A DNA stretch of 64,000 nucleotides from Rhynchonema sp. JSB1_4. Its lineage: Eukaryota > Nematoda > Chromadorea > Monhysterida > Xyalidae. Shown here one piece after another: positions 1 to 64,000 of this stretch (its first letter is position 1; each line of letters starts with the position of its first letter). Both the position numbers and the translations under genes were made by a program. The notes under the pieces were generated by a model, which did not search any database, had not been told where the DNA came from, and was given only the letters and a program-made list of their open reading frames with translations. The stretch spans positions 1 to 64,000 of the forward strand of contig JASAMV010008029.1 in NCBI GenBank assembly GCA_030248065.1, read 5' to 3'.

Positions 1-2045
1 CTTTGGGGAAAAAGATGACGAGCAATACGAAAAAGAAACGAAATGGCGCATGCGAAAGAAAGATGCAACTGTGACAAATGAACCATGGAAATATGCATGT
101 ACAAATCGGGTTCCCCTTCTAGCTGGGACCTGGGGCGTGTGAGCGCGTAGGGCTGCTCTAAACACAATCTATAGTGGAAAGACCTACCAGGGTCACCAGT
201 TTTCACCGGCGCTTAGGTCGTCACCACAGGATCCCCCTCTACGCGTCTACCTAGGCTTTGGAGAAAAAAGATGACGAGCAATACGAAAAAGAAACGAAAT
301 GGGCACAGGAAAGAAAGATGTCACAGTGACAAATGAACCAAGGAAATATGCATGTACAATCGTGGTTCCCTCCCACCCGGGACCTATAGAGTGTGAGCGC
401 GTAGGTCTGCCCTTAGCACAATCTATAGTGGCACTACCAGGGTCACCAGTTTTCACCGGCGCTTAGGTCGTCACCACAGGAACCCCCTCTACGCGTCTAG
501 CTAGGCTTTGGAGAAAAAAGATGACGAGCAATACGAAAAGGAAACGGAATGGGCACAGGAAAGAAAGATGCAACAGTGACAAATGAACCATGGAAATATG
601 CATGTACAAATGTGGTTCCCTCGCACCCGGGACCTATAGAGTGTGAGCGCGTAGGTCTGCCCTAAACACAATCTATAGTGGCACTACCAGGGTCACCAGT
701 TTTCACCGGCGCTTAGGTCGTCACCACAGGATCCCCCTCTACGCGTCTAGGCTTTGGAGAAAAAAGATGACGAGCAATACGAAAAAGAACCGACATGGGC
801 ACAGGAAAGAAAGATGTCACAGTGACAAATGAACCAAGGAAATATGCATGTACAATCGTGGTTCCCTCCCACCCGGGACCTGTGTGAGCTCGTAGGTCTG
901 CCCTTAGCACAATCTATAGTGGCACTACCAGGGTCACCAGTTTTCACTGGCGCTTAGGTCGTCACCACAGGAACCCCCTCTACGCGTCTAGGCTTTGGAG
1001 AAAAAAGATGACGAGCAATACGAAAAAGAACCGACATGGGCACAGGAAAAAAAGATGCAACAGTGACAAATGAACCATTGAAATATGCATGTGCAATTGT
1101 GGTTCCCTCCCACCCGGGACCTATAGAGTGTGAGCGCGTAGGTCTGCCCTAAACACAATCTATAGTGGCACTACCAGGGTCACCAGTTTTCACCGGCGCT
1201 TAGGTCGTCACCACAGGAACCCCCTCTACGCGTCTAGCTAGGCTTTGGAGAAAAAAGATGACGAGCAATACGAAAAGGAAACGGAATGGGCACAGGAAAG
1301 AAAGATGCAACAGTGACAAATGAACCATGGAAATATGCATGTACAAATGTGGTTCCCTCCCACCCGGGACCTATAGAGTGTGAGCGCGTAGGTCTGTCCT
1401 AAACACAATCTATAGTGGCACTACCAGGGTCACCAGTTTGCACCGGCGCTTAGGTCGTCACCACAGGATCCCCCTCTACGCGTCTACCTAGGCTTTGGAG
1501 AAAAAAGATGACGAGCAATACAAAAAGAAACGAAATGGGCACACAAAGAACGATGCAACTGTGACAAATGAACCATGGAAATATGCATGTACAATCGTGG
1601 TTCGCTCCCACCCAGGACCTGTGTGAGCGCGTAGGTCTGCCCTATACACAATCTATAGTGGCACTACCAGGGTCACCAGTTTGCACCGGCGCTTAGGTCG
1701 TCACCACAGGATCCCCCTCTACGCGTCTACCTAGGCTTTGGAGAAAAAAGATGACGAGCAATACGAAAAGAAGCTCAATGGGGACAGGAAGAAAGATGCA
1801 ACTGTGACAAATGAACCATGGAAATATGCATGTGCAATTTTCCGTCCCCCCCACCGGGGACCTATAGAAAGTAGGCGTAGGTCTGCCCTAAACACAATCT
1901 ATAGTGGCACTACCAGGGTCACCAGTTTTCACCGGCGCTTAGGTCGTCACCACAGGATCCCCCTCTACGCGTCTGGGCTTTGGAGAAAAAATTGACGAGC
2001 AATACAAAAAAGAAACGAAATGGGCACGTTTAAGAAAGGTGCAAC
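1..2045. repeat. Tandem satellite, unit about 245 bp, about 8 copies
   Basis: Each unit carries a GGAGAAAAAAGATGACGAGC block, followed by a stretch with GTGACAAATGAACCA, a CTATAGAGTGTGAGCGCG segment and a CTACGCGTCTA segment. Unit starts are visible near 1, 254, 506, 752, 993, 1244, 1491 and 1735, with a decaying partial unit from about 1977 to 2045. Spacing varies from 241 to 253 bp through small indels. The array is open at the left edge, so its true size is unknown. Short open frames inside it differ between units and are not genes. Confidence 0.95.
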
Positions 2046-3603
2046 CGAAAATGTGTATGTACTGTAGGCAATGCTTCAAAAAAAATAAAATGCTACAAAG
2101 CAGGAAAAAGAATCGAAATGAGAATCAGGCAGATAATGGTGTTAATGAGCTAGAAACATGATTCCCCCACCCAGGTCTTCGTCCTTGTCACAGTATTGTT
2201 TGTTGTCTGGCTGCAAAAACTGTAATTGAATCTGTAATGGTTGAAGCGTTGTACGCATATAGAAGAACTGTCAACAAGTCCGATTCAACGTGTGAAAAAG
2301 ATCGCTATATACAATAAAGTCTCATGTGATCACCAATTTTAATCACGGTGCGCGATTGCAAAAACAATAATACACGAAAAACCTATAATAATCACAGTTT
2401 AGTAATGAGCTACATAACGCACGGTGCCAATATTCAGCCACGTACCTGACAGACGCTTTGCAGCGGCCGATGGTGCACGTCGGGCAGGCAGCAGCTGCTT
2501 GATGGCGGAAGCACGCGGCGTTCTTCGGCACGTGACGTCCAGCTTTGCTTCGGCCCAATGTGGTTGGTATTGTGCCAAACCTGCAATTTTGACGTTACAG
2601 TTTGTTTTTTATATAATTTTTCAAGGGTGCTGGGATCTGCTTTGCTTGGACCCGTTGGATCTCTGAACGCCGAGGTTCATAAATGCCGCTGATCTTGGAC
2701 GCGCGCACTATGGTAATAACAGTATCACTATATTGTGACATGACGCGGTGAGAAAACCTGTGTTCTCTGCGCATAACTTGCCAGTTTAGGAAGCAGCTGT
2801 TTCAAACCAAATTTTCGATAAAAACCACTGGAAGCTAACTACGGCTAAAAGTCTAAGTGTTTCGAAGCCCGGCAATGCCTTCACAGCTACCGTAACCCGG
2901 AAGCGCACACGATGAAAATCTGCCGTTATATGCCGTAAGCGATAAATAAACATGTTTTCTTGCTGAGACACAGCTGCCGTCCCTTTGAATAGAACTCCTG
3001 CTTAAAACAACGGGACGCCAACTACTGTACGCCTATGCGAGGAAAAAGCCGAAACGTTTCAAGGTGTGGTAATCCTCCGCTGATAAAAAAAATGAAAAAA
3101 ACCAGCCAACCAGCAGAAACTAACATTTTTTTGATGTCGGCCGTTTGCAGCAGCCGCGATGACTGGGATCGGCTAGGCATTGGTCCAAAGGCAAACGTTG
3201 ATGATGTTGATGTTGAAGCGTTGAGAAGGAAAAATGAAGAATGAAATGAATAAATTATACTGTTGCAGTGTGCTTTACAAACTTGAATTGTCGACATTGG
3301 GCCGGCCGGTTGAAATGGTTTTGGTTACTGTACTTTTTCTCTTATGAAAGTATCAGAAACCCAGAGTGTGGAGTATTGGATTTTGTACAGTTCATGAGTT
3401 TCATCAGCGGTTTGCCGCGCGTGCTTGTTCCTTTTTAGCTGAAACCGTGTACTCCGGGCAATTGGTATTTTCAGGTGAAGATTGATAAGCAGGAAGAAAA
3501 TGAGACCAGGCAAGTTGGTTTATGCGTGAAGACTTGGAACTGTGTGAAGGTGGAATTTTGGTCAGCCTCGGAAATCTGCATCAAGTAGAAAAATCAAACA
3601 TCA

Positions 3604-3677
3604 ATTTTGTTGGTTTGAATTTGATGAAACGCGATACCGTGGTATCGCGTTTCACCAAATCCAAGCCAACAAAATGA
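3604..3677. repeat. Foldback element with about 35-bp arms
   Basis: Imperfect palindrome centred at about 3639/3640. The left arm contains TGATGAAACGCGATACC and the right arm GGTATCGCGTTTCACCA, extending outward into ATTTTGTTGG and CCAACAAAAT. It has the form of a small palindromic MITE. Confidence 0.75.
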
Positions 3678-5171
3678 ACATTCACGGCCACAACCAAAGA
3701 GTCACCGTCGCACAATACAAACATCAAACATCAAGCAGTTGCGAAAGGGAGTGTATGACTTTTGCTTCGAGCAATACGCAAACAAAAAGTGACGTCACAA
3801 CAGCTAAGGGCATTTCTTTCAATATTTGATATTTTACGGTTTTGTGGCCTTCAGTTTCATTGGAAAGTCGTTTCTTTCGTAGTCGACGTCCTTCCGTCGT
3901 CGCCGGTAATCCTGAAATACATAGTCGTGATCTCGAAACATAAAATGACCTCATGCAGCGGCGTCTGCGACGAAGTTAACGAATCTCTCTCTCGTTGTTA
4001 TCAAGTCCATCCTGTGTCGTCGAGACCCGACTTGGCTAGTTTACCCAGCTAACGCACGTCCGCGCATGTTTTTGCACACGTTTTATACCTCACGCAAACT
4101 TCGTCAGACACCCAAGGTATTAATTACCCATAGCTGGCCGAAAACAGGTTGAATGTAGAACCCAAAAAAAATATTTTCAATATAGAATTTGCCATTCGGC
4201 ATATTCAAAAGCGCGAAAACGAAGAAACAACAGCATCAGCTAATGTCAATGATTGGGCAGCGAAACGACGGAGCATGATGGCAAAATGCTCACTTCGGGA
4301 CGGGTGGGAAAAATGAAATCTCAAAAGGGTTTTCGATACAAAATGATGAGGCAGGCTGTTGACAACCTGTAAGTTCAGTGACGGTTTTCAGCTCAGCGCC
4401 GTAGCTGAACTGACTAGGGGACGCACTGTTGTCCTGCAGACTTTGGCCCTCGATTAGATTAGCTCACTGGAGCAATCACAGACCAACATCGTGATCATGA
4501 ATATCATGTCGATTGTGCGCTTCATGGTTGGGAAATCCTGTGCAACTTGATGTTTCATTATGCTTGGAGACCAATTTTCCATAAGTCATTTCAGATTGTC
4601 GTTGGCTTAATTCAGCAGAGTATTTCGAACCCTCGCGCGTTGATCGCATTGTCAGAGCAGGTAACTTCGGCGCCAACATAAAACGTCAAAGTCGATAACA
4701 GTTAAGGTCGTGCAACCAGAGTCTCGAAGTATTTTTGACACAAAACGTCACTTGGCCGATGCAACGACTAAGTTTGATACAGAACAATGTTTTCCATCAA
4801 CATTATACTTTGTTTTGTACTTGATTTGGTGACCATTTTGCACACGAACAATCGCTTGAACGTTGTTGAACATGATAGGCTCCTCTCGACGATATTAATG
4901 ATTGTATGAGATCTGTAAATAATCGCTCGTTTTTTACACGGGTTGTTGTGATGCGAGATGCGACCACGTGAGAACCTGAGATAAATGAAACCGCACATTC
5001 ACGCACTCGAATTCGTTTGAGAATCGATGTTTTTTGCTTAAATTCAGAAATGGAAATTGGGTTATCGAAGAGAGTTGCTTCGAGGCAGTATTCGGTTGGC
5101 TGGCGGGTATCACCATCAGAACAACGACGCTGCACGACGCATGATGGCTAATGACGCCAATTGATCGTCAC

Positions 5172-5396
5172 CAGGTACAGTACCAGCCGCAAATTTAGGC
5201 TGTTTGAGGCCTGCGCCTGCTGGCTCCAGATGCACATATACACACGAGGTCAGTGGCGCATCCGCCTGCAGGCGCCTGTAGGCTCGGTGGATGCACCTGA
5301 CTTTGCATCTTTTGTACGGAGCCTGCGCAAGCCTGTGAGCCTGCAGACACATGCCTCAAACAGCCTAAAATTGCAGCTGGTACCGTACACCTTGTG
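5172..5396. repeat. Foldback element of about 225 bp
   Basis: The outer arms are inverted copies: AGGTACAGTACCAGC at the left end pairs with GCTGGTACCGTACACCT at the right end, and TTTAGGCTGTTTGAGGC pairs with GCCTCAAACAGCCTAAA. The interior is rich in GCCTG/CAGGC. No coding capacity is seen. Confidence 0.8.
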
Positions 5397-5499
5397 ACCT
5401 TTCTGTTGCTCGCAGGGTCAATTGTCTTGTTTTGTTGTTCGTTGCACCGGTTTTCGTACGGTAATTGAATGGCGAAACATCAGCTCACATTTGTAAGAT

Positions 5500-6187
5500 T
5501 TTCCTCATTTATTTGTGTTTTTGTCCTGATAAATTGCAAAATGTAAAGTAACGCAATTGCCACGCGGGAATAACACTAGTTCAGAACTGAATGTTAGCAG
5601 CGAAACTTGCGTCAGACCAATAGAAATGTGAATGTCTGTACAGCTGGTCAAAATTGTGAACCAAATAAACGATCGTGATTTAGGTATCAAATAAATGAGA
5701 AATTCAATACCGCCCTCAACACGAATCCATCCATGGGACCTTTATGGTACGTTGAACAAAAAATGCAGAACGGTGTCCAGGAAAAAATAGATGACTAGTC
5801 AACGACTTTGTAGACGTAGGCCCTAAATACGTAGGCCCCCGTAGACCTTAAATTGGTTTTATTGGAAATAAAGAAAAATAAAAATGTTGTTTTGATGAAG
5901 ATAACAGATAACTGAAATGTTTAAATGAGTATTTCTCAGCAACAGGTAGATCGGATGTCAATGTACAGTTAGTCCCCAAATGTCCTTGATACGAAAATAT
6001 TAGTTCAAAAGACCAACCGATAGTGAGAAAGCTGGTGACGAAATAGTAGTTTGCGTCGAAATAGTTCCAGGTCGGTTCGAAGAACTGCGCCAGCCCGGAG
6101 CTGACAGCCAGACTGATCACCGACAGCATAATACCCAACGAGATTGGGAAGGTTGCCTGAAATTGAAAGCAAGTTTATTGTGTCGTG
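5500..6187 (-). pseudogene. K2P channel pseudogene, 3' UTR plus exon 7 copy
   Basis: This is a close copy of parts of K2P gene A. Positions 5500-5830 match the 3' end and downstream flank of gene A (about 13810-14120). Positions 5840-6187 match 15148-15505, including an intact copy of exon 7 (6018-6156, minus) that encodes the third membrane segment and the start of the second pore loop. About 1 kb of gene A (14121-15147, exons 8 and 9 and most of exon 10) is missing between the two blocks. At about 6188 the similarity continues in the opposite orientation (next feature). No upstream exons 1-4 are present, so no full channel can be made from this locus. Confidence 0.88.
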
Positions 6188-6655
6188 ACCCAGAACATGT
6201 TACTGCTAAGCAGAATGAACACCTTCAGGTTTCGGTGGTCGCCTGTACCCGCAGAGCACCACCGGTCGTGTGGTCACCATGATCTATTCATTCATCGGTG
6301 TGCCCTTCTTCATGTCGATGACTGGCGATTTGGGATTGGTCGTGTTCGAGGGTTGTCTTTTCAGAAGCGATTGTTGTTCTATGTCTGAAACATGCATCCA
6401 AGACTGTGAAACATCACGCAGGCATCTACGTGCTGTGGTGGCAGGTGATGTCGTATCTGCGTGCGCGCGACGAGCCGGACTTTGACGAAGATCAAATTCG
6501 AGGCTTTCGAACTGTCGAGTACACTCAGTTGTACAATAAAATTCAGGCAGGCTTTGGAATAACTTTGAAGTTGCAAATTACCGCGTTTGTTTTTGGACAA
6601 ACGTCAACGTTGGTGATTGCATCCAATCTTTCTAGCCAGCAAGTGGCTGTTTTGT
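6188..6655 (+). pseudogene. K2P channel pseudogene, inverted exons 5 and 6
   Basis: Inverted copy of gene A 15505-15963. It holds an exon 5 equivalent at 6229-6351 (second membrane segment, GRVVTMIYSFIGVPFFMS) and an exon 6 equivalent at 6422-6546, both still open and flanked by the same splice signals as gene A, including GAAACATCACGCAG before exon 6. It lies head to head with the exon 7 copy on the minus strand, so an inversion broke the gene. The sequence is very close to gene A, which points to a recent event. An assembly artefact is the main alternative. Confidence 0.88.
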
Positions 6656-8217
6656 GTCAAGTTTATTCTACATGTTCAGGGGCATGGCTATCTTGTGTTT
6701 TTTTCTTTAAATTATACAAATTTGTAAATTGCAATTTCGGGCTGCAGTTTAAAATATGCTTGACAAAACACTGAACTTCTACCTGCAATTATACACATAC
6801 AGTCCGCTTTTGACCGTGCACATACACGACGTGCGCTTTTCGCTGATTGGTTGAATTATAGGTTACTTTGGTTGTTCAAACAATTTATGTCATCTGGTGA
6901 CTTTTCATCAGCCAGTATTTTTAAGAATAAAGCGCTTTATATTAATTTGCTTGAACAAATACATATGCATAACCTAAATAAAACCCCCAAAAGACCGTGC
7001 CCTTGATACATCAGGCAACAGCACAGCCAACACGAACACACACGCACAGCTGCATATACGAAACCAATGTTGGATTATTGACAACCCTGCGGTTCTAACA
7101 CAGACAACAGGAATTGTCATCCACTTTTAAAACATCAAAGGAACGCTTGTGGCGGCCAGCCACATATATTGAGTTGGTAACTTTTCAAGCCAAAAACAAG
7201 GGCGGGAAATTTGGGGAAATATCTGTTTTCCGCGGGAAATTTCTCTTTTCAGCGGGAAATTTACGGGAAATTTTAATTTTGCGCGGGAAGTATGCGGGAA
7301 ATATCATCATTTCCCACGGGAAATTTCCCGTTTTCCCGCATTTCCCGCGGGAAATAGGCCTTTTCCCGCAATTTCCCGTCCTTCAAAATTCTGAAAACCA
7401 TTTCCCGCGACATTTCCCGTCGTTCAAAATTCCAAACTTCCATTTCCCGAAAAAATTCCCGGACCCTTGGGAAAACGGGAAATTTCCCAAACTTTTCACG
7501 TCCTTCCAAAAAATTTCCCGCGTGAGTCCTAGCCGGATCTACGAGTAGCATTCCTGTCAACAGTACAACAGCCTTGCATTCGGGATATTCAAAGGTCAGG
7601 CCCTTTTTCACTTGCATGCACCGTGAGGGAAGCGCAGTTTTTTTTTTCAGAATACATGGCAGGTATACATACAGTATGTACATAATGCGGGAACATTTGC
7701 TAATCCATCATTGCTTTGTTTCGATGGTCAGTGACTGAATGAACAGCCAAGTTCGGACTCTCGAATACAAGATTGATAGGTCATGTTCGAACAATGATGC
7801 TGTGTGTAATTGCAAATTGTGCGCCATTTTAGATGGGTACGCTTGAATGTACAGGTAACCATACTTGTGTACCCATGAATTGATATGGAACTTTTATCGC
7901 AGATGAGAGTTGCTAGGAACAAGAGCTGCCCTTAGTTGCATAATGCAGTTGCGAAAAAGCCTGACATCAGTTTGATGCTACCGTATATTCTGTCGTTCTG
8001 AACTAATGGTGTGTTGGCACAATACCAGTGAAAAGCAGCTTGTTTGTACACTCTGCCAAATACAAAGATCATCGCATAATATGCACCAACACAAATGGTC
8101 GATCGGTTGGACCCTGTTGTGCATTTTGCATCAAGGGTTGACATTGAACCAACAAGGTTGGTGAACAGGAGGTGAATGTGATGCAGATTATGCTGGATGT
8201 CTCATTTCACTTCGCAG
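6656..8217. other. Non-coding stretch with a GGGAAATTTCCC-rich patch
   Basis: No supportable exon is seen. Positions about 7196-7530 are packed with GGGAAATTTCCCG-type words in both orientations, giving a highly self-complementary block. Any 5' exon of the lectin gene (signal peptide) should lie in or upstream of this stretch, but I could not find it. Confidence 0.55.
7196..7530. repeat. Degenerate GGGAAATTTCCC repeat block
   Basis: Many copies of the self-complementary words GGGAAATTT and AAATTTCCCG are spaced 10-40 bp apart. It can fold extensively in either strand. The open frames across it on both strands are by-products of the repeat. Confidence 0.8.
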
Positions 8218-11200
8218 ATTGTCTGTCTTTGACCGAACCGAACGCCACAGCTGTGATCGGCAACAAATGTTTCACGCAAAGCATGACCATGGCCTTGTTG
8301 GCACCGGCAAAAACCCAATGTTCGACTGGGTTGAACGGCGGAGAACTGGCCATCCTCGACAGTCAAGGCATACATAATGCAGTGGCAAACGCCTTTGGCA
8401 ATGTGAGTAGACTCTGCACGAGCTAATTTTGACTGGAGCTCATGAATGAAGCACCCGAAAATGGACTTAAACGTTCCAGAGTCTTAATGAAATATCCGTA
8501 AACCTATACCTTAACGGTCCGCGACGAATTATGTGGCCACTTTGCAACGCCGGCGCGCGCCCCGGGTTTTCCCAAAGACAATTTTGGGGGGTATGAAGGG
8601 AGAACAGGAAAGAGCCGCGCGCGCTTCCAAAACACACAGAACAAAAAAAAACACACTTCCATCATTAATTTTATCACACAAGAGAGCACCAAAATACGTA
8701 CATATAGAAAGAAAGAACAATCACCAAACCAAAAACCAACGCGAAAACAATCGTTTGCTCCTTAATTGCACCTTGTACCACCTCTCTCCCCAGGACAGAG
8801 CTGTCGAGGACCTTTTTCCAGGAACGTTTCCGACAGAAGTAAAATATAGGTGCGAAGTTTTGCCACCGTGCTCATTGATTCTAGGTGTCATACAAGTGGT
8901 GAGGTGTGGGCGTTCGGAGCTTATTCCGAGCAAAGCTCTCGTTTCTGACTCTGACCAAGTCATCTAGCAAGAGGAAGCAACCCTGTTGCAGCTGATGGAT
9001 GCCACTGGCGGGTATTGGATCGGAGTCGAGTACTGGAGCGGTGATTGGCGGTACGCTAATGGCACCGTCGCAACGCATCTGCCTTGGCACACAGGCACAC
9101 CGCAAAACTCGCCCTACACGACATGGTTGGCCGTCTACGTCTACGGATTTGAGTTTTACAACTGGGTGGACCCAGTGACCAGCGGTGGACGTGGAGTGCT
9201 GTGTCAAGGTGAACTTAATAGCTGTAGCAAGCGCTTCAATTAATGACAATCCAAAGAGAATGGTCTGTGGGATATGGCACAGCAGAAAGCCAGCGAGAAT
9301 CGTTGCTGAAGAACGTTGGTTTTCTGTCAGAGAAATATGCCATGAACGTCATGAACTATGTACAATCATCATGGAAATGCGTAGATCAGCGGAGGAAAAC
9401 ACGAGCATTAAAGCATGAGCACTATGGTATTTTTTCAAAATAGAGTGCCGGAGTTCAACTCCACACGGTAAAGTGAGGCGAATGGAGCGACTTTCTTGCC
9501 ACAAGTTTTGGCCCATTCAAAACCACTATTACTCCACAGAATCAAAAATAGAATTTTTTGAAGATTCAATGTATAAAGTTCCAATCTGAGGGGCTAAGCG
9601 CTCCATCGCCTGAGCCACTAAGAGATTTGGGCTCCCTTCGAGTGAGTTTCATTGTGTGGACTTCACAAAACAACGTCAAGCTCACCGTGAAGCTCAACGT
9701 CAAAGTTGAGTTCTGACTTTGGACTCAAGTTCAAAGTCAGAAGTTCCAGCGTCACGCCGGCTGATGCAACAGACTCGGTTTTCTGAACAGAGGGTCAAAT
9801 ATGACAGATTGGATGCGTCTGTGTGATGTGAAAAGATCATTTCAGCGCAACTGACGTGCAACGAGCTCACGGGCAACGCGACATTCGCATACAGGGCGGT
9901 AGCGCGTTTGTTTTGTGCACCACTCATCGGGTACAAGTCGTCATCTTTCATCCAGCAACATGCATATTTTAGAGCTTGGATGAAAACAGATGCATTCTAT
10001 TGCAAAAAAAACGGGTCAGGCGACCTATAACGTCAGAACTGGCTTGACGCCGTAATGCACAAATAACAATGTTCCAAGAAACAACTACATATGTATGTAT
10101 GATCATCACAACAGGCCTCACTAGCTTAGTTAAGGTGCTGTAAATTTTTCAGTTTTCCTGATGAAGAGTACCGTAATGTCTGTTCCCCCTTTTTTCAGTG
10201 GGTGAAGGTTTTGCCATCCTTTTGATACATACATTACGGCACCTTCATTTGTCGGGGGTAGAATTAGCTTCACTTGGTATGTACTGTCCCGGTTGGGATG
10301 AGACAAGTGCACTCGCACAAATCAACAACCTGAAAAAATTTAACTTTGCACATTGTCCAGTTTTCCTCGAGGTTAGGACTGGGAAATGGATTCCGAAACT
10401 TTTCTGGCCTCATTTATTACGGCAGGGTTTTTATTGAAACTTGCCAGTTATTATCAAAATCTACTCTGGTAAAAAGATGGCTGCATTGAGGGCTCTGCAT
10501 TGAAAACGCGCTGCTGCTTTGGTTCCTTGAAACAATCACTTTTTCATGCCCACTGCATGAACGGGGGGGGGGACGTGGCGTCGGGAACGGGTTTGCGCAT
10601 GATAGCGACAAGTGGCCATATGCACAACTCTATGCACATGAACGACTGTGTCCACCGTCCACATTCGAGTTCCGCGCACAAATGCAAACGCGATACCACC
10701 CTGTCTAACTCAGTGCACCGCCCCCAGCGCCCTATCAGTCCGGCACAACAGCAACGGTTGCGTGCGCGACCGATCAGATTTTGGATGGCAACAACATCGG
10801 CTACTACACCGATCAATCCATGACTTGTCAGAGCGACGGCATGTGGACCATAGCCGAGCACTTTGACTGCGTCGACCGTTAGTGCACGCTGAAAATTATA
10901 TCTGTGTTCGAGATGCTGCTTCTCCCACAAACACCTGACATCACATGAAACCACCATTGCACAGAGTCTATGTCACCCAGAGCCCGGGTCCACAGAAGTC
11001 GAATTACATACGTGAACTCATCAGCGAGACGTAATGCACTACGGAATGATGCGCTACCGGATTCAGTTGTGCATCGCAGTCGGTAGTGCATCATTTCGAT
11101 GATATTCTGCGGACCCTGGCCTCATGTCAGCTGCAGCTAGAAATTATGAAACCACAGAAAGTCGTATTCTATTGTTGTGATTTCCATTTCAGTTTGTGAA

Positions 11201-11443
11201 TTGCCACCAACGACCAATCCGCGCACCTCACGTAAGTCAGCAAAAGTGGTGCAATGCTTCAATGTCAATGAGATGTTGGGATTGAGCCGTTGACTTTGCA
11301 GCGCACCGAACCTCGTTCGGAAGTATCAAACACACTGAGGGAACCAATGCGATTATGTTGACCGTGGGTGCCAACAGTCAAGTGCAATGTCTGAATGCGT
11401 GTCATGCTGATGCCAGTTGTCTCGCCGCTACATTCACAAGTGG
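8218..11443 (+). CDS. C-type lectin / sushi / PAN-like protein, partial, possibly broken
   Basis: Five exons join in phase: 8218-8402, 8968-9208, 10714-10877, 11193-11231 and 11302-about 11443. At least one exon between 9208 and 10714 is missing, because the flanking phases do not match. Exons 1-2 form a C-type lectin domain: NKCFTQS, a Cys before GGELAILDS, then GYWIGVEYW and DWRYANGTVATHLPW, ending with a Cys. Exon 3 is a sushi (CCP) module: PPPAPYQSG, Cys pairs, DGMWTIAEHFDC. Exon 4 begins another Cys-Pro-Pro module. Exon 5 resembles a PAN/apple fold (QVQCLNACHADASCLAATF), but a GGGTGA stop occurs at 11442-11447. The same fold seems to continue one base out of frame (SFTNTCQSALC). The start and signal peptide were not found. 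The likely role is a secreted or surface carbohydrate-binding protein; whether the gene still works is unclear. Confidence 0.7.
8513..8565 (+). mobile_element. Solo terminal repeat related to the 11766-12615 element
   Basis: CGGTCCGCGACGAATTATGT and the following bases through GCAACGCCGGCGCGCGC match the left terminal inverted repeat of the element at 11766-12615. No partner end in inverted orientation is visible nearby, so this looks like a truncated copy. It lies in the first lectin intron. Confidence 0.7.
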
Positions 11444-11488
11444 GTGACACCCAATCGTTCACAAACACTTGCCAAAGTGCATTATGTA

Positions 11489-11500
11489 GGTCACGTGACC
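11489..11500. promoter_or_regulatory. GGTCACGTGACC palindrome
   Basis: Perfect 12-bp palindrome containing a CACGTG E-box. It lies just downstream of the last lectin exon seen. Further exact copies are at 17728, 39678, 55428 and 62987, and 11-of-12 matches at 33874 and 43571. Function is not shown. Confidence 0.5.
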
Positions 11501-11765
11501 ACAGACTTGGCTGCTCACTGCGGATGTCGGGGATGGCGGGTAAATCAAATGCTTTTGGACCTTCTGTGTCTGGGGATTGAGATTTATAAATGATGCCGAA
11601 TTCAGTTAAAGTTTTGGTTTTTCTTTGACAAATTTTGGGAGGCGGACAACAAAACATACTGTAGATGAAAATTTCAAGTTTGCCCGGCTGTCTGCTGCGA
11701 CCAAGTATTTTTTCGCCTTTATTATCCCCAAATTGCACCCACCCATGTCAGCATCAGTACAAGTA

Positions 11766-12615
11766 CAGTCCGTGACGAATTATGTGGCCACTTTGCAACG
11801 CCGGCGCGCGCGCCAGGCTTGTGCACATAAGTATAGAGTGATCTGCAAGAGTACGGTAGCTTGCGCGCCGCGCGCGCGCCGTTTTCCAATAATCACACAG
11901 GATGCATATTGAATAAGTAACAGCGACCATTTATTTATGCAGTAAGTTCATAATTTATCAAAACGCCAGATCAGTTTTGAATTTTGCGTGAACGAGTTTG
12001 CCGCTTGTTTTTGTTTAGCATGTCCCAAAGTTTTGGCAGGTTGATTTTTGATCACTGCTTTTGTGGCCATATCTTCGATGTGCGTTTCCGTGTTGGATTT
12101 GAAACAGCAAAGCTGAAAAGAAACACATTCAAACCAGAAGAAAAGAAATGGACAAACACTGCACTTACATCACTGACAGACAATGCGGATAATCATGAAA
12201 AAGCAAGCAAGCAGCACGTCACAGCATGTGGTGCTTGCGTTTTGTGGTGGCCTGGTCAGCTGTTGTCTGCAGCAAACATGGAGGTACCCTGCATGTGTGA
12301 TTGGTCATTGGGTCATTGCAGATGCATCCCACAAGGCTCTCCGTTTTTATTTCCATAACTTGCTGCCCGACGCCATGTGATGCACATTTGAACAGCTTCA
12401 GTCGCTGCAAATAGCACGCACGTTTGAATTGCCGCCTTTGGGTGTATGACAAAACTGAAAAGAAACGCGCGCGGCGCGCGCCATTTGCTCTGTGCAGAAA
12501 CCACAAGTCAAGTTGATCGACCTACGTATATGCTTACCAGTATGTGCACAACGCCTGGCGTGCGCGCTCGCGCGCGCCAGCGTTGTAAAGTGGCCACATA
12601 ATTCGCCACGGACTG
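11766..12615. mobile_element. Non-autonomous DNA transposon (MITE-like), 850 bp
   Basis: The ends are inverted repeats of about 45 bp: the left begins CAGTCCGTGACGAATTATGT and the right ends, reading inward on the other strand, CAGTCCGTGGCGAATTATGT. Both continue into GC-rich CGCGCG runs. The element is flanked by TA on both sides (11764-11765 and 12616-12617), which with the CAGT terminus fits a Tc1/mariner-type target site. The interior has no transposase-like frame. A partial copy is at 8513. Confidence 0.85.
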
Positions 12616-12937
12616 TACGTACATACATATCAGCACCTTGTTAGATTTCATTGCGTTTACAGACGGCAATTCCACCTGCCATTTACACCGTCATACCGCG
12701 TTTGTGCCATGTTTCGTCAAGGCACACAACCCGAACGCAAAGATATGGACGGTGATATAACAGCTTTACATGATGGTCAAGTTCCTCCAGCTCAACGCAA
12801 CTGGTACAAAGCTGTGTCTTTTTATATGAAAGGATTTTTAGAAGTTTTTTAAATTACTGAATCGTGTACTTGTTCGCTAAAGTGTAATATCTTCAAATCT
12901 TAGAATATCAGTTCTTGATACAAAAGTCGGCAGAGTC

Positions 12938-13287
12938 AGTCCAGCCACGAACTCATGAGACGACTTAGTTTGAAGTTGACTTCAACGGATCCAATAATGT
13001 TCCGGTTCCACGTATTTCGGAAATGAAAGAAAGAGAAACACATGTATTTTTAAAAACACGCTCTCCACCTCGGTGCGTCAATTCCCTTTTGACTCCCAAA
13101 ACATTTGTGTGTTGAACGACGTTGCTGTTTGCGTAAGCACGCAGCAAATTGAGGTCAGCCAACTTGTCATCATGTCTCTCGGCCCAATCTCTTTCTTTTG
13201 TTTGCGAAAACCCGTGTAACCGGCGCATTTTTTGAATTTGGCCAAGCAAGCCTTAAAAAGAGCGTCTCATGAGCACGTGGTTGGACT
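12938..13287. mobile_element. MITE family 2, copy 1 (350 bp)
   Basis: Terminal inverted repeats of about 28 bp run from AGTCCAGCCACGAACTCATG at the left to CATGAGCACGTGGTTGGACT at the right. A second copy at 37264-37620 is about 90% identical along its length. Both copies keep a minus-strand open frame containing RRLHGFSQTKERDWAER, with a 6-bp in-frame size difference between them. I do not recognise the peptide. Confidence 0.85.
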
Positions 13288-13388
13288 ATACGTCAATGCA
13301 GTTCAAAACCCGCTGTGTGTGTTATACGCAGAGCGCGACTTGGCAAATTATGATTGCATAACTTGTTACTTTCTGTTCTCAAAACTTA

Positions 13389-13495
13389 ATCCCGATCCTG
13401 GCACTTTTTTGGGCGGGATCGGGATCGGGATTGACTTTTTCAAAATGACGGGATCGGGATCAGAAAAAGGGCCCGGGATCAGGATCGGGATCCCG
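13389..13495. repeat. GGGATC minisatellite
   Basis: Short run of GGGATCGGGATC units interrupted by T-rich and A-rich segments and ending GGGATCAGGATCGGGATCCC. A single TTTTCGGTCCAGCGTACT unit of the window's right-end minisatellite lies just beyond, near 13545. Confidence 0.8.
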
Positions 13496-14098
13496 TTCGA
13501 ACACTGCCGATCTGTTTCGCATGTTTTTGTGTGCCGATTCCGCATGTTTTCGGTCCAGCGTACTGTTCGGTCGACAGTACTGTCAACTGTGTCGGCGAAG
13601 AGATGAATTGGAATCTAACAATGAATAATGTTCATTGCTTATATAGTTTTTGGGACGTAGTGCTAAGGTTACAAATCATACACACAGGGTACAGATTATA
13701 GAAACAAGAAAGCTACAATACGCAAATAGAAAAGTTTGCTATTCGATACACGTACATATGTAACGCGGAGAGACTTAATCTCTTGACAGTGCGATCGCTA
13801 TTTTTCCCTCATTTATTTGTGTTTTTGTCCTGATAAATTGCAAAATGTAAAGTAAAGCAATTGCCACGCGGGAATAACACTAGTTCAGAACTGAATGTTA
13901 GCAGCGAAACTTGCGTGAGACCAATAGAAATGTGAATGTCAGTACAGCTGATCAAAATTGTGAACCAAATAAACGATCGTGATTTGGTATCAAATAAATG
14001 AGAAATTCAATACCGCCCTCAACACGAATCCATCCATGGAACCTTTATGGTGCGTTGAACAAAAAAATGCAGAACGGTGTCCAGGAAAAAATAGATGA

Positions 14099-17000
14099 CT
14101 AGTCAACGACTTTGTAGACGTAGGCCCTCAGGTCAGGTTCCTCTTGTTTCTTCGGCGGTGGTGGTTCCTCTCCAAGATCGTCGCCGAAGCAGTACGTGTC
14201 CAGATCCTCTTCGACGTTCATCAGATGTTGACAGCCAACCTCTCTCTTCGGCAAGTTGGTCTGAATTTCCACACATTTCATGTTTGCCTGAAATTGCAAG
14301 TTCATTTTCCCTTTGATTGCATCTTAACGCGATCTGTCCACATGTACATACCTTTTTATGCCACATTTCGTGCAACAGTTTGCGTCTGCTGCTGTCCATC
14401 ATTCCGTAGTAGAATGACTCGGCCGAGCCGAGTTTGCGCGCGACCAGTGCGATCTGAGCTTCTTCGGCGATCGGGCCTTGATTGGACTTCATCGTGGAAA
14501 TGTCTGGCTCCACCTGCATCATGGTTGACGTGCATTTGATGGCTAACAATGACAGTTTGCCACACTTTTTATTGATATTCTACCACCCGTTGAGTGGCTG
14601 AATGATCATCTACATATGTATGCGGACTGCACACAATAATTAGCCTACTTTACTAGCCAGGTTCCATTCTATTAAGTTCCATGAGGAGTTAAAGCAAAAC
14701 CACGCCAACACGAGCCCGATTTCGGAGCTGGCAAAATGGTGAAACATTCATGACGTGGCTGCTGATTTGGGAAACGTTACACGTTGTGGCATACAACATG
14801 GAGCATGATGATTTTCTCTTTCTTTGCGTTTTGCAAGTTCACCACCTCCGAAATCGGGCTCGTGTTGGCGTAGTTTGCCTATACAATTTCAAAAATGGAC
14901 AACATTCCGTTATTCTCCACAACGTCGTTTTCCAAATTCCATGAGACCAATTCAGCACAGTAACCTGTCTCGTGCGAAACTCCATGTGAATTGCGTAGTG
15001 CAGATTGACATAGGCCAGTTCAATCCTGCGTGACATTACATGTTGGCAAAGACCGATAAATGTTGTGGACACAATCAACAGTACAATGTGAGGGATGAGC
15101 GTCCATTCGGGGGCACCTTCCGGCGCTGACGGTGACACGTCGCCCAGACCTTAAATTGGTTTTATTGGAAATAAAGAAAAATAAAAATGTTGTTTTGATG
15201 AAGATAACAGATAACTGAAATGTTCAAATGCGTATTTCTCAGCAACAGGTAGATCGGATGTCAATGTACAGCAAGTCCCCAAATGTCCTTGATACGAAAA
15301 TATTAGTTCAAAAGACCAACCGATAGTGAGAAAGCTGGTGACGAAATAGTAATTTGCGTCGAAATAGTTCCAGGTCGGTTCGAAGAACTGCGCCAGCCCG
15401 GAGCTGACAGCCAGACTGATCACCGACAGCAGGATACCCAACGAGATTGGGAAGGTTGCCTGAAATTGAAAGCAAGTTTATTGCGTCGTGACCCAGAACA
15501 TGTGGAATGAAATTGACACAGAACAGCCACTTGCTGGCTAGAAAGATTGGATGCAATCACCAACGTTGACGTTTGTCGAAAAACAAACGCGGTAATTTGC
15601 AACTTCAAAGTTATTTCAAAGCCTGCCTGAATTTTATTGTACAGCTGAGTGTACTCGACAGTTCGAAAGCCTCGAATTTGATCTTCGTCAAAGTCCGGCT
15701 CGTCGCGCGCACGCAGATACGACATCACCTGCCACCACAGCACGTAGATGCCTGCGTGATGTTTCACGGTCTTGGATGCATGTTTCAGACATAGAACAAC
15801 AATCGTTTCTGAAATGACAACCTTCGAACACGACCAATCCCAAATCGCCAGTCATCGACATGAAGAAGGGCACACCGATGAATGAATAGATCATGGTGAC
15901 CACACGACCGGTGGTGCTCTGCGGGTACAGGCGACCACCGAAACCTGAAGGTGTTCATTCTGTCTGGCCGCAACGCTGCGGACGAAGTTAAAAATTATTT
16001 GAATAAGCGGTTGAGAAACATTGAAACATCAACCAACCAACCGATACTAGTGTAGAGACTGCAACAGAAGAAGACAGCATTGAGCCACGACCAGCCCTCT
16101 GGTTTCATAATCGGTTCGTGCACGTCTAGACCCATCGCCTCTTCGTACCCTTCGATTAGCTCGCGCAACATCCATGTGTGATTCTGGAATTTGTAAACAC
16201 ACTCAACTGTCTGATATGTACAGTAGGTATACGACGATATCAAACTTGGTGATCGAGCAACGTGATCGGCTAGAATCGGTCTATACCTAGTCACATAAAT
16301 GTGGTATGACTAGGTGGACCGATCACATTGATGTGATATTGAATCGGTGTTGGTAACCACATCACGTGATGTGATAGGATCGGTATGCGCACTAACAGAA
16401 GCAGTCATTCGCACAAACTGCGTCAGTGACCAATACCGCATTTGTTCACGACATAGAATCTTCACTGCAGAGCACCAACTGCATAATGTACATAGGAGGT
16501 TACCGGTAAACTGGAGCCGGCCATAAGATAAGTTCACATGGGGAATTCACTGTACGGAGGTTCACTCACTATATTGAGCGTCGACTGTACAGCATTTGTT
16601 GCGATATGAGACAAGCATGTGGTTTACCACACAAAGGTTACATGATGTGGTAAGTTACCACATCATGTAACCTTTGTCACAGCGCTTTGGCAGCGCGTTT
16701 ATTTTTGCGCCCAGACTTCGGTCGATAAATTTAGACTTCAGCCTGGACGTAAAGGAGGCTCAAAGAAGGCTTAAAGCGGAAACTCAGATAACAAACTTGT
16801 ATCACCCACCTCAGCCGAATAATTTCCCACCATGAGCACGCCGTCAGTCAACTGTTTCATCCAGACGCTTCGATTGCGCAGTTTATCTGCTTGTCGATGA
16901 AACGCTTGGGTCCGAACCACCATATCGTGTTCGCCTGTGAAACATCAGTCAATCAGCTTGTTGTGCTTCTGAATCAACCAAACTGTTCGAGAGCGGCTTG

Positions 17001-17850
17001 TCAAGTTGTGGCAAGATACTGTACCTGCATAATACATATTACATACTACGTAACACATGCATACAGGGGCATGTTAGGTACCTAGGCACGTCGAGAATGT
17101 AGCCGACAGACAGCGGCGGAGAAAACGAAACAGCGGGGCTCAAAAACAGCTTTTTTCCAAAAAAACATTCCTTGGGAAACTGTCCCTAACGCCAAGTTTA
17201 GTCTAACCATAACGTTCAATATGTATAGCCTTGTTAACGACAACGCCAGATGGCTATTTTTTCGAAGCTAGCGTTCCCATCACTGCCTCGTCCGCACCAA
17301 GCGTCAACCACTTTCCAAAAAACCAAAACTACGGTACCCAACCTTCGATCGACGTATAGATCCAGGCGCCGAGCACTTGATACATCATAGTGGCGAATAT
17401 CCAGACAACGGTTTTCACAATGCCCATTTCCTGACATCGAACCCAAATGTACTCGCCCCAGCCCATCTTCTGCTTCCTCTCTGCCTCCATCGCCTCGCCG
17501 GTAGCTGAAACATCAACAGTTCGAATCACTGTCCTGCGCATCAAAACGTTGTCTCACGCTAACGAAACACGCATATCGAGACGGCGATTGAAAAAAATGG
17601 GCGACTTCCCTGATGGACGAGGGTGAAGAACAATAACAGAACAAACATGTCGTGTTATTTCACCCACCCTACCATTCGGTTGATCCACCGGCGCATCCTT
17701 TTGTGCCTCCTGATCCGGTTCCACAATGGTCACGTGACCGTGGTGCTGATTGTGATGGCCACTTGTCAACGTTGCGTTCGAGCCACGATTCGACGTCGGC
17801 AGTGTACCGTTGGACGGGTTTGGCGTTTTAGTTGAAGTATTTGTCTTCAT
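14099..17850 (-). CDS. K2P potassium channel A (TWK-like), 509 aa
   Basis: Ten exons: 17850-17673, 17504-17343, 16934-16810, 16183-16042, 15944-15822, 15751-15627, 15459-15321, 15149-14965, 14513-14352 and 14287-14099. All phases match and the sum is 1530 bp. The product is a four-helix, two-pore-loop potassium leak channel of the plasma membrane. M1 is about residues 88-112. Two N-glycosylation sequons (NRS, NHT) lie in the extracellular cap before P1. The first filter is TSIGFG (200-205) after GWSWLNAVFFCCSLY, and the second is TIGLGD (330-335). M4 follows in WTLIPHIVLLIVS. The C-tail has EPPPPKKQEEPDL before the stop. Intron 6 appears to use a GC donor (CAG|GCAGGC) and intron 7 an AAG acceptor. 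The start is the first ATG in frame with exon 1. A poly(A) signal candidate lies near 13813. Gene A groups with gene D by filter sequence. Confidence 0.93.
14701..14873. repeat. Foldback element in K2P A intron 8
   Basis: Arms of 27 bp, CGCCAACACGAGCCCGATTT at the left and AAATCGGGCTCGTGTTGGCG at the right, enclose about 120 bp of unrelated sequence. It lies within intron 8 of K2P gene A and fits a MITE-like insertion. Confidence 0.85.
16250..16400. repeat. Nested palindromes in K2P A intron 3
   Basis: GATCGG near 16254 pairs with CCGATC near 16318 around a CTAGTCACATAAATGTG core. A second nested palindrome, CACATCACGTGATGTG, follows at about 16358-16373. The segment lies in the 626-bp intron 3 of K2P A. 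Confidence 0.7.
16631..16677. repeat. Perfect 23-bp hairpin in K2P A intron 3
   Basis: Arms 16631-16653 and 16655-16677 are exact reverse complements separated by one base. The inner half contains TGATGTGGTAA and TTACCACATCA. This is a very stable potential cruciform or RNA hairpin. Confidence 0.9.
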
Positions 17851-19359
17851 TATTTATTTTCATTTGCTGTATTAATTTAGTGCATTTTAGTTGTTTTGTG
17901 ATCACACTTTTATTTGCTGAAATTGATCCACCACCGATAGTAAAACGCTGTGATGTTGTTTCAGTGGAGCCATGTGCAAGCTGAAAGGAAAATGTGTCAT
18001 TGATACACAAACACCACACCCAATTGCCAAAGAACTTTCCAGACTTCTTCCAAACAACCTCGCACTTTTAGTGTCCTACATAGATGTTGTCGTGCACAAA
18101 GTGACGTCAGCGTCAAAAACGACGCGAAAGACGGGAACCGCTGTTTTTCGGTATAAAAAGTTTACGAAATCAAAAGACGCCGCATAAAACGGCCGAGCCG
18201 ACTTCTGCGAGCGCAACAATTGGTGCGACCAAAAAAGTGCCCGCTCTGCTGCTCCGACGGGGCAGATTTGGTTTCGTTTAATGCCAATCTGCGACAACAA
18301 TAAAAGCATCCATTTTCGATTAAACGTCGACTAACGTTTGTCAAATTACCATATACGTATATTCATTATGACTTCCTGTCCCCGAGACCAAATCCGTGAA
18401 AAACGACTACTGTCCAGAACATGACGTGGCTGTGGTGGGCATTATCATTTTTTATCGGCGAACAAAATTCATGTTCCAGATGCATTTACTCGACAACCAT
18501 TTGTTGTGTGACCAACACGCAACAGCGCGCGCCCCGACCCGGTTTACAATGTGTGCCACAAGAGCGCATCTGCGAATTTTGGGTTGGTGTTGGTCTCATT
18601 GAAGCCCTCCGCGGAATGCCTTTCAGCGCCATCAACACCTTTGCTCGTTTGAGTGTTGGTGGGCTTACACAGCGCCCAAACCGAAGAACTATAAAAGCCG
18701 CCTGCCTCCAATTTTCGTCTTCACAACCAAAATGGAGTAGCCTTCTTCGTGTATGCAGTTTGGCGCTTCGCTCACACAACGTGTGAGTTTAAAGTACATA
18801 CCTTTGTACATTTGTACTCACCGAGGTATATACTATAGACATTGTACATACATAGATCCCTGTACATTATGTTGATTCCTGCTTTGACAAAAATTACGAT
18901 TTCAGTGATCCTGCAGCTAGCTGCAGTGCGAGTGCGGCTTATTGTTGTGTGTGCGTATCGCGAAAAATAATAAACAAGAAACCATTTCGCTCTCGCAATG
19001 ATCGTTTGAATTGCCCAGGAAATATATAGCAAAAAACACCACTGAATTTTATGAACTTTGGGGTACATAGTTTTTTGCGGGAAGCAGTGTTTTTTGTCAG
19101 TGCAATTGTCTGTTCATTGGTTTTTCATTTTCGCTATTAGTTTTAATATCCTGATGTATGACAAGAAGACAAAAGCGCTTTGATTTTCGAAGTGGTTTCT
19201 TCACGGGCGTTTCAATTCATTGCGTGACGTTGTCATTAGTTTTCAAGGAAACATTATAAATACGAGCAGGGGAACGAGTCTCACTTTGTAAAAAAACATA
19301 ATTGTTGACTTAATTGAGAACGTTGGATAAATAAATGTGCAGTGCATACTGAATGTATT
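17851..19359. other. Spacer between K2P A and K2P B
   Basis: Contains the promoter region of gene A and the 3' flank of gene B. I see no exon. Two plus-strand TATA-like sites (CGGTATAAAAAG near 18150, CTATAAAAGCCGCC near 18691) do not face an identified gene; the ATG downstream of the second is followed at once by a stop. Confidence 0.5.
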
Positions 19360-22300
19360 CTAATCAGTAATTTTATACACATAAATACGCAAATCGGGCT
19401 CTTCAATCTTTTTTGGCGGCGGCGGCTCCTCACCAAGATCGTCTCCATACGTGTTCGTGTCTGAGAAATATTTCCAAAATGTTTATTTGTCTAATTTTTG
19501 CACATTGTAGTCGAAATTTGGTTAAAAAATTATTGTCAAATCAGTGAGCCGAACCCGTGTCCTCCTCGACGTTCATCAGATGTTGCACGCCGACGTCGCG
19601 TTTCGGCAGATTTGTCTGGTTTTCAGCGTCTTTCATGTTCGCCTTGAAAGATCAGGCGTTTAGTGTTCTTTGGAAATTCTTACAGTTGCAATTAAATTCA
19701 AAACGCTTACTTTTGTGTGCCACGCGTCGTGCAACAGTTTGCGTCTGCTGCTGTCCATCAAGACACCGTAGAAGAACGATTCGGCCGAACCAAGTTTGCG
19801 AGCGATCAGTCCGATTTGCGTGCCCTCCTCCACCGCACTTTTGCCCGCCTTCATAGTCGAAATGTCCGGCTCGACCTGGCGGGGGAGATTTGTTGTTTTT
19901 ACCAGTTTGGTGCGGTAAAAATGTCGTATTTTTGGGGCTTGACATGCGATATTGACTTCAAGACCATGACAGATCTTGAAACCTACAGCATTGTGTCAGG
20001 GTGCGTTTATTCATACAATACAAGTACTCAAACCGAATCAGCACCAACCAAACGTGTCCTATACTCCATGTGTATGGCGTAGTGTATATTAACATAGGCC
20101 AACTCGACCCGGCGTGAGAACACATGACGACTGACACCAATGAAGGTCATTGAGAACACGATCAATACAATGTGCGGGATGAGGGTCCATTCACGATCCG
20201 GGGCGCGTTCGGGCGCTGACGGAGACACGTCGCCCAGACCTGCAGTCAGGATACGACCGTTCCGCGTTAGGCGTGAATCGAATGGAATAGAAATACTGAC
20301 CAATCATCATGAAGCTGGTGACGAAATAGTAGTTTGCGTCGAAGAATGACCAGGTTGGTTCGAGGAACTGCGATAGGGCCGAACTGATACCCAGACTGAT
20401 TATGGACCTGAAGAGAATGGATAAAAAAATTCATTTGATGCAAGCGCTGTTCAATCAGACAATTTTTGTGAAGTGCGGATTGGACAGCAAGACATTTTTG
20501 GTTGCCCATCTTGACTTTATTTTCACAGACGGGCGGTGAACGGGCGGTGCACCATGACATCATCAGTGCGAATGCAGCAATTTCAACGAAACGCATTGTT
20601 CACCGACATGATCATGCCCAAATATATGGGATAGGTGGCGATGATCTTCTTGTAGAGTTCGGTGTACTCCGATGTGCGGAATCCACGGATCTGATCTTCG
20701 TCAAAGTCCGGCTCCTCTCGGGCGCGCATGTATGACGTGATTTGCCACCAGCACCAGTAGATGGCTGGATAAATGTGGTAGTAAAGTTATGACAGGCATA
20801 ACCAGATAGGTGTACATTACGCCATGCGTCAAAATCGGCGATCAGAATCTTCCCTGCCTGGCCACTATTTTCTCCAACCTCAGAACAAATCACAAGCCAT
20901 ATGCAAAGAAGACAGATCAAAGCGTTACCGAAACAATTCCGATCGCCACGTTACAGTACGTTATACGTTACATGGCAAGCTTTGCGAAACATTAACAGGG
21001 AAGGTCTGAAATTAGTAGGATTAAAAACTACACCTTCAAACACGACCAGTCCAAAGTCGTCGATCAGTCGAAAGAAGACGGGCTGGGTTGAGATTGAATA
21101 GATCATTGTGACCACTCGACCGCGATTGCTCTGCGGAAATAGACGACCGCCGAAACCTGCAGCATCGATATTGTGAAACATTATGATTTTCTGTTTCTGA
21201 TCCAGAAAATCTTAGTGTTGGCGAGGTGCGAGGTGGCTGACACACCTCGTTGGCGCGACCTTGAATAATTTAAAATTACATAGGCACTAATGGTGACCGA
21301 CGTGCGTCAACCACTTCTGTATATGCACAAAAAATCCCACAACACTAGCCAATGCAAGTGTAGAGACTGGCACAGAAGAAGATTGAGTTCAGCCACGACC
21401 AGCCCTCCTGTTTCATGAATGGTGGCGAAACATCAAGTCCCATCGCCTCCTCGTAACCGGTGATCAGATCGCGGTACATCCAGGTTTGATTCTGGAGGAC
21501 GAAATTCGTAAAAAATGGAATTTAGTAAGTATAAGTAAGCTTGGTAATTTAAATAGTATTATGCTGGTGTAGCGTAAGTAAACCACGAAATCTTTGTTCC
21601 AAAGGATCAAGTGACCGAGACAAATCCTATCTAATGTTGCCTTGCCTGATCAGGGTAACCTCCATCCTGCACCAATTGTACGCCTTCAATCATCTGATCA
21701 ATCCAGACCGTTCGATTTCGCAACAGATCCGCCTTGCCATGGTATTTGTTGAGACGCACAACCATGTCGTGCTCACCTTGACAAATCAGGGAAGTGTACC
21801 TGTTCCTTGCTATATGATCGTGAAATGGGGTTCAGATAGCATCATGTGGCCATCGCTGACTCCAGGAACTGTCACAGGACTAACGCTAATATTTTTGTTG
21901 TTGTGGAACATATGACTGCTGGCCGATAAAGAATGACACAATGACCCAGATGAGGTGCACCGGGGTGGTTAGGTCAAAAAGAAAGTTGAAGGTTTTGCGA
22001 AGCCGTGAGTATCGACACACGTGTTTACTTGGTCGCGTCTATTTTCAACCAGGCATGTACTTTGGGTTCAAGTTTTGCCTGGCTGGGCGCCTGCGGTTGG
22101 ATTCAGGCCTAAATTTTGATAAAATTTCCCACCTAAGATAAGATATAAAATTTAACACCCACCTTCAATCGACGTGTAGATCCAAGCACCGAGCACTTGG
22201 TACATCATCGTGGCGAATATCCAAGCGCAAGTCTTCACAATCCCCAATTCCTGACATCGAACCCAAATGTACTCGCCCCAGCCCATCTTCTTCTTCGGTT

Positions 22301-22433
22301 CCTGAATCTGACTCTCTTCGCCGTGCGTCTGCTCCGATTGACTTTGACTGGTGACCAACGGTTGAGTCTCGGCCTTGCCATCGTCGGGAGCCGGCGATGT
22401 TTCAGCCGCGGCTTCGGTAGCGACTGCCGGCAT
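19360..22433 (-). CDS. K2P potassium channel B (TWK-like), 491 aa
   Basis: Ten exons: 22433-22163, 21776-21646, 21491-21350, 21156-21034, 20764-20608, 20407-20301, 20239-20049, 19875-19711, 19642-19555 and 19460-19360; sum 1476 bp, all phases consistent. Same fold as gene A: M1 in VKTCAWIFATMMYQVLGAW, P1 filter TCIGFG, M2, M3, second pore loop, M4. The second filter reads MIGLGD, with Met in place of the conserved filter Thr. Introns 2 (CAG|GCAAGG) and 3 (TTG|GCTAGT) appear to use GC donors; introns 1 and 8 end in AAG. Intron 5 interrupts the M3 codons after MIM, about 11 codons from where A and C are interrupted. The last exon pair is split by an intron that A, C and D lack. It forms a subgroup with gene C. 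Confidence 0.92.
20525..20580 (-). repeat. GACGATG intron repeat, copy in K2P B intron 5
   Basis: Minus-strand copy of the dispersed family whose core on the plus strand of other copies is GCACTGACGATGACCTGGTG. The core is partly degraded here. Confidence 0.55.
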
Positions 22434-23228
22434 GATTCGGGAGTGTTGGAGTTTGAGCTTCAGGCGGGAGAAGGACTTGTGATGTTGATAATTTTGTGCG
22501 TGGTTAAACCTATTATGTACATCACTACATTATTACACGGAAGTACTTACAAAATGACCTGCAGACTGCGGGTGACAAGGCAGACAGAAAGAGCATCTTT
22601 GTTTGAAATCTGATCCCTTTTGCGAAGTGACCTTCCGACGGTCAGACTTTTTGGGTGTGCTTAATTTTATAGGTCACAAAACGTTTCACATAGGGTAAAC
22701 TGTTCCCCATTTGGCACCCGATAATCTGGGGCGCGTGTGTCTTTCACTTTCCAGCTGTGTCATACTTTTCACTCATCAGAGCTGTCACTTCACACGCTAA
22801 AGTTTGCTTGAAGACAATATGTCGTTTGTTGCAGCTTTCCGTAGGTATGAAAGGTTAGTGTCATTGTCGGCAAAAATAGGCAAGTTCTTTTTCGAAAGTA
22901 TACACATTTTATGCGATGCGGAAGGCACAACACCCATTACATCAGTGAAATTTGATCGGTGGCTGAACTAGAAGCAGGTAAAATTGCATAACAAATAAAA
23001 AAACTGCACAACATAAGCATTTTGAGGGTTCCAATCGATACGGTTGAATCAAGCTTTTGGTAAAAGTAAAAAAGCAAGAAGAAAACAGACAAGTATAGTA
23101 TTTCGATTAACAGCTTGAAAGCATAGAAAACACCGAGTGGTCAATCAATCAATCTCTTAGTGAGCAGCGCACAACACATTCACATTTGGGTAAAAATAAG
23201 CATACAGAAAGCAATAAAAAAACCACAG
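22434..23228. other. Spacer between K2P B and K2P C
   Basis: About 0.8 kb with no exon seen. It must hold the gene B promoter and the gene C 3' flank. Confidence 0.5.
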
Positions 23229-26200
23229 CTAGAATATTTTGTAGACGTAGGCCCTCATGTCAGGGGTCGGAATCGGGGGCGGTGGTTTCGGTTCCTCACC
23301 CAAGTCGTCACCATAACAAAACACGTGCTTTTCCTCCACATTCATGAGATGTTGACAGCCGATCTCGCGTTTCGGCAGATTCGTCTGCACTTCGACACAT
23401 TCCATGTTGGCCTGGGTGATGTTTCAATCGGGAATATGGCTTGATCGCCGGTAAACACCAGTGGCTTCGAATCTAAGGCTTAGTGTGGATTCGCACTGAC
23501 GATGGCCTGCTGCACTTGAGACCTGGCGTTTTCTTTCAGTGACCATAAAGGATATGCACTGATTAATATTGGACGCTGTATAGGTTAGAGGCCATCATAC
23601 GTTTCCACACACCAACCTTTGTATGCCAGGCATCGTGCAACAGTTTCCGCCGACTTCTGTCCATGTACACGCCGTACAACAGCGATTCGAATGATCCGAG
23701 TTTGCGAGCTATCAGCGCGATCTGCGCCTCCTCCAGCACTGGACTCTTGCCCGATTTCATTGTCGAAATGTCGGGCTCAACCTGATTAATCGGGGAAATT
23801 GATTGCTGCAGAAATATCCATTACTCAATCCAAGGTTTCCTAATAGTGTTTGATTCTTTCCTTGATTCTTGTGAACATTGCGTGAGTTTGTGACTTGTGA
23901 GTTGATCCGACAATCGCTGAAGTTTTTAGGCAGATAACGAAACATTCACAAAATTATCCTTTTCGATAGGTTATTGCACATAAGACTCCAAGAACTTAAA
24001 TTTCGAAATTTCGTGCGACTTTGAACAAATTGACGAACATCAATGAAAACTTTGGAAATTTCGCAACAACTGCCAAGAAAACTGTGGTGATGGATGACGA
24101 ACAACGGCAGTTGATTTCATGACAAAAAACCACCCGTATTCACGAACCTGTCGTGTTCTGAACTCCATATGAATGGCGTAGTTGATGTGCACCATCGCCA
24201 GTTCGACTCGACGCGAAAGTACGTGTGCGCACAGACCGATGCAGGTCATGGAGAAGGCCAGTAGGATAATGTGCGGGATCAGGGTCCATTCGGGGCCGCG
24301 CTCGGGGGCTGAGGGCGACACGTCACCAAGACCTGAAACATCAGGCATACATATCACCTCGGTATGCATTTTTCTGGCTCGATGACACAATGATCTTTCT
24401 TATTGATCATTGATCATATGGCGATTTTTTTAGCAGATTGTAAGCTTGATCAGCGTAAAGATTGCTTGTTGAGGGTACACAAATTTTTACACGGTCAAAA
24501 GGTCGCATAAACACGGCCAGTGGTTGACTGATTGGTGCGCTAAATACGACCGTAAATAGGTACCTGCCAAACGCTGAGACAAGTACCAGGGGTGCAATGT
24601 GTAAGAAATTTATCCAGAAAAAGCAGAAGGTGACTAAAAAATAGTCCCCACTTACCGATCATCAAGAAACTGGTCACGAAATAATAGTTGGCGTCGAAAA
24701 AGGACCAGGTCGGCTCAAAGAACTGCACCAATGCTGAGCTCAGCAGCAAACTTAGCACCGACATCAGGATACCGAGACTGAACGGGAACGTGCTGAAAAC
24801 CAAAACAAACAAGTTTTCTATTCGCAATGGATAATGACCCGTCACAATATGGAGAACCCTATCACGGTAAACGGCAGGTTCCCAATCTGCCCCACAAATA
24901 TCTTTACGGGGGCTCCATTGCAGCATTGAATTTATATAAGGCAGTCTTGATTGAACCACTATACTGGGGTGGACTGTGCTGTTTTTTCATCGGTATCCCA
25001 TATACCTGATCATTTTCTGGTACAAGTCGCAATATTCCTTCGTTCGAAAACCACGCAGTTGGTCCTCGTCAAACTCAGGTTCCTCACGGGCGCGTTTGTA
25101 TTCCATGAAGTTGAACCAAATCGCGTAGAAACCTGTATGCAGTTTAGACATTTTTGGTGTCATGTGGCTATCCGGTGCATTCGTACTGACGATGACCTGG
25201 TGCACCGCTGTGTGTGAAAACAGAACGAAACGGGGAGAACATCAGACCGTCAGTATACGGAAGGTTGTTTTTTGACAGGCACACACGTCAACGACATGTG
25301 TCAACCACCTCACAATTAGCCGCAGGCATTTCTATTCAATTTGATCAACAAAACGAACTCACATTCGAACAGAAATAGACCGAAATCGGCGACCAAACGG
25401 AAAAATATTGGTTGAGTGAGAATCGAGTAGACCATCGTGACGACACGACCGAGATTGCTCTGTGGGAACAGACGACCACCGAACCCTATAACGGCGGTCA
25501 TACGCTCACTTCGCGTTAGATGTGAATGCAATGGAAGAGAAAATGCGACAACTGACCGATACAGGTGTACAAGCTGCAGCAGAAAAAGATTGAGTTCAGC
25601 CACGACCAGCCCTCTGGTTTCATGATGGGCGGAGTCAGGTCCAATTGCATGTTCTCTTCATATGTCTCCAGCAACTGGCGGAATAGAGCTGTTTGGTTCT
25701 GCAAAAATATTCTCCGCTATAACGTGTTAGATACGCAACGAATGAATGGTTGTAATCAGGTGTGATGGTACATTGGCATCCGTCGTGGCCATGACATGTG
25801 AAGCAACGACAGCTAAGACAAGAGAATACCAACCACACACGATCACCTCGATGGCAGATGTTGCACGATGGTGTGCATCTGGATCACGCACAAAAATATT
25901 TGATGACCAGACTTGATCAATTGACCACTACCAAATGGTTCCACTGCCAACCCAGAACAGTCCCAATGAGTACCCACATGCGCCAGGTAGCTGTCATTGT
26001 CACTGACGTCCATGATCGCATCCACTGTCTCATCCAACCATTCGGTGCGATTTCGCAATATCTCCTCTTTCGCGTGGAACGCCTTCAGACGCAGCAGGTG
26101 GTCGTACTCGCCTGTGAAACATCAACTGGCTCGTTTATAAATCTGGGGATACTGTGCATGCACTCAGACACGAGTCTCTCTGGCCGGCGGATCGGCTTTG

Positions 26201-26629
26201 CCACGGGACTTTCTTGATATTATGCGTGTATAAAACCATCTCTCACTTCATATGTTCTGGTAATGACGAGGGCATTAGGTGCATTCGCACTGACGACGAC
26301 CTGTGCACCACCCGTCTGTGAAACAGGTCGAAACTGGCAACCAGGCAACCAGAAAACACGCCAAAGTAGTAACAATAGTATTTACCTTCAATGGCGATAT
26401 ACATCCATGCTCCGATGCACTGGTACATCATGGTGGCGAATATCCAGGCAACGGTTTTCACAATGCCCATTTCCTGACATCGAACCCACGTGTACTCGGC
26501 CCAGCCCATCTTTTTCTTCTTTTCCGCCATGGGATCATGGTATGATGTTTCAACCAGCTCCTCCTCCTTCGGCTCCTCCGCACCTTGATTCACCAAGGCG
26601 GCCTCGGATTCTGTCGCTGCGTCCGGCAT
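23229..26629 (-). CDS. K2P potassium channel C (TWK-like), 479 aa
   Basis: Nine exons: 26629-26386, 26111-25978, 25698-25557, 25485-25363, 25132-25006, 24792-24656, 24332-24148, 23781-23617 and 23411-23229; sum 1440 bp, all phases consistent. The N-tail is acidic (EEPKEEELVE). M1 is VKTVAWIFATMMYQCIGAW. Sequons NRT and NQT lie in the cap. The first filter is TCIGFG and the second MIGLGD (Met for Thr, as in gene B). Intron 5 has phase 2 and falls just before TFPFSLG, two bases from the position used in gene A. Three introns carry the TGATGTTTCA/TGAAACATCA word at the acceptor (introns 1, 6 and 8). One more copy lies inside exon 1 and another about 60 bp upstream of the start codon. Confidence 0.93.
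26271..26345 (+). repeat. GACGATG intron repeat, copy in K2P C intron 1
   Basis: GTGCATTCGCACTGACGACG followed by a CCTGTGCACCACCCGTCTGT segment and then GAAAC...GGTCGAAACTGGCAA. It matches copies at 25165, 38753 and 55151. Confidence 0.75.
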
Positions 26630-28257
26630 TATGCTCGATACTTGACAGCCTGTGCAAAGTTGACAAACCAGTTTATTCCATCACACGAGGGTTGAAACAT
26701 CATCAAGCAGCTTAATCGTAAGGCTTGGCCTTTCCTATGACAAATGGACACTTGAGATAGCAGAAATGTAGCCAAAAACGGGAATGACCGGCACAAAAGC
26801 AAGCTTGTAAGCTGGAATATTTTGAAGTAACAACGTCATCACGTTGGGTATTACGCTGACGTCATATTACGAAATCGAAGCATCAATGAATGACAGTTCC
26901 AAACCAGAGATATGACTGGCCAAACAGAGCCACATGAACTGTTGTGGCCACATTGCGAAACGTGTTCATTCTGATGTGGTCTCTCTTCATTTTCCGCTGT
27001 TGTGCTCAGTTAAACCTTGTTTTGTGAACCAGAAAAAAGATCTGGAGCAGACCCACATTATTTTCATTGTGAGCTGCACCAGTGTGGGCTACATATCTAC
27101 GTGACAGACACACAGCAGCTACTGTAATACAAAGGGAACGAACGTGTACAAAGATGGTGAGTACCATAGGCACAAGCAAGGTCTTGAAGTAACTTTCGTG
27201 GCTGGGCACACTATGCGGGCCCGATAATCCGCAGAGGTCACCAAAGAGCAGAGAAGCCAGTCATTTTCAGTCCCGTATGCACCCCAGCCTGAAGTGCATC
27301 TTGCCGCAAGACAAATACATACCCTGGTCTTTATTATTGTGCTGTAATGTTGAGGCTTATTCTCCCTTTACCTGGTATATGTGTACGGTTGGTTTGTTAC
27401 TCACTCTGTTGTGCGCTGTGCGACTTCAGCTTTATGGCGTCTGCGCTAACTTTTCAAACCAAAACCAACTTTCAGTGCATTACGTGTAGTTTTGGGCTAA
27501 AATCTGTGTGTTTCAGTTTGCAACGGGGGCGTTTTTAGAGAGACTGGTGATGACAGAAAGTTGTCTTTGAAGGTTTTTTAATGCGTTTTCATGCCTTGGT
27601 TTTGTCCTGTTTAAGAACTGAGAAGGTCGGACAGGGTCAGGTTAACTGACAACCAGGTGTGGAAAAAATAAACTCATTATTTGGAAGGGACAGTGAAAAA
27701 ACGGAAATAACAAGCCATCGTGGTTCTCGATGGCAAGACTGCGGTTTGCGAACCACCACAACGTACCGTGGTGGCTGAGAAGACACGAAGTTGTAATGTG
27801 ATTTTCAAGCGTTCTTTGCAAATGTTTTTCCACACAATAATAATGAATTTATACTTCGCATTCAAACTGGCAAAATGTGGGATTGGGTAATTCAATGAGC
27901 CCATTGCTGAGCGATGGCATAATCCTGTGACAAGAACCCCAAGCAAATACAGCAGCCAACGTCTTGGCCTAGCGAGATAAAGCTCAAGGGAGTCAAGGGA
28001 TCACGAAAGAATAGATTTTTTTGAGTTTTAGAATAATAAAAGAAAAAACCCGACCCGGGAATATAAATGCTCATAAAATACAATGAATAAAACGACAGTG
28101 AAAGCTAAAATCAATCAATGCACGAACACAGAATGAGGGAAGGTTTGCAGCTCCTGATTAAATTCTCTTTTTTGATCACTTTTACACAAATTGATGCAGA
28201 TAAGTGTGAAAACACTGAAAATGCAAACTTTCCCGCCAGTGTTTCAAATGCGGTATT
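26630..28257. other. Spacer between K2P C and K2P D
   Basis: No exon is recognised in 1.6 kb. It contains short imperfect inverted repeats (for example around 27720-27785) and a TGAAACATCA word near 26693 upstream of gene C. Confidence 0.5.
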
Positions 28258-31200
28258 TTAATCAACAATTTTGTACACATATGAACGCAAATCGGGTTCC
28301 TCCGGTTTGGGAGGCGGTGGTGGCGTTTCGCCCAAGTCATCGCCATAGCAGTACACATCGTTACCTTCCACATTCATGAGATGTTGGCAGCCAACCTCGC
28401 GTTTCGGCAGATTTGTCTGCACTTCGACACATTCCATGTTGGCCTGGGTGATGTTTCAACGCCATGCATGTTACTGTTACAACTTAGAACTTACATTGTG
28501 TTTATATACACATGAGCCCGTGTTTGGTAACTCGCAAGTCAGATCGGATTTGCCTCGGTCCCATGACTTTGTTTTGTTGAATAAAGAATCCTATGAATAG
28601 CTTGAACAAAAAAGAATTTGCTCTTTTCAAAATGCGTCGCATCAGTAAATATTCCTTATTCCCCTGTTCGCAAGAGTTTTACGCGAAGTGTGAGCAGCTT
28701 ACAATCCAAACAACTGCCAACCTTTTTGTGCCAAGTCTCCAACAACAACTTGCGTCTGCTGCTGTCCATCATTCCGTAGAAGAATGACTCGGCCGAACCG
28801 AGTTTGCGAGCCAGCAGACTGATTTGTGCTTCTTCGGATACCGGTGACTGGGCTGACTTCATTGTCGATATATCCGGCTCGACCTGCGTATTTTTCGAGT
28901 CTTACGACGATACAATTTGCGCAAAAATGAAAAAAATGTGTGTTTCCCCACCTAGTCGAGACCACGATGCTGTTTCACGAACAACAAAATGTTCGGCAAC
29001 CGGTATTCACGTACCTGTCGCGTTCTGAATTCCATATGAATGGCGTATCCAATGTGCACATAGGCCAATTCGATTCTGCGTGACATTGCGTGTTGACAAA
29101 GACCGATGAAAGTGGTTGAAACGACCAGTAGGACAATGTGCGGGATCAGGGTCCATTCGGGAGCACCCTGAGGTGCAGATGGGGAGACGTCACCAAGACC
29201 TGTGGCACGGATGTATTGTGTCAATTTTGAAGTCGATCCCCACGACGACGATTAAATTGCGGCAAGGCACAAAGTCAATCTTTATTTTGATACTACTTTG
29301 CGTTGGGCTGAACTCGGTACACATTCTCATTTTTTACAGTACAATCGTGCGCCAACTAAACGCTCAGTAATAAGGGAACAAGCACGCTCATTTTATTGAC
29401 GACATTTCTAAGCTATGGGATCGAATCCGTTTTTTTTCAAAATACGTTTCGGCAGGAAATGGAAATGTCGAGTAGGAAACAGCAGCGACCTTCCTTGTAG
29501 AACTCGCAATGGCTGCACGCACAAATGTACTTCATACGCTATATCGTACATGTGCCATGCATAGGATCAAGGACATAATATCAGCAAAATTAGCATGTTC
29601 CCGGGTGTGAGCGTGTACAAAAGAAATTCATGTGCACGCAAAAACTATTAGCGGAAAATGGCATCAAGACCAACCGATAGTGAGAAAGCTGGTGACGAAA
29701 TAATAGTTTGCGTCGAAATAGGTCCAGGTCGGTTCGAAGAACTGCGCCAGCCCGGAGCTGACAGCCAGACTGATCACCGACAGCATAATACCCAACGAGA
29801 TTGGGAAGGTTTCGAGCAGTTTCTTGTAATATTCGCGATATTCGCTGGTGAGAAAGGCGCGCAATTGTTCGTCCGTAAAATCCTCCTCCTCACGGGAGCG
29901 CACGTACGAAGTCCATTTCCACCACAGCACGTAGATGCCTGCACGGATGATGTTTCACACTTTGGAACTTTTACCTATGTATGTACATGTGTGTGTGACA
30001 GTGACAGCCACATGGCGTGGGCTTATCATAGGGAAAAACTTTTTATGTTGGTAAATTCTTAATTACAAGCAGATTGGTATAGTCAGACAATAACTAACGC
30101 AGAATTTATGGCAGTCAAATTGCCTGATCCGTAAAGCGGAAAACGTGCGCGCTCGCTTCAGACATGAAAATTGGAATGGTAGCAAGCAAAAAACCGCGAA
30201 AGAAAGAAAGAGAAAAATAAGTGGCCAAAGCATAAATTTTTCTGCATAACGACACAGAAGAGGCAATCATTTTAAGTGACTGCCAGCCAAAAATTTAAAA
30301 AAAACTTTTTGAAGGCACCGAAGCGTTAAATAAGCCGAGTCTGAAGGTGAAAAACAAGAAAGAAAAGAAAAAGAAAAAAATGTCTGCGAACTTCCGGTCT
30401 AAAACCGAGCAAGCTTATCACTGGATTTTCCGCTTTACCAATCAGGCAGTGTGGCTGCCATAAATTCTGCGTTAGCTGTTGCTGGACTATACGGAGTTAT
30501 TCAACCAACAGTACTCTTTGAGAAAACTTTTTGATGCGCTTTTATGAAAGCGCATGAAGCAAGGGTGTTTGGCGGCGTTGTGATCACGTGGCGCTTCCTT
30601 GCCAATATGAGGTGCCGTACGCCTTACGGATCAGGCACCGCTTTTGAAAAAATTCTCCCTCATTTTTACCAAGATTGCATTTCAGGTGTTAAAAAAGTCG
30701 CGAAGAACAAATCCAATCAACGCGCCAACCTTCAAATACGACCAGTCCCAGATCGCCGGTCATTGTCATAAAGAAGGGCACACCGATGAATGAATAAATC
30801 ATGGTGACCACACGACCTGCGTTGGTTTTGGGAAATAGACGACCACCGAAACCTGCAATTTAGGACAAAACATTGTGGCCAATTGTGACGTGGTTGACGC
30901 ATATCTTTGACACACTACTCGACTGATCGCAGAGGAGAAAGGTTCAACAGCAAGAAGACCGCGCAGAATACCGTCACTCTCTCTGTGTCGACGATCTATG
31001 TTAAACACCTTTACACTCAGCCAAGAATGTTCGGACCACATTAGATCGCAGCTTGAAACATCAGTCCACCAACCAATACTGGTGTAGAGACTGCAACAAA
31101 AGAACACAGCGTTCAGCCACGACCAGCCCTCTCGTTTCATCACCGGCTCTCTGAACGTGGTGCCCATTGAGTTCTCGTAGTTCGTGACAAGACTGTGAAA

Positions 31201-32496
31201 CATCAGCTCTTGTTCCTGTGAATGTTTGTCGCATATATACAGTATGTGTGAGGCTAGTGTGTGAATGACGTGTGTCAACCATTCTACAATAGACCCCTTA
31301 CCCACCTGTTCACTGTATCCGCCAGTGCTTACAGTCAACACACTATCCGCAATTTCATCCAACCATTCCGTTCGATTCCGCAATACTTCCGCCTGCGCGT
31401 GGTATTTCTGCAGTCGAAGCACGTGATCGTACTCGCCTGCAAGCGGAATTTGGCCATGTTTAAAAAACGTTCAGTGCATTTTTGTTAAAAATGTCGGTAA
31501 TTTATATATGTGCAGTGCCGTACGAAATTTTGGGCAACGGACCAGCAAAACCATTCTTTGTCATTACATTCAAGTTACAGAAATTACCGGCATTATGTAT
31601 CGGTATCTCGCGCCAGCGGTGCGCTTGTTTGTCACAGAGCTGTATTTGGGGATTGGGGCTCGATTCGGGGTTGGGGGCTTTTTGCGGAATACTCCGGTAT
31701 CTGTAGCTGCGGGACAACCATAAATAACAAGCAGCATCAAAGTACCGACCTTCAATAGCGATGTAAATCCAAGCACCAAGCACCTGGTACATCATGGCCA
31801 TAAATATCCACACAACGGTTTTGACCACACCCATTTCTTGTGCGCGCAACCAGGTGTACGCACACCAGCCCATCTTTTTGCGCTTGCGGGCTTCATAGTC
31901 GAGCTCTTCCACAACCTGTAACTGATCGATGTGGTGCATTCTCACTGACGATGTCCAGGAGCACCACACATATGCGAAAGCAGCAAAGCTGTGCTGTCAT
32001 GTCTCTAATTTTGACGAGCGTGAAAGTAGTTTTGAGACAGCTAATAAACAACGTTTTCAATATTGTCGATATCAATCTTGAAGTGTCTAGCATGATGTAC
32101 ATAGGACAGTGCACTAATTAGGGCGAACTTAGGTTAAATCCGGAATCCGGAACCCGGAAATACTGTGCACGCAAAAATACAAAACATTTCTGGGCTCCGG
32201 AATTATGTCCGGAAAACGCAAGAGTTAGCATGTAAAAATTATGCGTTTTCCGGAAATATTTCCGCATTCCGATTTCCGGATTCAGCCTAAGCCTGCCCTT
32301 AGGGATGCTGTGTGCCAGAAGTTAAGTTAGTAGAATAAATTTTAAATAAAATGAAACATCATTATACCTGACTGGTCTCCATCAGTTTCTGCTCGGATTC
32401 GGCCGGCGGGGAGTGATCGCCAATTTCGACCACGTCGACTTCATCGTCATAATCGTGGTGGTGACCCTCGTCGTGTTTACGGAAACTGTCCGGCAT
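28258..32496 (-). CDS. K2P potassium channel D (TWK-like), 495 aa
   Basis: Nine exons: 32496-32368, 31915-31750, 31436-31306, 31215-31074, 30852-30730, 29938-29675, 29199-29015, 28883-28722 and 28443-28258; sum 1488 bp, all phases consistent. The N-tail is His/Asp/Glu rich. The first filter is TSIGFG and the second TIGLGD, as in gene A. Exon 6 (264 bp) is uninterrupted where A, B and C all have an intron, so this gene lost it or the others gained it. The TGATGTTTCA word lies just after the donors of introns 1 and 4 and before the acceptors of introns 5 and 8. Exon 4 itself contains TGATGTTTCACAG in coding sequence, a perfect mimic of an acceptor; using it would shift the frame. The tail ends in PPPPPKPEEPDL before YVYKIVD. 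Confidence 0.93.
30085..30485. repeat. Foldback MITE of about 400 bp in K2P D intron 5
   Basis: Terminal inverted repeats of about 52 bp: left TAACGCAGAATTTATGGCAG then GATCCGTAAAGCGGAAAA; right TTTTCCGCTTTACCAATCAG then CTGCCATAAATTCTGCGTTA. The interior is AG-rich and non-coding. Confidence 0.88.
32126..32292. repeat. Foldback element in K2P D intron 1
   Basis: CTTAGGTTAAATCCGGAATC at the left pairs with ATTTCCGGATTCAGCCTAAG at the right. Inner words CCGGAAA and TTTCCGG are repeated in both orientations. Confidence 0.75.
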
Positions 32497-33744
32497 TTTT
32501 TATAATTATTTGTGGCTGATGCACCCCACACACACAGCAGACGCCCCTGCAAAATGGCTGATTGTAGGGTGGTTGACGTGCAACGACTGAACTGATCAGA
32601 CAGGAAAGCATAAATTTAACCATGGTATTCGTCGCAAGACTTTTTTCCCAGACAGGAAAAGATTTCATGTTTGTACCATCTACAACACACACACACACGT
32701 CAACAAAGTATACACAACGTTTCCAGACAAAAAAATCTCCACAAAATGGGACAGCAAGCCAGTAAAAAACTGTCGACGCTTAGACTGACAAAGTTCTTCA
32801 GATGCACCAAAGCGTGAATATCCCTTCGGTGATATACCACAAGTGCACGTTTCGTCTTGGGAATTTTGTTGTAAAGCGCAGTGTTTCGCTCTTGGTTTTG
32901 CGGGTTCTTTGGCAGCAGATAAAATGGTCAACAAAACTTTTTTCAAAATGCGCGCGCGCTGCGCTCCAGCCCAGCGCAAAGATAAAGCCGCCTATAGTAC
33001 CGGTAATATAAGTTACAAGTCATGGCATCGGACATTCGGTTACGGCAAAACTTGTCCGATCCGCGGTCTCAACTGCGCAACGTCCATTCAATGTATCTGT
33101 ATACCCTAGAGCGGCTGGCTGGTGCACGTTTTTGGGTTCTTTATTATCGCCCGGGTGCGTGCACCGTTCGTTCGGTTTGCTCTTTACAAGTGGCGCCACA
33201 CGCACCAGTTCAGTTTCGCTTTCGCTGGCTGTTTTTATGGTAGGTGGACCAACATGCACACAAAGTGAGAAACACGTTTCCCGCGTTCAAAGCCCTATTA
33301 TCGTCATTTCAGGTCCCAGCATTGCTGTGTAGCGAGAACTTTCAGCACCTCCTGTGGTGAGGGAACTGCGGCGTGCGCAACGAGTGCTACACGTTACTCA
33401 GCGATAGCACTGGTGCATCTGTTATTTTACGTTGCCGAAAACAGAAAACTTGGAAAGAAGTTGAAGTTAAAGTTTCGCCAACACCAAACTGTTGTTTGGC
33501 TGTTGGAGCATTCAGCTGATTTGGTTCACTGGTTTGGTGGACTGCGGCAGAAAAAGAACAAGTGAATGGACAAATGAACAACCTTAGGACATAATTATTT
33601 TCACAATCTCGGAAGGGTACAGTACGTCCGAATGGAATCAAAAAAACTTGCACAAGATCAGTGAGCAAGTGGACGGCCAAAAACCATTGCGGTTGTTAAT
33701 GTTGGATAAAAGAAACCAACAAGGGCCCGCATTCTGGAAACCAT

Positions 33745-33867
33745 TCACTTCCTGAACGCACAACTCTCAATGACCAAAGCCACAAGTCCGATAGTCAGTC
33801 CAGCTGCCAACAAAACTAGGGTTCCGAGCACACCGATTACGTTGATTGGTGATTGGCCTGCTCGTTC
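33745..33867 (-). CDS. Orphan 3' exon, ionotropic-receptor-like last membrane segment
   Basis: A minus-strand exon opens after a CACCAG acceptor at 33867 and runs 41 codons to a stop. It encodes INVIGVLGTLVLLAAGLTIG then LVALVIESCAFRK: one hydrophobic helix followed by Glu and a short basic tail. The pattern N-(x)-GV-x-L-x-x-G followed by E resembles the M4 segment of ionotropic glutamate-type receptors, but a single helix is weak evidence. No upstream exon with the ligand-binding lobe was found, so it may be a relic, a distal exon or chance. Confidence 0.35.
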   Translation of the reverse strand, partial: ERAGQSPINVIGVLGTLVLLAAGLTIGLVALVIESCAFRK

Positions 33868-36800
33868 CTGGTGGGTCACGTGACTGCACGGTTTGAAACG
33901 GTGACCAAGGGCGGCCACATACATGTAGCGTTCCTGCAATCGTTGAGGCTTATTGTCGACTGCTTTGTGACAACTCACATTACGGACGAATTGCTCAGAC
34001 TCGACATGAGCTCAGTCAGCTCCGAATGCCCTGAACGCTGTTGAGCTTGAATGGAATCTTACTAATACTTACAAAGCAACCTATTCTGTCCCGTAAGACC
34101 AGTACCTGGATCCACTTACATTATATGTATAATGTCACGAGAATTCGTTTCAACCAAGGCGAGGTAATTGCAGTTTATTTGCTGTTTGTTTTTCGTTCCC
34201 ATTTTGAAGTGCTAAAGTGCCCTTGCAAATCACATACTGCATAAGACTTATCCGAACCGCCAAATTCGAGGGGTGAGCTGATTTGCGTAACACAAGTGAG
34301 CTCAGCGTATTGTTGCATTACTTTTCAACGCTTTATGTTCATGCAGAATCAATCTTCGTCAAACATATTCTGGAAACTAATTTTCAGCAAGTTTCACATT
34401 GTTGCGTTTCAGCAGCACACGTGCTCGCGCAAGGGAAACTCCCGCCATCAACAGAAAACATGTTTCACATTGCACGTACGCTTTGCCCAGACCAGTTCTC
34501 TCTCTTTTTGTAAAAAAAAGCAATCGCACAAAAACACACATTATACCATACGTACATTCATACACGCGTCTAATTTTGTTGTTGTCATTGCACACTATAA
34601 TTCTGGTGCTCAACAATGATCCCCCTGCTATTATCCGATTATAACACCAAGTGGTGTGGGTTCATCTGCAGGGGTTCCCATGACCCCGTTGAGGTGGAAG
34701 TGTACTTGCGGTGCCTAGTTTCCATTTTATTTTTCAGTATTTTGTTTGGCTAAGCTTTGCATTTCTGACGTTTCAGAACAACCCAACCACAACTTTGCCG
34801 CACAAAAAGTGACCGAATCTTCCCGAGCTCTCAACACCCAGTTAAATTCGAGTGATTTCAAGAATTCAACAGTCTTCAAACCGCACGGCACATTCGTATC
34901 GAGGCAAAATGAAATTATACTCTAAAAAACCGTCTGGTCAGTGATATATCAATTTCGCAGCATATAGGCAAATCCTACTCACATGCAAATCTGCTCACCA
35001 TACTGCATTCATAAAAACATCGACATGGTAACAAGGATATCAGCTGTAGATCTGCAACCCGCCTAGCTCGCAACCACACAGTGTTGTCTGTGTGCGCAAC
35101 ACAGAGAGTTTTGGATCAGCGTGTACACATACAGTACGTACATACCTAGATGCACTATTACGTCACAGTGGTGCATAGTTTCGTTGCACTGCTGGTGCGC
35201 GCAGCTACACTAGCCGGTTTGGCAACCCCACAAGCTGTGAGCTGCATCAACCACTATCTTTGCATAGGTTCAGCATATTTCATTTAGCTGGGTTTCTTTT
35301 TCTCTGGTAACGCAGAAAAGTACTTACGTAGGCGCAGCTTTGCTCATTATAAACTTTGCTGTGTGCTCGTGTTTTGTGTTTGAAAAATTGGAATTTTCTC
35401 TGCATCACCAACACAAACGTTTTTTAAGCAAAATAGTGAATTTCTCTTTGGTTTCATAAGAGCGTCAGTTTAGTTAGCGCTTCTGCAGTGCAAACTCAGT
35501 GAGCAATCATGCATTTGTGTGCGAGGGGAACGTAGCAAACTCTGACACCTTCGTCTGTGTACTTTGCGCCCTACTCCATAGAACTTCGAGAGCGCATATG
35601 TCATGCTTGTACGTGCGTGTGCGTGTATTTTTTAATCAATGGTTCAGCTAGTAGGCAATGTGTTCATACAGTACCTCACCACACAAAGCTGCGCTCCTGT
35701 GTGTCTTGATGAGTATTAGTGGTGTCATGCGGTTCTCTTTGCTATATACATGGTACACCTATATCTACCGTGTCGCTCTCGACAAACATCGTGTCTCGTT
35801 GCTTACCACACCATCATTGCAGAGTTAAAAAAGTCGCTCGAAACCTTGGTTTTTTGTGTTTTTCTCAGTTCAGTTCAGCATACGCTCATGTTCTCTGAGT
35901 CCACCTAATAAAAATTTTAGCATCAAACACTCACACACGGGTCGCCATGCTATAGGAATGTACATGCCTGTGTGAGCTAATAGCTTGCTCTCGCACTGTG
36001 CACGTGTACCTTCATGCGGCTTACAGCACATAAAATGTAAGCCACGCAGCTGTGTCACTCGCAATAGCTTAGGTTCCATGAAACTTCCGGTCCAATGCGT
36101 GCATGGTGCAATTTTGTGCGCACTTTTTTCCACTTTGATCAGTTTTCATTTGAGGTCCGACTCATTGAGTAGAAAGCAGTTACAGTATGTCCTCTTTTAT
36201 GCTTAATGTTTGAAAAAAGAGAGCATTTTTTCAGGCAGAGGCCGACATTTCGGACCGATCAGTCGTCAACGAATTCTAACGACGGCGTCCGGCGGTGGTC
36301 CTGGTATTCAACCGACCACGTCCCATGCCAAACAGGAACCCAATAATCCCCGACCGGGCCAAGACCAGAACTGGGCAGCAATGTCGTCAACAACTGCGAC
36401 CAACCCCGACCCCGTTGACAATAACAAAAACAGTGGTCAAACCTGGCACAAAATTTCGATTGCTTCCATGACCAGTGTATTATGTGACCAGCGTACGCAA
36501 CTGTGCAAATGGTTGCAACCGACCAAACTGGATGTTTGGTCACGGAAACGCCTGGATGGACAAGGTGATGCCAATCAGGTCTACATTGAGTCCTTCGGCA
36601 GTCTCAACATGCCGTGACCAGTGTAGAATCAACGTGTATAACTTTGTACATAGGACACTGGGAAGGATCATGCTCTTGTCAAAAACGGTTTATTGCACTG
36701 TGGTTGACACACGTCGTTGACAAGAAGTTTGTTGTTCGCTCAGGATGAACACGGTCAGCGACTTGCATCAATCGCCTCAGAATTGGCATGAAACTTTTTG

Positions 36801-37263
36801 AGTGAGATGCGTGTTCTCTTCTCACGTCATCTGTAAACAGTCATGGTGCTGCACTTTCGTTCGGCTTGTTGTAATGTAGTTGACACACATACTTCATCAA
36901 GCGTGTTTGCTGTTGGGCGGTCGCTCAGTTTACGATGTGGTGTCAACCTCTTCACGTTCTGAGCTCAGTTTTTTGTCAAATGAACCTTACTCGTACAAAA
37001 ATATCTTTTTTGGACTTACATATTGGTTTCATTGTTCTTTCTTGAACGTGTATACAGACTGCACTCGTGTACTGTCCTTTCAAAAGCACCGTTTTCTCTT
37101 TGTTTCTGTTGCCAGTGCTGGTTATATACATACTGTACATAATGTACCTTTGCAATGATGATGCTTCCTGCTACTCCTACACGTGTTTTGTATACTGGTA
37201 CTTGAGGACTTTTGTGTTTTGTTATATGTATTGCGTGATGTTGTGAGAATAAACATTGCGCAC

Positions 37264-37620
37264 AGTCCAGCCACGAACTCATGAGACGACTTATTTTGAA
37301 GTTGACTTGAACGGATCCAATAATGTTCCGGTTCCACTTATTTTGGAAATGAAAGAAAGAGAAATACATGTATTTTTTTAAAAACACGCTCTCTACCTCG
37401 GTGCGTAAATTCCCTTTTGACTCCCAAAACATTTGTGTGTTGAACGGCGTTGCTGTTCGCGTAAGCACGCAACAAATTGAGGTCAGCCAGCTGGAACGTG
37501 TCATCACGTCTCTCGGCCCAATCTCTTTCTTTTGTTTGCGAAAACCCGTGCAACCGGCGCATTTTTTAATCTGGTCAAGCAAGCTTTAAAAAGAGTCGTC
37601 TCATGAGCACGTGGCTGGAC
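37264..37620. mobile_element. MITE family 2, copy 2 (357 bp)
   Basis: Second copy of the element at 12938-13287, in the same orientation. It lies about 180 bp upstream of the glycosyltransferase start codon, so it may contribute to its 5' region. Termini AGTCCAGCCACGAACTCATG and CATGAGCACGTGGCTGGAC are inverted. Confidence 0.87.
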
Positions 37621-37801
37621 AATAGGTACCTTTCAGTGAACTATACGCCTTGTGCGTGACACGTCGATATAATTCTGACACAAGCCGGGAAGAATCAATA
37701 CTGCACTCTGTACAGGCATAAGACGACCGCAGAAAGCATGATATCCTTGCCTTGCCATAAAAACTACACAATATTAATTATTTGAAAAAAAAACAACAAA
37801 A

Positions 37802-40800
37802 ATGAACTACCGAACAGGCGGCTTGATCGTGACAGCGTTGTGTGCCATGTACTGGTTGTGGGAGCCGGACAACGACCGATTAGGGGATGAGCTGAAACAG
37901 GATTTCGACAAGGACATTGTTGACAGCGAGAAAGAGTTGGAGATGGTCAAAAGTGAGATCAGCAGTCGGCAGAAACTGGGCGCAGGTGGGTTCGGTACCA
38001 TTGTAGGTGCGCAGCGATAAAAGCATACAGTCAATCGTTCCCGGACATTATTGAAAGCGTTGCGACGAATGACTTTGCCGAGCAGTATGAAGGCCAACAT
38101 ACCAGCTCGGATCGGTCAGATCTTCTGAAAAGCTTATACGTTTAAAGGGTGTGTCGCACGTCACCTAACATTATAAACACCCCGGTTTCTTGCATGAAAA
38201 AGAAAAACACCGCCGAGTTAAAATGATATTCTGGCTACTTTTTGAATAAAACGCGATTCAACGACCCGCGGCACGTCTTTTTTTGCACGCAAACAATATT
38301 AACTCTGTGCGACATATCCGTTGCACACTAGATAGGGGTGGTAAACAAAGAAGGTACAATCGCGTACATGAGCAATGTGAAACATCAGCCAGCCCGCCTG
38401 TCTCCGATGACTCCGAACTAACGGCGGACGAACAGCTGGACGCACTGTTGGTCGACCCCTGTCGATGTCAATCCCCCGACGGTCGAATTGTGGCCTTTTG
38501 CTACGGACAGGTGATCGACGGGGAGATAGTGACGGGAAGACGCATGAATTGCAGCATTGTCGCCGCCTGGCAACAGTATGATCAGGTACCTATTGTGCCC
38601 GTACAGTGCACCTTCTTTATTGTGACCCGTCAACATGCCGCGGAACTTTTTGAAGAACATTTTTGGTTTCCAATCTGCCGTTCGATCGTTCTTACGACGA
38701 AAAATAAGTTGTCAATTGTGCCCCGGTAAAAAGGCTGGACTGTTCACGTGGTGGCCATCTGGTGCATTCGCACTGACGATGACCTGGTGCACCGCCCGTC
38801 GGTCGGAACGGGCAGCCCAAAAACACGCTGCACAACTCATTAGCTGTTCGTCCCGCAAAATGGGGAGAAGAAAAACAGAAAAAATCAATTCCCAACAAAC
38901 CCGGATGACATTTGCAAAAAGCTCGATTATTCAGCTGGAACTGCCCGTTCAAATGGATGTTCTCGTCGAAACACCTCGTTTCATCACGGCAGCCGCCACT
39001 CAGCATTGGTTGCATCTCAAACTGCTGTACTTATCTGTTAGACAACATCATCCAAAGGACGATCTGTACATTTACAATTTAGGTGCAGTTTTTTCCATTC
39101 AGTCCTTTGGTTTCGATCTAGCGTCAGTTCTGGAGTGTTTGATGATGCACTCTGTTTGCATAACATGACCAACGCAGTTCGCATAGCTGCGAGTAATCGA
39201 ATTCCATGTGAGACGAAAGACAAACTGCCCTGAACATGAAATCGAGTACGTCAGTCGACCATTCCACAATAATCCAAACTCCGCGTTCGGTTGTCGGTTC
39301 AGGTCTGAGTGCCGATCAACAGAAGCAAGTTCGAACCTGGTGTTCAGCTACTTTGGTCAACTCCATCAATTACACCCTGTATTCGCCACATGTCATGGAT
39401 GAACTCAGTGAACAACGATGGAAGCCAATTGTCATATCGGTTAGTTTGTGGTGTTGACGTATAGCGCAGTGGATTGAACGAATATCATGCAGAAGTAATG
39501 TACATACATGGGTTCGAGCCCGATAAGAACGTTTTCCAAACTCTGCTTACATTAATGTTCGGTGTCAAACTTGTTGATCGGTTCAGTTCTGTCGTGAAAC
39601 TTCGACCAAACTACAATCGACCACACTTGTCGAATTGTCAGCTAATCTTGATCTTGAAATATCGTATTAATTTGAACGGTCACGTGACCATGACTAGACG
39701 GATAACAAAGTTACCGGCTGTGGTATGAACGGCTGCGAAACATCATCAGGACGCATTGCTCAAGTATCCAAACGGTTTCTGGTACATGGACGCGGACGTT
39801 GTGTGGTTGGGTGCTGGTCTGCAGCTGTTCTACACGAATGTGCAACGAAAAGCCCGTTCTCCGATCACGCTGTTTGGTGTCTACGATCACAACATCAATA
39901 TTGGGTCGAGCGAAGGTGCGTGTGAACACGTGTAATCATTTTTACTGTTTTGTTTTTGAGCCAACACAAATATAGTTTAACCTGCGGTAGTACATACACA
40001 CCGCGGGTATCCTGGTTCAATCTTACTCGTTCAGAATATCCGGAGATCATTTGTCAGGATTAAAAATCGACCGTCAGTGAACGGTTTCTTCCCGATCAGC
40101 ATGCGGTTTCGCTTGTCAGGAATTAACACTGAAATATTCTCAAACCAAAGTTTTTCCAATCATATAGATGCAGAACTAATCACGATTAATGTTTTCAACG
40201 CTAATGTTTCATGTCTGACCGAATTCCTGCCAACTGACTACGAACGACTGAAGAGTCATTTGATGGTGTCGACAAAGTTGATGTTCGTTGTGAAAACATT
40301 GCCCACAGTGGATGTCATCAGATGGTATGTACGTATGTACATAGGTACAGTACTGTGTCTGTGTTTGGGACGCTGGTGCGGTTGGACTGCAGTTTCTGAA
40401 GGTGTTCATCGTAATGTTTGTTGGGCTGCTCAACCTATGCTGCGTACGTCAAAGCGTAATTGCACTCCTAACTGACCATGGCACGATCGCTCATATGCTT
40501 GACGTTGGGATCTTTTAATTCCAAGTTTTCCACTGTGCAATGAAATGTTTCACTCTCACTATAAATATCTGCTGGGTGGTGAAAACAACCGATTCTGTGC
40601 AGCCCTGCTTTTCACACAACAGCTCAACTTACTAAAGCAAGTGTTTCATTTTTCAACCTGACTTTGGGTAGAATTCTCGCAAACGCCAGCGAGCAGTCAT
40701 GGAGCGCAATTGGCTTTCGAGAATTCGGCCCATTGCAATGTTGTCACGCACAGGTGGTTGGCGTGCGCGCTGCACGATGCGTGTATCCAACCGTCACCGG

Positions 40801-41063
40801 TCGGCGACGAGCCAGCACGCGTCAACTGCAAACATCGAACACCAAACGACACATTCGGCAGCTGTCACGATTACTCGGATTCGGCGCTCAATCTGTTGAT
40901 GATCAATAAATTCCGCAACATGGACCAGTTGTACTCGGTGAAAAACGCTGCGTTTGTCGATTTGAATTTGACCACGAAAACGACCAAACAATGGAAGAAA
41001 CGTCGACGACAATTAGTGGACATGCCCATTTACAGCATTTGTCATGATGAGGAGGAGATTTGA
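37802..41063 (+). CDS. Type II membrane glycosyltransferase, DUF1647-like, 407 aa
   Basis: Six exons: 37802-37985, 38389-38585, 38935-39082, 39303-39439, 39750-39915 and 40672-41063; sum 1224 bp, phases consistent, TGA at the end. A signal anchor at residues 7-20 follows a short basic N-end, which fits a Golgi type II enzyme with a coiled stem (EKELEMVKSEISSRQKL). The lumenal part has DDLYIYNLGLSADQQKQV, then RWKPIVIS, then GFWYMDADVVWL with a DxD motif (236-238) that would bind a metal-nucleotide sugar, then HRWLACALHDACI and a CHDYSDSALN block near the C-end. This order resembles the DUF1647-type nucleotide-sugar transferases known mainly from nematodes; the substrate is unknown. Introns 1 and 4 end in GAAACATCAG and GAAACATCATCAG. 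Intron 5 (756 bp) could hide a further exon, though the phases do not require one. Confidence 0.85.
38753..38842 (+). repeat. GACGATG intron repeat, most complete copy A
   Basis: GGCCATCTGGTGCATTCGCA, then CTGACGATGACCTGGTGCAC and CGCCCGTCGGTCGGAACGGG, ending in CACGCTGCACAACTCATT. It is closely matched over its whole length by the copy at 55151. It lies in intron 2 of the glycosyltransferase gene. Confidence 0.88.
39455..39527 (+). repeat. tRNA-like pol III promoter relic (SINE head)
   Basis: TAGCGCAGTGG (39462-39472) matches a tRNA A box and GGGTTCGAGCCC (39510-39521) a B box, at tRNA spacing. The acceptor-stem positions do not pair, so this is not a functional tRNA. It lies in intron 4 of the glycosyltransferase gene. 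A tRNA-derived SINE fragment is the simplest reading. Confidence 0.55.
39678..39689. promoter_or_regulatory. GGTCACGTGACC palindrome in glycosyltransferase intron 4
   Basis: Exact copy of the 12-bp palindrome, about 60 bp before exon 5. CACGTG-core factors such as USF or MITF/TFE could bind this sequence; this is inferred from the motif alone. Confidence 0.5.
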
Positions 41064-41533
41064 GTGCGCTTATTAATGGAGTTGTTTACACGTTTCTGAC
41101 AGTTGTACACGTAAACATGACATATAGTTGACATGACTGTCACCGTTTCTGACCATGATCTGTGTCAACCACTTGAAAAATTATTGAGTTTCTTGCATCA
41201 TAGCCGTGTGTTATTTTCGTTAGAAGTATGCACGTTACTTTATAGCTGTTTCGTGGACTGCTGTCAATTGTCAATTTCGGTTTCGTTGATCATGTTGAAA
41301 ATAATGCTTATTTTAGGGTCATCAGCAAGTCCTCTCTCACTTCTACACAATTTTATAATCATTTTCATATGAAAAATATAATACAATATCAAAAGTTACC
41401 CGATCAATCAACGAAACAAAGACAAAAAATATACCTACAGTACATATACTACGTCGAAACCCCCGACTCTCCGATTATGTGAGCAAACTTTAAGCTTGAT
41501 ACTGCCAAATAGCCTATGAAACATCACAGAGAA
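41064..41533. other. Convergent spacer between glycosyltransferase and transporter genes
   Basis: 470 bp between two stop codons of converging genes. It contains a TGTGTCAACCACTT repeat copy near 41161 and a TGAAACATCA word at about 41518, just after the transporter stop. No gene is seen. Confidence 0.6.
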
Positions 41534-44500
41534 TCAGACTGAAGACTTGGCGGTTGTAGCCGTCACAGCTTGCGAAGCAGTGTTAGCCGCCTGTGTCTGT
41601 GTGAAGTACCAGTTAACAATCAGCACAATAGTGAGTCCCAGACCAAGTAACACGAGGAACATTGCCAGCACACGCAGAAGGATACGTTTGGGTCGACTCA
41701 ATAGCGAACGTTCCTCTAGCGCCAATTGGTTGACGGCGGTGTATAGGCACAGGCCTGGACGGAATTAGAGCACTGGTTTGGTGTGAGGATGATCTGTGGG
41801 TAACACACAACACGTCGATGGGCATGATAACACACCACTGACGATATGATTAGGCACATTTAACCAAAAACACTAGTCAAATGAAAACATTAAAACTCAG
41901 GGCTGTTATAACTGCGGATGTGTATTTAGATGGTGATGAAGGAATATGCGGAGGGTGTGGCAACTTGTACGTGTGTCGGTTTAGTCAGAGCCAGCCAACC
42001 ACTGGAGCTTTGCATATAAAAGAGCCAATCCCGTCTTTTTTCGAACAGAGCCCGTGGGAATTACATAGAAAACCCGCAGTATGTACATACAGATCCCCCA
42101 ACAAGTAGCGTCCCAGTGCGAAGGATTTTTTCGGCCTACCGCGGTTGACTGCAGTCAACCGCAAGCCCACCGGATTGCTATCTTTAACACGCAAGGTATA
42201 TGCGACAGCGACCCACCGGGGGCTACCGCCTGCTACCGCAGTCGACTGCGGTGGGGCGCGGTGACTGCGCACTACCGCGCTCCCTTGGCTTGCTCGCTTT
42301 TTGTTTTTTTGATCGTACTTGCTGCTATTTACTTGCTTTTGAGCTCCATTCAGCTCGGTCTGGTTTGTGTTTTAAAAGTCACGAAGTAAAAATATGCGAC
42401 ACTAAATTTTGTTTATGCAATGGTACGAAATTGAGGCTTACTACTCATAACTAAACGACTTTTGGTTAGAAAGAACAAGCTATCCGTTATCACATAAGAT
42501 TATTATTACATACAAGTTTCACGCACGCGCTAGGGCTCAAGATTATTACATACAAGTTTCAATTTCGCTATCGCACCAGACTATTATTACATGCAAGTTT
42601 CACGTCCGCTGTCACAACACAACAACCCAATTATTTATCGGTTGGACCACCGCCGCTGGCAATGACCTTGGGAAGCATCTTGTTCACATGACCGAAAAAG
42701 CGACGACACTGCTGAGGGGTCATCTTTTTGGCCCAGAAACGGTATTATTGTGATCACGAGCGATGCACAAGCAAAATGCGCAAGTTCCATGTAAACTGAT
42801 AAGCGGTTCCGCAGTGCGCAATGCACGCAGAGATTGACTTTAGTTTCGTTGTTTTTTTGACATGTGATTATGCGAAATTATGCGAATCTTCTTGGATGAT
42901 TATGTCTCGTAATATTTGTTCTGTCACTGAAATTCCTGTCCCATCTAATTCCTTGTGAATGGTTTTGCCGCTTTATATTTCAGAAAATAGTTCAGTATTT
43001 TGTATGTATCTTGGACTGCCGTTTTGTCAACATTTGCACGTGTCTTTTACGTCAATATGCATATTTTGATTTTCGTTCTTAATAAGTAAAGTTTGAGAAC
43101 AAAAAATGCTGCGGTTATCATTCCACGTTCGATGAATTGCAATACCAGCATCTGTGACTTTTGAAACACAGACCAGACCGAGCTGAATGGAGCTCAAAAG
43201 CAAGTAAATAGCAGCAAGTACGATCAAAAAACAAAAAGCGAGCAAGCCAAGGGAGCGCGGTAGTGCGTAGTCACCGCGCCCCACCGCAGTCCACCGCAGT
43301 CGACTGCGGTAGCAGGCGGTAGCCCCCGGTAGCCCCCGGTGGGTCGCTGTCGCCTATACCTTGCGTGTTAAAGATAGCAATCCGGTGGGCTTGCGGTTGA
43401 CTGCAGTCAACCGCGGTAGGCCGAAAAAATCCTGCGCACTGGGACGCTACTTGTTGTGGGATCTGTAGTTCCAGTCGCAGCTCATGTTTTTCTTGGCTCA
43501 AACTTGACCTGGAGATCACAATACCGATTTCATATTTCGTGTTGATGTGGTGGCGATGGGATCTGCTTTTGGTCACGTGACTTTTCTCAATTATACAGTA
43601 ACCAACCAGGGAATGTCATTTGAAAGTTGACGACAGTGGCGGAGGCGAGTGGCAGCACCGAGTTGATGCTTTCAGCGTACAGGCCAATAATTGTGGCCGC
43701 AGCCAGCCAGAATGCCGATGTCGTCGCTCGTACCAGCGCAATCGTTGAGTCATCATCATACGCATTCGGGTCATCGCTGGTCGATGGTGATTTGGTCAAT
43801 GTGCGGAATGCGGTCCTGCAATGCGAGTTGGCGCAAAATGGGCATCTGGAACATTCAAACTGCACTGACGATATCCTGGGTGCATCCCCAGAACCTATGG
43901 CATGGACTCACTGTTGTTGTGACATCATTCTGAATGCCTGCTTCAATCGATTTTTATGGATAATTGATGGCACCAGTCGCCAGTGCCGAACACAACAGAC
44001 AAAATTGATTTCCTTCGTTCTCAGGGTAGCCAAGCCTACATAACTCTCCGATGATCAATGCGCCCAACAGCGGAATTTCGCAATCCTATCATGCATGCTC
44101 TGTGAATTTGTCATGGCTATCCACGCACACCATCTGTGTCAACCATTCTTAAATAAGCCAAGCCAACAAACCAGCCCAGAAACTGATAGATCGGGCATTC
44201 GAGACACAGTTTGAGTGAGTAGGACAGTTGAGCGACGACGATCGGTATTGTTTTCATGCGATAATTCATCTGGAAATAATTCTTTGCGTGATTTTTTCCT
44301 TATTTTTGATGGTTGTTCTGTTGCATTTCGCACATGCCTGGCACAAAACGCATATTCTGTGTTCTCGGGATACCACAAATTCTAAAAGATGTAACTTGTC
44401 AATGATTCAAAACCATGAGTCAGTACTTTTCCTTCTTTTGAAAAAATTAACATGCTCGAAAATTAGCAGATTACATTATTAATAACGCACCATTAGATTC

Positions 44501-47500
44501 GGCTTGACCCTGTCGCCGAAAGTGTAGTAAGAGAATCCGCCAAAAACGTTGTAGAACACAAACACGGTGCTCAACGCCAGACCACTGGCTTTGGCAAAAT
44601 CGGCCACTCGCCGATGTTTGAACCGACCGTACACCGCCACCGAACAGAGATCGAACTAAAAGGAGAGAGGAACCGTTGTTGGTAAGCAGTTGGAAGGTTG
44701 CGGACACTGAAGCGCAATTGCGTGCTTCACAAAATTTTTGTCTAACGTGATACACAACGAAACGAGCACTAATTTTGACCAGCGTAAAACTTGTTGATGA
44801 GGGAAACAACTTTGACGACGGTCAAAATCAAGACTTCTTTCTGGTGAGTCACACAATAACAGTTTTGTCAATGCTGAATCACGCCGCGTGATTCAGCATT
44901 CACGCCTGCTGTAAAGAAGACGACTGGTTTCTTTATAGGTTCTCCTAGTAGCAGTGCCGTCGTGCAAAAAACACTGCCGTTGCAACAGCCTTGGCTTTGA
45001 AACGGACTTGTTCATTTGACATACAATTCTGGGGTTTTCTAATTCTGATGTCCAGTGCTATGTATGTCCTAATGCAGAAGAGACTTGTGATGCGCAAACG
45101 AATAACTTGTACGGCGGTCAAAAACGTTTCATCAACAGTAACCCCTCAATACAAATAGTCCCGAATGATGTTTCAGTGACCATATAAGCAACGGCATAGG
45201 CAGGTATGGCAGCAATCACGTCGACGGGTCGATCGGGCGTGTAGCGAATGTGCACATCGTTGTGTTCGATGTTGAAAAATTCGTACACCACCACTGCTGC
45301 CACGATGAACACCGACACCGATGCGACAGCACTGCAATGAGCAGGTTAGTGTAAAGTGGGTGACGCACAACATTGACACGCAATGGTCGACATCAAACTG
45401 GATGATCGAATCTAACTAGTCGGGGTCCAACATCGACTAAACATGCTAATGCTACGGCATCATATAGAAAGTCTAGCAAGACCAAAATTGATTATCCGCA
45501 AGTTGGTCCCTTGACAACAATAAAACTTCGAGTTCATTTTCGAGTGGCTTCGATTTTGAGACGTTGAACATAAATTTTGTCAACAACATGTGTCAACCGC
45601 GCCGTAATGAAAATAAAATATGTTTAACTCAGCTTGGAACCAGCGCTATCGTAAGGGGTGATTCGGATAGCTTTTTATTGAGCTTTCTTCACAATGATTT
45701 TTTGGCTGCAATTTTGCATTATTTTTCAAACTTGCACTAAACCTTCAAAAAGGCTAAGATAAGCGCTGCTCTTGACAGTGAGATGTTTCACGGACCTTGC
45801 ATAGTGCAACGCATCAATGTGACGCACGAGACAGAACGGGAATATGATCAACAGGGTGACCAGAATCATCAGGTTGTACTTTTGCAGATACCACGGATGT
45901 TCAGCCTCGTGATCCACAGACAACATGATTTCGAATGCTGAAATGACGACATGTTGTCAGTCAACTTTACCAAAATTGAGGCCATCGGCAAGCGTATTGC
46001 GCTTTTGGCAATTGATCAGTTTTGCCTTGGTCCCGTGATTGCGCGTAACGATTTTTCGAATTAATGTACTGTATTTGCTGAGTTCGACAAGCTTTGAACT
46101 TGTTATTCTAGACCGTCTGGAAATTAGTTTGACTTTCAAACAATCGTGGAATGGATCCGACGTACAACCGATCATCATAAAGTTCAATTCAGGTCAATAT
46201 TTCCAAAAAAAACGTCTAATCCTAGTCAATCAATCCAACACCCCCAACCGGCTTCCAACTGTTGTCCAATAGCAATGATGTACGATGTGCACAGCAGGAA
46301 CGAGAATGCCAGTATCAACACCGAACAAATGACCTGACCGCCACTGCCCAGGTAGAGTTTGACGGTGTCCTGGTGGGGGCAACAGATGTAAAAGGTCTTT
46401 GCTATGATGGTGAGCAAAGTATCAGCTAGAAACATGATTTCCTCTCTCACATGTCGACCTGAACCCATAGGTTCTTTATTCGGGGCATTGCTTTTAGCTA
46501 TGTATGTATGAATATGAAAGTATTTCCGAGGATTCTATTTAGCTGTGGCGTATTTTCCTGGTCCTATGAGATTCACGTTTGGCCCCGACCATGAAGACTG
46601 ACCACAAAAAGTTCAATCTCAAATTTCAGATCTGAGTGGGATTCGAAACGACCAAGTGGGTCGTTTTGTATCGTCAAAGATTGAGGCACTTACTTGATAG
46701 TAGTGACTGCCTCGGATATGTGAACACCAGATCATACAGGAGACTGCTATGTACAATATCGCGACCATCACCTGTGTGAATGCAATGAAAGAGAAAATAT
46801 GGTTGAAATCAAAGAGAAAATCGTTTCATGGTCTATCCTCTTTTGACATAAAATCGGTGTCACGTCATTTTCGGTCACCATGAAAAATATTCATTGCGAT
46901 GACGCTGGTCTAATTTGGCAGGGTTACTGCAGATCGGCAACCAGAATTTCGCTCCATGCAAGCGGTTTTTACCAGAAAAACGCTCAGTGTCGCCAAGTCA
47001 GATCGTCAGCTGCCAAGTATATTTTCTCGCGCTAAGTTGGGGCTGTTTGACTTGACGACGATGGCTGACCACTTGAATTGACGAATGTACCAGATGAGGG
47101 TCGCTGTATAAGAAGTCAGCCACCCACAAACCAGTTGAATTCCGATCGATACGAAAACACCGCCAGCACGGTCGATCGAGTACGGGAAGTTGAGCACACC
47201 GGCACCAACCAATGCGTTGATGAAGATCAGAGTGGCCCAGAACCAATGGATTCCTGCAAATGTGGCGGTTCGAAAACTATATTTGATCAAAACTCATTAA
47301 TTCAGGATTATGAGTCATTTCCTAGCGTGAACATTCTCCTCGCGTGGGACTTTTCCTAGCGACACTCCCTCGCGTCCATAGTTAAGGAATATTTGATGGT
47401 TTTCGGCTTATCAATTGCGTAAGTAAGGTGTGAAGTTACCAAATCTGTGCATTACTTTCACTTCCAGATACCTAATCGCCCATTACATAAAGAACGACGA

Positions 47501-48266
47501 AGTCAGAGTGAAACATGAAAATGAACGAAAACTTGCACAATTGTGATCACTGCTAGTTTATCACTCACGTTACTAAAAGTTACTTTTTGCAAACTTACTG
47601 AGATTAAGCTCACGGTATGAGATATAAATGTGCGATGGTATCAAAAGTAATATCAATGCAATCCGCTGGTCAATCTGCGTGCGATGGTGCAGAGTAAAAT
47701 GCTATCTGAACAAGTAAGAAACAGTAAAAGCCATTGCATCCATTGCATGTACATGTATATATACCTGTATACATGTGCTCACGCCCGTGAGAAAGTGTCC
47801 AGTTACAGTAGCACACGCGAGGAAAAGTCCCAGCGCGAGGATAATGGACCTTCACGCGAGGAACTTTCCCAGGCGAGGAACTGACACCGGCGAGGAAAAG
47901 TCACAGCGCGAGGAACTGTCGTCGGACCTCATTCAGATGTGCACATCGAAAGCCAGAAGCGAAAAAATAAGTGCGAATGCACCATTTATGGCCCACAAAC
48001 AGTCAAATCCTAGTTCGTAGTTTCACTCACGCGTGGCACTCTGCTTTTCGTGCGCACTGTTGAGCACGAGAACCGACGGCATGACGGTCCACCACACTGC
48101 CGGTGTTGATGTTTCACGCGCACTATTTATATCACTAACACTGGTACGTACCATCACTGGCTCCTTGCCGGTCGCTCAACAGATAGGACATTGACGTGAC
48201 CGAGAATTTTCCGGACACGCGTGCGCTGTCACCAGCTCCCGCTGCCGCCGCTGTTGCTGCTGTCAT
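41534..48266 (-). CDS. SLC38-type sodium-coupled amino acid transporter, 495 aa
   Basis: Eleven exons: 48266-48152, 48096-48031, 47253-47132, 46771-46694, 46369-46249, 45937-45796, 45331-45181, 44655-44491, 44269-44172, 43815-43607 and 41754-41534; sum 1488 bp, phases consistent. The product is a multi-pass amino acid/auxin permease (AAAP) fold. TM1 carries the family signature FINALVGAGVLNFP (71-84), followed by RAGGVFVSIGIQL. Later segments match SNAT7/8-type members: SYIIAIGQQ, YNLMILVTLLIIFPFCLV, FNVFGGFSYYTFGD-like FYNVFGG, and FPGLCL split across the last intron, with a final helix RVLAMFLVLLGLGLTIVLIV. The start is the first ATG, giving a long cytosolic N-tail rich in Ala. Introns 6 and 7 carry GAAACATC right after the donor and intron 1 carries TGAAACATCA before the acceptor. 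The last intron (1.85 kb) holds an inverted pair of transposon-like repeats. Substrate is inferred from family only. Confidence 0.9.
42090..42382 (+). mobile_element. Inverted repeat pair, left copy (about 293 bp)
   Basis: Reads CAACAAGTAGCGTCCCAGTG, then an internal palindrome CGGTTGACTGCAGTCAACCG, then CCGCAGTCGACTGCGG, and ends near AAAGTCAC. The same sequence occurs in reverse at 43154-43465. Both lie in the last intron of the SLC38-type gene. The class is unknown; no tRNA box or transposase was seen. Confidence 0.9.
42497..42607 (+). repeat. TATTACATACAAGTTTCA short tandem repeat, three copies
   Basis: ATTATTACATACAAGTTTCA recurs at about 42500, 42541 and 42582 with different spacers. 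It lies between the two arms of the inverted pair. Confidence 0.8.
43154..43465 (-). mobile_element. Inverted repeat pair, right copy (about 312 bp)
   Basis: Reverse-oriented copy of 42090-42382, nearly identical except for a local duplication of the word GGTAGCCCCC near 43320. With the left copy it could form a stem of about 290 bp with a loop of about 770 nt in the pre-mRNA of the SLC38-type gene. Confidence 0.9.
44870..44900. repeat. Short hairpin in SLC38-type intron 7
   Basis: AATGCTGAATCACG pairs exactly with CGTGATTCAGCATT across a 3-nt loop. Confidence 0.85.
47325..47375 (-). repeat. CGCGAGG minisatellite fragment, inverted
   Basis: CTCCTCGCGTGGGACTTTTC and CTCCCTCGCGTCC are reverse-strand units of the array at 47812-47930. 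It sits in SLC38-type intron 2. Confidence 0.65.
47812..47930 (+). repeat. GCGAGGAAAAGTCCCA minisatellite
   Basis: About six irregular units of roughly 18-20 bp built on CGCGAGGAAAAGTCCCAG, some reading GCGAGGAACT. It lies in SLC38-type intron 2, with inverted units at 47325-47375 at the other end of the same intron. Confidence 0.8.
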
Positions 48267-50103
48267 GTCGCTGTTCTACTGTATCTGTGGATGGGATGAC
48301 TGTTTTTTTGGGGAAGTTGGTTGCTTGTGGCGTGAGATGGTACGAATGCAGAATAATGTTGTTGTGATTCAGAAACCACCGCGTCGGATCATGTTGAAGT
48401 CGATTTACGTCATTTTTTATTGGATTATGTATGTTTTTGTGGCTGATGATGACGCTTGGATTAGATAATAATTGTTCGGACTTTTGTCACCTTGACCAGG
48501 AAGGAATATGGCCGCATGGTCATATGGTCGTGCTGGGCTGCAAAATGTCATGGACTGCATAAAACACACTGCCATAAAATACAAGCTGTTACACGGATTT
48601 ATTCACCCAACATCAGCATTGGTTTTATAAAACAGGAGCGTTTCGACAAGCAACCAGAACCAGCCTGTGCGAAAAAGCACAAAGATCATGCATGTGCACA
48701 GCGCATTGCGTGCGTACATTTGCTCTTTGATTTTGTTCTGATCAGACCAGTGGGTACGTACAAAAGTACATAGATGTAAAACTTACATATACCTGAGCAC
48801 ACGTGATCGACTGTATTTTAGGGGGTGTGTTTGTGCAGCCGTGTGTGGTATGTACACGGGTATTCAGTTCTAATTTCCTGTCTTGTTCATGTCAATGTAC
48901 AAGTACAAGCACAAGTATTACGTTTGGGCTTAATGTTGGTTATACAGATGGACATAGCATCTTTGGCTCTGGGAATCCGTAGGTGGGTAATACGTATACA
49001 TACCAGCCGGCCGTGCTGAAGCAATTTTTTGGCCAGGAACTTGGTATTTCCAGCAAACAGAGAAAGCAACGCATCATTTAAACCTTTTCAAAACGTAATG
49101 CAACATTGAAACAAACATTCAGACTCTCTTTTTTGTTGAAGAGCCGTATCGTTTGCCATTTGTGTTGCATTATTTTGTGTTCTCCAATTAGTGGCACTAC
49201 AATCATCATCGTGTAACCCAGAAAATACGCAGGTAATGCAGACCTCCAAGTTTGTTCGAAATGGGTGCACCGGATAATAAGGAAGGACACGCATACCACT
49301 GTGCACTCAGAAATAATCAGAAGAATTGCAAATGCATCCATCCATCGTGCTGGCACTGCCAGATAGAGTATTTTTTGACATTGACTTGTGTGTTGTGCAT
49401 GTGATGCCTTTGGCTGGGGAGGACTCTTTTTGCATGAGAAAAAAGAAAATCACAGGCAGGTTCGCACATACAAACGTACACATACGCATACGTCGGAAAA
49501 CGGTGTGCAGTCGCATCGCCTGCATGGATTGGTGAATCAGTTCTACAAAGACATGTGCATGCGCACTAAACCACAAGGTAAGCACGTCTGCATGCAGGTG
49601 ATGTGGGAATCTTTCACAACATGGGTTACAACCAGCATTCTTCGTCTTTTTGTGTTTGACATTTTTACTCATCTGATGTTATGTATTTTCGGATATTATT
49701 ATTTTACTCGGTTACTGAGCTTCAGATGACTGTATTGTGTTTGTTGGTAGACACGGTTTTGTGGTCTTATTTGCTTCCCACAGACTTTTATGCCTTTCAC
49801 TCTGCTTTACCTTGCTGCAAACGATTTGTAAGCTGTTTATGTTTACTCTTACCAGTCGATCCAAGAGTTTATGTACACACGCGTAAATGCGGCTGTATAC
49901 CGTGTAGCCCACATGGGGATAACACCAAGAGCACAGTAAAAATTGCTAACTTACTGCTTTATTTGTAAAGACACGTTAAAGTAGGGTTCGGTGCTTTCAG
50001 TTGGATTAATCCAGTACACCTTCCTTTTGTCATTCCAGCTTTCAGAGAAAATAAATATTTAAAAAAAATTGTCAAGAATGTGCTGACCATAATTCACACC
50101 AAA
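48267..50103. other. Divergent spacer between transporter and TTC28-like genes
   Basis: This 1.8-kb region should hold the promoters of both genes, which are transcribed away from each other. No exon, TATA pair or other element could be assigned with confidence. Scattered GTACATA and TATATA words are present. Confidence 0.5.
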
Positions 50104-53100
50104 ATGACGGACGCGCAAGTTCTATCGGTGGACGAAGCCAGCAGCAGCTCGGAGTGGGTAAGTCAGTCCATCAAAATAAAGATGACCATTTTACGTTTCA
50201 TAACAAAATACCATAACTTTACTTTATTTTATTGCCGTTCAATTTGTTTCGAAGTCCGTTAGATTTCACTTTTGCGCCTCACTTTACTCTCTTTGTCCGC
50301 GCATTGCGCACGGATAGCAAGCGCGTAGGATCCTCCGGGGAACGATTATTTATTTCCGAAAAGAAGAACATACGTTTTCCTAGAAAGAATCTAGCGTGCA
50401 TGAAACGCGTTTTATGTCTCCATAGTCATGTTGGTCCGGTGAAAAGCGAAGAACTTTGTTTGTACACATCGAACAGACACTAGACAAGTCAAAAAAAGTT
50501 GTGCTGTGTGAGATGGTTGATGTTTATATTTTTTATATATATTGCGTGAAAACGACCACTTTCAACTTATGCATCTTACTTGACATCGCCGTTAGGAGTG
50601 CTGTTGCAATCAAGCCAAGCACTCCTTATCAAGTCAAGTAAAGAGCGAGAGCATGAACGACTTTCTGACAAGAAATCGCAGTCAATTCAAATTATCAAAG
50701 TTGAGATGAAGTTCGATAACTTATTTCGCAAATGGTTGCATCAGAAACGAAGATCAATACCACAACAGCGCCAACAAATCAGTGGCACTTCAAAAAACGG
50801 CCATGTTGTTGGTTTGCAATTGCAGTCAGACACCCCTGATGATCGAGTGCTCGAACGAAACATTCTCTTTCGAAAGAAAGTCGACGCCGCCGCCGATGCA
50901 TGTGAAAGGGAGGATTTCAAGGTGAGATTGAATTCTTAAGTGGATTTACTGAGAAAACGGTTATCGGCCCATCAGTTCAGTAAATCCATGGAGCAGTCGA
51001 AGTTTCTCGCATTCGCATCAACGTCAGCAATTCCTTTTATGACCATCGTTTCAGGGGTAGAATTAGTTTTCTCGCAGGTTCTCATCTCAAGTTTCAGCGT
51101 GTAGACACAGGGCCGACCGGCAACAATTTTGAGTCTTCCCTGCTTCGACGACGAGTGTCAACCACTTCACAATCAGCCACATTACAGGAGGCTCTACGTC
51201 TCTACAACGAGACCATTCGACTCGACCCGTCCAATCACGTGCTCTACTCCAACCGAGCGGCGATTCTGGCAAAATTGGATAGGCATGCCGATGCACTACA
51301 GGATGCTGAACGTGTCATACAGCTGAAACCAAACTGGACCAAGGTTGCTTGCTGTTCGGGTATTTTTACTCTGATTCTGGTTATTCTTTTCACGGTTTCG
51401 GACTTTCCGTTTCAATTCTTTTCGGGCCTTGCCTTACCAAGCTTAATTTATTTACGCACCTTGTTACTGCATCAGGTAAGTCAAGCAGTTTTCCGGGTCA
51501 TAAGCTACTCGGGTGGTGGGTGGTGACCGAGTACCGGAGTTTTCCGTGCAATGCCCCCGAAGCTCCATGCGGACAAGGGTAGAAAATCGGTCTTTTTGTG
51601 TCAAACCCTTTGACCATTTGGAAAAATGCTGTGATACACGTCTCGGTTGGACAAACAGTTGGTACGGGAGTTTTTGGACGCGGGGAATGCCAAATGTCTG
51701 CTTTATTTTCTAAGCCCCGGTGTTTTAGGACAATAGTGCTTCTTGGACCCAGATACCCGGACCAAAAACAAAGCCATTCGGATTCCTCGAGTTCGAAAGC
51801 CCCTGCTATTTTTTCAATACCAACTTTTATTCCAATTGAAGTTCATTCGCATGCATATTTCCAGTCAATTATTCTTAACCTAGCGTACAATGGGTAGCTA
51901 TTTTTGGATCACCCTAAACTAGTTTATGACCTTTTTTGTGAAATGGAGTGCCGGGGATTTTATTCGGAAACGTTTCCGAATAGAGCCCCACGAGGGCTCC
52001 ATTGGGGTGCTGTACAATGGAAAACGCAGGTTGTCATCATTTATTTTTAAGGCCTTAAGGTCAGTCAACAACGACTTTATTTTATTGGTTGAGTAACGTG
52101 ATCCCTGGCAGCCATGTGCAAGTCAAACATTTCTGCTGTGCTGCAATGGAATAAGCACACCAAAGCGCATGTTCTGTTTCACAAACGCACGATACACACA
52201 TTCGTTCGTTATCTCACTGATATGCCCCGAAACGCGCACACAGAAGCACAAATTTCTTTTGTTGAAATATGGCTAAATATCGGGTTGCGCTTACAAATAG
52301 GGCTGCACGCATGAGTGCACCTCACATGAGAACTGGGCCCTTCTTCATGGAACTATATAGGATCCATGCGAAGCCCACGCTGGATTTTCTAGGTGTGAAC
52401 CACGGAAAATACCGCTCGGTTTTATGTTCACCCCAGCTTTCGAAAAGTGTCCATGTGTGTGTGTAATTTTTTCGCCTGCCAGAGGAAAAGAATTTATCGC
52501 CAGAAATTCAATTGTTAGCCTTGCGTGCTTTGGCTTTTTGCAAAAAAAGCAACCCCCTGGTTTGTATTTTGAGCATGCCTTTTGCGAAGACCAGCCTTTA
52601 ACTTCATTTGTGATTGGCACGGGGCTTTGAACGTGCGCTTATATTTCACGTCTCGTCCTTTATATTCAAATTCAAGTTTTGTGATCTCTGCGCGGTGCGC
52701 ATCTAAATTAACGCCCGATTTTTTTGGCGCGCCCAGAAAGAAGGCCGTTTTAGCGTAGTATCTGCCAAACTTACTTTGCTTCCGGTTTGGCCTTGGGTGC
52801 CGCACTGTGCATCCTGTGAGTCGAATATTGTCTGAAACTAAGCATTCTTTCTAGTCTGCAACCAATGGCGGGCAATTTCGAACAAAGCGTTCAGAAAAAA
52901 ATTTATTAAATGTCACTGGAATATGTTGAAAAACAACAGCAATACTATGAATTGCATCAAACAGCGAAGATTGCTGCGAGCAAAAGTGAGTTATTGAACA
53001 TTTTGGGTTGAGTACAATGACTCCCTGTTTCAATCTTTGTTTTCCTACCGAGGTTACCCGCTTTTGAGACAATGTGACTAGTGAAACACGAATTCATGCA

Positions 53101-56100
53101 TTTTATTTTATTGTTTCGACCCAAAATATGGTCCAATGCACGTTACATAGACAGTCAGGCATGGGTAAAATGAGATTTTGAAAGCGTGAAACTACATAGT
53201 GCGCCGAAATTATAAAATATTGGAGATTGATTTTATGACATCAAACGCTGTTCAGTACAAGTTGGGTGACGCTTGTGAACAGGTATGCAACCGGTACATG
53301 GGCCCAACGGGCAACTTTTTGTCACGCAGTTATGTCACGTTTGTTTTTGACTGCAGGGTAGGGTATGTTTATGGTTAAATTATATCGTCTCAAAGATGTT
53401 TTGCAAACTTTTTGTTACAAATGGTTACTGTGATCAGACTGTGACAGTACTGCTTGCCACAACAACACCAAATCGTTTCAATTTCGATGTCGTGCATTGT
53501 TTGTTGTCATACACATTTATGGCTTCATTCCACACCATTATTTTCACTGCCCTGAATTGGACAGACCAAAGTTTCCCATGACAAAGATTTTGAAAACAAA
53601 TTTTCGACTTAGTCTAACATGCGCCGGACGAAATAATAATCTATAAATCTCATTCATTCCTATTCATTGAATTCCAAACGACGCGGACATTTTGCGAATT
53701 GTGTCATGTAAACAAAAATAAGATAACACAAAATATGACACGAGATGGGAAAAAGAATCGCCGTGTTGGTTGTATCAGATCACAGTATTTTCCTTAGATT
53801 CATTTCTGAAAATTGGATTTCATCATTAGTCCCAGGAATAGGCCGACGGCTACACCGGCCCAGATCAAATTGCGTCATAGTGCGTCCTCTTTGTAGTGAC
53901 ATAATCAGGAGGACAAGTCAATTTTCGTCACTGTAAAAATGTACAGGATTGCTTCCAGTGAGATAACAGAGTGGTTGGGGGCCAAAACACAAAACTTTCA
54001 GTTTTGTGTTTCATTCTATCACTGTAAAGAGGGTAGATTCACCTTTGTGATTCAGGCCTACATCCGTCAAGGTCACGCGTTCAAGGCGATGGGTGACCCT
54101 ACAGCGGCGCTGCTGGCTTATGCCACCGGACTGACTTACGATCCGAAAAACGAACAACTCATCGGATCATTGATTGATTGCGTAAAAGCGTCTGAATATG
54201 CCGGTTGGCCTTGCAACTTTTGTGTTTGTGAAACATCACAATAGTGTCTAGCTTCTTGAGTACTAGAGGGTGTTGCAAGCGTAGCTGTTTCAGGCAACTT
54301 TGTGCAATAATACATACCAACCAATATTTCGTGGTTTTTCAATATGCAACAGGATCATGCATAACTACTTTTGTTGATTTCTGCGATATTGACGTTCACG
54401 TGGGACGGCTAACAATTATCCAGTGTGTCAGCGGAGTGCGTCAACGACCTTGTACACAGCCAAGTTTTTGTTTCAGCCCGTTTCGAGCCCGTTTACGAAG
54501 AAATGAAGTCGCTGGGTGGCGGTCTGGACAGAAGTGCTTTTGTGCTGGTCTCCTTGATCGGTCAGGATCTGCTTGCAGCCGGAAAAGTCCAACCGGCGAT
54601 TGAAATGCTGCAGACTGCGCTCAGAATTGGCACCAATTCATTAAAGGTACGCAAACGAGAAACGTCGCTTTTATCACACGCAACGGAACACTTTTCTATC
54701 ATCCTTTTTTCAGTTACGACAATCGGTGCTGTCCGCTCTGTCAAGTGCCTATTGGACCAGTGGCAATGTACAGAAGGCTGCTGAGTTCATGAAACAGGAT
54801 CTGGAAATCGCCACTAAATTGGGTGCGTGTTGACTCATTCCGCATAAGATTTCATTAATAATTGATTTTTGTTTGTAAATTTAAAAACACAGGTCCAATT
54901 TTTTTCAAATAAAGTCGACCCGGTGGGCGAGGCGCGCGCGCACAACAACCTCGGTATGTTGATGATGGCTGCCAAGAATGAGCATGAAGCGCTGGAACAC
55001 CACAAACAGGAGCTGTGTCTCAGACTGAAGGTATATGTCGCAGTGGGTGATGAGAGTATCGTGCCAGAAGGACTGTGGGGATGACGTAGATTGCGACACA
55101 CACTCACACAAAGTTGCCTGGGTTGATTTTGAACTGCGCCCAACACGTGCGGCCATCTGGAGCGCTTGCTCTGACGATGACCTGCTGCACCGCCCGCCTG
55201 TGGGAAAGCACGTCGAAACGGGCAATCTAGAAGACGCACAGCACAATTCACATCGGGTAACCTACATGCGTAATATTCATAGATATAATGTGTCAAACAC
55301 TCCACACATCGCTGTCCAACTCAAGAGACTCGATCATCATGTAAAATGAGTTTGCCCGCTCTAACCCGTTTTCACGGATGGGCGGTAATGCATCAGCCGA
55401 TCGTCAGTGAGCAGACACGCCCGAAATGGTCACGTGACCGCAAAAGACACTCAATTTTTATACATACAGTAACCCACCTTACAGCTTGGCGAGGATGCAG
55501 CCTGCGTCAGTATTCTCTGCAACATCGGTCATCTGCATTTGCGACTGGGCGAGATTAATCGGGCGCGCGATTCCTACGAACAATGCAGGGAGATACTGGA
55601 GTCACTCGCTGAGCACGAACAACCAAGTGATCCGAAACTGCCGCTGAATGTGTTTATGGGATTGGCGCAGGTCGGTGAAACATCAAGGCCTAACTGCATA
55701 TAGTACTTCGTTCTCTCGCGCAACATGAAAGAAATTTTCCTACGCTGATTGATTCTCACGCGCTCGCCAGCCACTCAGCGCGCGAGAATTTGTTTCGTGT
55801 TGCGCGAGAGAACGAAGTATACAGTGTAGTTCGGCCTTTACCTGACCCTGAAGTTCAAGGCAATTCTAGATACATACCTGTTTTCTCAGAATGCCATGTC
55901 GGTATCAAACTTTGTGATCTGCCGTGGTCTTACATTAGGTGCACTTATCGGACAACGAGCTGGACCTAGCGGATCAACTGCTACGCAATTGTCTGCAAGC
56001 AACCAGCGAGCTACAGGACAGTATTGAACAAGCCAGGGTCACTTGTCAGTTGGGCCGAATCGCTGTGAAACGCGAATTGTATGGCGATGCAGTTGGGTAC

Positions 56101-59100
56101 TTCAACCAGTCCCTGGAATATGCGAAAGTCGCCAAGGATAAACAGCAACAGGTCTGGGCTTTCTGATCTTGACGGTAAACTTTGTTGGTAATTATGGGAA
56201 AAGGCACCCCGCCACCACGAGCAGGCACAGAATACAACTTATAAATACATACAAACCTACCTATCCCAGTGATTTCGAGTTCGCAGGTAAATGATTTTCA
56301 TGCCATCCGTGGAGCAGTGAGCAGTGATTTGTCAGAGCTATAGCAGTTGAAGTGATAGTGATATTCAAAATTGTAGAACTTATTCAACATTTTGTCAACC
56401 ACGTGTGCCAATCATTCGAACACAATACACTGTATTTCAGGCAGTGGCGTTCGGCCAACTTTGTCTGGTCGCCCAGGCCCAATCACATTGGGTGCCTGCG
56501 AAAAAGTACGCTGAAAAGGAACTGCAAATAGCGCTGTCACTCAAGGTCTGTTCATTTCCCGGTTGACATTTCTTCAGTGACAGTCCACCTAATCTATACC
56601 GTGACATGATTGGGATTTTAGATCATGAAAGAATATCACAACCATATTTAGGGCCAGGAGATTGACAGTAAATTTGAGACCAAACTCTCAGTCACTAGAA
56701 GCGTATAGACGCTGAAACATCACGCACGTGCAGGACCAAGCAATCGAAGGCGCAGCATGCGGCCATCTGGGTTCGATCTACGAACAATGCCGGGACCCGG
56801 ACAACGCCATCCGACTGCATCGCAAACATCTCGATTTGGCAACAGCTTCGTGTGATTGCCGGGGCGAGGCAACGGCACACGGCAATTTGGCACGCTGCCA
56901 GAAACGACTGGCAAACTGGCAACAATGTAGAGAGCACGCAATCGTGCAGCTGAGACTCTGCGAACAGTTGCAGGTGGTTACTGGGGGTCGGGGTGCTTGG
57001 GGTTCAAAGTTGATGGGACTCTGTGTCAGTTATATCCGTGTCGTGTTTATGCCGATAACCCGTGACAATCTCTCAAGAATTCGACCTCATTTTAAGTCGA
57101 TTGTGTAAAAAACCAAATCTCACGTACACAGGACAAAAACGGTCAAATCGACGCGCACGGCTACCTGGCCGAATCATACGATCAAGTGTGCGACTATGAC
57201 ACAGCACTGAAACACTGGCTGGAGCGCTACCAACTTTGTGAACAACTGAATACCAACTCCAAGCCATCGCAACAACTACAATTGAGGACACTTTCGTCGA
57301 TTTCGCAACATTTCATGCGTCGTGGCGTGCAGTTCGCAGCAGAGTGCGATGATTGGCTGAGTCGATATCTGATGTTGGCACAGGAACACGGCAATGCGCC
57401 CGCCGAGAGACACGCGTGTGAGCTGCTCGGAAGGATGCATTTTGACTGTCAGAGGTGGGGTGATTTAAAGATGGTTGACACACGTCGTTATCATCATGTC
57501 ACGTTGCTTTGATACCACAATCGTTATTGTTTTCGGCCAATTGTAAGCTGTAAGGTCAATTGATGATGTACATGTATGTACATGTTTGCGTTGGAGTGAT
57601 CAAAGTGCATGTAGGTGCGTCCACCATACTAAAAAATTGGCTGATGTTTACTTGTCCAACCTAAGTGGTGATCTCGCATCGTCAGTGTGTAGGTGCGCTT
57701 TTGTCCATGCTCGATGGGCATGATAACAACCTTCACAGCGTTTCCAACGGACCAGGAGATGTCGGGTTCCCATGAGCTTGCACAGTGCTTTCCAATGTTT
57801 CACATGACCGTCTTTTCACCGGCTCATTCAAAATATCATGCAAGAAGTCACACTACTTCCAAACACATCCCACCATGTTCGCAGATATCGCGAAGCGACC
57901 CGGTATTTCGAGCAAGAATTGTCGATAGCGAAAGACGCCCGCGACTACGGCGGGATGTCATCTGCATATTCGTGGTTGGGTCGCACCCATTTGGCCACCA
58001 ATCAATTAGTGGACGCGTTGGAGTGTCAAAAGTACTATTTGGCATTGTGCCATATTGGATCGGACATAAATGGCAAACTGGCGGCGATGCGGCAGATTGC
58101 CGACACCCTGATCAAGAAAGGCGATGTCAATGCGGCTGTGAAGGTGCTGAGCAAAGGCATGCGGCTGGCGCGCAATGTCAAGTCCACGCAGCAGGAGGCT
58201 CATTATTATGCGGCACTCGGCGCCGTGTACATGCGGGAACAACGGTGGGTGCACAGGGTACTGTATATGTACAGATTGGTGACCTACTGTGGAAGGTGGT
58301 TGACGCATGTCGTTGACGCAGTGCCTTAACTTACGGCCGCCAGAATCTTTAAACCGGTGCGGGTTTCAAAATTTGGAACCAAATCTGCCTTGGCATACTG
58401 CATGTATAGCTGTTTCATGATTGGAAAATTCTGGACAGTCACGTGTTCGAGGTATGTATAGTTTGATAAGTACATACAGTTTGATATCAAGTCATCAGGC
58501 CATTGATGTGCGGTTGTTAATTACGGCCCACCCTCTATTTTTAAATCGATCAGGAGGGACCCCCATTTTCGTTCACTATGAAGAGTACTTATTGCACTTG
58601 AGGGGTATTCAGCGCCTTTTAATGACATATGAACGATCAACTTACCTTGTCCACTCAGGTTCGACAAGTCGATGACCTTCTACGCGCAGGGATTGGCCAT
58701 TTGTGAACAAAGTGGCGATGTCAGGGGACAGTACGAATTCCAGGGTCGGATCGCCGTGTTGAATCGCCGACTACGCAAACCGGCCACTCACATTCTGACT
58801 GGACTCAATGAACAACTGAAACTAGCCGAACTACTGCAATCGCCCGATCGGCCTTTCCTATTGGCGCAGGTAAACATGGCCTATTCAGGCCAGGGTTACC
58901 TATGCATATACGTATACTAGTTAGTGTTAGACTGTAGCGACGACTTATAAACCTCAGATTGTATGTCTCAGCTGGCCCCGGGTCCACGGACCAAGTTGTT
59001 GCAGAACATGTTTTCTACTTCGACAAGATGGTGTATATTTTTCAGATGCATTTCATAATCCGTAAGTGCAGGGCCATAACTACTCGTATGTACATAATGT

Positions 59101-61611
59101 TCCCTGTCATCAAAAGCGTTCGGTTTACAAATCAGGGAAGGCATCTGAAAAACTTAGCCCAGATTTATTCCGAGAGTGCATTTACACCGTTTACAATGCA
59201 TTTACAGGTGCACATGGCGTTGGCGACCACCTACCAACAATGGCGTCGACTGCCCGATGCCGTGAAACATCTGCGTGGCACAATCGCGCTGCTGGAAACT
59301 CCGGGCGCGCAGCAGATGATGCAAGGACTCATGTTAATGTTGGTGGTGTCATGGCTACTAATTCCTTCAACTTAAGATTGAGAAAAGAATAGTAGCAACA
59401 TGGGGGATGGCTATGACTGAAAAGTCGACAATTTTCTCTGCACCGGGCACTTATTTGCACACCAGTCACTTTCGGCGAAGAATTTCGTTGCATTCAAGAC
59501 GAATTTCATTCACATTGGTTGATACAACAGCTGTAATTGTCGGTCACTTCGGAAGCTTTCACTATAGACATAGAGGCGGGTGTCAGACATAGTTCCGCTG
59601 TAATGAGAGCAGCTATACTAAAAGCAGGCCTACTGCATCCAGGTTCGACGCCGAATGGCTGCTGGCCGAACTGTTGCAACAACAATCGTTGACGGCCGAT
59701 TCGATCCGTTCATATGGGCGATTCATACAGTCATCGACGCAAGAATCGGTCGCCGAGACCAATCAACCGCGGGTGGCGTTGGCCTACAGTCGGATGGGAC
59801 ACGCATGGTTGAGGATGGCGGATGGCGGCAGATGTGTGGAGGTGATCAATGATGCGTTGACGGTTATGCAACATTGTGCCGTCGATGCGAACATCAAAAT
59901 CGGCGCGCAAAGGTGGGCAAAATGGGGCTGTTTCGTTGGTTGTTTGTTATTTTTTTTGGAAATAATGCCGGACCGCGGCTGATTTAACTTGGTTACTGGA
60001 TCCGCCTTGACCATATGGCCTGCAACTTGAGTTTCTGACGTTTATTGACACACCCAAGTTTTCTTGACCACCTATTCTTCTGAATTTTGAGTTCAACGCT
60101 TTGTCAGTAGAGTGTCTCAACAACCGGTGTCACGTGAATTACGCTGCTCTGCTTTTCAGATGTCTAGCCGCTGCGTACTGTCTATTATCGCAATTCGACC
60201 AGGCGGTCGCCACGTTACAACTCAACCTGGACTTTGTGCGTCGGCTGCAGCTCAATATCGATCTAGCCCATATTTATGGCGATTTGTGCAACGTGCATGT
60301 GCTCGCGGGGAAGCCTGATCTGGCAAGGCAACTCGCCACTGAACAACTTGATGTTTCAAGGCAATTGGACAATGCTGGTGCACAGGCACTGGCCTGGTTG
60401 CAACTTGCGTGGGTTGAACTGAATACAGCACAGCAAGAGGAGAATAGTCAGGATGGGAATGCAGCGGCTGAACGATGTTATGGTCACGTGATGGATATGT
60501 GCTCCAATATGCAGCAACCGCAATCGGAGCAGATGGGTGTTTGTCTGATGCAGGCGCATTTGGAAATGGGTACGGGATGGGTTTGGATGTGGGGTTATTG
60601 TGGAGTGGGCGACACACCATGTAATTGACGCAAAGCCGATGTCCGATCGAAGTTTGTTAAAGAGCATCTGAAATTATTGCTGGTGGTGTTGCGTTTGGTT
60701 AAACATTGTCAATTATGTAACGGCTGTGAGCATTTTTCTGTTTGGTGTTGTTTTCACTCAGTGCGAATGCGCCATTGACTTCAGCAAGAATACGTGTGTC
60801 GACAGTGGAGATCTTATTGCTTTCATCAACATCAGTTGACTACCTTACACTAACATCTGCTGTTTATAAAATCCTATATGAAACATCACCCAGGCATCTG
60901 TGCAATCACGTCCGGCGACCACGCGCTGTCATTGAAACATCTCCAAACAGCAATGACGCTGGCCTCCAACAACACGACAGCCATGTTGCAGACTCGACTG
61001 GCCAAAGTGGTACTGCAATGGATGGTCGATGATCTGCAGGTTGTTTGTCCGACACAGTCATTCTCATCTATTGTGGATCAGTCTGTTTTGTGGAATGGCA
61101 ATTTGGTCCAATGCCAGCACCAAGGACTGAACAGTTTTTGTTTGGACCGTTTTTTCGTTAGATTCGAGACATGACATTTACTGGCTAAGCCATTTACTTC
61201 GACCAGCGTAAACGTTGTTCGTTATGAAAATTAGACCAGCTTTTACACCAGTTAACAATGGTGCTCCAACTCTTGCGCATAATACGGTTCCATTCGATCA
61301 ACTGCGTTTGCCTTACCGTAATCCAACCGTCGTCGTGGTCGTAGTGCTTGTCTTCAAATGTGACCTGCCTTCTGCAGAAAAAGCCATCCAATCCAATAAT
61401 ATAATTCAGGAATTTCCAAATTCGATAAAAAAAACAAAAATATAACAAGCGATAAACTTCTCAACTGCAGGCAGCGTTGGTCGAAGCGACCGCAGCAGTC
61501 GAGCTGTGCCATCGATTCACATCGAATGTGCGTGACGTCGACGTTGTGCAGGACGCACTGCGATACGGACTCGTGGCTGACATTCGATCGGCCATTTATG
61601 TGCTGCAAATG
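50104..61611 (+). CDS. TTC28: TTC28-like tetratricopeptide repeat protein, 19 exons, 3' end not found
   Basis: Exons: 50104-50157, 50826-50921, 51188-51343, 54056-54203, 54477-54646, 54714-54822, 54915-55030, 55485-55670, 55939-56151, 56441-56545, 56734-56973, 57132-57454, 57885-58244, 58659-58869, 59208-59338, 59643-59912, 60160-60569, 60894-61039 and 61471-61611 (1195 codons, phases consistent). The first TPR unit is EALRLYNETIRLDPSNHVLY then SNRAAILAKL. After it come FEPVYEEMKSL, LIGQDLLAAG and LSALSSAYW, the order seen in TTC28 homologues, then many TPR and TPR-like units. TPR solenoids bind protein partners; TTC28 homologues end in a CHAT-type region. The last exon reaches SAIYVLQM, which corresponds to the segment just before that region, and ends at a GTGACA donor. 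If the donor were skipped a stop would come at 61648-61650. Exon 15 could end at 59332 or 59338. Confidence 0.87.
55151..55255 (+). repeat. GACGATG intron repeat, most complete copy B
   Basis: GGCCATCTGGAGCGCTTGCT, then CTGACGATGACCTGCTGCAC and CGCCCGCCTGTGGGAAAGCA, ending GCACAGCACAATTCACAT. It is the counterpart of 38753-38842 and lies in intron 7 of the TTC28-like gene, followed by a GGTCACGTGACC palindrome at 55428. Confidence 0.88.
55428..55439. promoter_or_regulatory. GGTCACGTGACC palindrome in TTC28-like intron 7
   Basis: Exact copy of the 12-bp palindrome, 45 bp before exon 8 and downstream of a GACGATG repeat copy. Confidence 0.5.
55693..55826. repeat. Foldback element of 134 bp in TTC28-like intron 8
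   Basis: Arms TACTTCGTTCTCTCGCGCAA and TTGCGCGAGAGAACGAAGTA are exact over 20 bp and extend further outward. An inner pair involves GATTCTCACGCGC and GCGCGCGAGAAT. Confidence 0.9.
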
Positions 61612-61685
61612 GTGACATTATGCACATTGCGAACGGCATCGACTTGGTGATCGGATCCTTTCGCCCTGTTTTGGTCGATCTCGTA

Positions 61686-61998
61686 TCTTTTCGGTCCAGC
61701 GCACTTTTCGGTCCACAGGACTTTTCGGTCCATGTAACCTTTCGGTCCAGGTGCTTTTCGGTCCACTCACTTTACGGTCCAAGTACCTTTCGGTCCATGT
61801 ACATTTAGGTCCAGGTACTTTTCGGTCCAGGTATTTTTCGGTCCAGGTACTTTTCGGTCCAGGTACCTTTCGGTCCAGGTACTTTTCGGTCCAGGTACCT
61901 TTCGGTCCTTCGGTCCAGGTGCCTTTCGGTCCTGGTACTTTTCGGTTCAGCTACCTTTCGGTCCAGGTGCTTTTCGGTCCAGGTACTTTTCGGTCCAC
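61686..61998 (+). repeat. GGTCC minisatellite, array 1
   Basis: About 20 units of 15-16 bp, consensus CTTTTCGGTCCAGGTA. The first seven units are irregular (GCGCA, CAGGA, TGTAA, GTG, CTCA, AGTA) and recur in the same order in the array at 63858. It begins about 75 bp after the last recognised TTC28-like exon and probably lies in the following intron. Confidence 0.95.
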
Positions 61999-61999
61999 A

Positions 62000-63857
62000 A
62001 CATCTGTTTGAATTCCAGTGTAAAATGCGCATACTACTTCACACTTTTGTCGTTGTGACTTCTGTCATGTGTGTGTCGATACTGGATGCAAACAATAAAT
62101 TGAAATTGAATTGTGAAGTGTTTCTTCTGGCTGCGGAAGGTTGACAGTTTTCCAGAGCGCACTGTGTGAACTGGAGTTGAGACTGAAGTGACACGCATCA
62201 GTCACAAAACGGTCATAAATTTATTCACCACCAGGCTGCAGTACACAGGTGTGCTCACATACAGGCTGTATGTGTGTGCAAGAGGCACCCTGATCTAGCA
62301 AGATGCACGTGCATTATTATTGCTTGTCTCTGTCTCTGCTCAGTGTGTGTGTGTGTTTGCACAAGCAAAGAACAAACATGGGCACACTGCAGCAGTATTG
62401 ATTAATTATGCAACGCTACCAACACCATTCTGTTTCACCGACCCACCTAAATAATAAAAGCAATCTTTAGACGACCGCTCAGCACAGCTCCTGTGGCCCA
62501 CAGGAGTGCGCGCTGTAAAGCAAGAGCACAACAAGCGAAACAACACCACACTAGGAGGCGTACGTTGTAGACGAGGACTGGGGATGAGATGGGTCGGCTT
62601 CTAGCTGATACCGCTCTTAGGCCTGTGCACCCAGTCCAAATCCAACGTCGTCTCATGCGCAGCTTTTTGCAATTTTTAAGTTTGCCGTTATTTTCTGGAA
62701 ATTGTTTGCTGAGTATTTTCTGATGTTTTGTCTCATTTTTGTTGAAAGATTTGGTTGGCCCCTGTTTCCAAAGTTACAATCAGAAAACAAAATCACCAAA
62801 AACATATCTCGGCACCGGCAAGCATGAAAAGCGAACAGCGCCCGAAAGTGCCTGCTCACTATAAAAGAGTGTATGCTGTGTGTTTTGGTTGCATAAACTC
62901 GTGCGTGATGTTTCACTACCACGTACCACACATCTTCACTGCGCCGTACGTATCAACTCAATTTCGACCCCCAAAAAGTCCCCAAGGGTCACGTGACCAA
63001 ATAGATTCGGATTCTCCGACCCAAAGCACCCCCTTGACCCATTTTTCACCAAATTGTTTTCCCAGCCTGAATCTATCGGGGGAGGGGGAGGGGGAGGGAG
63101 AAGAAATCTTGTCCCTCTTCGGGCCGAGGTCTGATTATGACACTGCTAGTCTCCGCTTGAAAGCACAAAAACAGCGAGCGATATAAACTTGGTGATGGGT
63201 TAGGACAACACTGGGTTGACAAAGCAGCGGGAGACAAAACAGCGCGGGACAAAACAGCGGGTGACAAACCAGCGGTTACTGAAGGCAGCTGAAGGTTACC
63301 ATGGGCGTATTGGGTGCCATAATCGTTGTTTTGTGGCATCTAGACATAGTGCACACACTCACATGGCCTCTCATATGATCACACATGTACATGTGACTGG
63401 GTGGGCATGCATTTATCCACGCAACAGACCCGAAAGCAGTGATTCGGTGTGATATTCACTCTATATTTACACTGTTTGTCGCATATTTGCATTGGTCGTG
63501 TACCAAGAGGCAATAGTCTCACCAAAATTTGCCGTCTTGGGTGTCACAAAGCCACACGAAGGCACCCACACCACGTGGGGGAAGTGTACGGGTGTGTACC
63601 TGACTACTGTTGGTACTCATTGACCATTGTTTAGTATTGTTTTCGTGTCGTCAGTGCTTTATATGCACTTACCACATGTTATGGAAGAAAAATGCCACTA
63701 TTTTTTGCCTTAGCGCTCATTTTTTTCGTTTCGGGCAGTTTTTGGCTGGAATAAAAAAAATTTTAAATTAAAAAAAATTTTTTAAAAAATGGGGTTTGAA
63801 TAAAAAATTTTTTTATTAACCACTGAGCTGTAAGTCTGACCATCGATGATGACGATT
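62000..63857. other. Region between the two minisatellite arrays
   Basis: No exon is supported. Contents include a GT-rich run near 62343, a GGGGGA run near 63080-63102, a small GACAAA(A)CAGCGGG tandem at 63214-63277, a TGATGTTTCA word near 62907, a GGTCACGTGACC palindrome at 62987-62998 and an A/T-only block near 63745-63820. A TATA-like CACTATAAAAGAG near 62860 has no assigned gene. Confidence 0.5.
63214..63277 (+). repeat. GACAAAACAGCGGG short tandem repeat
   Basis: Four units of about 15-16 bp, for example GGGACAAAACAGCGGGTGAC, with single-base variation. Confidence 0.8.
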
Positions 63858-64000
63858 CCGTATCTTTTCGGTCCAGCGTACTTTTCGGTCCATAGGACTT
63901 TTCGGTCCATGTAACCTTTCGGTCCAGGTGCTTTTCGGTCCACTCACTTTACGGTCCAAGTACCTTTCGGTCCAGGTACTTTTCGGTCCAGGTACCTTTC
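63858..64000 (+). repeat. GGTCC minisatellite, array 2, open at window edge
   Basis: The same 15-16 bp family as 61686-61998. The first seven units repeat the irregular unit order of array 1 with only three or four base differences. The array continues beyond the window. Confidence 0.95.

Follow-up and report, generated by a model that had tools for sequence, protein, structure and literature searches.

Copies of the 10-mer in the window and genome

The window (the whole 64-kb stretch of DNA that was analysed) contains four K2P genes, a glycosyltransferase region, a TTC28-like gene region, and 26 exact copies of the 10-mer TGATGTTTCA. Dinucleotide shuffling (100 rounds) set the expectation at 0.52, and no shuffle held more than 4. 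Allowing up to one mismatch raised the count to 46, with 10.4 expected. The preliminary description had given about 25 copies against 0.1 by chance, and the excess is upheld. The copies are listed below with their strand and their distance in nt from the acceptor (-) or donor (+).

4548..4557, + strand: copy at donor+21, weak ab initio model
6407..6416, - strand: copy in a K2P-like fragment, TGAAACATCAcgcag ahead of the GIYVLWW exon, acceptor-5
15757..15766, + strand: K2P A intron 5, acceptor-5, antisense to the gene
16022..16031, - strand: K2P A intron 4, donor+10, sense
16938..16947, - strand: K2P A intron 2, TGATGTTTCACAG, acceptor-3, sense
17506..17515, - strand: K2P A intron 1, TGATGTTTCAG, acceptor-1, sense
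23417..23426, + strand: K2P C last intron, acceptor-5, antisense
24334..24343, - strand: K2P C, acceptor-1, sense
26115..26124, - strand: K2P C, acceptor-3, sense
26543..26552, + strand: K2P C coding exon, frame ...VETSYHD...
26693..26702, - strand: near the K2P C 5' end, 82 nt off an alignment-made acceptor, weak model
28449..28458, + strand: K2P D last intron, acceptor-5, antisense
29948..29957, + strand: K2P D, acceptor-9, antisense
31054..31063, - strand: K2P D, donor+10, sense
31196..31205, - strand: K2P D coding exon (LMFHS), 10 nt past the acceptor
32352..32361, - strand: K2P D first intron, at donor+6 by alignment and at donor+11 by ab initio modelling
38378..38387, - strand: glycosyltransferase region (name from the preliminary description), 1 nt from the acceptor by model, 5 nt by reading
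41517..41526, - strand: 7 nt past a stop codon that ends a minus-strand reading frame, by eye
45166..45175, + strand: gene strand uncertain, acceptor-1, ab initio
48107..48116, + strand: uncertain gene model
54229..54238, - strand: TTC28-like gene region, donor+25
55676..55685, - strand: TTC28-like gene region, donor+5
56713..56722, - strand: TTC28-like gene region, acceptor-11
60349..60358, + strand: TPR coding exon (LDVSRQLD)
60879..60888, - strand: copy with TGAAACATCAcccag, acceptor-5
62906..62915, + strand: copy without a gene model

The 204-Mb genome contains 37,556 exact copies of TGATGTTTCA. The control, the word read backwards, occurs 345 times, a ratio of about 109-fold. This genome-wide count had been set beforehand as a check, and it is far from chance. 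One-step variants form a cloud around the word. The one-mismatch forms alone are 3.5-fold above control, and the word is strict. A genome sample yielded 135 non-redundant copies with differing flanks. Part of the copies sit within repeats or duplicated stretches, which inflates the genome counts. The excess is confirmed in both window and genome. In the parts of the open-access literature that were seen, TGATGTTTCA, searched as a whole word in both orientations, is named nowhere relevant; the paper that matched concerned a bacterium.

Overlap with splice sites

Introns of the K2P genes were obtained by spliced alignment of the K2P paralogues. We used 33 of the 41 aligned introns; the eight dropped were weak or odd and held no copy. 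The four genes have 12 intronic copies, of which 11 are no more than 10 nt from a splice site; uniform placement would give 9%. The P value was 3.4e-11; the paralogues are not independent samples, and with copies shared between paralogues merged it was 3.5e-7. Four paralogue pairs hold the word at the identical splice site. In K2P A the alignment reproduced the acceptors of introns 1, 2, and 5 and the donor of intron 4; in K2P C, three acceptors; and in K2P D, two acceptors and two donors, all as previously described.

The other genes of the window were modelled with a home-made ab initio model whose training set was partly these same genes. It placed the copy at 38378 at acceptor-1, that at 55676 at donor+5, that at 56713 at acceptor-11, and that at 60879 at acceptor-5. 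The gene strand could be trusted for 20 copies (4548, 26693, 41517, 45166, 48107, and 62906 were left out). Of these, 17 are intronic and 3 coding, and 16 of the intronic copies lie within 11 nt of a junction. When all 24 copies with any model were counted, 21 were intronic and 17 lay within 11 nt of a junction. Relative to the genes, 9 of the 20 copies are sense and 11 antisense (12:12 over the 24).

Outside the window, an EGF gene on contig C7 holds seven copies, four of them within 15 nt of a splice site, with acceptor and donor overlap both present. Junction overlap is thereby established in two gene sets. The copy at locus L036 lies 1 nt ahead of an EGF-exon acceptor (by reading). The earlier claim that the word lies near junctions of unrelated genes holds for the K2P set, the other window genes (ab initio), and this EGF gene, and the claim of both orientations holds in the window. 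Four copies lie at Argonaute loci; the one placeable by reading is at donor+18, and the model puts three at 18, 26, and 55 nt from a junction. An ab initio sample outside the window comprised 48 copies, 9 of them with a local coding score of at least 25. None of the nine was within 11 nt of a junction (0.84 expected), a weak negative because the tool misplaced the L036 copy.

Genome-wide placement was assessed by such small samples and by pattern counts. The donor pattern GTTGGTN{2,10}TGATGTTTCA occurs 372 times; the frequency of GTTGGT in sampled sequence predicts about 168. As a donor rule this excess is real, yet it covers just 1% of copies. The acceptor pattern TGAAACATCANNCAG was found at 2,891 of 37,556 copies (7.7%), compared with a CAG rate of 1.7%. 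GCCAG is its most frequent form among the 100 matches listed. GCCAG is also the weak DNA flank itself, so the excess is no proof of acceptors.

The snRNA promoter element, flanks, and PIWI

Judged from promoter sequences, TGATGTTTCA is the consensus core of the proximal sequence element (PSE; SNAPc-type) of this animal. We scanned 22 snRNA promoters of this genome (9 U1, 8 U2, and 5 U6; -85 to -26 from the start), of which the paralogous ones are not independent. As the word best shared by them, on the sense strand only, TGATGTTTCA ranks 2 of 1,048,576 10-mers. The rank 1 word is one letter away, and the reverse complement of TGATGTTTCA ranks 361,304. A U1 and U2 matrix made by eye has exactly TGATGTTTCA as its consensus, and this identity is established. 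Two of 10 U1 matches carry exact TGATGTTTCA and five carry TTATGTTTCA, 34 to 35 nt upstream and in the same orientation. The word was thus found as the PSE consensus at the PSE position upstream of the snRNA genes. A clear element was absent at 2 of the 10 U1 matches and at one U6 match (L092). The preliminary description had the excess, the junctions, and both orientations right; an introner terminus, one of the readings it offered, is not supported, and it missed the snRNA promoter match.

The dispersed copies differ from snRNA elements. Rfam found no noncoding RNA in the window and, at 20 motif-centred loci, one tRNA (listed twice) and nothing else. Copies followed by a snRNA-type gene are exceptions (U1 genes L102 and L105). 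The majority U1 form TTATGTTTCA is not enriched genome-wide (2,024 versus 1,728), and TGATGYKACA is hardly enriched (3,493 versus 2,799). TTATGTTTCA is not dispersed, and SNAPc affinity alone fails to predict the dispersed words.

Beyond the 10-mer, 107 copies show weak preferences only, GCTGGC before and C after. GCTGGC resembles the GGCTGG[AC] flank at five U2 genes. The AT profile around copies is flat, and T enrichment across 94 offsets reached a z of 3.1 at most. YRNT at offsets 43 to 51 downstream showed no excess in 135 copies (89 versus 89.9 expected). The best of all 9-offset windows was 41 to 49, the expected start zone (105 versus 89.9; z 1.7); the 107 copies not selected by flank gave 74 versus 69.8 there. 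The antisense control gave 94 versus 85.6. A YRNT-bearing minority has upper bounds of 10 to 22% of copies. A classical 21U promoter is unsupported for most copies, since YRNT is not significantly in excess downstream of them. The result constrains loci of the classical 21U kind and is compatible with the P-type pattern.

PIWI-clade exons are established on contig C1663. Their best PDB match is Siwi (132 bits, versus 64 for Argonaute-2), and by this comparison of one contig with solved structures the genome encodes PIWI. Another Argonaute of this genome is nearest to Argonaute-2 in the PDB search and is presumably WAGO-like.

TGATGTTTCA includes the GTTTC of nematode piRNA promoters. It resembles the Ruby motif of P-type piRNA loci in being GTTTC-containing and related to a SNAPc site (PMC6436959). 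In Pristionchus pacificus, sense and antisense piRNA loci are about equal, 97% of intragenic loci are in introns and 3% are not, and the X chromosome has no piRNA loci; in the P-type pattern just 20% of motifs in active domains yield 21U-RNAs (PMC6436959). Of the 20 assignable copies in the window, 17 are intronic, and 9 are sense and 11 antisense; the genome, like those with Ruby-type loci, encodes a PIWI protein. Ruby-type loci have YRNT, with the 5' U about 40 nt downstream (PMC4050365). Unlike them, the copies here lack a significant YRNT excess, are a strict 10-mer, overlap splice sites, and occur in coding exons. In plectids the motif of piRNA promoters and that of snRNA promoters are near-identical, which is the situation proposed here; unlike TGATGTTTCA with its weak GCTGGC flank, the plectid motif has a second 5' motif (PMC6436959). 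Compared with the snRNA element, the word, orientation, and place in U1, U2, and U6 promoters are the same, but no snRNA gene accompanies the dispersed copies that were examined.

Interpretation and alternative readings

We consider it about an even chance that TGATGTTTCA is a dispersed SNAPc-type DNA site in genes, P-type and piRNA-like, with the splice overlap a by-product of shared letters. At snRNA genes the PSE core would recruit the snRNA-activating complex (SNAPc). Exact copies would have spread through the genome, to about 37,500 sites of which many are within genes, and would be read as double-stranded DNA, so that either orientation works. By analogy with Ruby motifs and Pristionchus-type intronic loci, their most likely job would be the recruitment of a SNAPc-type factor, which would initiate short piRNA-like transcripts. 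In one orientation the letters shared with splice sites are TTTCAG or TTTCACAG; in the other they are the CAG that the weak CTG flank supplies. Copies would overlap splice sites because these letters coincide, and an acceptor would already provide part of the site. A related but unlikely reading is that the near-invariant SNAPc-type word, present tens of thousands of times in and around exons, is a DNA mark (such as a licensing or self tag) of the animal's own genes that does not work as a classical 21U promoter and has letters in common with splice sites.

Another strict DNA-binding factor (for example, a paralogue of SNAPc or a protein of the forkhead or Myb type) could mark gene bodies for chromatin, pausing, or germline licensing and start no RNA. 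The single strict word, the undispersed U1 variant, the lack of a significant initiator signature, both orientations, and the coding copies fit this reading. Forkhead factors are reported to recognise the C. elegans motif CTGTTTCA (PMC4050365). Rank 2 among snRNA promoter words makes a wholly unrelated factor unlikely, and we hold this reading to be possible but doubtful. The preliminary description had suggested a splicing enhancer, in which the 10-mer in pre-mRNA helps to define adjacent splice sites. The K2P junction proximity, the four paralogue pairs, and the acceptor and donor overlap in the EGF gene agree with such an element. The balanced orientation and the coding copies make it improbable, and the donor form is rare genome-wide while the weak ab initio sample gave 0 of 9.

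Introner elements share high copy number and splice-site overlap with TGATGTTTCA. If the word were the terminus of an introner or of some other small mobile element, or an excision footprint, these features and the cloud of one-step variants would be accounted for. No conserved body, second end, or paired ends were seen beyond TGATGTTTCA, and flank preference is weak in the 107 copies. Where the exonic copy of K2P D is aligned to the paralogues, there is no indel at the word, K2P intron positions are common to paralogues, and the TPR copy fits what we take to be the TPR pattern without an insertion there. We consider an introner very improbable. Chance or an assembly artefact would find some support in the copies in repeats or duplicated stretches, but is refuted by the ratio to the reversed word and the 135 non-redundant copies.

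An excess of 109-fold over the reversed control is striking for a 10-letter word in an animal genome. Its identity with the snRNA promoter consensus connects the machinery that transcribes snRNAs directly, and in a testable way, with a gene-body signal found across the genome. This is relevant to the origin of nematode piRNA promoters from snRNA promoters and on the coexistence of a promoter-like site with splice sites and coding sequence.

Some observations concern relatives of this animal, which is probably a nematode. A search with the K2P A protein gave four matches, including three from Plectus sambesii, at 24 to 26% identity. The mitochondrial order, read from a stretch, is ND5-COX3-COX1-ND3 on one strand, which is a nematode trait. 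Among the 120 of 8,000 COX1 matches listed, the named ones are mostly arthropods and a few nematodes at about 64 to 68% identity; the best match is 77%.

Abundance and strictness of the 10-mer

The window contains 26 exact copies of TGATGTTTCA (TGAAACATCA on the opposite strand). Dinucleotide shuffles contained a mean of 0.52 copies and a maximum of 4 (100 shuffles). Across the assembly (203.9 Mb in 5,747 contigs, window included), the exact word occurs 37,556 times versus 345 for the letter-reversed control. The preliminary description had proposed the word from the window and called for a genome-wide count; the word is confirmed in the window, and the count, far from chance, extends it to the genome. 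With up to one mismatch, the totals were 92,371 and 15,893. The word is strict, because the one-mismatch forms by themselves are only 3.5-fold above the control (54,815 versus 15,548). Over all fetched sequence, which holds 156 exact copies, the commoner one-step variants were G to A at position 2 (11), C to G (10) and C to T (8) at position 9, and A to G at position 10 (8).

Copies were spread unevenly over contigs C1 to C23 (93 copies in 601,510 bases, p 4.6e-5), with the most, 16, on C7. Two pairs of loci, L043/L044 on contig C9 and L050/L051 on contig C12, have alike but nonidentical flanks and lie in opposite orientation within one contig, so some copies are part of inverted duplications or of repeats. 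On contig C3, copies with matching spacings occur on opposite strands. The copy counts are inflated somewhat by such repeats. The window also holds 22 occurrences of another word, TGGACCGAAA, probably a local repeat. On the mitochondrial contig C2636 (locus L108), ND5 and the COX1 3' portion are found in both orientations; either the sequence is duplicated in inverted form or the assembly is at fault.

Match to the snRNA proximal sequence element

We fetched snRNA genes for U1 (10 hits), U2 (9 hits), and U6 (9 hits). Upstream of U1, TTATGTTTCA was present in five and exact TGATGTTTCA in two, 34 to 35 nt before the hit. The U2 genes carry TGATGTGACA (four), TGACGTGACA, TTATGTTTCA, TCATGTTTTA, and TCGTGTTTCC. 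In four U6 genes, TGATGCTACA is followed downstream by a TATA-like GATAAAAG. No clear element was present upstream of two U1 hits (L100 and L104) and one U6 hit (L092).

Every 10-mer was also scored on the promoters, which avoids choice by eye. Hits below the cutoff were excluded, leaving 9 of 10 U1, 8 of 9 U2, and 5 of 9 U6. On these 22 promoters, which include several close paralogues and are not 22 independent cases, TGATGTTTCA ranked 2 of 1,048,576 (mean 1.99 mismatches; top word TGATGTTACA, 1.90). Its reverse complement ranked 361,304, and the reversed word ranked 889,058. A matrix from the by-eye sites of U1 (8 of 10) and U2 (8) has exactly TGATGTTTCA as its consensus. The word ranked 2 when the four U6 sites were added and 6 with U2 and U6 without U1. 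From these promoters, we identify the dispersed word as the consensus proximal sequence element, which is new relative to the preliminary description.

Placement at splice junctions

Four tandem K2P-like channel genes lie in the window:
14102-17850, K2P A
19366-22300, K2P B
23235-26600, K2P C
28261-31900, K2P D

Their pore signatures are IGFGG and IGLGD; the usual signature is GYG. Their donors are GTNNGT (GTTGGT in several), not GTAAGT. Seven of 10 U1 hits have the usual 5' end, ACTTACC; L102 and L103 have ACTAACC, and L105 has ACTTACT. Palindromic stretches around ACCACATCA/TGATGTGGT in K2P A intron 3 (16184-16809) may belong to a local repeat family.

Introns were defined by aligning the K2P A protein, with splicing allowed, to its three neighbors; homology supports them, though only weakly near the termini of B, C, and D. 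We used 33 of 41 (A 9/9, B 8/11, C 8/11, D 8/10); the 8 dropped introns hold no copies. Of the 12 copies inside introns, 11 are no more than 10 nt from a splice site; uniform placement would put 9% there (p 3.4e-11). With copies shared between paralogues merged, the count is 7 of 8 (p 3.5e-7). Few offsets are used. Sense copies precede the acceptor by 1 or 3 nt or follow the donor by 6 to 10 nt, and antisense copies precede the acceptor by 5 or 9 nt.

In the rest of the window, copies follow a donor by 5 nt and precede acceptors by 1, 5, and 11 nt, according to an ab initio model that recovers 26 to 27 of 31 K2P introns exactly at the settings nearest those used and was trained partly on them. 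Seven of the 16 copies on C7 were read in an EGF-repeat gene: two precede an acceptor by 1 nt, one follows a donor by 15 nt, and one is 6 nt into an exon; a further two are coding, and one is unclear. At other loci the same model placed none of 9 intronic copies near a junction (0.84 expected), which counts against generality, as do the Argonaute loci and the finding that donor-like and CAG-flanked forms are only modestly in excess across the genome. By eye, the copy at 41517-41526 lies 7 nt past a stop codon, so in addition to splice sites copies may mark where coding sequence ends.

When followed by G or CAG, TGATGTTTCA has the ending of a 3' splice site, and in the opposite orientation a weak CTG flank reads CAG, so the word shares letters with acceptors. 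Acceptors would be cheap places for it to arise or persist. The K2P D coding copy (LMFHS) can be aligned with its paralogues with no insertion at the word, which argues for origin by substitution rather than insertion. A TPR coding copy (LDVSRQLD) appears similar against the TPR pattern. The strongest neighbor is C after TGATGTTTCA (47% of 102 nonredundant copies). Past the next few bases, no position in these copies reached p < 0.002 except A at -11 (0.0009). In 107 copies unselected for flanks, GCTGGC is preferred before the word and C after it, in every case weakly. The flanks have nothing else in common, so the word is not the terminus of a longer repeat. These flanks and the K2P D copy disfavor the introner terminus suggested earlier; a splicing enhancer, also suggested, is likewise disfavored.

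Small-RNA output or a DNA mark

One study reports that SNAPc sites with GTTTC gave rise to the piRNA promoters of nematodes, that snRNA and piRNA motifs are almost identical in plectids, and that in Pristionchus the introns of active genes hold piRNA loci in either orientation (PMC6436959). The assembly encodes a PIWI-clade gene, whose exons on contig C1663 score 132 bits against Siwi and 64 against Argonaute-2. Piwi-domain matches at nearly the same profile positions also occur on contigs C3368 and C4595. Matches of the K2P A protein and the mitochondrial gene order suggest that the animal is a nematode. Given these precedents, this gene, and the likely nematode identity, the known model closest to our observations is a dispersed SNAPc-dependent small-RNA system. 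We consider the chances about even that the word is a SNAPc-type dispersed site whose job, by this analogy, would be small-RNA output.

The main result against such a system is that YRNT, the initiator at classical 21U (piRNA) loci, had no significant excess downstream of 135 copies where starts are expected (offsets 43 to 51, 89 versus 89.9). The second is that TTATGTTTCA, the commonest U1 form, is dispersed at only about chance (2,024 versus 1,728), as is TGATGYKACA (3,493 versus 2,799). A related DNA mark without RNA output is a less likely explanation. Either the dispersed sites use a factor stricter than that at snRNA genes, or they have a function other than starting 5'U RNAs.

The best 9-offset YRNT window anywhere was in the expected place (41 to 49; 105, z 1.7; 135 copies). 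Those offsets gave 74 versus 69.8 in the 107 flank-unselected copies, and the antisense control gave 94 versus 85.6. Upper bounds on copies with a YRNT start were 10 to 22%, so most copies would not be classical 21U loci. These bounds are compatible with P. pacificus, in which 20% of motifs in active domains yield 21U-RNAs, according to the same study (PMC6436959).
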